A DNA stretch of 36,501 nucleotides from a virus: IMG/VR virus record IMGVR_UViG_3300032271_001334, positions 1-36,501 of that record; one strand, written 5' to 3'. The notes under the pieces were generated by a model. That model had not been told where the DNA came from and made no database searches. It saw only the letters and a list, made by a program, of their open reading frames with translations. The position numbers and the translations under genes were made by a program. Shown here in pieces: positions 1-36,501 of the stretch; positions within the stretch are counted from its first letter, which is position 1, and every line of letters starts with the position of its first letter.

Positions 1-99
1 ATGTAATTGCAGCTCTAACCACCCAGGGATACACTTCCGCTAGGGCAGCTAAGGTTGACAATCTCGATGCAACAGTATCGAGCAGGTTAGCAACAGCAG
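1..99. repeat. Terminal direct repeat, identical to 36403-36501
   Basis: The first 99 bases are the same as the last 99 bases. Because the fibre reading frame continues without a break when one copy is removed, this is best read as the assembly overlap of a circular or circularly permuted molecule. It is less likely to be a biological terminal repeat. It lies inside a tandem 138-bp repeat, so repeat collapse during assembly cannot be excluded. Confidence 0.9.
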
Positions 100-374
100 G
101 GTATGTTGGGCCGTTGACTGCTCAGCAAACAAGGGATGCTATGCTGTTAAATAGAAGTGGATATATCACTAATCTAAGTCAATCATCGATTGATTCAACC
201 CTGTACAGGATTGAATCCAAGATTACCTCCGGGGCCAGCACGTTGACAAAACAGGATGTGGCGGACGCAATGAACCTAAGTCCATCAGCTGGGGCGGCGG
301 CACCTGGAGCAGTGCAGGATAACCTTGCTACAATTGTCAAGAATGTAATAAACCCGGTAGCAGTAGTAGAATGA
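1..374 (+). CDS. Tail fibre protein, C-terminal part (continues from 35331)
   Basis: This is the 3' end of the fibre gene that begins at 35331 and is cut by the right edge of the window. Bases 1-99 duplicate 36403-36501, and the reading frame (codons starting at 3, 6, 9 and so on) matches exactly across the junction, so the full protein is 481 aa. The ATG at 114 is internal and not a real start. This part carries the last copy of the 46-residue fibre repeat up to about base 100, then a non-repeated C-terminus rich in Ala, Ser and Thr. The stop overlaps the next gene as ATGA, which supports one late operon. Confidence 0.85.
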   Translation, partial: VIAALTTQGYTSARAAKVDNLDATVSSRLATAGYVGPLTAQQTRDAMLLNRSGYITNLSQSSIDSTLYRIESKITSGASTLTKQDVADAMNLSPSAGAAAPGAVQDNLATIVKNVINPVAVVE

Positions 375-1036
375 CCAGAGCAATTATTTTCAACCTTGGT
401 GCAGCCCATTCGGGATTAGCGGCAAATGCGACCTACGAAGTTAGATCGCCCAATCTGGCAATTGTGCGCATTGATCCGACAAATGCGGGAGTAACGGAAA
501 ACCCAGCCGGTTCAGGCGTTTATATTGCGGCAGTCACGTTTGATCCGACCTGGGCGCAGGTTGTTGTAATTTGGCGGTTAACCGGCACAACAATTTCAGC
601 AACGCTACCCCTAGACGCAGCGGAAGGCAGCGGATTTAGTTTTGACACGTCGGCAGGGCCACAAGGCGGATTCACGTACAATCCAGCGGCGGTAGCGACA
701 ACTCCATTAAACTGGATTCGCTGGCGATTAGGAGACGTGGTTTCGGCAACTTCGGTATTAGGTGACGCTGAAATCCTTCAAACCGTCTCGCAATTTGACT
801 TGCGATCAGCCACAATTGCTTGCGCCAACGCAGCTGCGGCTGTAATGATTCGTCGCGCTGAATTTAGCCAGAACGATCAGACAAAGATTCAATACTACAA
901 CCGTGCGGAGTTTTACCGGATGGTTGCCTCCGATTTGGTGTTTGAAACGTTGCCGATAAAAATAAACGATGCTCCAATAGGTTTCTTAACGGTGGGTTCT
1001 GGCAAAATAGAATTACCCGAGGTCGATTTGCGATGA
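371..1036 (+). CDS. Head-tail connector (adaptor) protein, gp6-like
   Basis: Encodes 221 aa. The N-terminal half is beta-rich and unrecognised. The C-terminal part from about residue 112 has the pattern of gp6-type adaptors that dock under the portal: a WxRWRLGD element, then a D-A-E-I-L segment, followed by helices rich in Ala. The start ATG overlaps the stop of the fibre gene (ATGA), and the stop overlaps the next start. It is the first of four tightly coupled neck and tail-completion genes, which is the expected order after the capsid genes. The adaptor role rests on the short LGD motif and on synteny. Confidence 0.6.
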   Translation: MTRAIIFNLGAAHSGLAANATYEVRSPNLAIVRIDPTNAGVTENPAGSGVYIAAVTFDPTWAQVVVIWRLTGTTISATLPLDAAEGSGFSFDTSAGPQGGFTYNPAAVATTPLNWIRWRLGDVVSATSVLGDAEILQTVSQFDLRSATIACANAAAAVMIRRAEFSQNDQTKIQYYNRAEFYRMVASDLVFETLPIKINDAPIGFLTVGSGKIELPEVDLR

Positions 1037-1443
1037 CGACCGAGGAAGCCCAAAATCAAATTGAGGTTATGCGAAATCACATGAAGGATGTTGTGGATAT
1101 TTACAGGGTTCCGGTAATTGTTGGAGCCGATGGTCGGAAAAGTGAAGGCAGTGCGGTCCTAATAAATCAAGGGGTGCCGTGCCAGTGGATCAATCGGCAT
1201 ACGTTTACTATTCGCACCGAGATAGGGTTTATGCCTGATCCAAAACATGATTCAAGCGATGAGATGTTATTCCCCGCTCAAGTCAAGATTTATGCCCGAG
1301 ATTACATTATTATAAAGACAAATGATTCAACATCTAATGGGCAATGGTTAACGGTAACTTCTGAGCCGGAACCATACAAGCAAATGTTTAATTTGATTCG
1401 CGTTATTTTAAGGTGGACTGATCCGCCAGCAGGCGTTTCGTGA
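1033..1443 (+). CDS. Probable head closure (stopper) protein
   Basis: Encodes 136 aa, ATGA-coupled to the adaptor gene. The predicted product is mostly beta, with alternating hydrophobic strands (residues 18-45 and 80-130) as in the small SH3-like stoppers that sit between adaptor and tail. No single motif is diagnostic. The assignment comes from length, predicted fold and position between the adaptor and tail-terminator candidates. It could instead be another neck protein. Confidence 0.45.
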   Translation: MTTEEAQNQIEVMRNHMKDVVDIYRVPVIVGADGRKSEGSAVLINQGVPCQWINRHTFTIRTEIGFMPDPKHDSSDEMLFPAQVKIYARDYIIIKTNDSTSNGQWLTVTSEPEPYKQMFNLIRVILRWTDPPAGVS

Positions 1444-1952
1444 GCAATATTTTAACGACCGGTCGAAACAATTTTATAGCCGACTTAATTGCATTGCTAC
1501 CTGAATGTCACAGCAATTTTTACGATGTACGAACAGCCGGAGAAACCGTAGATTGGGTTATGTTTAGCAATGTACTCAATGACACAACCGGTTCAATGCC
1601 AACGTATCCATTTGTTGCATTTAGTTTCGGAAAAGCTTCTAGCAACGCTTTTGGGGTAACTCTTGCTGGGTTCGAGCAAGAGGTCAGTATTTTTTACGTG
1701 GTGAGCTTGAAGCATGTAGACGGCACCAGTAAATTTTTGAGCGAAGCGCAAGCGGAAATTTCCGAAGCATTAATCAAAACCGTATTTAAGAGCATGAGAA
1801 AAACAAGCGGGCGAGGTTATTTAATCACTTCTGATGATTATGTATATAACGATTCAAAAGACATTGAGGCCAACGAACAAGCGGCGGAAAGCAGGGCAAA
1901 ATTTGCAGTTGGATCATTGCGAATGACGATGCTCATTTGTGGGGCTCCGTGA
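1440..1952 (+). CDS. Probable tail terminator / tail completion protein
   Basis: Encodes 170 aa from a GTG that overlaps the upstream TGA (GTGA). The sequence alternates a long N-terminal helix, two beta strands (FVAFSFG and EVSIFYVVSL) and an Ala/Glu-rich helix near residues 100-120. This resembles dimeric tail-terminator proteins of the gpU or DUF3168 kind that cap the tail tube. Position before the tube gene fits. The fold assignment is by eye only. Confidence 0.4.
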   Translation: MSNILTTGRNNFIADLIALLPECHSNFYDVRTAGETVDWVMFSNVLNDTTGSMPTYPFVAFSFGKASSNAFGVTLAGFEQEVSIFYVVSLKHVDGTSKFLSEAQAEISEALIKTVFKSMRKTSGRGYLITSDDYVYNDSKDIEANEQAAESRAKFAVGSLRMTMLICGAP

Positions 1953-2440
1953 AAGCTAAACAGGCTTTGGCAAAATTTATCAAATGGCGCACACAAGTTA
2001 TTCCATTAGAAATAACTCGCGGACTAGAAAACACTGCGGAAAAAACACTAAAATTTGCAATCAAGCAAACGTCTGGCAAATGGACGTATGAAAAACGAGT
2101 CAGACGTGGCAGTCCTCGGACTTATACTCGGCTTTGGAAATCAATTCCAGGATGGTATCCAAACAATGATCCGTTAATTATAAATATTGAACATGGCGAG
2201 CTAGTAAAGCGGTGGCGCTCGTTAGTTGTTAGTTTTGGCAATTCTGGTGGCGGATCATTCAGGGAAGATCAGGCGACATCTGCAAGGGTGTTGAATTACG
2301 ACCCACGCGCCATGAGGCTTATAAAAGGAAATGACAAATTTATGCCCAGGCCATTTAACGTACCCATAGAAATTTACGGAGAAACCGTTTTGGCACATGA
2401 AATTAGTGCGTCAGTCAAGCGGATTATAGAGGCATGGTAG
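1949..2440 (+). CDS. HK97 gp10-like neck / minor tail protein
   Basis: Encodes 163 aa. I choose the GTG at 1949 because it makes the same GTGA overlap used by the gene before it; a TTG at 1937 would add four residues. Features are an N-terminal helix (LEITRGLENTAEKTLKFAI), a basic middle with Arg/Lys-rich turns, and a C-terminal R-P-F segment followed by a final helix. This is the usual layout of gp10-like proteins (G-x-L-R-x-S-I region, then R-P-F). The stop TAG runs directly into the GGGTTAGA box of the tube gene. Confidence 0.45.
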   Translation: MKAKQALAKFIKWRTQVIPLEITRGLENTAEKTLKFAIKQTSGKWTYEKRVRRGSPRTYTRLWKSIPGWYPNNDPLIINIEHGELVKRWRSLVVSFGNSGGGSFREDQATSARVLNYDPRAMRLIKGNDKFMPRPFNVPIEIYGETVLAHEISASVKRIIEAW

Positions 2441-2447
2441 GGTTAGA
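2440..2447 (+). promoter_or_regulatory. GGGTTAGA box before the tail tube gene
   Basis: GGGTTAGA followed by 6 bases and then ATG at 2454. This is one of seven GGTTA boxes at 7-9 bases from a start codon in this genome. There is no GGAGG here, so the box may be the initiation signal or a promoter element. Confidence 0.5.
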
Positions 2448-2453
2448 ATAGGT

Positions 2454-2930
2454 ATGGCATTGCAAGTCGATCCGATTTTAGGCGTAAACCTACAGACTGT
2501 CACGCTAACTCACATGACGAAAGTCGGAACGGCTTTAACGGCCAGCAACTCTATAGCGGTGTCGGTCCTTGTTGAGTCTTTAAAATTCAAAATCAAAACT
2601 GACAAAATGCGCATTGAAAGCGTAAATTCAACAGGAATCAATAACGTCGAAATAGCCCGTGCAGCAGATTTGTCATTGCAAATTTTCAGAGTCAGTGGCG
2701 CAACTGATCCCGACGCATTGTTGGCTTTCGTTCAAACGGTGACAGTAGGTGACATGATCCAGATTGTATACACTGAATCATCGGGTGCAAGCAATTATTC
2801 TCGGACAGTTATTGGTTCGTTTGCCGATCTGGAAACAGGGTTCGAGGGTCGCGGCAAGCAAATTGCAACGCTTAGTATAGATTCAGTTAGTGTAACCGGG
2901 GGCGCTAACTACTTTTCGGCTAGCGTATGA
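2454..2930 (+). CDS. Major tail tube protein
   Basis: Encodes 158 aa, a typical size for the tail tube subunit. It is predicted to be almost entirely beta, with many Val, Thr, Ser and Ile strands and one short helix around ATDPDALLAFVQTV (residues 82-95), as in tube proteins of long-tailed phages. It lies after the neck genes and directly before the G/GT chaperone pair, which in lambda-like phages is the place of the tube gene. The start follows a GGGTTAGA box with no classical Shine-Dalgarno, which suggests special or strong expression. Confidence 0.7.
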   Translation: MALQVDPILGVNLQTVTLTHMTKVGTALTASNSIAVSVLVESLKFKIKTDKMRIESVNSTGINNVEIARAADLSLQIFRVSGATDPDALLAFVQTVTVGDMIQIVYTESSGASNYSRTVIGSFADLETGFEGRGKQIATLSIDSVSVTGGANYFSASV

Positions 2931-3442
2931 AAATCAATCCTTATTTAGCCAGGCTAACTTCTGATGAAGTCAGGGAATTTGCAGCAGACGTACCGGCTGG
3001 AGTGTTTGATGATATGGAATCACTGACGTTTTCGGTTCGCCAACTTCCCAAGATGCTCATTATTGAATGCAGTAGTAGGGGAAAGGATAAATATAAAGCG
3101 ATGCTTGCCGACCCAGGTTCAATCCCCATGAACGGCGACATGCAATTGCTTCCGTCTAGCGATTCTTGCGGGATGATTGAAACAATCCGAACGGCTCAGC
3201 GCTGCAAGTTGGCCGAAGACATTTATACGTTTGAAGAGTTGATTGGGCTTTGGTTTATTCCAAACGCTAGTGAATTGATGCTGGAATGTTATTCATGGGT
3301 GACTCAGCCTTTATTGCAAACGGGTGGTGACGTAAACCCTTTTGGCAAACCAGTCACGCCAAATGGGTTGGCTCCTGTCTCCAATTTGGGGTTGGACATC
3401 CAGAAATCGTCCAAACCCAAACCGCGCTCCTCTGGTCGATGA
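2927..3442 (+). CDS. Tail assembly chaperone, short form (gpG-like)
   Basis: Encodes 171 aa, ATGA-coupled to the tube gene. No enzymatic motif is seen. The location between tube and tape measure, together with an overlapping -1 frame open to 3579 and a TTTGGGG slippery heptamer near the 3' end, marks it as the G partner of a G/GT chaperone pair. In the family, the short form coats the tape measure and the frameshifted form recruits tube subunits. The C-terminal tail after the slip site is Lys, Pro and Ser rich. Confidence 0.75.
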   Translation: MKINPYLARLTSDEVREFAADVPAGVFDDMESLTFSVRQLPKMLIIECSSRGKDKYKAMLADPGSIPMNGDMQLLPSSDSCGMIETIRTAQRCKLAEDIYTFEELIGLWFIPNASELMLECYSWVTQPLLQTGGDVNPFGKPVTPNGLAPVSNLGLDIQKSSKPKPRSSGR

Positions 3443-3579
3443 ACGAGCGACTAGGTGCAATTTCGGATAAACTTACCGGGCAAGCTGCGGGCGCACAGAT
3501 AGAGCGCCCGACCAGTCAATGGCTTATGGAAGTTTACGACGCATTTTGTGATGGTTGGAAATGGAAGGGGTTATTCTAA
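2927..3579 (+). CDS. Frameshifted tail assembly chaperone (gpGT-like)
   Basis: A -1 slip at TTTGGGG (3385-3391) would join residues 1-155 of the short form to 62 residues read from 3391 to 3576, stopping at TAA 3577-3579, for a 217-aa protein. The extension is stop-free and ends in an aromatic-rich tail (Y-D-A-F, then Trp-Lys-Trp-Lys). The gap between 3442 and the tape measure gene at 3581 is otherwise empty, and this frame fills it exactly. Frameshifting is inferred from sequence, not shown. Confidence 0.75.
3385..3391 (+). promoter_or_regulatory. Programmed -1 frameshift site TTTGGGG
   Basis: In the zero frame the codons read AAT TTG GGG, so the heptamer T TTG GGG fits X XXY YYZ exactly. 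It lies 52 bases before the zero-frame stop. A 7-bp hairpin (CGGGCGC with GCGCCCG, 3489-3511) lies about 100 bases downstream, probably too far away to stimulate slipping. Confidence 0.7.
3568..3573 (+). promoter_or_regulatory. GGGTTA box before the tape measure gene
   Basis: GGGTTA followed by TTCTAAT and then ATG at 3581. It is the same box and spacing as before other late genes. It supports starting the tape measure at 3581 rather than at the in-frame ATG at 3548, which lies inside the GT extension. Confidence 0.45.
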
Positions 3580-3580
3580 T

Positions 3581-5401
3581 ATGCCAGAACCACTAATAAT
3601 TGATTTGACCGTCGGGTCCAACCTCACGGCTTCCTTAGACAAAACTCAACGTTTAATTGAAAAAATTGCCGAGCTTCAAGAAGGAATATCCGCATTTAGC
3701 ACAAATTCCAGTTCTGGGCTTGCTGAATCTATAAACAAGATGACGAACGCTTTTAAGGCGGCTCAGACTCAATTTGACCCTTTGCGCGAGTCTCAAGCTA
3801 AGCTTATTGAGGAAAAAGCCAAAGTGTTTACGGCGCGAGCCCAGGCAGTTCAAGAAGCTAGTCTTCGACAGCAAAGCAAATTTAACAAAAATATAAGTGA
3901 TTACAGTTCGTTTGATGGTCGCGAGGGTCTTGGCAAACGGGAAGCGGGCCGATCCATGCAAGAGCGTAACGAAGATAAAATTCAAGTTATCAATCACGCC
4001 ATAGATGATTTTTTTAGCAACATTAGCAGCCAAGCGAACGAAATCAAGGAAAACGAAAAAGCAATGAAATCGTTACGACGAGAAACAGAAGCCTCGTCAC
4101 GAAAATATAAAACCGAAAAAGGTGGCAGCCCATTATTAAAATCCATTATGGATTTGGTTGGGACAACTAGAATCGGTATTGGGCGATTCCACCCGCTTAT
4201 AAATCGCCTTGGTAGCGTTGGCGGAAACGCATTAAACGAAATCATGGGAACAGGCTCAATTAACAAAATTGGTAACACCGTTGCTAAACTTGTTGGCACT
4301 CGACCTAAGATTGAGCCTCCACCAGTACATGGCGCTCCAAGTCCACCCCCTTATAGTGATTTTGATGGACTTGGTGCTGCGCTTGCACCCCTAGCGGAAG
4401 CCATTAGCCCGTTTATATTGCCAATTGTGGCAATTATTGATGCCTTAACAGCGTTTGCAATAACTGTAAAATTTGCGGTAGAAGCAGTCCAGAAAGCCAC
4501 TAGCGCGTTTTTTTCTATAGCTGGAGCAGCTACAGCCGGTGCCGTAGCTCAATCAGAATTAACGGGTTTATCCGCAAAACAGTTGGCAGGCGGGACGCAT
4601 GGAAACGCTATTGCAGCAATGTACGGGATCAATCCGGTTTATAATGCTTTTGGAGACATTGATGACGCAAAGCGGACTAAACAAGCTATTGCAGCAATTC
4701 GAGGCGCAGGAAGTTTAGAAAATGCTAAACGTGTTTCAATTGGGTTAACCGGTTCACCGGATGCGGCCAAGGCGTATTTGTACGACGATAAAACCACGCA
4801 CAATACGCAAGGTTTGGCGGGAATATCACCTCAAATGATGGGCGACGTTGCGCAGGCAATGCAAAACTTCAAAAACATTATGGACGCGGTAACGACGGGA
4901 ATTTCACGAGCATTTGCCCCCGTATTCAAAGCTGCCGCTAACATGGATGTTAGTTTTGATCTAGTTGCAAATGCTACGCAAGTTTTATTTGAAGGATTAT
5001 TTGGATCACTTATTATGGCGGCCAAAATCTTTGATGAATTGAATCGAGCAATAACGGAAATGCAGCTAGCAGTTGGACTTGCCACCAAGGCAATCATCAA
5101 CATGTTTGGAGGAGGTAGCGGCGGGCCGTCTGATCAAGAATTGTCTGATATAAAAGATCGCCTAGATCATTGGGACGATAAATCTGCGGATCGAACAACT
5201 GGCAAATTAAGTGATATTTCCGACAATACGGCAGAAGCAAACCGCATATTGGGCGATATGAACCACGCGATTCGAGGAGCTGGAGAACGCGGCAATAAAG
5301 CGCTCCCCAATAAGATAACTGGCATTGGACGCAACGGTAATGATTCCCAGAGCTTGCACAATCAGGCATATCAACAAAAATTAGGATGGGGCGTAATTTA
5401 A
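3581..5401 (+). CDS. Tail tape measure protein
   Basis: Encodes 606 aa from ATG 3581. The N-terminal 200 residues are helical and charged with coiled-coil character. A Pro-rich linker follows (about 245-265), then a long hydrophobic Ala/Ile/Val region (about 270-330) like the membrane-active segments of tape measures, and then more helices. The Gly/Asn-rich C-terminus would dock with the tail tip. It lies right after G/GT and before the tail hub. At the usual rule of about 1.5 angstrom per residue, the tail would be near 90 nm, a medium-length siphovirus tail. Confidence 0.8.
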   Translation: MPEPLIIDLTVGSNLTASLDKTQRLIEKIAELQEGISAFSTNSSSGLAESINKMTNAFKAAQTQFDPLRESQAKLIEEKAKVFTARAQAVQEASLRQQSKFNKNISDYSSFDGREGLGKREAGRSMQERNEDKIQVINHAIDDFFSNISSQANEIKENEKAMKSLRRETEASSRKYKTEKGGSPLLKSIMDLVGTTRIGIGRFHPLINRLGSVGGNALNEIMGTGSINKIGNTVAKLVGTRPKIEPPPVHGAPSPPPYSDFDGLGAALAPLAEAISPFILPIVAIIDALTAFAITVKFAVEAVQKATSAFFSIAGAATAGAVAQSELTGLSAKQLAGGTHGNAIAAMYGINPVYNAFGDIDDAKRTKQAIAAIRGAGSLENAKRVSIGLTGSPDAAKAYLYDDKTTHNTQGLAGISPQMMGDVAQAMQNFKNIMDAVTTGISRAFAPVFKAAANMDVSFDLVANATQVLFEGLFGSLIMAAKIFDELNRAITEMQLAVGLATKAIINMFGGGSGGPSDQELSDIKDRLDHWDDKSADRTTGKLSDISDNTAEANRILGDMNHAIRGAGERGNKALPNKITGIGRNGNDSQSLHNQAYQQKLGWGVI

Positions 5402-8400
5402 GTGGCGCTTGTTACTCCGAATTACAGTATTCAAGTGGTTTTTGATCCTGACACAACTACCACGTCAAGCACTGGCTATGCACTTACAAAAAACGGCGGC
5501 GAGATTTGCAGGGATGTTGGGCTGCTTGCTTCTAACGTTGTGTACAGCAAGGGTGTCGGTTGGACGCTAAAACGGACAAATGTTGATGTTGACCAGCGCA
5601 GTCCTGAAGCGGATGCGGGCCGGTACAAAATTACTACAAGTGGCTCTGATTCACTAAGCCAGCAAATCACTTACGCGGCAGACTGGAACGACGTGTCACA
5701 CACTGCTGATCCTGGGTTGCCTGGTCTGACTCAAGCGGTTGGGACCGGGTTAGGACAACGAAGTCAGATTCCGGCGGGCCACAATATGGGAGCCAAGTTG
5801 ACCGCCGATCAAGCATATACCCCTATTACTCCTGGCCCCGTTGGCACTGCCACTCGCATAAGGGTCGCAAAAGCTGTACACAAACACGATATTAGACATG
5901 GCATTGCAATCGAATACTCTTTGCCATCGTCAAGATCATTTGACCAAGTTAATTATATTTTCTCTTTTTATTTTAACGCAGCGCCAGGTAATTATACGGC
6001 AGTAGTTCACGGCACTGGATCATACTGTATTGATGTTTACGCCAGTAAAGTTGTAATTTGGGAAGACGTTGGAACTGGATCGGTAATTTGGTATAACGCG
6101 GCAGAATATGCCACTCCGCCAAACCTTTTACTCTTAGCAACAAAGGAAGCAATTACTATTTTTCTTCGGGTTGTAGCAAATAAGATTGTTTTAAATTTTC
6201 AACCTACACCAACATTGCAAGCCGGGCTACCACAAGCGGGGCCGGTTTTGCCTGTTCAACCACCTCAACAAACTGCAAGTTTGCCAGCCATTGAGCATAC
6301 AGTTCCAGGCGCGATCCCTTCACAAATTCCAAGTCAAGCCGCTGCCAAGGTTCAACCTATACGAATTGACATTCCGGCTCATCATCGCCCCAGTATAAAA
6401 CTCAAGCGGTATATGTACGCAGCAACCGGGTGGATGTGTTCTGACGTATTTGCGCTGGATTCGTTTCCAATTGGTGGCAGTACGGATTCTCAACTTGCGG
6501 TAGTTGTGTCAGGTGACTTTCCCAACGATTGCACTTGTACCGTTGAGCTGCTGTATGCCGGTGCTGCACCTGATCCTGCTTTAACATTGGCTTCTGACAT
6601 TATTGCTCGATCCAGTTTAGCTGCAACCGATCAAATTATCAGCCTCAAATACGTGTTGCCAAAATACACCGGCAAACCGTTTGCGGCTAGGAAATACTTT
6701 TTGAGATTTACGCTTGCAAGCAATTCGAGCGAAACCGCCCACCCGGCTTACACTGGCGACCCATTAGACGCCCCAACGCCCGCATTTTCGCATAGTCCAA
6801 CAATTTGGAACATAGAAATATCAAAGTTGCCGGTGGCGGCAACTCACGCAGGTCAAAATATTATCGTTCCCGCTTCGCCCATTGCAAACAATTTAACTTC
6901 AACCGATATCGGGCAACTTTCTATTCAATCCGGTGGCGCTGATCCGGTTAGGCAAGTGGCGCAAATGCAATTTGACGATCAGTTTGGTACGCTTTCTTTT
7001 TTAACGCAAGGTGGCAATCTGCTGACTGAAATTCGCCTGACATACAATGCCGACGGTAACTATTCAATTTTGCATCGCGGTTATATCTATAGTGTTTCAG
7101 GAGAGCATCAAGGCCGAGGAATTTATCATTATTCGGTTGATTGTCATGGGATGTGGTTGCGATTGTCGGCGGCGCTAACGCCAGCTCGATTGACTTTATG
7201 GGATCAATTTACAAACAGCCCAAAATTTGCAATTGACATTGTTCGAGCAATGCTTTATCAGGCCGGTTTTAACGACTCGCAAATTATTTTACCAAGCACG
7301 ACGGACTTACCGTTTAGGGTTTGGGACAACGCGAGTTCAGACAGTGGTTTTATCGAGCCCTACACACCAATCATGGATGTTGTTTTGCAATATTGCCATG
7401 ATTATTTTACCGCTTACTTAACTTACGAACCTAATGCGGGAATTGATGGTGCCTGGGTGTTAATTCCGGCAGCAGCTCCCGGCGCTCGACCTCCCTTGGC
7501 TTCGTTTTGGTTAAATGCTCCACCTGCATTAACCGGTGGCGGTATTGACATTTACGAAACGCATGATGCTTACAATGATCCAGGGCGCAACTATAATGCA
7601 ATAGACCACGCGGGTGCAGTTCCTCGGGCATTTATTGAAAAAAAGAGTTATACAACCCAAGGTGAACCGCCCGAAAACACTTGCGTGTTAGTTATTGGTG
7701 GAGCAGCAACAAACACGGCTCAAGCGGCAAACAAGCGCACTACGGCGGGCCTTACTGAACGCTTAGTTGTAAATGTCAATTCTTACAATTGGCTCAATTT
7801 AACTCCATTAAGTCCGGGGTATCCAACTAGCAACCGAATAACAAATCCTGACTATATAGGTTTTGAAAAACTTTTGTATGTTCAAGACATGACGTTTCAT
7901 TCGCAACAAGCAATTGATTGGATGGCGAAACGATATTTTTGGTCATCATGCACGAGCCGTACCTACCGGAGATTTAACGCGCCATTGCTACTCATTGATG
8001 CAACCGATGCAGGATCAACCAGGAAACGACCGTTAAGAATTGGCGATCAGGTTTTGTGCCAAGAAAACAATGGTAGTTTTAGCCGGTTTATTGTTTCAAC
8101 GTGCGATCCCATTATCAGTAAAGCATCTTGCTCAATGGCAAAATACGAGCTAGTGTCTGCTCCCACGGTGTCCGACTATGCTTTGGGCCCCAAGATAATG
8201 AGTAAACGTAAAATTTTGTCGCAAATTGTAAAAGCCGCCACGGGTGAGCGCCATAATGATGGACATTTTAATGACACGAACCGGGCGCTTAGCCATTCTC
8301 ATAGTGATATTCATTCGTGGCCTCATCCGGGCTTAAAAGACCACAAAACCGACGGAAGTGGTATCCCAGATATTCAAGATTTGATCCCAGGTTCAGCAAC

Positions 8401-8443
8401 TTATGGACAATTTTATCCTGATGCAAGCATTAGTTATTCGTAA
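5402..8443 (+). CDS. Tail tip / baseplate hub protein
   Basis: Encodes 1013 aa from a GTG set directly after the tape measure stop. It is a large beta-rich protein with a Pro/Gln/Ala-rich linker around residues 272-330. A central region from about 500 has alternating strands and a Y-x-V-D-C-H-G-M element, like hub proteins that cap the tube. Near the C-terminus it has a His-rich stretch (SHSHSDIHSWPHPG) of the type that binds metal in tail-tip proteins. Position after the tape measure suits a tail-hub role. It could equally be a fused distal-tail and hub protein. Confidence 0.6.
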   Translation: MALVTPNYSIQVVFDPDTTTTSSTGYALTKNGGEICRDVGLLASNVVYSKGVGWTLKRTNVDVDQRSPEADAGRYKITTSGSDSLSQQITYAADWNDVSHTADPGLPGLTQAVGTGLGQRSQIPAGHNMGAKLTADQAYTPITPGPVGTATRIRVAKAVHKHDIRHGIAIEYSLPSSRSFDQVNYIFSFYFNAAPGNYTAVVHGTGSYCIDVYASKVVIWEDVGTGSVIWYNAAEYATPPNLLLLATKEAITIFLRVVANKIVLNFQPTPTLQAGLPQAGPVLPVQPPQQTASLPAIEHTVPGAIPSQIPSQAAAKVQPIRIDIPAHHRPSIKLKRYMYAATGWMCSDVFALDSFPIGGSTDSQLAVVVSGDFPNDCTCTVELLYAGAAPDPALTLASDIIARSSLAATDQIISLKYVLPKYTGKPFAARKYFLRFTLASNSSETAHPAYTGDPLDAPTPAFSHSPTIWNIEISKLPVAATHAGQNIIVPASPIANNLTSTDIGQLSIQSGGADPVRQVAQMQFDDQFGTLSFLTQGGNLLTEIRLTYNADGNYSILHRGYIYSVSGEHQGRGIYHYSVDCHGMWLRLSAALTPARLTLWDQFTNSPKFAIDIVRAMLYQAGFNDSQIILPSTTDLPFRVWDNASSDSGFIEPYTPIMDVVLQYCHDYFTAYLTYEPNAGIDGAWVLIPAAAPGARPPLASFWLNAPPALTGGGIDIYETHDAYNDPGRNYNAIDHAGAVPRAFIEKKSYTTQGEPPENTCVLVIGGAATNTAQAANKRTTAGLTERLVVNVNSYNWLNLTPLSPGYPTSNRITNPDYIGFEKLLYVQDMTFHSQQAIDWMAKRYFWSSCTSRTYRRFNAPLLLIDATDAGSTRKRPLRIGDQVLCQENNGSFSRFIVSTCDPIISKASCSMAKYELVSAPTVSDYALGPKIMSKRKILSQIVKAATGERHNDGHFNDTNRALSHSHSDIHSWPHPGLKDHKTDGSGIPDIQDLIPGSATYGQFYPDASISYS

Positions 8444-8480
8444 ATTGAAAACTTGGATTGCTCCGAAAAGGTACCTCTAA

Positions 8481-11306
8481 ATGTCGAGTCCTTATCAGGC
8501 TAGGCGGACGGGGCGGGTTAAGACTTTTACCTACGGTGGGAGTTTTACCGTTGCCTTGAAGGGGTTTGTAGAGGTGCATCCGCCGACGGGGTTGACTGTG
8601 CGCGAGTACATTTTGGTCGATGGATTTGCCTCAATGCCTGGAATTTTTGATGTTAATTTTGGGCTGTACGGGGTCGGAAGTAGCCGCCGGGCGGACGGAA
8701 TCAACCTGGGAATTTACTTTCCGCATACTTTGATTGCCCACAGCGACGGCGGGGCTTATCCTTACGCTGCGTACACCTGGGACACCGACGTGACTTGGTC
8801 GTTTGTGGTGGATGCGGAGGAGTGGATTGATGTTGGCGTAGCGTCAGCAGCGTTGACCGCTTTAGAGGTCACCGAAGCAAACTATCCGAACACGACATGG
8901 CGGACGGATTGGCGAACGAAGATCGGTGGCGCTTTTGCGTTGAACGCGCATACTTCCGACGGGGTGCTGGTTGCGGTTTGGACGGGGGTGGCGACCGATA
9001 CTAAACCCTTGTTTTACAAGCCTAACACCCAGAGCCGGGCGGCTTTCATTATTGCGGAAGATACCGACCCGGCGGCTTGGGGCTATTTTAACCACAGTTC
9101 CGCCCACATGGGGACGAAAACGATTTACGCTAACCTCACTGGCTCGGAGGCCCCGATTGATGTTGCGTCCTGGGCGGCTTCTGGCGCTACTTCGGTTTAC
9201 GGGGGAAGCTGGTCGGCTTCAGCGCATAACGGGGCGGGGGCGGTGGTGATTACGAGCCCTTGGAACGCCCGGTACGAGAGCCTTTTTGACCCGGCGGTTG
9301 ACCACGGGGGGCTGGTGCTAAGTGTTGCGGGTGGGCCGCCGACAGTGATTGACGTGGCGGCTAGTTTGCGACAAGTTGACCACGACCACCCGGCGGGGTC
9401 AAGCGTTTTTACTTTGACCCGAAACCAGGGTTACGACCTTTACGCTCACCCGATTATTGAAACTCGGAGCAATGTTGGAGGCGGATTGCAGACGTTTTAC
9501 AACTACTACTACGGGGTGACGGGGGTGCCGGTGCCCACTAGTATTGGGAGCCAGAACACCGGGTTTTTTGTGTTTACGGTGGAACCGGCGACCCTTGCTG
9601 CTTTGGGTGGCGGGCACCTGGACACCAGGGTTTTGATGCGAGGACAGGCGACGGATGCTTTGACATTTACCCGGGCTGACCATTTTGATTTTGTGCTTTC
9701 GGCGGGGTGGACGACTTTGAGCCCGACGACCAGGCGGGCGAGTTTTGGAGTTAAGGATTTTTCGGGTTACCGGTTTTACGAGCTGCAGACGACATCGGTT
9801 CCCGCAGGAACTACAGTTACCATCGGGTTTGGAACTTCGACCGGGGCGGCGGTGCAGACTTCGGCGGTGGTGGATAGCGCCGGACTATGTAGTTTTGACA
9901 CTCTGGCGATTGCTGCGACAAGCGGAATTGTGGACGATGCGGAATCGGTGCTAACTGGGCCTGGTCGCTGCACCCAGGTGATTGTAAGCGGTTTACCAAC
10001 GGGGGGAGTTTTGGGGACGCTGCGAGGGGTTGCACATGACCCGGCCAGCGTCGTGATGACCGCAATGGGCAATAAGCTAAGGATTCGGGCGGATGGGCGC
10101 GATCTAACCTCGATTGATGGTTTGTCGAGGGGGCGAGGGTCAGCGTTTTTGGCCGACCGAAACGACTGGGTCAACGTTGGAATTCTTGGGTGCAATTTTG
10201 CCGCCACCGCTTTGAACCCTAGTTTAAGTCTTGGCGATGCTTACGAACTGGGCGGAGCTGGTGCGATTTACGACGGAGGTTGGCAGCATACGGTTTTACA
10301 GCCATTACCCGGGACGATCCGGGCTTGCGAACTGTTTAGCCATTTTGAGCCTTGGCCGGGAAGTGGTGATGTTGCTTACGGGGGCACAAGTTACGGAACG
10401 GTGCCCGTGCGGGTTTGCAAGATTCTGGGAATGATGATTGAGGGGACGGTAAGTCAACCACGACCCGTAAATGATTCGGGTTTTGAGGTTACGGCGACAA
10501 GCGCGGACGCGACATGGACGGGAGTTACAACCGGGGCTCTGGGAGACTACCGGTTTACTTGCCCTGTTTTGGCATCGGGGTCGGTTGTTCCGGAGCCTTT
10601 CCACTTTGTTGACGTGAGTTTGACCGGCTACAGCCTGACTGCCAGTGAACTTTATCAGAACAGAGGGCTAGCGCGGGTGATGTTTTGCACTTCGCGCAAG
10701 AGCAAAGGTAAAACGGTTGCAAACAGCCATAATCATCTAGGACAATTTATCAGGGTTTCACAATCATCCTCGGGCTTAATATTAAAAATTGGAAGGGCAC
10801 TCGCCAGCGCATTATCAACCCCAATTACCATTACAACCGATACGGCTGATACTTCTCCGGCATTGTTCGTGCCAGACCATCTACATTGTCCGGTATATTT
10901 GAGCTATGTTGAAAATTCGTCCGGCTCAGCAATCCTACGCAGTTCGCTTGATGATGCTCAAACGTTCAATACCGAAATGGCAACAATTCCAAATTGCTCA
11001 CAATCGTGCGTCCTCGTCACTAGCGCCGGATGGACAGTGCTGGCCGGGTTCCAGCCGTCTGTTTCGTCTGTCACAAATGGGAGCATCCTGCTGTCGGTCA
11101 AGGGGCCTGGTGACTCGGCATTTTCGGCTCCTTATGCGATTGCCGATAGCACTGGCCCTATATCGTTTGCCGACAATGGGTTCGACTTGGCTGCATCTGC
11201 CACAACCGGGCAAGAAGCAATATTGTCGGCAACGGCTACCGGCTCTTTTGATATTTCCGAATGGTATTCACTAGATGATTTTAAGACATGGCGTTTATCC
11301 GTGTAA
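8481..11306 (+). CDS. Large minor tail / host-recognition protein, mosaic
   Basis: Encodes 941 aa, beginning after an AAAAGG ribosome site. It is beta-rich with no enzyme motif that I recognise. Towards the C-terminus there are two Asp-box-like turns (SSLDDAQTF and YSLDDFKTW), the beta-propeller signature of sialidase-like folds. Base composition changes inside the gene: 8481 to about 10690 is rich in GGG, GCG and CCG codons, while the last 600 bases return to the A/T-richer codon use of the neighbours. That suggests a swapped fibre module. The stop lies 12 bases into the converging exonuclease gene. Role as a receptor-binding or side-fibre protein is inferred from position. Confidence 0.5.
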   Translation: MSSPYQARRTGRVKTFTYGGSFTVALKGFVEVHPPTGLTVREYILVDGFASMPGIFDVNFGLYGVGSSRRADGINLGIYFPHTLIAHSDGGAYPYAAYTWDTDVTWSFVVDAEEWIDVGVASAALTALEVTEANYPNTTWRTDWRTKIGGAFALNAHTSDGVLVAVWTGVATDTKPLFYKPNTQSRAAFIIAEDTDPAAWGYFNHSSAHMGTKTIYANLTGSEAPIDVASWAASGATSVYGGSWSASAHNGAGAVVITSPWNARYESLFDPAVDHGGLVLSVAGGPPTVIDVAASLRQVDHDHPAGSSVFTLTRNQGYDLYAHPIIETRSNVGGGLQTFYNYYYGVTGVPVPTSIGSQNTGFFVFTVEPATLAALGGGHLDTRVLMRGQATDALTFTRADHFDFVLSAGWTTLSPTTRRASFGVKDFSGYRFYELQTTSVPAGTTVTIGFGTSTGAAVQTSAVVDSAGLCSFDTLAIAATSGIVDDAESVLTGPGRCTQVIVSGLPTGGVLGTLRGVAHDPASVVMTAMGNKLRIRADGRDLTSIDGLSRGRGSAFLADRNDWVNVGILGCNFAATALNPSLSLGDAYELGGAGAIYDGGWQHTVLQPLPGTIRACELFSHFEPWPGSGDVAYGGTSYGTVPVRVCKILGMMIEGTVSQPRPVNDSGFEVTATSADATWTGVTTGALGDYRFTCPVLASGSVVPEPFHFVDVSLTGYSLTASELYQNRGLARVMFCTSRKSKGKTVANSHNHLGQFIRVSQSSSGLILKIGRALASALSTPITITTDTADTSPALFVPDHLHCPVYLSYVENSSGSAILRSSLDDAQTFNTEMATIPNCSQSCVLVTSAGWTVLAGFQPSVSSVTNGSILLSVKGPGDSAFSAPYAIADSTGPISFADNGFDLAASATTGQEAILSATATGSFDISEWYSLDDFKTWRLSV

Positions 11307-11879
11307 TAACAACTCCAAGTAACAGCGACCATTCAAAATTGCGTCCTCCTCGGCAGCATGAACACTTTTTAGTCTGCTTAATCCGCAGCGGCTTAAACAA
11401 CTGTTAAAATCATGGCTTGCTACGGGAAAACGCATCCTATAATAAACCATCAAGTCAAACCAAGCGGAGCCTAAAATCTCACAATGGTTAATTCTTTTGC
11501 CTACTAAAGAAGGGTGCCAGCTTGAACATTCAAACAACATTTGGCGGTAGCACTCCATGTCGTAACCATGATTAAATGCCAGGTTAGGTAACCCAACCGC
11601 GTCATTGCGCTGCAAAAAATATTCAAGTTCCGACAACACAAACAAAGAATCTTGTCCAGTTTCTATAAGCCGGTCATAGCTTTTACCGCTTACCGAAAGC
11701 GCTACAGCATCCACTTCGCGAAAAATCTTGCCAGCAGCATTAACCGGCAGGGCTATGTCCCATGATCGAGACTCAATCAGTAAACCTCCTCTAAAAACGG
11801 CTACCCCCATCTCGTGCGGGTAGCCGCGCCGGGGGTCTTTGTGAGTCCCTTCAAAGTCTATCGAGACAAAATCCAACAC
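11295..11879 (-). CDS. DEDDh-family 3'-5' exonuclease
   Basis: Encodes 194 aa from a GTG that touches the TAG of the ATPase gene. All DEDDh residues are visible: D8 and E10 (SIDFEGT), D107 (FNHGYDMEC), and H174 with D179 in VHAAEEDA. This is the DnaQ fold, which removes 3' nucleotides with two metal ions. It is about the size of a stand-alone exonuclease domain with no polymerase attached. Coupling to an SbcC-like ATPase suggests a role in recombination or end processing during phage replication, or in host DNA breakdown. The family call is firm; the substrate is unknown. Confidence 0.8.
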   Translation of the reverse strand: MLDFVSIDFEGTHKDPRRGYPHEMGVAVFRGGLLIESRSWDIALPVNAAGKIFREVDAVALSVSGKSYDRLIETGQDSLFVLSELEYFLQRNDAVGLPNLAFNHGYDMECYRQMLFECSSWHPSLVGKRINHCEILGSAWFDLMVYYRMRFPVASHDFNSCLSRCGLSRLKSVHAAEEDAILNGRCYLELLLHG

Positions 11880-13279
11880 TAGAGCCCTAGCCCTACTTGT
11901 TCAGTGGCCGGGGTGGCAGATTGATTATAAACTTCGCCGTCCACTATAATTATGTCGGCTTTATTGGCGTCGTAATCTTCTTCGTCTACAACAATTTCCG
12001 CAAACACTTGGGCACCTATTTTTTGACTTTCTTCAAGCAGGATTTTCATCGAATCACTATCAAGGGTGGACGCATCGTAAATGCAAAATGCCTTTAATTC
12101 ACCACCCATAGCGGCGGATATAGCAACGGATGATTGAATTTGCTCCGCGTGTGACGCTTGACTAAACGGTAATCCGTTCAACGTGATTCCGTCACCGTCA
12201 TCTTCAAAACCCAGTCCAGCCACAGGAAAAGCAGCTTCGCTCAAAGCTTTCAATTTTGCTTTTTTTGCTACGTCCCATTTGTCAACATGAGTTTTTAAGT
12301 TTTGCTCTTGCGCCTCATACTCTGCTTTTGCATTCAAGTAAGCAGCATTGTCCCTGATTTTCTTGTTTGTAACTTGAACCGCCGCAAGCGCTGACTCTAA
12401 AGACCCAACATCAACAAGGGTGTAATCTTGAGCATTTTGCACAGCTTGATCGTAAATAACGGTGGCTTCCTCTGTTTTAGCCAGCACGTCTGCCAGATAT
12501 GCTTTAGCCTTTTGTAACAGTAATTCCGCGCTAGTAATGTCGGCTTTAGCTTCATCACAGTATGTTTTTTGCCGAGACATTGCGGCAGCGGCAATTTCTA
12601 TTTCTCGATTTAAGCTGGTTTTTCGGCTGTTATGAGTGTTCGCAGCAGACAATTGTAGGGCAATTTCGGCAGGATCAAGTTCTGTATCGGGCGCGTCTTC
12701 GTGAAAAGGCAAGTCGGCAAAATAGCTTAGTTGTGTTTGGCGATTTTTTGCAATATCTATTTCAGCCTTGGCAGCCTTTATTGCCCTATCTAGTTCGTCC
12801 ACTTCAACACCTGCCAGGGTTGCCAGGATTTTCCGTTGATCCCTTGGGTCTTTGCTAGGAAACGCCATCGGATCAATAAAAGCAAGCCCCATCAGACGCC
12901 GCAAGAAATCAGAAGGGCGCTCACTGATTCTTTTACCCGACTCATTAAAAATTTGCAGCGTATTTGACTGCTTGCCGTCTAGGTTATTTTCAAAAAGGCG
13001 AACAATTTTGAAAATGGTATCCGCGCCATCGGTGGATTTAACAGTCAAGCGAATTGCGCCATCCGTTTCGCCTGTTGTAATTGGAGCCTTCACCGATTTT
13101 GGAATGCCAGCCAGGCAAGAGTAAATAGCATTGAGGATAGTAGATTTACCTTGCCTGTTTTTTCCGCCTATACGCACAAGATTGTTGCCGTCAAAATTCA
13201 AGTGGACGGCTTTAATTTTGGCAAAACGACGAACATCAAGCCCAATTATCGTAAAGCCGGGTTTAAGCATTGCAGCCAT
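11879..13279 (-). CDS. SbcC/RecF-like SMC-type ATPase
   Basis: Encodes 466 aa. The Walker A motif GGKNRQGKST is at residues 38-47. A helical, Ala/Lys/Glu-rich coiled-coil region follows (about 165-345), then a signature-like segment (GLPFSQASHAEQ) and a Walker B-like strand AFCIYD. This order of head, short coiled coil and head is that of the AAA_23 or gp46-like ATPases that work with a nuclease on DNA ends. An in-frame ATG at 13270 is an alternative start. The Walker B strand ends in IYDAS and lacks the usual DE pair, so catalytic competence is worth checking. The partner is probably the downstream DEDDh exonuclease. Confidence 0.75.
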   Translation of the reverse strand: MAAMLKPGFTIIGLDVRRFAKIKAVHLNFDGNNLVRIGGKNRQGKSTILNAIYSCLAGIPKSVKAPITTGETDGAIRLTVKSTDGADTIFKIVRLFENNLDGKQSNTLQIFNESGKRISERPSDFLRRLMGLAFIDPMAFPSKDPRDQRKILATLAGVEVDELDRAIKAAKAEIDIAKNRQTQLSYFADLPFHEDAPDTELDPAEIALQLSAANTHNSRKTSLNREIEIAAAAMSRQKTYCDEAKADITSAELLLQKAKAYLADVLAKTEEATVIYDQAVQNAQDYTLVDVGSLESALAAVQVTNKKIRDNAAYLNAKAEYEAQEQNLKTHVDKWDVAKKAKLKALSEAAFPVAGLGFEDDGDGITLNGLPFSQASHAEQIQSSVAISAAMGGELKAFCIYDASTLDSDSMKILLEESQKIGAQVFAEIVVDEEDYDANKADIIIVDGEVYNQSATPATEQVGLGL

Positions 13280-13535
13280 CCATCAGCGAAACAATTGCGC
13301 GATCCATAAGTTGCTCTCTAGTCAAATTCCAAGCGCAGACTATGGGGTGAGCTTCGTCAGAAGATAAACCTATGGCAACGCACTGAGTTACTTGCTTGCC
13401 TGCTGGGCGCGGTATATAAAGAACAAGGTCATAGAGTCTTGGTAGCGACAAACTTTCAATTGCATCCATCAGGTGCATGGATGCTTTTTCAGCTACGTCG
13501 CCGGGAAAACTAAACGAGAGTGGTGGTTCATTCAT
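13263..13535 (-). CDS. Small protein of unknown function
   Basis: Encodes 90 aa, the first gene of the minus-strand recombination operon. It overlaps the ATPase gene start by 17 bases. No motif is recognised. The N-terminus is short and Pro/Ser rich, and the rest looks globular and mixed alpha/beta. It has no obvious ribosome site; a TATAGT -10 candidate lies about 30 bases upstream (complement of 13562-13567). Confidence 0.6.
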   Translation of the reverse strand: MNEPPLSFSFPGDVAEKASMHLMDAIESLSLPRLYDLVLYIPRPAGKQVTQCVAIGLSSDEAHPIVCAWNLTREQLMDRAIVSLMDGCNA

Positions 13536-13561
13536 GATTGTATTTTGGCTAAGCCGTAGCG

Positions 13562-13567
13562 ACTATA
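13562..13567 (-). promoter_or_regulatory. Candidate -10 box TATAGT for the minus-strand operon
   Basis: The complement of ACTATA reads TATAGT, 27 bases before the minus-strand start at 13535. With the plus-strand TATAAT at 13590 it forms a divergent promoter pair in the 104-base gap between 13535 and 13640. No convincing -35 was seen. Confidence 0.35.
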
Positions 13568-13586
13568 CCGCAAAATGCGTACATGG

Positions 13587-13595
13587 TGGTATAAT
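13587..13595 (+). promoter_or_regulatory. Extended -10 promoter TGG-TATAAT
   Basis: A perfect TATAAT (13590-13595) preceded by TG plus one base gives an extended -10. The hexamer 17 bases upstream (ACCGCA) is not a good -35, which fits extended -10 promoters. It would drive the plus-strand operon starting at 13640. Confidence 0.6.
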
Positions 13596-13639
13596 GGGCC
13601 ATGAGTATGCATTTAACATTTGCGCCCAGAAGGCAGCGC

Positions 13640-13834
13640 ATGAGTACAATTGAAGTCAACAAATTGTTTACAGTTGTGTATAACGATCACTGCCAAGGTT
13701 ATACAATGAAAGCAGCTTGCAGGAAACACGGACTAGGTATTGAATCGTACAGAAAGCGGCTGCAAACAGCAATTAAGGCCGGGTTGTCAAACCCTAAGAC
13801 GGTGTACCAGGAGGCTTGCAATGCGCAGCTCTGA
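13640..13834 (+). CDS. Small helix-turn-helix DNA-binding protein
   Basis: Encodes 64 aa. I choose ATG 13640 because AGAAGG lies 6 bases upstream; the ATG at 13601 has no ribosome site and sits only 5 bases after the -10 box. Residues YTMKAACRKHGLGIESYRKRLQ have the shape of a helix-turn-helix of the homeodomain or transposase type. It is the first gene of the replication/packaging operon, so it may regulate it. The stop overlaps the nuclease start by 14 bases. Confidence 0.6.
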   Translation: MSTIEVNKLFTVVYNDHCQGYTMKAACRKHGLGIESYRKRLQTAIKAGLSNPKTVYQEACNAQL

Positions 13835-15005
13835 TGTATTTGAAAATAAGCCTACTCCAAAATACGCAAGGGCCGGCAATACCCTTTACTATTATTGGGA
13901 TCACAAGCCATATTCACGGGTGACCAGTGTGCTAGGTTTAATTGTGGGCAATTCGTTGCTGGAGTGGTACGCAAAAATGGGAGCTATGAGAGCCGCCAGG
14001 CCACTTTACGAGGCCGGGCTTTGCACGTCGGCAACGCTTGAAGAACTAGAGGAGATGGAGTTGTATGCCGGATACCACGGGTTTAGAGATGCTTCCATGC
14101 TGTCTCAGGACGACGCAATTGCAGAGGCGTTTAACTGGAAATCCAACATGCGGGAGCCGATGAGATACAGAGATATGAGGGCGGATATTGGTTCCATTTG
14201 CCACCATGCTCATTATGAGATTGCTTGCGGGTTGACAAATTTCAGCACAAACGGTATGGGTGACAAGAAAATTGTGCAGTATTTGGCCGATTTAGCTCTT
14301 GGTAAAAATCGGTTTATTCGAGAGGATGTTTTGGAGCGGTATGCGGCGCTTGGCACTCCAAAAACACGAGACGATCTAGCGCTAGATTTAGCTTATCGCG
14401 CACTCCCAAGAGTCAAACGGGTGCAGGCAGCAATTGATGCGTTTAAGCCTGAATACGAAATGGTAGGAGCCGAAGCTATGACCGTAAATACCGATGAGGA
14501 CGTAGCCGGTACGATGGACTGGATCGCGTGGTTCAAAAAGGTTGACTGGCAAACTCAATGCGCTTGGCCGTTCGGAGAGCGCCAGAAAATACGAGTCATG
14601 GGAGACGACAAATTTACTCGAAAGGCTCCTACGTCTGTGCGTTATCAAATGGCAGTTTATGCCCGTGGCTCTTTTATTGGTGATCCAGACACGGGTGAAA
14701 AACATGATATTCCCGAGTGCGATGCGCTGGTTTGTTGGCATTTAGAACCGCCAGATTTAAAAGATTGTGTAAGCAATTTGCAAGCAATTCCTAAAGTTTG
14801 GTACGACGCAAAACTTAAAGACGGAACAATTTTGACTGGCCCTGATACGATTGACTATTTTTACGAAGCGTTTTGCTTCCTCAATGCATTCCGCCGGTTT
14901 ACCGAAGATTTGCCTAGAGCGAAATCTAGTCGAGTGTACCGAGAGCCAAAACCATGTACTAAATTGGGTGAGCGACCAAGTCCATTTACTAAAGGGAGTA
15001 AATAA
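13821..15005 (+). CDS. PD-(D/E)XK nuclease (RecB/Cas4-like)
   Basis: Encodes 394 aa. ATG 13821 is fixed by AGGAGG 7 bases upstream. Core motif: E218 (GAEAM), D233 in AGTMDWIA, then GDDK at 261-264 (D-x-K catalytic pair), followed by YQMAVY with the conserved Gln at 276. A HH pair at 129-130 fits the His motif seen before the core in RecB-type nucleases. In phages such enzymes act as processive 5'-3' exonucleases or resolve ends for recombination. The neighbouring helicase and VRR-NUC support a recombination module. No four-cysteine iron-sulfur cluster is obvious. Confidence 0.75.
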   Translation: MRSSDVFENKPTPKYARAGNTLYYYWDHKPYSRVTSVLGLIVGNSLLEWYAKMGAMRAARPLYEAGLCTSATLEELEEMELYAGYHGFRDASMLSQDDAIAEAFNWKSNMREPMRYRDMRADIGSICHHAHYEIACGLTNFSTNGMGDKKIVQYLADLALGKNRFIREDVLERYAALGTPKTRDDLALDLAYRALPRVKRVQAAIDAFKPEYEMVGAEAMTVNTDEDVAGTMDWIAWFKKVDWQTQCAWPFGERQKIRVMGDDKFTRKAPTSVRYQMAVYARGSFIGDPDTGEKHDIPECDALVCWHLEPPDLKDCVSNLQAIPKVWYDAKLKDGTILTGPDTIDYFYEAFCFLNAFRRFTEDLPRAKSSRVYREPKPCTKLGERPSPFTKGSK

Positions 15006-16081
15006 TGCCAATTATCGTGCAACGCGATAGGCCCCGCATGGCAGAAGTTGGAATTATTCGCATTGGCAAAAAAATTCAAGGCACAACTGCCGCCGGAAAA
15101 GTTTACGAGCGCCCTAGTTCGCTAGAGCAATTCAGATTTACTACTCCGCACATTCACGCCGCCGAAAAAGTTGCCGAGGTGTATGGCGGTGCGATAACTA
15201 GATTTACATCTGGCCGTAGACCCGGCTACGATGTCGAAACAAGTGCCTCAACTATCAAAGCAGTTATATCCCTGAAGCGCGTCACCAACGGTCAATACGA
15301 AAGCCTATCGGAAGATATGGAGCTATGGCAGGGTGGCACCAATATAAGGCGTTGTGACGGGGTTTCGTGCATTATTTGGGATAAAGGCAAAAACGGGATT
15401 GAGCGAATGACCAGGCCGTGTATTTGCAAATTTGGAACCGATGTTTATGCAGCAAAGAAAAAAGCTATTCAAATTGACCCGAAGGAGGAAAAAGTTTGCG
15501 CGTTAAAAACAAGAACTTTGGTCTTGCTTCCAGAATTAGAAAACCTTGGCTTATGGCGATTAAATAGCGAAAGTGTTGTCTACAATCAGCAAGCAAGAGC
15601 TTTTTTCGACAACTTGTTTAGCATGGGGTTTGAAGGCCAGCTAGTCCCAATAACAATGACAATTGTAATGAAGGAGAAGCAAACCGCGCCAGGGGAAAAA
15701 ACCTCTAAGTTTCCCGTCGTAGAACTTTTGGTTGATCCAAATCCGATACCTCTTGCAAGCATAGTCAACAAAGTTGCAAATGCGGCAATGGGAAATTTAC
15801 TTGCGCCAGGGGCCGGAATGAATACTCCGGTAAACGGATCAACCATGCTGGAACTAGATTCTACTGTTGAGATAATTGATTTAGTAGAAGAAGATGACGT
15901 ATTTCAATGGGCTGAAAATAGTTTTGGAAGGGAAAACTTTTTGAAACTTATGTGCTTTGAATCAAATGTCGATTTACTTGGAATTTTCAAGATTGCCAGG
16001 GACAGAAACGCCGATTATACTCAAGTGCAAGTTGCAGTGCAGCGGGCAATTGCGCACAATGCGGGACATGCCAATGATTGA
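15005..16081 (+). CDS. phiC31 gp3-like (recombination directionality factor family) protein
   Basis: Encodes 358 aa and begins one base into the previous stop (TAATG). The pattern is the one I know from the phiC31/phiBT1 Gp3-like family: IRIGKKI near the N-terminus, FRFTTPHIHAAEKVAEVYGG, ELWQGG, then RRCDG-x2-C and a later C-x-C that together may bind zinc. In phiC31 this protein reverses a serine integrase. Here the only integrase is a tyrosine recombinase, and the gene sits among replication enzymes. A DNA replication or recombination role is therefore more likely. Recognition is from memory of the motif, not from a search. Confidence 0.65.
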   Translation: MPIIVQRDRPRMAEVGIIRIGKKIQGTTAAGKVYERPSSLEQFRFTTPHIHAAEKVAEVYGGAITRFTSGRRPGYDVETSASTIKAVISLKRVTNGQYESLSEDMELWQGGTNIRRCDGVSCIIWDKGKNGIERMTRPCICKFGTDVYAAKKKAIQIDPKEEKVCALKTRTLVLLPELENLGLWRLNSESVVYNQQARAFFDNLFSMGFEGQLVPITMTIVMKEKQTAPGEKTSKFPVVELLVDPNPIPLASIVNKVANAAMGNLLAPGAGMNTPVNGSTMLELDSTVEIIDLVEEDDVFQWAENSFGRENFLKLMCFESNVDLLGIFKIARDRNADYTQVQVAVQRAIAHNAGHAND

Positions 16082-17828
16082 ATTGAGGCCGTATCAGCGG
16101 CAAGCAAAGGCAGCCATAAATAATTGCATTGAAAATGGGCAGTCGCGAAACCTTGTAGTCATGGCAACCGGCACCGGCAAAACCACGTTGTTTGCTGATT
16201 ACATTTTGGAGCGCCATGCCGCACGTCGTGGTAAATCCTTAGTCCTTGCTCACCGAGAAGAGTTGATTGAACAGGCTGCTCGGCGCATTGAGTCACAGAC
16301 CGGATTGTGCGTTGGAGTTGAGAGGGCTGATTCCAAGGCTCACTCGTTTTGTGATGTTGTTGTCGCGTCCGTGCAGACCGTTGGGCGCAATGGTTCAAAG
16401 CGACTTGCCGGAACAATGTTTAGCGATATTATTAGCGATGAATGCCACCACGCGCCTTCTGAAATTTATCAGAATACGTACAAAAGATTCGGGGTGTACG
16501 ATGGCGCATGTCGGCATTTGGGTGTAACAGCAACTCCTGACCGTTTAGACAACAGGCCATTAACAAGTGGTAAAGGTAATGCTACGTTCGAGGGCGTAGC
16601 GTACAAATACGATTTGCGTGATGCGATTGAGGATAGATGGCTTGTTGATCTAGTCGGCTACCGCACCCCAATTGATATTGGATTAGATAAAGTTAAGAAG
16701 ACAGCGGGGGATTACAACGTTGGCGAACTAAGCGAAAAAATGGATACGCCTGCAATGAATGCCTACGCATACGAGAAATGGCAAGAGGTCTGCCCAAATC
16801 GCCAAACAATAGCGTTTTGTGTTTCAGTAAAACATTCGCTAGACGTTGCCGAAGCTTTTAAGGTTCGAGGAATCAAAGCGGCATGTGTTCACGGCGGCAT
16901 GTCTATCGCTGAGCGCACTGATGTGATTGCCGCCTTTAGATCGGGAGAGATTCAATTTTTGGCTAATTGCCAGATAGCAACCGAAGGGTTTGACGTGCCA
17001 TCGGTGGATTGCATCTTGTTACTAAGGCCAACTCAAAGCGCGGCGCTTTACACTCAGATGATTGGCCGGGGCACTCGCACTCTTTCGGGAGTAGTTGACG
17101 GATTGCCAATTGTGGATGGCATAGACGGCTTAGAACTTCGTGATAAACGGATTAAAAATTCTGCCAAACCGGATTGTGTGATTTTAGATGTAGCCGATTT
17201 GTCTTCACAACATTCAGCCATTTCATTATCGGCTGCGCTTGGATTGCCTCCCAACATTGATTTAAACGGCAAAGCTGCTCGCAAAGCATGGGTTGAGTTT
17301 GACAAACTTGATAGCGCAATTAAGGAGCATCTTTACAATCAGGAAAGCTCTTTTACCTTTGAGGATATGAAAGGTATCGTCCAAAAATTTGACTTGTTTG
17401 CGATTAAGCCACGAGCGCCAGAAGTTATCGAAGCTGGACAATGGGGATGGGTCAAAACTGGCAATGAATATCATTTGTCTTGCGGCAAAGATAATGATGG
17501 AAGCAACCGATCAGCCAAACTTACAATTAACACTATTGGACAATGTGTTTTGCAATTAAAATCTAGTCGAAATATAAGCGATATACCGCTTGGAGACGAT
17601 GTTATTTCCGCGTTGTACCATAGTCAAGAGATCATAAAGGGTCAGTTTCCACGCGCTGAAATCATTGCGGATATTACGTCTAAGTGGCAATCAGATCAAC
17701 CGTCCGATAAACAAATGAACTTTTTAAAGAAATTGGGCATGCAGCCTGGCGATTTAGCAACAATTAAAACGAAACGCCAAGCGTCAAATGCTATTGACTT
17801 GCTGCAACGCGGTAAAATTGCGCAATGA
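16074..17828 (+). CDS. SF2 DEAD/DEAH-type helicase
   Basis: Encodes 584 aa. ATG 16074 is preferred over 16068 because GGGA sits 7 bases upstream; it overlaps the previous stop by 8 bases. Motif I is ATGTGKT (31-37), motif II is DECH (122-125), motif III is VTATP (151-155), motif V is ATEGFDVP (302-309) and motif VI is QMIGRGTR (328-335). A C-terminal S-D-K-Q-x-x-F-L-K-K-L-G segment with a final T-K-x-x-A-S helix is a known tail of phage helicases of this type. It probably unwinds DNA during replication or recombination. No separate DnaB-type helicase is found in the window. Confidence 0.85.
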   Translation: MIELRPYQRQAKAAINNCIENGQSRNLVVMATGTGKTTLFADYILERHAARRGKSLVLAHREELIEQAARRIESQTGLCVGVERADSKAHSFCDVVVASVQTVGRNGSKRLAGTMFSDIISDECHHAPSEIYQNTYKRFGVYDGACRHLGVTATPDRLDNRPLTSGKGNATFEGVAYKYDLRDAIEDRWLVDLVGYRTPIDIGLDKVKKTAGDYNVGELSEKMDTPAMNAYAYEKWQEVCPNRQTIAFCVSVKHSLDVAEAFKVRGIKAACVHGGMSIAERTDVIAAFRSGEIQFLANCQIATEGFDVPSVDCILLLRPTQSAALYTQMIGRGTRTLSGVVDGLPIVDGIDGLELRDKRIKNSAKPDCVILDVADLSSQHSAISLSAALGLPPNIDLNGKAARKAWVEFDKLDSAIKEHLYNQESSFTFEDMKGIVQKFDLFAIKPRAPEVIEAGQWGWVKTGNEYHLSCGKDNDGSNRSAKLTINTIGQCVLQLKSSRNISDIPLGDDVISALYHSQEIIKGQFPRAEIIADITSKWQSDQPSDKQMNFLKKLGMQPGDLATIKTKRQASNAIDLLQRGKIAQ

Positions 17829-18301
17829 GTAATTCCAAGCCGACCGAAGAAGAGATTCAAAGCGCCATTGTGAGAATTCTTGCTTATTACAATATTCAAT
17901 GCCTGCAAACTTCGTATCGAGGGGTCAAATGCAGCATTTGCCATAAAAAAGTATACGGTGGTTACGGAGCGTCGCTTGGTGTTCCCGATTTATTTGTTCG
18001 ACATAAAGTTTGGCCTAAAGGTTTATGGCTTGGGATGGAGGTTAAACGGCCAGGCGGTGGCTGGACATATATTACAAAGAACGTCGGCGGCAAAAGTGTT
18101 ATTCAACGTGACGCCTTTGGGCAAAAAATCAGCGCTCAGAAATTGCTCTGGGAAGCTGGTGCAACTGCCCGCGTAGAAAGCGTAGACGAGGCTTTAAGCG
18201 CAATTTTTCACACTCATACGGTGCGATTGAAAATGACAGAAGCATTGTCATTTACTAACCCGGCTAAAATTGATATAGAGAAAGTGTTTTATGGCGAATA
18301 A
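17825..18301 (+). CDS. VRR-NUC family nuclease
   Basis: Encodes 158 aa, ATGA-coupled to the helicase. The VRR-NUC core is visible: G-V-P-D55 and E72-V-K74 (GMEVKRPGG), followed by a Gln-rich helix (QRDAFGQKISAQKLL). A C-x2-C pair at 36-39 may add a zinc site. Stand-alone VRR-NUC proteins of phages are thought to cut branched DNA as Holliday-junction or flap nucleases. The gene order helicase then VRR-NUC supports that role. Confidence 0.8.
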   Translation: MSNSKPTEEEIQSAIVRILAYYNIQCLQTSYRGVKCSICHKKVYGGYGASLGVPDLFVRHKVWPKGLWLGMEVKRPGGGWTYITKNVGGKSVIQRDAFGQKISAQKLLWEAGATARVESVDEALSAIFHTHTVRLKMTEALSFTNPAKIDIEKVFYGE

Positions 18302-18530
18302 GCGATTGAAATGTGATTGCTGCCAATCAGTGGTTGCAGTAGAAAAATGCAAGTCGTCGGCCCGTTGCGCAAAAGGGCATTATTGCCAACTTTGTATATT
18401 GGATTTTCAATATTTAATTAATTCTCGTTACAAAATTAATGTAATTGAGCAAAGCATTAAGCAAGGCATGGGTTGGAAAGTTGTTTTATTTTCGCATCTA
18501 CTAAGAAAAAAGGCGATTGCCAATGATTAA
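18291..18530 (+). CDS. Small Cys-rich zinc-binding protein
   Basis: Encodes 79 aa and overlaps the nuclease stop by 11 bases. The first 36 residues hold C-x-C-C, two further Cys, and C-x3-H-x-C-x2-C, enough for one or two zinc sites of a ribbon or RING-like knuckle. The C-terminal half is helical and basic. It sits between a nuclease and a sigma factor; a DNA- or RNA polymerase-binding regulator is possible but unproved. Confidence 0.6.
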   Translation: MANKRLKCDCCQSVVAVEKCKSSARCAKGHYCQLCILDFQYLINSRYKINVIEQSIKQGMGWKVVLFSHLLRKKAIAND

Positions 18531-19101
18531 ATTAGTAAGACTGGAAATAGTAGTAGATGACGAATGCAGCCTAGAGTTTCTACGAGACGTAACCGCCTAT
18601 AAAGATACCGAGAAAAAATATAGTTCAAGTTTGCATGATGACATAATTAGAAGAGTTTTGTTTCATACAAATAACACAACATTAACTACTGAAGATTGTG
18701 ATGACGTAGCGTCTAACGCAATCATTAAAATTTATCGGCTTTTGAAAAATGGCAAAACATTAAACAAGACTTACATTGTTCGAGTTATAAAAAATGAAAT
18801 TTGTGACGCTTTTGCAAAGCAAAGACGATTAAAAAGGTTAGATGAAAATTTAACAAGTAGCTTGGTCGCGCAAGCAAAATTACAATCAGCGGCTCTCATA
18901 GAGGAAGCAGAATCCGGGATCGAAACTATATTTTGTACATTGCCATTGAAATTAGGCATTGCGGCTCAAATGTTAGCCAGTGGCGAAACGTGGAAGGCTG
19001 TAGAATTAGCGACCGGACTTTCAAAAAAGGAGATCAGGAACTCTTTGCGTGAAAAACTAAAAAATGAATATGAAGAAACAATTAGTAGCCATCCCCAATA
19101 A
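18523..19101 (+). CDS. ECF-like RNA polymerase sigma factor
   Basis: Encodes 192 aa from ATG 18523, overlapping the previous stop by 8 bases (AATGATTAA, the same junction style as at 16074). Region 2 spans about residues 36-108: D-x2-D-D-V-A-x-N-A-I-I-K-I-Y-R, then Y-I-V-R-V-I-K-N-E-I-C-D-A-F-x3-R-R, the standard ECF pattern of helix, Y-L-x-R-I-x-x-N and D-x2-R. Region 4 is about 139-184, with a helix-turn-helix (W-K-A-V-E-L-A-T-G-L-S-K-K-E-I-R-N). It lies just upstream of the terminase genes, which suits a late-gene switch. It could also be a looser sigma-like regulator, as region 4 is weak. Confidence 0.65.
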   Translation: MIKLVRLEIVVDDECSLEFLRDVTAYKDTEKKYSSSLHDDIIRRVLFHTNNTTLTTEDCDDVASNAIIKIYRLLKNGKTLNKTYIVRVIKNEICDAFAKQRRLKRLDENLTSSLVAQAKLQSAALIEEAESGIETIFCTLPLKLGIAAQMLASGETWKAVELATGLSKKEIRNSLREKLKNEYEETISSHPQ

Positions 19102-19729
19102 TCTTGCAAGCGATGTTCTCCAATTGGAGCATTTTTGTTTTCGTCTGGCAAGCAAGGACGCTCCAGATGTTGCCTACAAGTTGGCTTTTGGCTCAATGGA
19201 CGAAGCAAACATGTCTGCACTATTGCTGGATCAATTTGTACAGGATAAAGTGCATTTATTGGTTCGGTTTCTGCGACCGGAATATACTGCCAGTGAAGAA
19301 GATCAAAAGCGACTTTACGTAGATGCCGCTAATGATGCAATGAACGCGGGCAAATTTAAAGACGCAATGGATGCAATGCAGCGGGCCACACAAGCCGCTG
19401 GAACGGTTATTGTTGATCCTAGCACATCCATCTACAATACTACGGATGATGAGTTAGAACGATTGTCTGATCTGCCTTTGCGGAATCAGCTCAAAGCACA
19501 TTTTAACGCAATAGGATGGAAAAATTTACGAATTAAATTACCTACTCATACCGGAGCCGTTTTTATGGCAAGCAAACCGCTTAGTGAACAGTGGCCGGAA
19601 GGGGCTGAAAACAAAAGCGCGGAAGCGTTTGAGATTTACGAATTATGCCGCGCCATATCGTTTGCTTATCACGGTGAACCCAGATTACAAGCTAGTGAAT
19701 TGAATGTTGAAAATTTCACCCCCGGATAA
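19064..19729 (+). CDS. Candidate terminase small subunit
   Basis: Encodes 221 aa and overlaps the sigma gene by 38 bases. It is helical and Ala/Asp rich, with no clear DNA-binding motif. The only argument for TerS is that it is the gene directly before the large terminase and overlaps it by 26 bases, as terminase pairs usually do. An alternative start ATG at 19070 is possible. Confidence 0.4.
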   Translation: MNMKKQLVAIPNNLASDVLQLEHFCFRLASKDAPDVAYKLAFGSMDEANMSALLLDQFVQDKVHLLVRFLRPEYTASEEDQKRLYVDAANDAMNAGKFKDAMDAMQRATQAAGTVIVDPSTSIYNTTDDELERLSDLPLRNQLKAHFNAIGWKNLRIKLPTHTGAVFMASKPLSEQWPEGAENKSAEAFEIYELCRAISFAYHGEPRLQASELNVENFTPG

Positions 19730-21221
19730 GTGTGCCCAATACAAGAAGGCGTTTGCCCACGACCCAACATTGTTTGCAAAAGTAGAGTTAAAACAAACGT
19801 TTTGGAGTGGGCAGGTTAAAATAGCTCAGGCTTTAGTTGATCCTGGCGCACAGAAAATAATGGTTTTATCTTGCCACGGTGCTGGAAAAAGTAACAGTTT
19901 AGCGTGTTTCTCCTTGTGGCATTATTATTGTTATAATCCTAGTTATACAATTTTAACTGCTCCGAGTGAAAAGAGCGTAACTCATGTTTTGTTTGCCGAG
20001 ATTAGACGATTAGTCAACAATAACCATCCCGATCTTGCCCCAATGGTGCCCAGGCTTTACGGAGGACCTGCACATTGGATCGAAGGGTTTACAGCCAAGG
20101 ATGGAACAGCGTTTCAGGGGCGACACAAGCAAAACATGTTACTTGGATTTGATGAAGCGGTTGGTGTTGCATCATCGTTTTGGTCATCCGCAATTGGGAT
20201 GCTCATAAATCCCGAAAGAAAAATGATTGCTGCGATGAACCCAACAGACAAGACAAGCCGAGCGTATCAGGAATACGTTCGCGGGGGGTGGCATGTAATC
20301 CGCCTAAGCGCATTGGATCACCCTAATATTGTGGATTGGCACGAGGGCAACACGCCTCGAATACCGGGAGCGGTTACAGGCAACTGGGTTAATGATCGAG
20401 TTAAGGAGTGGTGTAAATCCGTGCCAGCTGCCAGTAAAGAGGCTTGGGATTTTGAATGGCCCTTAAATTCTGGGCAATGGCACCGACCGGACGGAGAATT
20501 TGAAGCCCGTGTGCTCGGTCGATGGCCCCGGCAAGGCAGTCGATCCGTGTGGAGCGATGCTGAATTAGAATTAACTTGCAAAGAGCAGGTGTTATCATTA
20601 GCGCCCCGTTTAGTTTGCGGGCTAGACGTTGCAAGATATGGCGACGATATGTCGGTTCTGCACGGCAGGATCGGTAATTGCTCGTTAATACATGAGCGTT
20701 GGGGTAAAAGTTCGGTGGTCGAAACGGCTCATACTGCAAAAATGGCAATGCTAAACAAACTTCGCGAATTATTTTCGCCAGCCCAGGCAGAAATCGAGTT
20801 AAAACGAGCATTGGTTGTGGTGGATGAAACGGGAGTCGGTGGAGGTGTTGCAGATATTCTGGCTGCTGATGGGTTGCAGGTTGATCCCGTAAATTTTGCG
20901 TCCGAAGCCGTTGAGGCAGAGCGTTATCCTAACGCCCGATCAGAGCTATGGTTTAACGCTCAAGAGTTGGCAGGGCTTGGGCGTGTGGATTTAAGCCGAA
21001 TTGATACCCCATCGTTAGACATGCTTAAAATCGAGCTAATTGCACCTCAATGGAGCCAAGACGCTAAAGGGCGACGGCGAGTTGAGGCCAAGGATGACAC
21101 GAAAAAGCGCGTAGGACGCTCGCCGGATAACGCAGACGCATTTAATTTATGCCAGTACAACCGCCAAGGCGGAGAACTAAAACCGTTTTTTATTGCACAA
21201 CCTACTAGGTCTTATTTTTAA
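19704..21221 (+). CDS. terL: Terminase large subunit
   Basis: Encodes 505 aa. The ATPase motor has Walker A CHGAGKS (57-63) and Walker B LLGFDEA (D150, E151), then MNP as the coupling motif. The C-terminal RNase H-like nuclease has GLDVARYGDD (D308 and D314/315), VVVDETGVGGG (D374) and a final SPDNADAF acidic patch. It drives DNA into the prohead and cuts it. Packaging genes here are about 7 kb away from the portal gene, with the integrase and lysis region between them, which is not the common lambda order. Confidence 0.9.
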   Translation: MLKISPPDKCAQYKKAFAHDPTLFAKVELKQTFWSGQVKIAQALVDPGAQKIMVLSCHGAGKSNSLACFSLWHYYCYNPSYTILTAPSEKSVTHVLFAEIRRLVNNNHPDLAPMVPRLYGGPAHWIEGFTAKDGTAFQGRHKQNMLLGFDEAVGVASSFWSSAIGMLINPERKMIAAMNPTDKTSRAYQEYVRGGWHVIRLSALDHPNIVDWHEGNTPRIPGAVTGNWVNDRVKEWCKSVPAASKEAWDFEWPLNSGQWHRPDGEFEARVLGRWPRQGSRSVWSDAELELTCKEQVLSLAPRLVCGLDVARYGDDMSVLHGRIGNCSLIHERWGKSSVVETAHTAKMAMLNKLRELFSPAQAEIELKRALVVVDETGVGGGVADILAADGLQVDPVNFASEAVEAERYPNARSELWFNAQELAGLGRVDLSRIDTPSLDMLKIELIAPQWSQDAKGRRRVEAKDDTKKRVGRSPDNADAFNLCQYNRQGGELKPFFIAQPTRSYF

Positions 21222-21289
21222 CCGCTCAATTAGAGGTATAACTACTTCACCAGCAGGCGGTAAGCAGCCGACTGGTAGAACGAACGAAC

Positions 21290-21550
21290 ATGAAAAATCT
21301 TCTGAACAAACTAGTCGTGATCCACACCGTAACGAACTTTTACAGTGGGCGCTTGGACTCTGTCACCGATGGCTACATCGAACTGTCATCGGCGTCCTGG
21401 ATCGCAGATACGGGCCGGGCAACCGCGTTTTATGCTGATCCCACATCCGCCGCAGAAGTCGAAGTCTTTAAGCAGCCGATATATATTGCCGTTGGTGCGG
21501 TGATAATAGCGTATGAAGTAACCGCGATCCCGACGGAGCAGACTAACTAA
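21290..21550 (+). CDS. Small conserved beta-rich (Sm-like fold) phage protein
   Basis: Encodes 86 aa. The pattern V-x-T-x-T-x-F-Y-S-G-R-L followed by A-S-W-I-A-D-T-G-R and an acidic E-V-E-V-F strand matches a small protein I have seen near terminase genes of many environmental phages; no function is known. Predicted strands fit a small barrel. A GGTAGA sequence lies 6 bases before the start, close to the GGTTAGA box of other genes but with one T missing. Confidence 0.65.
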   Translation: MKNLLNKLVVIHTVTNFYSGRLDSVTDGYIELSSASWIADTGRATAFYADPTSAAEVEVFKQPIYIAVGAVIIAYEVTAIPTEQTN

Positions 21551-21577
21551 CTATGCATCATGTAACTGCAAGAGCCA

Positions 21578-21907
21578 GTGCTGCATCGCGGTCGGGGTCG
21601 CGGTCGTGGTCGGGGTCGTGGTCGGGATCGCGGTCGGGGTCGTGGTCGGGATCGCGGTCGTGGTCGCGGTCGTGGTCGGGGTCGGGGTCGTGGTCGCGGT
21701 CGTGGTCGGGGTCGGGGTCGGTATCGGGGTGGCGGTTTATATCGGTATCGGGGTGGCGGTTTATATCGGGATCGAAACAGCTATCGTAATGGCGGTAACT
21801 ATGCAACATCTAATGGCAAGGATAAATGCTCCCATCGGTCGCAATTGGGATCGGGATCGTGGTTGGGGTCGCAATCCTCGCTAAAAGGTAAGAACCGGGG
21901 GCATTAA
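21578..21907 (+). CDS. Arg-Gly (RG/RGG) repeat protein
   Basis: Encodes 109 aa from GTG 21578. Residues 4-48 are almost pure Arg-Gly with a few Asp. They are followed by two R-Y-R-G-G-G-L-Y-type units and an Asn/Tyr-rich tail, as in RNA-binding RGG boxes. The DNA is a GGTCGN hexamer repeat that is open in all three frames. In this frame the variable base is the third base of Arg codons (CGG, CGC, CGT), so nearly all variation is silent; in the other two frames it changes residues. That favours this frame. A nucleic-acid condensing or RNA-binding role is inferred. Confidence 0.55.
   Translation: MLHRGRGRGRGRGRGRDRGRGRGRDRGRGRGRGRGRGRGRGRGRGRGRYRGGGLYRYRGGGLYRDRNSYRNGGNYATSNGKDKCSHRSQLGSGSWLGSQSSLKGKNRGH
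21589..21722. repeat. GGTCGN hexanucleotide tandem repeat
   Basis: About 22 tandem copies of GGTCGN, with N mostly G, C or T and a few GGATCG units. They encode Gly-Arg pairs in the frame starting at 21578. The tract is strongly strand-asymmetric, being G/T rich on the plus strand. Copy number is likely to vary between isolates. Confidence 0.9.
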
Positions 21908-21924
21908 CTTTTGCCCCCGTCTTT
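21897..21924 (+). terminator. Hairpin at the end of the packaging operon
   Basis: GGGGGCA (21897-21903) pairs with TGCCCCC (21912-21918) around an 8-base loop, overlapping the stop of the RG gene. Only a short T run follows (GTCTTTC). It fits the point where plus-strand genes end and minus-strand genes begin, but it is not a strong U-tract terminator. A second 7-bp hairpin (GGCCAGG/CCTGGCC) lies at about 21944-21969. Confidence 0.5.
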
Positions 21925-22028
21925 CAGGGATAAATTCCTGTGGGCCAGGGGTTACACCTTGCCTGGCCAAATGTTCGATTCTTACGATCCACGATGCATT
22001 ACTAACGCCAGTAATATGCCTGAAATCG

Positions 22029-22268
22029 CTAGTTTAATTGCTGATTCGGATTCTGTAATTGGTCTGAATCTTCAAATTTGAATTTTTGCACCCATGTCGG
22101 GCAATTGGATTTTGCCAATATTGATTTGAAAACACCAAGCGCAATTTTTGCAATGGCAAACGTTGTGGGCGACATATACGCAATAAAAATGCCTGGGTGG
22201 CCCGGAATAAAACCACCCAGGTTGCCGGGAAAATCAGCATTTTCAAGTCCGGCTCGAACCCTTATCAT
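22029..22268 (-). CDS. Doubtful small ORF downstream of 22265-22603
   Basis: Encodes 79 aa, starting in an ATGA overlap with the gene before it, which argues for translation. Against it, a strong minus-strand terminator (stem 22192-22221 with a T-rich tail) lies inside the ORF, and the product has no recognisable motif. Kept at low confidence. Confidence 0.3.
   Translation of the reverse strand: MIRVRAGLENADFPGNLGGFIPGHPGIFIAYMSPTTFAIAKIALGVFKSILAKSNCPTWVQKFKFEDSDQLQNPNQQLN
22182..22221 (-). terminator. Rho-independent terminator, minus strand
   Basis: CCTGGGTGG (22192-22200) and CCACCCAGG (22213-22221) form a perfect 9-bp stem with a 12-base loop. Read on the minus strand it is followed by CATTTTTATT. 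It lies 44 bases after the stop of the 22265-22603 gene and is the natural end of that transcript. Confidence 0.6.
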
Positions 22269-22603
22269 TGCTCTAACCCCGGCTGACCGTCACCATTGTT
22301 AATTTGCGTAATGTTTGCGACCACGGGTGCCGATGATGCAGTTGACAAAGCTGAAGCCTGTGATAGACCAAAGTCCAAAACGGATAATTGGTTAGAATGT
22401 CGCCAAGCGTTGACGCCAGCCAAAACAAGCGACCCAAACGCCTCGGCAGCGCTAATAGCGTGCCCGTTGACGTGTAAGTCGAGAGCGATATTGACAAGAT
22501 CGGGGGCCCATGCAGAATCATGTTTGTCAATAACATCAGATCCCAATTTAACAAGATCAGGAAGCATTGGCAGAATGGTCAGAGCGATAGAAAGGGGGTT
22601 CAT
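22265..22603 (-). CDS. Protein of unknown function
   Basis: Encodes 112 aa. ATG at 22603 is supported by AAGGA 8 bases upstream; a longer reading to 22648 has no such site. The product is hydrophobic at the N-terminus (MNPLSIALTILPMLPDLV), then helical and Ala/Ser rich. It is not a clear membrane protein. It follows a small two-helix membrane protein on the same strand, so a lysis or envelope role is possible but not shown. Confidence 0.55.
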   Translation of the reverse strand: MNPLSIALTILPMLPDLVKLGSDVIDKHDSAWAPDLVNIALDLHVNGHAISAAEAFGSLVLAGVNAWRHSNQLSVLDFGLSQASALSTASSAPVVANITQINNGDGQPGLEQ

Positions 22604-22662
22604 AGCGTTTGTCCTTGTAAGCTGTCCAGTAATGCCGGAGCAATACATGTGGCGCGTATATT

Positions 22663-22842
22663 CTAACCCATATCCCCATCGGTATCACAACCGTGGTCGT
22701 GGTCACAAATGACGTAAACCCCGGCCACAACAACTACACTGATAGTCAAAATCACCACGACCGTCAACCACCTCTCGGCCATATCAAAACCATAGCTTGA
22801 TGTTATCAAGACATCAAGCAGCAAAGCGCCTAGAAGTATCAT
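22663..22842 (-). CDS. Small two-helix membrane protein, holin candidate
   Basis: Encodes 59 aa. ATG 22842 is supported by GGAGG 10 bases upstream. Hydrophobic segments lie at residues 1-16 and 25-45, separated by a short charged turn. The tail is polar with His, Asp and Cys (CDHDHGCDTDGD). This is the size and layout of a class II holin or a small inner-membrane protein. No endolysin adjoins it. Its start codon lies in a CATG shared with a plus-strand ORF going the other way. Confidence 0.5.
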   Translation of the reverse strand: MILLGALLLDVLITSSYGFDMAERWLTVVVILTISVVVVAGVYVICDHDHGCDTDGDMG

Positions 22843-23224
22843 GCAAGTACATCCTCCACCTACTAAACGTAGCCGCGAACACAAATCCCCGCTAACCGAT
22901 AAAGTAGCCAACAACTACGTAATCACCAAATATGCGCTTGAGCAGCTAACCAAGCAACTACGACCTCACAAGCAATCCTAAACCAAAATTGTAAACCTTA
23001 CCAATGACCTCAACGCTAAAATCAAGCAACTGCAACCTCGCAAACAATCCTGGACCAAGTATCCAGATCAACCAATATCACAAAACACACAATACGCGCC
23101 TGAGCGCAACGACGCACCACTGGCGGGGGTTAAACATAGCTACCAAGCCATAGTCTTAATAAAACTACTCAGGTTCAATTCGTACCTAAACACGAATAGC
23201 TTTCCAGCCTCGATCAACGGCTAA
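22841..23224 (+). pseudogene. Small basic ORF with internal duplication, interrupted by TAA
   Basis: From ATG 22841 the frame is open for 46 codons to TAA 22979-22981 and then open again for 80 codons to TAA 23222-23224. Two copies of a 36-base segment (22951 and 23023) are in this same frame. In copy 1 the codon after QS is TAA; in copy 2 the same place is TGG. Several differences between copies are silent. This looks like a decayed or readthrough gene encoding a Lys/Gln-rich product. A weak ribosome site (TAGAAG) precedes the ATG. It may instead be non-coding. Confidence 0.35.
22951..23058. repeat. Imperfect direct repeat, 36 bp, period 72
   Basis: Copy 1 is 22951-22986 and copy 2 is 23023-23058, with 30 of 36 bases identical. 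All six differences are A/G transitions. The period is a multiple of three. Confidence 0.75.
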
Positions 23225-23580
23225 ACAATCACCTAGTAATGCCAACAATCCAAACAACGACTGCACGAATAGTATAGTTATCATGCAGTCAAAATCAGGC
23301 TCGATGAGGTTAAAACAGCCTCAAATCGGGCGCGTTGCTTCGCCTCACTTCGTTCGTCTAGCAACGGATCACAGGCTAGGCCAGCGGTACACCACCCCCC
23401 TGCCTTCGACAGTCGGGCCACTCTCTACGTTCGCTCTACCCCCCTCGCCAGTGCGTTTAAAAATTTTAATTTTTTTAATTTTTTATGTTCATGGGGCTGC
23501 ATGAGCATCAAATAATACGGGGGTACAGCTAATTTTTACGTATATTATTCACCGTTGAGTCTGTCCGTTATGCACTTGAT
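23225..23580. other. Intergenic region with hairpin and T-rich tract
   Basis: No convincing gene is seen. CGTTGCT (23333-23339) pairs with AGCAACG (23360-23366) around a 20-base loop. A C-rich stretch follows (23390-23455), and then a tract of A and T runs from about 23459 to 23494. A structured RNA ending in the T runs, or a regulatory or replication element, could lie here; nothing decides between them. Confidence 0.35.
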
Positions 23581-24066
23581 TTACAAATCGCCTGTTTTGG
23601 TTGTGGTGTTGTGGTTTGCTTTGAGCTGTTCGATCATGGATTGGGCTCGGTCTTTGTCGGCTTGGGAGATTATTGGTTGTTCTGGTTGCAGATGAGTGAT
23701 CGGGTTTCTTTTGGCAGGTTGCTGTGCTGGCTTTGGCTTGAGTATTGGCAAGGCTGGGATGATTCGGATGATGGGTGGTTCTTGGCGGGCGATGGCTATT
23801 TTTCGGCAGCGATCAGCAAAAACAGAAGCGCATGGAAACTCTACCGAGTGCTGGATGAACCATTTTGTGGCGCTAGGAACGTCACTGAGGCCCACCGGCG
23901 AAGGAAATGCCGAATAGTACGCCTTTGCTCTTAGAAGCAGCTCTACGGGCAAACTAGGCCAGCTTAAATATGTTTTTAATCCAGCTTCCCTCATTAGGAT
24001 CAGGGCATCACGGATTGCTTTGATTGCATTTGCTGCTTCGGCTGGGCTTAGGTTTTGGTTTAGCAC
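23581..24066 (-). CDS. Unknown protein coupled to the replication initiator
   Basis: Encodes 161 aa from a GTG overlapping the initiator stop by 7 bases. The N-terminus is helical (PAEAANAIKAIRDALILM), the middle mixed, and the C-terminal 60 residues Pro/Gln/Lys rich and probably disordered. No Walker motif is present, so it is not a DnaC-type ATPase. In lambda the gene after O encodes the helicase loader P. This protein holds the same place, but no sequence feature proves that role. Confidence 0.6.
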   Translation of the reverse strand: MLNQNLSPAEAANAIKAIRDALILMREAGLKTYLSWPSLPVELLLRAKAYYSAFPSPVGLSDVPSATKWFIQHSVEFPCASVFADRCRKIAIARQEPPIIRIIPALPILKPKPAQQPAKRNPITHLQPEQPIISQADKDRAQSMIEQLKANHNTTTKTGDL

Positions 24067-24932
24067 TGGCTTTTCTCAATGTTTTGCGCCATCTCGTCTA
24101 GGAGTTGGTCGGTTATATCACGCATTTGCTGGGTTGAGTGCTTGTCTGGCCTCTTGTCTGCGACTTCAAAGACCAATTTGCGCCAGCCAGCCGATATGGC
24201 GGACTCCAGGACGAAAACGGCTTGATCGAGATTTAGCCCGGCGAGTTTTGCTAGATTAAATTCAGCCGTTGGGATCGCCATCGAGATTCCACTGTTCAGG
24301 CAGACCGCATGCCACGCAGCCCAAAGTTCACGGAACCTGGGTGTGTCGAGCGCCTTTGGCAAAACCACGCCCGGCGCTACTCTGGCAGGCAATTTTTCTA
24401 TTTTGCGATTTAGTAGACATTTGTCTTCATTTTTAACCTCCGGAATTAATTGGTGGTTTATTGGTGGTTTATCATAATGGTTTATTAACGGATAGCCTGA
24501 ACCACGTTCATCCCCCCCCTGCACCACGTTCATCCCCACCCCTGCACCACGTTCATTCCCCCCCTGCACCACGTTCAGGGGTGAACCACGTTCACGGGTG
24601 AACCCAGTGCATGGGTCAGACGGGGCCTTTACGAGTTTTTCATCACCCGTGCGTGGTGGCTGCTCGGCAAGGCGTTGAACGTTTAGGGCGTAGTGGACTC
24701 GCCGGCCTAAATTGGCTTCCTCAACTATCAGGAATCCCTTTTCAACCAAAATCCGGCAGCACTTAAAGACTCCTCTTAGAGATAGCCCAGTACGGTTTGC
24801 GATAGTGTTTTTTGACGGGTAGGCGCTGCGGCCATCTTCGTTAGCGTAATCGGCAAATGCAAGCATAACAAGCTTCTCGGTACTGGTCAGGCACCGGTTA
24901 TCCCACACAAGGGACGACATTTTTACACTCAC
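24060..24932 (-). CDS. Replication initiator (winged-helix, lambda O-like organisation)
   Basis: Encodes 290 aa from a GTG that makes a GTGA overlap with the upstream gene; ATG 24920 is an alternative. Residues 1-95 form a helix-turn-helix domain: TSTEKLVMLAFADYA, then YPSKNTIANRTGLSLRGVFKCCRILVEKGFL, then a wing, as in HTH_36 initiators and phage replisome organisers. A Gly-rich linker (about 105-165) holds five DNA iterons and an AT-rich segment at the DNA level. The C-terminal helical domain (about 195-290) would bind the helicase or loader. This matches lambda O, whose origin lies inside its own gene. Family call by eye. Confidence 0.7.
   Translation of the reverse strand: MSVKMSSLVWDNRCLTSTEKLVMLAFADYANEDGRSAYPSKNTIANRTGLSLRGVFKCCRILVEKGFLIVEEANLGRRVHYALNVQRLAEQPPRTGDEKLVKAPSDPCTGFTRERGSPLNVVQGGNERGAGVGMNVVQGGDERGSGYPLINHYDKPPINHQLIPEVKNEDKCLLNRKIEKLPARVAPGVVLPKALDTPRFRELWAAWHAVCLNSGISMAIPTAEFNLAKLAGLNLDQAVFVLESAISAGWRKLVFEVADKRPDKHSTQQMRDITDQLLDEMAQNIEKSQC
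24455..24594. other. Putative replication origin: five iterons plus AT-rich element
   Basis: ACCACGTTCA occurs at 24501-24510, 24523-24532, 24546-24555, 24568-24577 and 24585-24594, with steps of 22, 23, 22 and 17 bases, close to whole helical turns for the first four. Copies 1 and 5 extend to the palindrome TGAAC-CAC-GTTCA. Next to them are three GGTTTAT repeats (24455, 24466, 24479) in AT-rich DNA. The iterons fall in two different reading frames of the initiator (read as E-R-G or N-V-V), so the DNA and not the protein is conserved. Confidence 0.7.
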
Positions 24933-25132
24933 TTGCAGCCACCCTTGCCTAATGCTGCGCGGCGCTCATTCAGCCAAAGCCTAACCATATAAGGGGTTCG
25001 ACCGATTGCTCTTGCTATGCGGCGCTCAGGCCAATTATACGGTGTTGCTGACAGGAGATACACCCAGGGGCGCTGTTGAAGGGGTGATAGCTGAAGCAAG
25101 TCGTCAGGTAGCGGTGATGGCTCTTCGATCAT
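24929..25132 (-). CDS. Small helix-turn-helix regulator
   Basis: Encodes 67 aa from ATG 25132; the longer frame to 25297 runs across the divergent promoter and into the opposite gene and is unlikely. Residues W-P-E-R-R-I-A-R-A-I-G-R-T-P-Y-M-V-R-L-W-L-N-E-R-R form a helix-turn-helix. It is the first gene of the replication operon and is divergent from 25186, the place where cro- or repressor-type regulators often sit. No larger CI-like repressor is seen in the window. Confidence 0.55.
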   Translation of the reverse strand: MIEEPSPLPDDLLQLSPLQQRPWVYLLSATPYNWPERRIARAIGRTPYMVRLWLNERRAALGKGGCK

Positions 25133-25172
25133 AGGCGACTGTTGTACCTTACATTTACCGGCGCGGATTCGG

Positions 25173-25178
25173 TATAAC
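25173..25178 (+). promoter_or_regulatory. -10 box TATAAC, 7 bases before ATG 25186
   Basis: TATAAC followed by GCCCTGA and then ATG. TTACAT (25149-25154) lies 18 bases upstream as a weak -35. With no ribosome site between, transcription would start at or next to the ATG, giving a leaderless mRNA. Confidence 0.4.
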
Positions 25179-25185
25179 GCCCTGA

Positions 25186-25485
25186 ATGACAAAATACAAT
25201 TTTGAGTATGAGCCAAGGCCGATGAACTTTGGAGCAGCGTCTTTTGGGCCACCCACCACAAAAGCTCTGGCACAATTGGAACAGATACGCATATCACGCG
25301 GCATAGTTCAATTGGAAACGTGGCGGGCGATCATGGAGGCAATTGTTTCGATAACTTTGCCCGGTGAAACATTATCTTGCCCGACAAAATCAAGGCACAT
25401 AAGCGTTTGCATTGCCTTCTATCAATTTGCACCCGAAAAAACCGTGCAAGCTATAGAGCAATGCGCATTCGATGAGCTGGCATGA
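25186..25485 (+). CDS. Protein of unknown function
   Basis: Encodes 99 aa. No family is recognised. It is a soluble, mixed protein with three Cys in the second half and a helical C-terminus (EKTVQAIEQCAFDELA). It is the first plus-strand gene opposite the HTH regulator and probably early. The start has no Shine-Dalgarno but follows a -10-like box by 7 bases. Confidence 0.55.
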   Translation: MTKYNFEYEPRPMNFGAASFGPPTTKALAQLEQIRISRGIVQLETWRAIMEAIVSITLPGETLSCPTKSRHISVCIAFYQFAPEKTVQAIEQCAFDELA

Positions 25486-25504
25486 AATTGCAATTATGTT
25501 TTTG

Positions 25505-25512
25505 GGGTTAGA
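25505..25512 (+). promoter_or_regulatory. GGGTTAGA box before GTG 25519
   Basis: GGGTTAGA, then 6 bases, then GTG. It gives the start of the membrane protein gene and is the only member of the box family outside the head and tail genes. Confidence 0.45.
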
Positions 25513-25518
25513 TGTTAT

Positions 25519-25977
25519 GTGAAATGGCCCAGCTATGATGGAAGTCGAAAAACTGGGCTTAGGGCTAGATTTATGTGGATCATCTATGTTGCGATAGCCC
25601 AGCATTTTGTTTGGGCGTGGTGCCTTTGGAGAGAGCCAGCGTGTGGCAATGTAACATCCATAGCTTGCATGAGTCTTTGGCTTGGACCCGCACTTTGGTT
25701 TGTCCTATTCATTGTTGCGTTTTTGGCGCTAATATCTTCTTTTTATCACAAGACGGTTGCCAGCAAATTACTGGTCGTCCCGCAACAATTACTTCTTTTA
25801 GTTTCGTCTGCTGGAGCAATTAACGCAATTTTTACCGAAAAATTTGCAGATGGCGTCCATCGAAACCTATATTTTATCCTTGCCGATCAAATTCCGGCGG
25901 TGCTTATTGCTGTCGGGCACACTTTTGCGTTACTGGAATTGTTTCGCTCTCCAAAAATCCTTTACGTGCGTAAATGA
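25519..25977 (+). CDS. Four-helix membrane protein, holin candidate
   Basis: Encodes 152 aa. Hydrophobic segments at about 18-37, 52-75, 84-104 and 117-141 suggest four membrane helices with short loops. The next gene, coupled by ATGA, is a membrane-anchored coiled coil like an inner spanin, so the pair resembles a lysis cassette. No holin family motif was recognised. The GTG start is set by the GGGTTAGA box, shared with late structural genes, which also fits late expression. Confidence 0.55.
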   Translation: MKWPSYDGSRKTGLRARFMWIIYVAIAQHFVWAWCLWREPACGNVTSIACMSLWLGPALWFVLFIVAFLALISSFYHKTVASKLLVVPQQLLLLVSSAGAINAIFTEKFADGVHRNLYFILADQIPAVLIAVGHTFALLELFRSPKILYVRK

Positions 25978-26225
25978 ACACCTTTGTAATCCTCATCCCC
26001 ATATTGATCTCAAGTCTAACATTTTTGCATGGCGTCATTGTCGCCCGTGGTACAGCAAGAAAAGACGAAGTTTCGGTTGTCCGTGACGTATACGAAACGC
26101 TAGCTCAGGAAGTCGAGCGACTAAGAATCCGTAGCGAAGAGTGTGACCAAGACCGTGTTCGACTTGCAGCTCAAATTGAAACCCTAAAGAAACAAATGTC
26201 TGCCAGCGAAGATAAATCGCACTAG
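25974..26225 (+). CDS. Membrane-anchored coiled-coil protein, i-spanin-like
   Basis: Encodes 83 aa. One N-terminal membrane helix (about 3-24) is followed by an uninterrupted charged coiled coil (about 33-78, with heptad Leu/Val/Ile) and a short polar end. This is the layout of Rz-type inner-membrane spanins, though it is shorter than Rz and no Rz1-like lipoprotein ORF was found within it. ATGA overlap with the holin candidate supports a lysis role. Confidence 0.5.
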   Translation: MNTFVILIPILISSLTFLHGVIVARGTARKDEVSVVRDVYETLAQEVERLRIRSEECDQDRVRLAAQIETLKKQMSASEDKSH

Positions 26226-26339
26226 TTTTTTTATGTGTTTAAGAAATTGCTGGATTCTTGCATGTTTCTAACTTATTTTTGCCATTCGACATTTTTTAGC
26301 AATAAGACCTAATATTGCATCTATCTTTTGTTTTGCGTG

Positions 26340-26345
26340 TATAAT
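26340..26345 (+). promoter_or_regulatory. -10 box TATAAT, 8 bases before ATG 26354
   Basis: Perfect TATAAT in an AT-rich 128-base gap (26226-26353). TTGCAT lies 19 bases upstream. With AGTTTTCT between the box and ATG, the mRNA would have almost no leader. Confidence 0.55.
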
Positions 26346-26353
26346 AGTTTTCT

Positions 26354-26554
26354 ATGGAACTCAAACCACAGGGCCCACCAAAAGGCGGCCAGCGCGGGCC
26401 ACGCCCAGCTATGACAGCAGACATCGTTAAAAAAGCCACCGAATGGCGGCAAGACGGCTATAGCTACAAGCAAATTGCCGAAACGCTTGGCATAAACATG
26501 ACCACGGTTTATCGGGCATTGAAAGGTGTCACAATTCAGGAGGAACAGAATTAA
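26354..26554 (+). CDS. Small helix-turn-helix protein (resolvase-type HTH)
   Basis: Encodes 66 aa. The N-terminus is Gly/Pro/Arg rich. Residues ATEWRQDGYSYKQIAETLGINMTTVYRALK are a classical helix-turn-helix like that of Hin-type recombinases, with no catalytic domain. It is probably a transcription regulator of the short operon up to the integrase. The promoter lies 8 bases upstream and the start has no Shine-Dalgarno. Confidence 0.65.
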   Translation: MELKPQGPPKGGQRGPRPAMTADIVKKATEWRQDGYSYKQIAETLGINMTTVYRALKGVTIQEEQN

Positions 26555-26558
26555 CGCT

Positions 26559-26843
26559 ATGGACGCACAGTTACAGTGTTCTTCAGTGCGGATGTATTTA
26601 ACGGAGCCTGGAACATCTAAGCAGATTAAAGCATGGGGTTACGATTATAGTTCACAAGAGCTTAGAGTAACATTTGCCAATGATACAACTTACGCATATT
26701 CCAATGTTCCGGCTGCCATCGTCTCGTTAACGTTTTTTCAGACGGCTTCTAGCCTTGGCAACGCCTTTAATGAATACATCAAAACCCAACCTTACCCTTA
26801 TTGCAGGGTGTTAAGCACCGCAAGGTCGGAGGTATTACGATGA
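26559..26843 (+). CDS. KTSC-domain protein
   Basis: Encodes 94 aa. The KTSC pattern is visible: S-K-Q-I-K-A-W-G-Y-D, L-R-V-T-F-A-N-D-x-x-Y-A-Y-x-N-V-P and a C-terminal Y-P-Y-C-R-V. The usual Lys-Thr-Ser-Cys positions are only partly kept. Domain function is unknown; it occurs in phages and lysyl-tRNA synthetase-linked proteins. The start is unsure: AGGAGG lies 15 bases before ATG 26559 but 6 bases before an in-frame ATT at 26550, and a GTG at 26526 also exists. Confidence 0.7.
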   Translation: MDAQLQCSSVRMYLTEPGTSKQIKAWGYDYSSQELRVTFANDTTYAYSNVPAAIVSLTFFQTASSLGNAFNEYIKTQPYPYCRVLSTARSEVLR

Positions 26844-27013
26844 TCTTGGTAACTGCTAAACGTAGTTATGGCGCAGAAGACATTGTTGGGGCAATTATTT
26901 GCTGGGCTGTAATCTTTTTAATGATCGGGTATACCTGGGCTTGGCAAGCTGAACGGAGTCGAATTGAATCTTGCCGGACAGATTCTCATTATTGTCAGGA
27001 GACTACCAAATGA
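26840..27013 (+). CDS. Small single-span membrane protein
   Basis: Encodes 57 aa. The start at 26840 is given by GGAGGT 6 bases upstream and by the ATGA overlap. One membrane helix (about 13-36) precedes a polar tail with two Cys. Function is unknown. It is part of the coupled chain of short genes before the integrase. Confidence 0.55.
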   Translation: MILVTAKRSYGAEDIVGAIICWAVIFLMIGYTWAWQAERSRIESCRTDSHYCQETTK

Positions 27014-27246
27014 GCGTAAATCCTATAGTCGAAATTGTGGCTTCTACGGTTTACTACAATGGCGGAAAGGTAGCGTACCGGCTGGTTTTTATTGACGGAC
27101 CCAACAAATATCTGGTACTTGCGGATGGTTTAGACCACGGACAAGCCATTATATTGCGCGATACCTACAACTTGATTGTGGGCAACGCTAGTAAAAACCG
27201 CAAAATTTCAAACAAAGCCAATATTGCCGGATCGAGTGCATTATGA
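27010..27246 (+). CDS. Small protein of unknown function
   Basis: Encodes 78 aa. AGGAG lies 8 bases before ATG 27010, which overlaps the previous stop (ATGA). It is predicted to be a small beta-rich protein: N-terminal strands with Y-Y-N-G-G-K-V-A-Y-R, then a D-G-L-D-H-G turn. It is not recognised. Confidence 0.55.
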   Translation: MSVNPIVEIVASTVYYNGGKVAYRLVFIDGPNKYLVLADGLDHGQAIILRDTYNLIVGNASKNRKISNKANIAGSSAL

Positions 27247-27359
27247 TGGATGGCAACGATCCAATTATGCCTAATCCAGAGATGGGCAAAATGCATTTTG
27301 ATGACATTGGCGCTTATCTCCGGTTAAGCAAGCGCCCGATATTTTGCGGCAAGATTTAG
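27243..27359 (+). CDS. Very short coupled ORF of unknown function
   Basis: A 38-aa ORF starting in an ATGA overlap with the previous gene and ending TAG at 27357-27359. It is Met-, Pro- and Asp-rich at the start and ends basic. The coupling is the main support. It is followed by a 113-base gap with a CACCCAC/GTGGGTG hairpin (27366-27400) before the integrase, where an attachment site would be expected. Confidence 0.4.
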   Translation: MMDGNDPIMPNPEMGKMHFDDIGAYLRLSKRPIFCGKI

Positions 27360-27457
27360 ACCTTGCACCCACTCGCCAGCTAAATGCTAAAGCGTGGGTG
27401 GTGTTGCTAGCATTGCCGGTAGGACAACCTGACAATATTTAGCGATTGATTAAAACG

Positions 27458-27466
27458 TGGTATAAT
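27458..27466 (+). promoter_or_regulatory. Integrase promoter, extended -10 TGG-TATAAT
   Basis: The same TGGTATAAT as at 13587. The ATG at 27473 begins 6 bases after the box, so the mRNA is probably leaderless. No good -35 is seen. Confidence 0.55.
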
Positions 27467-27472
27467 GATTGC

Positions 27473-28303
27473 ATGGAACTTGTTCAGCAATCCGTTACAT
27501 CCCTTTTTTTATCCGGTCGTCCGGCTACTACAACCAGATTATATTCTGCCGATTTGGGAAAATTTGTTCAATTTATTGGAAAAGATTTGCTTTTAGCAAC
27601 CCCATTTGACGTGCAGGGTTTTTTGGATTCTATTGATTCGCCGGTAGGTGCTGAACGTGCGTTAAAAGTCATTCGGAGTTTTTTTAGTTTTGCCGTAAAA
27701 GTTGGGGCTTTGCAACGCAATCCAGCGATTGTTGCAAAAGTAGTGATCTTAGATCGCCCGGTATGGACTCGCATTTTAACCGAAATCGATGTGCAGCGGA
27801 TTATGTTAGAATTGCAACGTAAAGATGGCGCGTTAGGTGCGCTACTGTATGGCACAGGGTTGCGGCGCTCGGAAGCGGTGGCCGTCAATATTAATGATAT
27901 TCGGGAGGTTGCCGGTGGGGCAGTTTTAACCGTTATAGGCAAAGGGGGTAAAGCCCGCCAGGTCGTTTTGTCTAGCTGGGTATGGGTTGCAGTTAAAGCT
28001 CAAATGGATGCAGTAGGTGAAGGATGCTTGTTCCAGGGTCGTCAAGGGGCGTTGTCGGACAGTCAAATTTACCGACGATTCAAGGAAGCTGCCGTAGCGG
28101 CAGGCTTGCCACACGTTTCGCCCCACTGGTTTAGGCATAGCCATGTAAGTCACGCTTTGGACAACGGATGCCCGGTACATGTCGTGCAGCAATCGGTAGG
28201 ACACGCATCGTTAGCCACGACAACGGCTTATGCGCATGTAAAACCATCGAGTAGTCCGTCGTCCTACTTGCGTGATTTATGCGGGGGTGGTTGTCAGCTA
28301 TAG
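27473..28303 (+). CDS. int: Tyrosine-family integrase
   Basis: Encodes 276 aa. The N-terminal SAM-like DNA-binding domain is about 1-92. The catalytic domain has R131 (TGLRRSE), K157 (VIGKGGK), H218-x-x-R221 (HWFRHSH), H244 (VGHAS) and the nucleophile Y253 (TTTAYAH), the complete RKHRHY set. The size is that of XerC/D-like recombinases without an arm-binding domain. It would integrate the phage into the host chromosome, so the phage is probably temperate. I start at ATG 27473; the in-frame TTG at 27446 lies upstream of the -10 box. A terminator follows, separating it from the late genes. Confidence 0.9.
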   Translation: MELVQQSVTSLFLSGRPATTTRLYSADLGKFVQFIGKDLLLATPFDVQGFLDSIDSPVGAERALKVIRSFFSFAVKVGALQRNPAIVAKVVILDRPVWTRILTEIDVQRIMLELQRKDGALGALLYGTGLRRSEAVAVNINDIREVAGGAVLTVIGKGGKARQVVLSSWVWVAVKAQMDAVGEGCLFQGRQGALSDSQIYRRFKEAAVAAGLPHVSPHWFRHSHVSHALDNGCPVHVVQQSVGHASLATTTAYAHVKPSSSPSSYLRDLCGGGCQL

Positions 28304-28360
28304 GGGTTAGAATTATTGCGGCGGGTGCAAGCCGTAAATTGCGCCATTTTGCAAAGGGGT

Positions 28361-28394
28361 CGGGGTTAGGTGTAAACCTACCCCGCTTTATTTT
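28361..28394 (+). terminator. Rho-independent terminator after the integrase
   Basis: CGGGGT (28361-28366) pairs with ACCCCG (28380-28385) and, after a bulged T, AGGT pairs with ACCT, with a GTAA loop. CTTTATTTT follows. It insulates the portal gene from integrase transcription. Confidence 0.75.
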
Positions 28395-28415
28395 AGGGAG
28401 TGCAACGCTGCAAAC

Positions 28416-28423
28416 GGGTTAGA
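28416..28423 (+). promoter_or_regulatory. GGGTTAGA box before the portal gene
   Basis: GGGTTAGA, then TTCAGC, then ATG 28430. It lies just past the integrase terminator at the head of the late operon, so new transcription must start near here. The box decides the start against the in-frame GTG at 28400. Confidence 0.5.
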
Positions 28424-28429
28424 TTCAGC

Positions 28430-29884
28430 ATGGCAACAAAAAAGCAAGGCGAAAAATTGCCGAATAAAAAGCTGGAAAGCGATTTAGACGCCGAGTTACT
28501 AAAAGAACTGGGCGGAATCCGTGGCGCTGAATCCAACAATATTTCCGCGTCTAGCCGGACTTTGTGGTGGGATCGAGCCGTTATTGCAATTAACGATTCG
28601 GTTGATGACATTGAGGCAACATATGGGCCAACGCTGTATGATGAAATGATGACCGACCCAACAGCACAAGGGGTAGTCAATGCGCTTGTGGCTTTGGTAC
28701 AGCAGTGCCGACCTGACCTGAAAGCATCGCACGAAAACAACGCTTACGCCAAAATGTCAGATGTGCAGCGTGAAGAAGCTGAAGCGTCGCAAGAAATTCT
28801 CAAATTTTGCGTATATTCCTTGGAGCGCTTGGGGCAAAACTGCAATAGTTCCGCCACAACCTTAATGCGGGAGATGGTCGAGCGAGCTGTAACGCACGGT
28901 CATTGCCTTGCAGAGATCATCTATGAATTTATGGAAACCGGCCTTTACGCTGGCAAATTGGTGTTGCGGTCAATTGTTCCTAAGCCGAGAGAGCGTTACG
29001 TTCATTTAGTCGATCAGCAAAATGGATTAATCGGAGTTCAGGCCATTATTCCTGGCAAAAACTATGCTATATGGAATGGAGTATGGGACAAAAGCACAAT
29101 AACAGGCATTCCAGGTTTTTTACCTAAATCCAAAGTTTTCAATTTTGCTTTTTGGAGCAAAAATGGATCTCCAATTGGTCGCTCTTTGCTGCGTGGTGCA
29201 TATCGTCCGTGGATCAAACGAAAAATGGGAGACACGGAAGATTTGAACACTGCCATGTCGTTTGGTGGCGGGCAATGGAGCGCCGAAGCGGATGTAAAAG
29301 TTAGAGCAACCGATCAGGGCACCAAAGATTTGGAAACGTCAGTCAAGCGCATGTCCAATTCGGGCACAATGGTGTTGCCTCCAGGATACACACTTAAACG
29401 ACACAATCCAGCACAGGTAGATTTTTTCCAAGGGTTTTTGCAACGATGCCGAACCGACATTACTGAAGGCATTTTTGGAGCTGCGCGAGCGTTTATCGAA
29501 AGCAAAAGCGGGTCGAAAGCAGATTCACAAACCGCCCAGGACATCAGCCTAATTGTGGCCGAAGTGATTGCTGATGCTTACGGGGAGTCATTGCGCAGTC
29601 AAATTTTGTATCCACTGGTTCAATTAAATTTTGGAATTGACGCAGCCGATAAATTTACTCCGCAAGTTATTCTGAACCATCCTACGACACAGGATATCCC
29701 ACGAATGGCCGAAGCTTTGGCGCATCTAATGTCATCGAGCGCTCTTCCTAAAAATATGCTGTCGCAAGCCGTGGAAAAATGGTTGGGGTTGACGTGGCAA
29801 GAGCCTGATGACTGGGACACAGCATTTCTCACTCCGGGCAAGCAAGCCAAGCAGCCGGGTGGAATAGATAAGCGAGATTTATAG
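28430..29884 (+). CDS. Portal protein (Mu gp29 / DUF935-like)
   Basis: Encodes 484 aa. Family-type features: an N-terminal helical region with D-P-T-A-Q-G-V-V-N-A-L (subunit helix), E-I-I-Y-E-F and a central G-S-P-I-G-R-S-L-L-R-G-A-Y-R-P-W element typical of portals, followed by a K-R-M-x-N-S-G-T-x-V-L-P segment and a helical C-terminus. It forms the dodecameric ring through which the terminase packs DNA. As the first gene of the late operon it is followed by small genes and the head protease. Confidence 0.75.
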   Translation: MATKKQGEKLPNKKLESDLDAELLKELGGIRGAESNNISASSRTLWWDRAVIAINDSVDDIEATYGPTLYDEMMTDPTAQGVVNALVALVQQCRPDLKASHENNAYAKMSDVQREEAEASQEILKFCVYSLERLGQNCNSSATTLMREMVERAVTHGHCLAEIIYEFMETGLYAGKLVLRSIVPKPRERYVHLVDQQNGLIGVQAIIPGKNYAIWNGVWDKSTITGIPGFLPKSKVFNFAFWSKNGSPIGRSLLRGAYRPWIKRKMGDTEDLNTAMSFGGGQWSAEADVKVRATDQGTKDLETSVKRMSNSGTMVLPPGYTLKRHNPAQVDFFQGFLQRCRTDITEGIFGAARAFIESKSGSKADSQTAQDISLIVAEVIADAYGESLRSQILYPLVQLNFGIDAADKFTPQVILNHPTTQDIPRMAEALAHLMSSSALPKNMLSQAVEKWLGLTWQEPDDWDTAFLTPGKQAKQPGGIDKRDL

Positions 29885-29891
29885 GGTTAGA
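29884..29891 (+). promoter_or_regulatory. GGGTTAGA box before 29897
   Basis: The box starts in the stop codon of the portal gene: TAG-GGTTAGA, then AAGAT, then ATG. The arrangement is the same as at 2440. Confidence 0.45.
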
Positions 29892-29896
29892 AAGAT

Positions 29897-30343
29897 ATGT
29901 CCGAAACTTGGTTTACAGGCAATCCAACATGCGAAGGCAATAATCGGGTCTTGGTGGTTGGTGCCGATTATGTGCAAAAGGAAACCGGCTGGCGATTCGC
30001 CTTGCATGTCGAAGTTGACCCAGGCAAAACGGTTCAAGAATCTTGCGCAATCTTGCAAACATTAAAAGGTGAAGGCGAGACAAATTTTGACTTTATTGCG
30101 TTGCAAATTATCGGTACTATCGAGGAATGGATATTGCAATATAACGCTAATCGGTTGTTGCGAATACAATGTTGCTTGTTAAATGCAAACCGGTTTGGGT
30201 TGCCGGTGCATGTATGTTGCCCCGAACAATTGCTCAATTATCTTGGCTGGAGTGAAAATGCGCTGACCGAGATTAAAGAAAGTTCGGAATCCAGTGGTGT
30301 ACTTTGGGGTCTAAATATTGAACCTTTAAACGAGGTGCAATAA
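29897..30343 (+). CDS. Protein of unknown function in the head module
   Basis: Encodes 148 aa. No motif is recognised. The sequence looks like a compact alpha/beta protein, with V-L-V-V-G-A-D-Y at the N-terminus and an R-L-L-R-I-Q-C-C-L-L strand with a C-C pair later. It sits between the portal and the GH75-like gene, has its own GGGTTAGA box, and overlaps the next start (TAATG). Confidence 0.5.
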   Translation: MSETWFTGNPTCEGNNRVLVVGADYVQKETGWRFALHVEVDPGKTVQESCAILQTLKGEGETNFDFIALQIIGTIEEWILQYNANRLLRIQCCLLNANRFGLPVHVCCPEQLLNYLGWSENALTEIKESSESSGVLWGLNIEPLNEVQ

Positions 30344-30918
30344 TGCTAATAGATCAATTAAGGGCTTTGCCCCACGCAACGTACATTCCGTCAATTTCGA
30401 TAGCAAAATTCCAATCGGGAATTATGTTTACAGATGGGTCGCTTTTGATCCGAACATCGGAAGCCGATCTGGATACTGACGGGATTGATTCAGGCGCGAT
30501 TGATATTTGGGACGCAGATCACCAATCGCAAACGTCCATTGATCCAAGCGGGCAATGGCTAGGAGCAAATGAAATCCCATATGTGGTGCTGCCAAAATGG
30601 CTAGCTGATGCTAATAAATTTTCGCTTGGCACGGTTTGCATGGTGGCTCTTGGGCTCAATGCCGAAACTTACGCATTTGGAATTTTGGCTGATTACGGCC
30701 CAACCCACAAGATTGGTGAGGCAAGTATTCAAATGTGGCGGCTCTTGGGGCAAGAGCGTGTAAAAAATTACAAGGTTGTAAACCAAGGAATTGATGGGCC
30801 TTGCAGATTTTTATTTTTCAAAAATTCGGCTATAACAATGGCGACCAACACAAATGACATTCAGGTCACCGGCGCTAAACTGCTCAACAATCTTTTAAAT
30901 TCTGAGGCGGGAAAATGA
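30343..30918 (+). CDS. GH75 (chitosanase-family) glycoside hydrolase, endolysin candidate
   Basis: Encodes 191 aa, with GAGGTG 6-7 bases upstream. It matches the GH75 pattern: an acidic turn (D42, D44, D46, G47), P-Y-V-V-L-P (residues 79-84), G-x-V-C-M-V strands and D117-Y-G-P-x4-G-E126-A-S, the segment holding the catalytic Asp and Glu in the family. GH75 enzymes cut chitosan, and phage members presumably cut peptidoglycan or another wall glycan. No other endolysin is found in the window, so this may be the lysin, unusually placed inside the head genes. No signal peptide is seen. Confidence 0.65.
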   Translation: MLIDQLRALPHATYIPSISIAKFQSGIMFTDGSLLIRTSEADLDTDGIDSGAIDIWDADHQSQTSIDPSGQWLGANEIPYVVLPKWLADANKFSLGTVCMVALGLNAETYAFGILADYGPTHKIGEASIQMWRLLGQERVKNYKVVNQGIDGPCRFLFFKNSAITMATNTNDIQVTGAKLLNNLLNSEAGK

Positions 30919-32228
30919 ACGTAGTAGATCAACGATTTTTAAACGCAATTGCCACTCACGGCGCGTACTGGGCGCTAGATCAAAAGGCAGTAACCGGAAT
31001 TGTGGCTGAATTAAATGCCGAAACTTATGCAAGTCATTTGGCACGCGCTAAAGCAAATTCAAAACCTGAAGTTGAGCAAACAGCGGCGGGTAATATTGCG
31101 ATGATTTATGTTGAAGGAGTTTTGACTAAAAAGGGAGCATCTTTATCGGCTCAATCATCAACAATTTTAATTCGCCAGGCGGTTCGCGATGCAATTGCCG
31201 ATGACACTAAAACGGGAATTGTTTTGGTGTTTGACAGTCCAGGCGGCGCAATTTTTGGAACACACGAATTAGCGGAAGATATTGCAGCAGGCAATTTGAT
31301 TAAACCTATTTATGCTTACGTTGACGGGGTTTGCGCTTCCGCAGCTTACTGGATTGCCTCGCAATGTCGGGAAATATGGGCTGGCCCTAATAGCGTGGTT
31401 GGCTCGGTTGGAGTTTACACGGTTGTGGTGGATTCGTCGGCTCAAGCAATAATGGCTGGTGTTAAAGTGAACTTAATTGCAAGCGGTGAATATAAAGGCG
31501 CTGGGCAACCGGGTACAGAAGTTTCCGATAATCACGTTGCGGCAATTCATGCTGAGATTTTACCAATTTTTAATAATTTTAAGGAAGCAATTGCAATTGG
31601 CCGAAAACTTGATCCAGCAACAGTGGATGGCCTTGCTGATGGTCGCTGCTGGGTTGGTGAGCAAGGGGTAAGCGTGGGACTAGTGGATGTGATTGCTCCA
31701 CTCGAAACGCTGCTAGGTGCAATTGTTTCTACAGAAGGCAATACTAGTCTACAAAATGATTTAGATGAGGGGTTAGATCAATATATGGCAAAACAAAGCC
31801 TGTTGGAACAAGCGCTAACCTTAATGGGAATTAATAAACCCGCAGTCTCGGCAACCACCGAGGCGCCAACCGTGGATGTAGATTCGCTTAAAGCAGAATT
31901 GGCCCAGGCAAAAATTGAAGCGGCGACAAGTAAAGCCACTGGTTTTATTGCGGGATTGGTGCGCTCTGGATTACTAATCCCTGCGCAAGCAGATGGGGCG
32001 GTAAGTCTGCTAGCCCAGGCTTACCAGAATAGCCCGGAAATGGCAGCCGAAATGGAAGATGTGTTTTCAGCCGGAGCCGACAATACTTTGCAGAAATCAA
32101 TGTTAAGCGGAGCGATTGTCACTCCACTGGCTGCAACGGGTGCTGCAAATGAAGAAGCGGTTAAAGCAGCTTTAATGAGCATGACAAGTCTGGGTAAAAA
32201 AACTTTAGCCCAGAAAGGTGAAAAATAA
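30915..32228 (+). CDS. S49 (SppA/gpC-like) head maturation protease with scaffold domain
   Basis: Encodes 437 aa, ATGA-coupled. The S49 domain is at about 58-265: FDSPGG at 106-111, then VCASAAYWIAS with Ser142 as nucleophile, and GEYKGAG with Lys194 as the general base, the Ser-Lys dyad spacing of phage capsid proteases. The C-terminal 147 residues (291-437) are Ala/Gln/Lys-rich and helical, like a scaffold. As in lambda C/Nu3, this part can also be made separately from an internal ATG at 31785. It processes the prohead together with portal and capsid. Confidence 0.8.
   Translation: MNVVDQRFLNAIATHGAYWALDQKAVTGIVAELNAETYASHLARAKANSKPEVEQTAAGNIAMIYVEGVLTKKGASLSAQSSTILIRQAVRDAIADDTKTGIVLVFDSPGGAIFGTHELAEDIAAGNLIKPIYAYVDGVCASAAYWIASQCREIWAGPNSVVGSVGVYTVVVDSSAQAIMAGVKVNLIASGEYKGAGQPGTEVSDNHVAAIHAEILPIFNNFKEAIAIGRKLDPATVDGLADGRCWVGEQGVSVGLVDVIAPLETLLGAIVSTEGNTSLQNDLDEGLDQYMAKQSLLEQALTLMGINKPAVSATTEAPTVDVDSLKAELAQAKIEAATSKATGFIAGLVRSGLLIPAQADGAVSLLAQAYQNSPEMAAEMEDVFSAGADNTLQKSMLSGAIVTPLAATGAANEEAVKAALMSMTSLGKKTLAQKGEK
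31770..31777 (+). promoter_or_regulatory. GGGTTAGA box before the internal scaffold start
   Basis: GGGTTAGA lies inside the protease gene with TCAATAT before the in-frame ATG 31785 (7 bases after GA). It is partly preceded by GAGG. Its presence here, in the middle of a coding frame, argues that the box marks real starts. Confidence 0.45.
31785..32228 (+). CDS. Nested scaffold protein (Nu3-like)
   Basis: A 147-aa product from an in-frame internal start in the protease gene (Met291). The segment is helical with charged repeats (VDSLKAELAQAKIEAATSKAT) and a basic C-terminus, as needed for binding capsid during shell assembly. The lambda precedent for this arrangement is C/Nu3. A GGGTTAGA box and GAGGGG sit just upstream. 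Independent translation is inferred. Confidence 0.6.
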   Translation: MAKQSLLEQALTLMGINKPAVSATTEAPTVDVDSLKAELAQAKIEAATSKATGFIAGLVRSGLLIPAQADGAVSLLAQAYQNSPEMAAEMEDVFSAGADNTLQKSMLSGAIVTPLAATGAANEEAVKAALMSMTSLGKKTLAQKGEK

Positions 32229-32920
32229 TGTCAACTACCAGATTCTCACTCGGGCGAGTCGAGCCTAAATCCGGCGGTCCATTGGGCCACAGGAACAACA
32301 TGCGATTTGTTTCAGGGTTTTATCCAGCTGGAACTATCGTCGCCTCAACTACATTGTCTGCTGCAATTTCCACGGCGGCTGGATCAAATACCGGAAACGG
32401 AACCATTGGCACTTTAAATTCTGGTCCACTAACATTGCCGGGAGTTTATATTGCCACGCTTACTAGCGCTACTGCATTTGCGGTGGTTGGTCCTGACGGC
32501 ACGGCGATAAATAATGGTGTCGTAGGGGTAGCTTACAATTCGCCTTCTGGAACTGTTTATGCCGGGTTAAGCGCAACCATTACCGCTGGAACTACTCCAT
32601 TTGTGGTTGGAGATAAATTCTTAATCACGGTGCCGGGGCGAGGCATGGGCAAAGCTTACAATCACGCATCAGCCGATGGTTCGCAAGTAGCCGCTGGTGT
32701 TCTTGAGTACGATCTAACCGTTGATTCAAGCGGAGCCCACTATTACGGTCAAACAGCATTGGAAAGCAACGGAGGTATTCGTTTTGAAGCCGAATACTGG
32801 ATTACTGGACTTTTTGACACAGCAACACTGATTGGGCTAGACGCATACGCGGTTGGTCAACTTGGACGATTTGTTTATGGCAACCTGACCGACGGCGGCG
32901 ATTTCCTACTATTAGGTTAA
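32228..32920 (+). CDS. Head decoration protein (gpD-like)
   Basis: Encodes 230 aa, starting at TAATG after AAAGGTG. It lies between protease and capsid, the exact place of lambda D. It is beta-rich with G-x-F-Y-P-A-G-T-I-V and a C-terminal Y-G-N-L-T-D-G-G end. At 230 aa it is about twice the length of gpD, because a Gly/Thr/Ser-rich insert (about 45-150) of the capsid-protein-associated type is added. It would cap the threefold sites of the expanded head. Confidence 0.7.
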   Translation: MSTTRFSLGRVEPKSGGPLGHRNNMRFVSGFYPAGTIVASTTLSAAISTAAGSNTGNGTIGTLNSGPLTLPGVYIATLTSATAFAVVGPDGTAINNGVVGVAYNSPSGTVYAGLSATITAGTTPFVVGDKFLITVPGRGMGKAYNHASADGSQVAAGVLEYDLTVDSSGAHYYGQTALESNGGIRFEAEYWITGLFDTATLIGLDAYAVGQLGRFVYGNLTDGGDFLLLG

Positions 32921-32921
32921 A
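32914..32921 (+). promoter_or_regulatory. AGGTTAAA box before the major capsid gene
   Basis: AGGTTAAA, then TAAA plus one A, then ATG 32927 (7 bases after GGTTA). It is a near match to the GGGTTAGA boxes. The capsid gene has no Shine-Dalgarno, although it must be among the most strongly expressed genes. Confidence 0.4.
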
Positions 32922-32926
32922 ATAAA

Positions 32927-33991
32927 ATGGCAACTACTACTTACACTTTTCCCAATTCTGCGGTAATTAGCAGCATCTTGCAAGACAAACTTCCGGCGAG
33001 GCTTAGTGACCTTGGCGACGATGCTTTGCTACAACACCTTCCAATGCAATCCGTGAATGCGGTAAAAGTTATTTGGGAGCAATTGGACAATTATCAAGGA
33101 ACCACGCAAATTCGTGGTTACGGCGTCAATCCAGTTCGCATTGCACGAGCTGGGATTAACCGGTTTAACATGGACCCGGGCGTTTACGGTGATTCGGCTC
33201 TCGTTGATGAAGAGGATTTGACTGTCCGCCGAGAAATGGGAACTTTTGGCTTGCCAGTCAAAATTGATGACCTAGTTATGGAGCGCCAAGACGCGCTGAT
33301 TGATCGGTTTGTCAATTTCTACCGGCTGCAAGCGGGAATGCTATTTACGCAGGGTCAGGTAACTTACGGTGACGGTAAAAAATTAAACGTAAATCAGTCG
33401 TTTCCACTGCAAACATTTACCGCAATATACCCGTGGTCAAATACTGCGCAGTCAACTCCACTAGCCGATTTAAGGGCACTTGCATTGCTGCAACGAGGGC
33501 ACTCTGTTGATTTTGGACAAGGTGTCATTATGCTTAACCGAAGTATGATGAACTACGTTTTGGCAAACACTAACGCTGCCGACCTTGGTGGAAAGCGTCA
33601 ACTTGTCGGAATGCAGAAAATTGGAGGTGGCATTTTAAACGTTGAGCAGCTTAATTTCATCCTTCAAGCGGAAAACTTGCCGACAATCAGCATTTACGAC
33701 AAGACTTATTACCCAGTTGGTTCAAGCACTCCCACTTTGTTTATTCCCGATGGTAAAGCGGTTGTAATTGGTCGGCGGGATAATGGAGAGCCATTGGCGA
33801 GGTTTCTTTTGACTCGAAACGCAAAAAACATGATGCCCGCAGACGGCGTTATGAAGCCGTTTGAAAATCTTGCTATGCAAGTTATCAACAAGTCGGAAAT
33901 TCAAGCGGTGCCAGAAATTGAGGTTTCGCTGATGTTTAATGGTGGCCCTGCAATCTACTTCCCTTCCGGCATTGTCAAAATGTCGATTTAA
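32927..33991 (+). CDS. Major capsid protein (gpE-like, HK97 fold)
   Basis: Encodes 354 aa. The order protease, decoration protein and this gene, the length, and family-type segments support a lambda gpE-type capsid subunit. Those segments are an early N-terminal helix, a basic mid-region with Y-G-V-N-P-V-R-I-A-R-A-G, a long spine helix with M-E-R-Q-D-A-L-I-D-R-F and Y-G-D-G-K-K-L-N, and a C-terminal strand with P-E-I-E-V-S-L-M-F. There is no separate prodomain, consistent with a separate scaffold. Confidence 0.8.
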   Translation: MATTTYTFPNSAVISSILQDKLPARLSDLGDDALLQHLPMQSVNAVKVIWEQLDNYQGTTQIRGYGVNPVRIARAGINRFNMDPGVYGDSALVDEEDLTVRREMGTFGLPVKIDDLVMERQDALIDRFVNFYRLQAGMLFTQGQVTYGDGKKLNVNQSFPLQTFTAIYPWSNTAQSTPLADLRALALLQRGHSVDFGQGVIMLNRSMMNYVLANTNAADLGGKRQLVGMQKIGGGILNVEQLNFILQAENLPTISIYDKTYYPVGSSTPTLFIPDGKAVVIGRRDNGEPLARFLLTRNAKNMMPADGVMKPFENLAMQVINKSEIQAVPEIEVSLMFNGGPAIYFPSGIVKMSI

Positions 33992-33995
33992 CGCA

Positions 33996-34253
33996 ATGAA
34001 AACACTAGCAGAAAATTTATACGTTGTTGAACACGAAGCGGTTGGTTCTTTTTACAAGGGCGCTCAAGTTTCGGGTAAAGACTTTGCCTCGATTAAGGAT
34101 CAAGCAAATGCGGATTTTAAATTAGACGAGCATTTGTCTCGATTACTTAATTCAGGCGCAATCTCACCCGCAACTGAGATTTTCCAACGCCCATTAACCA
34201 CGGCTGATTTGCTTTCCGCACCTGCCGTTCCCACTGAAGATGTTAAGCCCTAA
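33996..34253 (+). CDS. Small protein of unknown function downstream of capsid
   Basis: Encodes 85 aa from ATG 33996, 4 bases after the capsid stop. The N-terminal half is beta-like with F-Y-K-G-A-Q-V-S-G-K, and the C-terminus is Pro/Ala-rich. In lambda the same place holds FI. No sequence link can be claimed. The 33939 start would overlap the capsid gene and is not used. Confidence 0.55.
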   Translation: MKTLAENLYVVEHEAVGSFYKGAQVSGKDFASIKDQANADFKLDEHLSRLLNSGAISPATEIFQRPLTTADLLSAPAVPTEDVKP

Positions 34254-34280
34254 TAGGGAAAACATAGAGCAGACATTTTG

Positions 34281-34311
34281 CCCGTTAATCTAGTTGGTTA
34301 ACGGGTTTTTT
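34281..34311 (+). terminator. Rho-independent terminator inside the late operon
   Basis: CCCGTTAA (34281-34288) and TTAACGGG (34298-34305) make a perfect 8-bp stem with a 9-base loop, followed directly by TTTTTT. It separates the head genes from the tail genes. It ends 3 bases before the ATG of the next gene, so tail expression must depend on readthrough or on a start inside. Confidence 0.85.
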
Positions 34312-34313
34312 AT

Positions 34314-34553
34314 ATGAATTACGAATTTTATCAACAGATGTTTGCCGACAGGTTTACCGATGGCGTGTACCAAACGCTAAGGGCCGGTTCGGAAACGTAC
34401 CCGTGCGTGGTTGTTGATTTTAACGGCACCAATTTGCTCGTGATGGATGTTGAAACGCATGGGATAAGTGTGGAACTGTGTTCGCCTAATGTTTTTATTG
34501 CCGGTCAGTGGCAAGATTTAATTAAAAGTTGGTTTACGTTGCAACAAAAGTAG
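34314..34553 (+). CDS. Small beta-rich protein of unknown function
   Basis: Encodes 79 aa. The first ATG directly follows the T run of the terminator and has no Shine-Dalgarno. The sequence has V-Y-Q-T-L-R-A-G-S-E-T-Y-P-C-V-V-V-D, N-L-L-V-M-D-V and a final amphipathic helix, like small head-tail or barrel proteins. Function is unknown. Confidence 0.55.
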   Translation: MNYEFYQQMFADRFTDGVYQTLRAGSETYPCVVVDFNGTNLLVMDVETHGISVELCSPNVFIAGQWQDLIKSWFTLQQK

Positions 34554-34572
34554 GAATTGCAAGTTTATTGTA

Positions 34573-35334
34573 ATGGCGATTGTTTTTTTAACCGCAAATT
34601 CAGGAACATGGCTTGTACCAGCAGGCGTTACATCAGTCCAAATTGAGTGTATAGGCGGAGGTAGTGCCGGCAACGGCGCTGGGCGCGGTGGCAGGGGTGG
34701 TTATTATGTCAAAAAAACAGCACTGACAGTAACTCCCGGCAATTCAATTACCTACCAAGTTGGCAAAGGGCAAAGCCCGGGAGTATCGTCACCACCTTAC
34801 GATACATGGTTTTCAAGCGCCGCTACTGTTTTTGCTCAATCCGGCAATAGTGGTACGACCAACATTTCGATAGGAGATACCATTTATAGTGGCGGCGGCC
34901 CTGGAACCGCTGATACGCTAAATGGTAACACCCTTGGCGGTGGCGGTGGTGGCGCAGGTGGCCCAAATGGTGCGGGTAACGCTGGCAGCAATGGCAATAT
35001 TAGCACCGGCGCAGGAGGCACTGGGGGGCGCGGTGGAAATGCTTCTGGGGGGGTTGGTGGCGCTACTAATACCACCGGGGCAAATGGAACGGAATTTGAT
35101 GCAACGCACGGTTCAGGGGGAGGGGGAGGGGGATCGGGGGGAACTACATCCATTTATGCGGACGTGCCTGGCTCTGGTGGCAATTACGGCGCGGGTGGTG
35201 GTGGAGGCGGAGCAGATAGTGGAGGCGGATCGGGTACTCAAGGTTTAATTGTGCTGACCTATTCAATTGGCGGAGGCTACGCCGCTCGAATGGCAGGTAA
35301 TCTGGACGGTAATTTAACGGGGAATTTTTCATGA
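34573..35334 (+). CDS. Glycine-rich tail protein
   Basis: Encodes 253 aa. The N-terminal domain (TANSGTWLVPAGVTSVQIECIGGG) is the common lead of the phage glycine-rich domain family. The middle is dominated by Gly, Ala, Asn and Ser (about 105-230), likely a polyglycine-helix lattice as seen in receptor-binding adhesins. Long G homopolymers occur in the gene (for example 35046-35052 and 35116-35141). Role as a tail-tip adhesin is inferred from the family and the following fibre gene, to which it is coupled by ATGA. Confidence 0.65.
   Translation: MAIVFLTANSGTWLVPAGVTSVQIECIGGGSAGNGAGRGGRGGYYVKKTALTVTPGNSITYQVGKGQSPGVSSPPYDTWFSSAATVFAQSGNSGTTNISIGDTIYSGGGPGTADTLNGNTLGGGGGGAGGPNGAGNAGSNGNISTGAGGTGGRGGNASGGVGGATNTTGANGTEFDATHGSGGGGGGSGGTTSIYADVPGSGGNYGAGGGGGGADSGGGSGTQGLIVLTYSIGGGYAARMAGNLDGNLTGNFS
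35116..35141 (+). other. G-quadruplex-forming motif in the glycine-rich gene
   Basis: Four runs of 5, 5, 5 and 6 G separated by A, A and ATC on the coding strand. The tract uses GGG and GGA glycine codons while most of the gene uses GGT and GGC. Confidence 0.7.
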
Positions 35335-36501
35335 TTTTACAAATTGGAAAAACGTCGAGGATACTTTATTTTTTAGTGTTAGATTCAACCGGCGCTCCTG
35401 TTACTGGATTAGCTTATAACACCGCTGGACTAACCATTTATTACGCAAGGGACACGGCTAGCGCCTCGGTGGCGGTAACGCTTGCGACCATGACGAAAGG
35501 CACTTGGGTGTCGGGCGGATTGGTGGAAATGGATAGCGTATATATGCCCGGGGTGTACCAGTTTGGGGCACCCAACAGCGCTTTTGCAACTGGCGCTTTT
35601 GAGTGCGTTTTTACAATCAAATCAACGACAGGCCGGTGCAGTCGCGTAATTCGCATTGTTGCAGTTGATTTAGATGATGCGTTGCGAATGGGTATGACTG
35701 CTTTGCCTACGGCGGTGGCCGGTGGCTCGGGCGGAATCATTACGGCTTACAGTCCCGCAAGTGGCGTACTGGCTCAATCGGCTCTTCAGGCGGGTTCGAC
35801 CGCTAGTGCTTTGGTACTGAACGCGAGTGCATCGGCGGTGACCGATTTTTATAAAGGGCACGTTTTGTGCTTGATTTCGGGAACCGGCATAGGGCAAAGC
35901 AGCACGGTGACCGCTTACAACGGAACGACTAAAGTTGCCACAGTTGTTCCTGCTTTAGCGGTTGTGCCCGCAGCGGGAGATAGCTTTATGGTGTTGTCGG
36001 GGTCGGTAAACACCGACGCTGCGGGAAATTTGAAAACTACGCCGCAAACTGCGGTAACGGTAAGCACTAATAATGATAAAACGGGTTATGCGCTAGTTGC
36101 TAGCGAGCATACAGCCATCCAGACGGATGTAAGTGCAGCCTTAACTACCCAGGGATACACTTCAGCTAGGGCAACCAATATTGACAATCTCGATGCAACA
36201 GTATCGAGCAGGTTAGCAACAGCAGGGTACACAGCGCCACTCAATGATGCAGCCATCCAGACGGACGTAATTGCAGCTTTAACCACTCAGGGATACACTT
36301 CCGCTAGGGCAACCAAGATTGACAATCTTGATGCAACAGTATCGAGCAGGTTAGCAACAGCAGGCTACACAGCGCCACTCAATGATGCAGCCATCCAAAC
36401 GGATGTAATTGCAGCTCTAACCACCCAGGGATACACTTCCGCTAGGGCAGCTAAGGTTGACAATCTCGATGCAACAGTATCGAGCAGGTTAGCAACAGCA
36501 G
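35331..36501 (+). CDS. Tail fibre protein with 46-residue repeats, N-terminal part
   Basis: The open frame runs to the right edge and continues at base 100 on the left, giving 481 aa in total. The N-terminal domain (residues 1-110) is beta-rich with V-T-G-L-x-Y-x5-L-T-I-Y-Y-A-R, a common attachment domain of environmental phage fibres. Three or more copies of a 46-aa unit follow (LTTQGYTSARA, then NLDATVSSRLATAGY), with Leu/Ile spacing suited to a trimeric coiled coil. The gene lies between the glycine-rich protein and the head-tail connector genes, an unusual place for a fibre. Confidence 0.75.
   Translation, partial: MILQIGKTSRILYFLVLDSTGAPVTGLAYNTAGLTIYYARDTASASVAVTLATMTKGTWVSGGLVEMDSVYMPGVYQFGAPNSAFATGAFECVFTIKSTTGRCSRVIRIVAVDLDDALRMGMTALPTAVAGGSGGIITAYSPASGVLAQSALQAGSTASALVLNASASAVTDFYKGHVLCLISGTGIGQSSTVTAYNGTTKVATVVPALAVVPAAGDSFMVLSGSVNTDAAGNLKTTPQTAVTVSTNNDKTGYALVASEHTAIQTDVSAALTTQGYTSARATNIDNLDATVSSRLATAGYTAPLNDAAIQTDVIAALTTQGYTSARATKIDNLDATVSSRLATAGYTAPLNDAAIQTDVIAALTTQGYTSARAAKVDNLDATVSSRLATA
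36112..36501. repeat. 138-bp tandem repeats in the fibre gene
   Basis: Copies begin (at GCCATCC) at 36114, 36252 and 36390, exactly 138 bp (46 codons) apart, and are more than 90% identical by eye. The third copy runs across the contig ends. Because the contig breaks here, the true copy number is not certain. Confidence 0.9.

Follow-up and report, generated by a model that had tools for sequence, protein, structure and literature searches.

Phage T4 encodes gp55, a small sigma factor whose -10-only late promoters stand singly before many late genes and also inside operons. In TA-led leaderless genes, found in Deinococcus-Thermus, Actinobacteria and some Chloroflexi, a -10-like box lies about 12 bp before the start codon, a Shine-Dalgarno (SD) site is unneeded and a -35 element is optional. 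This TA-type -10 element of bacterial leaderless genes resembles TATAAT in groups of medium GC, Chloroflexi among them (PMC3160421), and boxes of this kind in Deinococcus function as -10 elements for which a ribosome-binding site cannot substitute (PMC12340547). Among phages, leaderless middle and late transcripts are described for Thermus phage phiYS40 (PMC3594737).

Here we analyse a repeated box, GGGTTAGA, that precedes the main late genes of a virus from IMG/VR. We put the probability at roughly 0.65 that the box is the -10 element of phage late promoters, read by an ECF-like phage sigma factor and giving leaderless or near-leaderless mRNA. The window, by which we mean the whole 36,501-base stretch analysed, reads as a temperate phage; its genes include an integrase, a helicase, a terminase, a portal, an S49-type head protease and a capsid protein of phrog_29 (Table 1). 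Its positions 1–99 and 36403–36501 form an exact 99-base direct repeat, so the contig could represent a whole circular genome; the repeat sits within a tail-fibre repeat array, and alternatively the contig collapsed there. Elsewhere in the window, the protein of 30343–30918, between the head-cluster gene of unassigned role and the protease gene, weakly matches a fungal-type chitosanase (GH75, PF07335). An AAA_23/SMC-like ATPase (11879–13279) and a partner ORF (11295–11879) lie on the minus strand, antiparallel to their neighbours; the two may form a cargo, defence-like pair. Within a leftward HTH_36 replication-like gene, a CACCACGTTCATCCCCCCCTG-type unit is repeated in tandem at 24500–24620, and these repeats are possible iterons.

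Table 1. Boxes, TATAAT elements and genes discussed in the text, in positions of the window
Feature	Position	Strand	Context or basis
GGGTTAGA box	2440..2447	+	6 nt before ATG 2454, putative tail tube
weaker box GGGTTATT	3568..3575	+	5 nt before ATG 3581, putative tape measure
TATAAT, candidate host-type leaderless promoter	13590..13595	+	5 nt before ATG 13601, early ORF, first of replication cluster
candidate gene for a divergent ECF-like sigma factor of 194 aa, proposed box reader	18517..19101	+	Sigma70_r2, TIGR02937/SigX, phrog_1740, weak fold matches
large terminase	19704..21221	+	phrog_2; soon after sigma gene
GGGTTAGA box	22272..22279	-	3 nt before ATG 22268, small doubtful leftward ORF
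GGGTTAGA box heading leftward unit	22662..22669	-	~65 nt before likely start 22603 (MNPLSIAL)
GGGTTAGA box	25505..25512	+	6 nt before GTG 25519, predicted membrane protein
TATAAT	26340..26345	+	8 nt before ATG 26354, HTH protein
TATAAT	27461..27466	+	6 nt before ATG 27473, integrase
GGGTTAGA box	28304..28311	+	between integrase end and portal, without adjoining recognised gene start
GGGTTAGA box	28416..28423	+	6 nt before ATG 28430, portal
portal	28430..29884	+	phrog_113
GGGTTAGA box	29884..29891	+	5 nt before ATG 29897, head-cluster protein of unassigned role
head maturation protease (S49 type), with nested scaffold start	30915..32228	+	phrog_53
GGGTTAGA box, inside protease gene	31770..31777	+	7 nt before internal ATG 31785, nested scaffold
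weaker box AGGTTAAA	32914..32921	+	5 nt before ATG 32927, major capsid protein
major capsid protein	32927..33991	+	phrog_29; relatives

An earlier note on this DNA had listed GGTTA before seven gene starts and judged the count far above chance, and both claims hold. The word is present at all seven genes, its last base 7–9 nt from the start codon. It begins 10–14 nt upstream at 8 of 45 curated starts (two minor starts in this list, neither of a box gene, are off by a few bases), whereas random start-codon triplets of the same genome averaged 0.26 and never exceeded 3; in 5,000 random draws there was no 5-mer with a count of 8. The full unit, GGGTTAGA, occurs eight times, with 0.67 copies expected and 4 in the richest of 100 shuffles. 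Of these copies, five belong to listed late genes and another precedes a small leftward ORF; the exact boxes at 22279 (-), 22669 (-) and 28304 (+) were missing from the earlier list. One box gene, at 25519, has an uncertain GTG start, with an in-frame ATG downstream at about 25573 as the alternative. Among the 8-mers listed, those with a stronger excess than GGGTTAGA come largely from a local low-complexity repeat at 21553–21900 and 22690–22770, whose GGTCGTGG-type words have the strongest 8-mer excess of the window; the ORF at 21553, in this repeat region, is rich in Ser, Gly, Trp and Arg.

In a weight-matrix scan, eight strong sites scored above 13 and the next best 11.7. The boxes of the genes at 3581 and 32927 scored about 10, which is background-like once position is ignored, and it is by position alone that these two copies are credible. 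A near copy, GGTAGA, that had been claimed before 21290 fell outside the 30 best hits and was rejected. Boxes precede 7 of 21 structural or late genes and none of 11 early genes, an early/late split that is only marginally significant (Fisher P 0.07). The box itself is real and far above chance.

A second class of element stands at early genes. Exact TATAAT with an ATG 5–8 nt downstream occurs three times in the window, each time at a predicted gene start (about 0.05 expected, P about 2e-5); the bare TATAAT-N5-8-ATG pattern is not rare, with 1.25 expected, and is unusual only in falling on predicted gene starts. In all seven listed late boxes, GGT begins 12–14 nt before the start codon; at two of the three TATAAT sites, GGT begins 13–14 nt before it. 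By this common register, GGGTTAGA would hold the -10 position for an RNA whose 5' end is at the ATG or adjoins it. In TA-led genes the -10-like signal lies about 10–12 bp before the start, and here box and TATAAT begin 10–14 nt upstream. The TA-led consensus TANNNT is matched by the early TATAAT boxes, whereas most late boxes are without its final T (TAGAAA, TAGATC, TAGATG, TAGAGC). The window further differs from TA-led genes in that its late box is GGGTTAGA, limited to phage late genes, alongside TATAAT at early genes.

These observations suggest a mechanism in which RNA polymerase carrying the phage ECF-like sigma factor (18517–19101) would open DNA at GGGTTAGA without a conserved -35 element, and RNA would start about 6 nt downstream of the box. 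Because the box ends 5–7 nt before most late start codons, the mRNA would begin at the ATG or 1–2 nt from it, and it would be translated as a leaderless message with no need of an ordinary ribosome-binding site, as in TA-led genes. Early genes would use the same arrangement, the host sigma there reading a TATAAT box. More tentatively, and at slightly less than even odds, the -10-only GGGTTAGA and the ECF-like sigma may form a separately promoted leaderless late regulon, in which one box, locked to the main late start codons, would set the start of both transcription and translation. As in the T4 gp55 system, a small phage-encoded sigma would then serve individually placed -10-only late promoters; the late box is TATAAATA in T4 and GGGTTAGA in the window, and T4 late mRNAs keep leaders with SD sites. 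Leaderless late mRNAs would be shared with phiYS40, the counterpart in the window being read from sequence; no sequence relation to that phage was found, and the window encodes its own sigma-like protein.

The candidate sigma gene is placed between the replication genes and the terminase. Its product matches Pfam Sigma70_r2 just above the gathering score (E 2e-5), ECF/SigX models and TIGR02937 of NCBIfam below their curated cut-offs (E 3e-6) and, over residues 43–187, the phage sigma family phrog_1740 (E 1e-3). A single-sequence structure model was of low confidence (pLDDT 54); its top fold match was sigma-E region 2 with its -10 DNA, sigma factors were also among the further matches several times, and no fold match had E < 0.001. 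Sequence searches of phage records and the PDB with this protein gave no match. The sigma assignment is a predicted one, from modest profile scores and a low-confidence model. By these profile matches the phage, like T4, would encode a protein of the sigma-70 family; unlike gp55, it is ECF-like with a possible region 4, and it is probably what reads GGGTTAGA.

Like the earlier note, we saw no common -35 element: no upstream word was shared beyond shuffles (ten sequences, low power). This counts against the promoter reading, since a C-terminal HTH seems to be retained in the sigma; a missing -35 is not a strong objection to promoters of a -10-only class. Two of the eight exact boxes, 22669 (-) and 28304 (+), lie away from start codons. 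ATG 22648 lies 20 nt from the box at 22669, and the more credible start at 22603 carries its own AAGGA SD, so a transcript begun at this box would have a leader of some 50 nt. The copy at 28304 lies 3' of the integrase gene, with the portal ATG about 125 nt further downstream; a hairpin-T, terminator-like structure follows, then the portal's own box, and this copy is a possible extra late promoter. At both sites, a promoter is a better fit than a signal for ribosomes. The box at 22279 suits a promoter less well: only 3 nt from the ATG, it is too close for a leaderless start, if the doubtful ORF is real.

Close relatives of the window were found neither in viral contigs, with capsid, helicase, portal and sigma as single queries, nor by megablast of 26000–36501 against phages. 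Capsid alignment searches returned ten viral contigs at 36–42% identity and Microcystis phage Mae-JY24 (PP438416.1) at 30%, and one prophage relative lies in a genome from the phylum of a Caldilineaceae (Chloroflexota) genome. The nearest neighbours of the integrase, in cyanobacteria and, at 37%, a Caldilineaceae (Chloroflexota), are not decisive for the host. Mae-JY24 and the IMG/VR relatives, their capsids 30–42% identical, share the head gene order portal-protease-capsid with the window, but they are without a repeated box at the same genes and most have an SD at the capsid start, where the window has its box. No repeated GGGTTAGA at gene starts was seen in these distant relatives, Mae-JY24 or the prophage, and among the matches listed in a scan of viral contigs for GGGTTAGA-N2-5-ATGGCA, no locus had a box cluster like that of the window. 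The earlier note had held that relatives lacking the box at the same genes would count as a refutation. The distant relatives do lack it, but they are too remote, and probably infect too different hosts, to refute the box, which as far as can be seen appears specific to the window's lineage. The start of a nested scaffold within the head protease gene (30915–32228) recalls lambda C/Nu3; two of the relatives (L130 and L133) have SD-like sites at the internal start, where the window has a box. Mae-JY24 has a GC content of 61.6% over the 26.7 kb read, and its head genes are common to phages seemingly of other phyla. Such a GC content is high for a Microcystis host, and the host assignment of this phage may deserve a check.

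An alternative that we consider unlikely is that the box is a non-Shine-Dalgarno translation signal, read by an unusual host 16S 3' end, a ribosomal protein or a phage factor, by which late genes are preferentially translated. The box stands where GGAGG would, with GGTTA 7–9 nt from the start codon, and several copies lie in tight operons or inside the protease gene, where a ribosome-binding site would fit too. The homologous capsid genes of most relatives carry an SD at this place: duplex energies there run from -6.6 to -12 kcal/mol in most of the distant relatives, with two exceptions, whereas the capsid gene of the window has a poor SD (-3.6 kcal/mol) and the box in its place. Against a translation signal stand the two exact boxes away from any start codon, one of them before a gene with its own SD, and the TATAAT of early genes in the same register.

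Pairing with the 16S tail, normal or extended by UCUAA, was examined as the form of this explanation offered in the earlier note, and it fits poorly. Computed with textbook 16S tails, which may not be the host's, duplex energies averaged -5.4 (normal) and -6.0 (extended) kcal/mol for box genes and -4.3 and -4.9 kcal/mol for the others, and do not set the box genes apart. Of nine box sites, just two gain clearly in pairing from the extended tail. Pairing of TTAGA with UCUAA would fall further upstream, needing a longer spacing, and the GGG is left without a partner; with textbook tails, the box thus does not offer SD complementarity at SD spacing, and pairing with either tail was rejected. Nor does the claim that box genes lack GGAGG while other genes have it discriminate between the two sets: most non-box genes also lack a good SD, and GGAGG is present in only a few. 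The other explanation in that note, a -10 element of the phage sigma, is the better supported of the two: the TATAAT register, the boxes away from starts and the ECF-like gene all argue for it, and from them we infer the promoter role.

That the box is a -10 element read instead by a host sigma, for example a group-3 factor whose -10 is of the GGG type, or by host sigma-A acting with a co-factor from the phage, seems improbable. TAGAAT, seen at some boxes, is one base from TATAAT, and sigma-B type factors have -10 elements that start with GGG. There is also the precedent of Thermus phage P23-45, whose extended -10 late promoters are used by host sigma-A with remodelling factors (PMC7403470). 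Past TAGA, however, the boxes are without the conserved final T of a sigma-A -10 element, and the phage has its own sigma-like gene, placed before the terminase. Very improbable, finally, is an operator or mRNA-binding site of a phage late-gene regulator, neither promoter nor ribosome site: a single conserved word at many late genes and the HTH proteins encoded by the phage would suit it, but the distance to start codons is tight, the orientation relative to the gene is the same at nearly all sites and GGGTTAGA is not palindromic.

A late promoter system of the kind we propose for the phage sigma and GGGTTAGA is known in parts, from phiYS40 and from T4 gp55; the sequence of the box and the combination look new for the window's lineage. 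If the reading is true, the window would offer a clear case of a phage late regulon on leaderless mRNA, controlled by a sigma that the phage itself encodes, in a lineage that has no close relative in culture. It would also show that a motif can occupy the SD position and yet not be a ribosome-binding site. The box would then give a sequence-level marker for late genes, a means to correct start-codon calls and a compact, orthogonal expression element.
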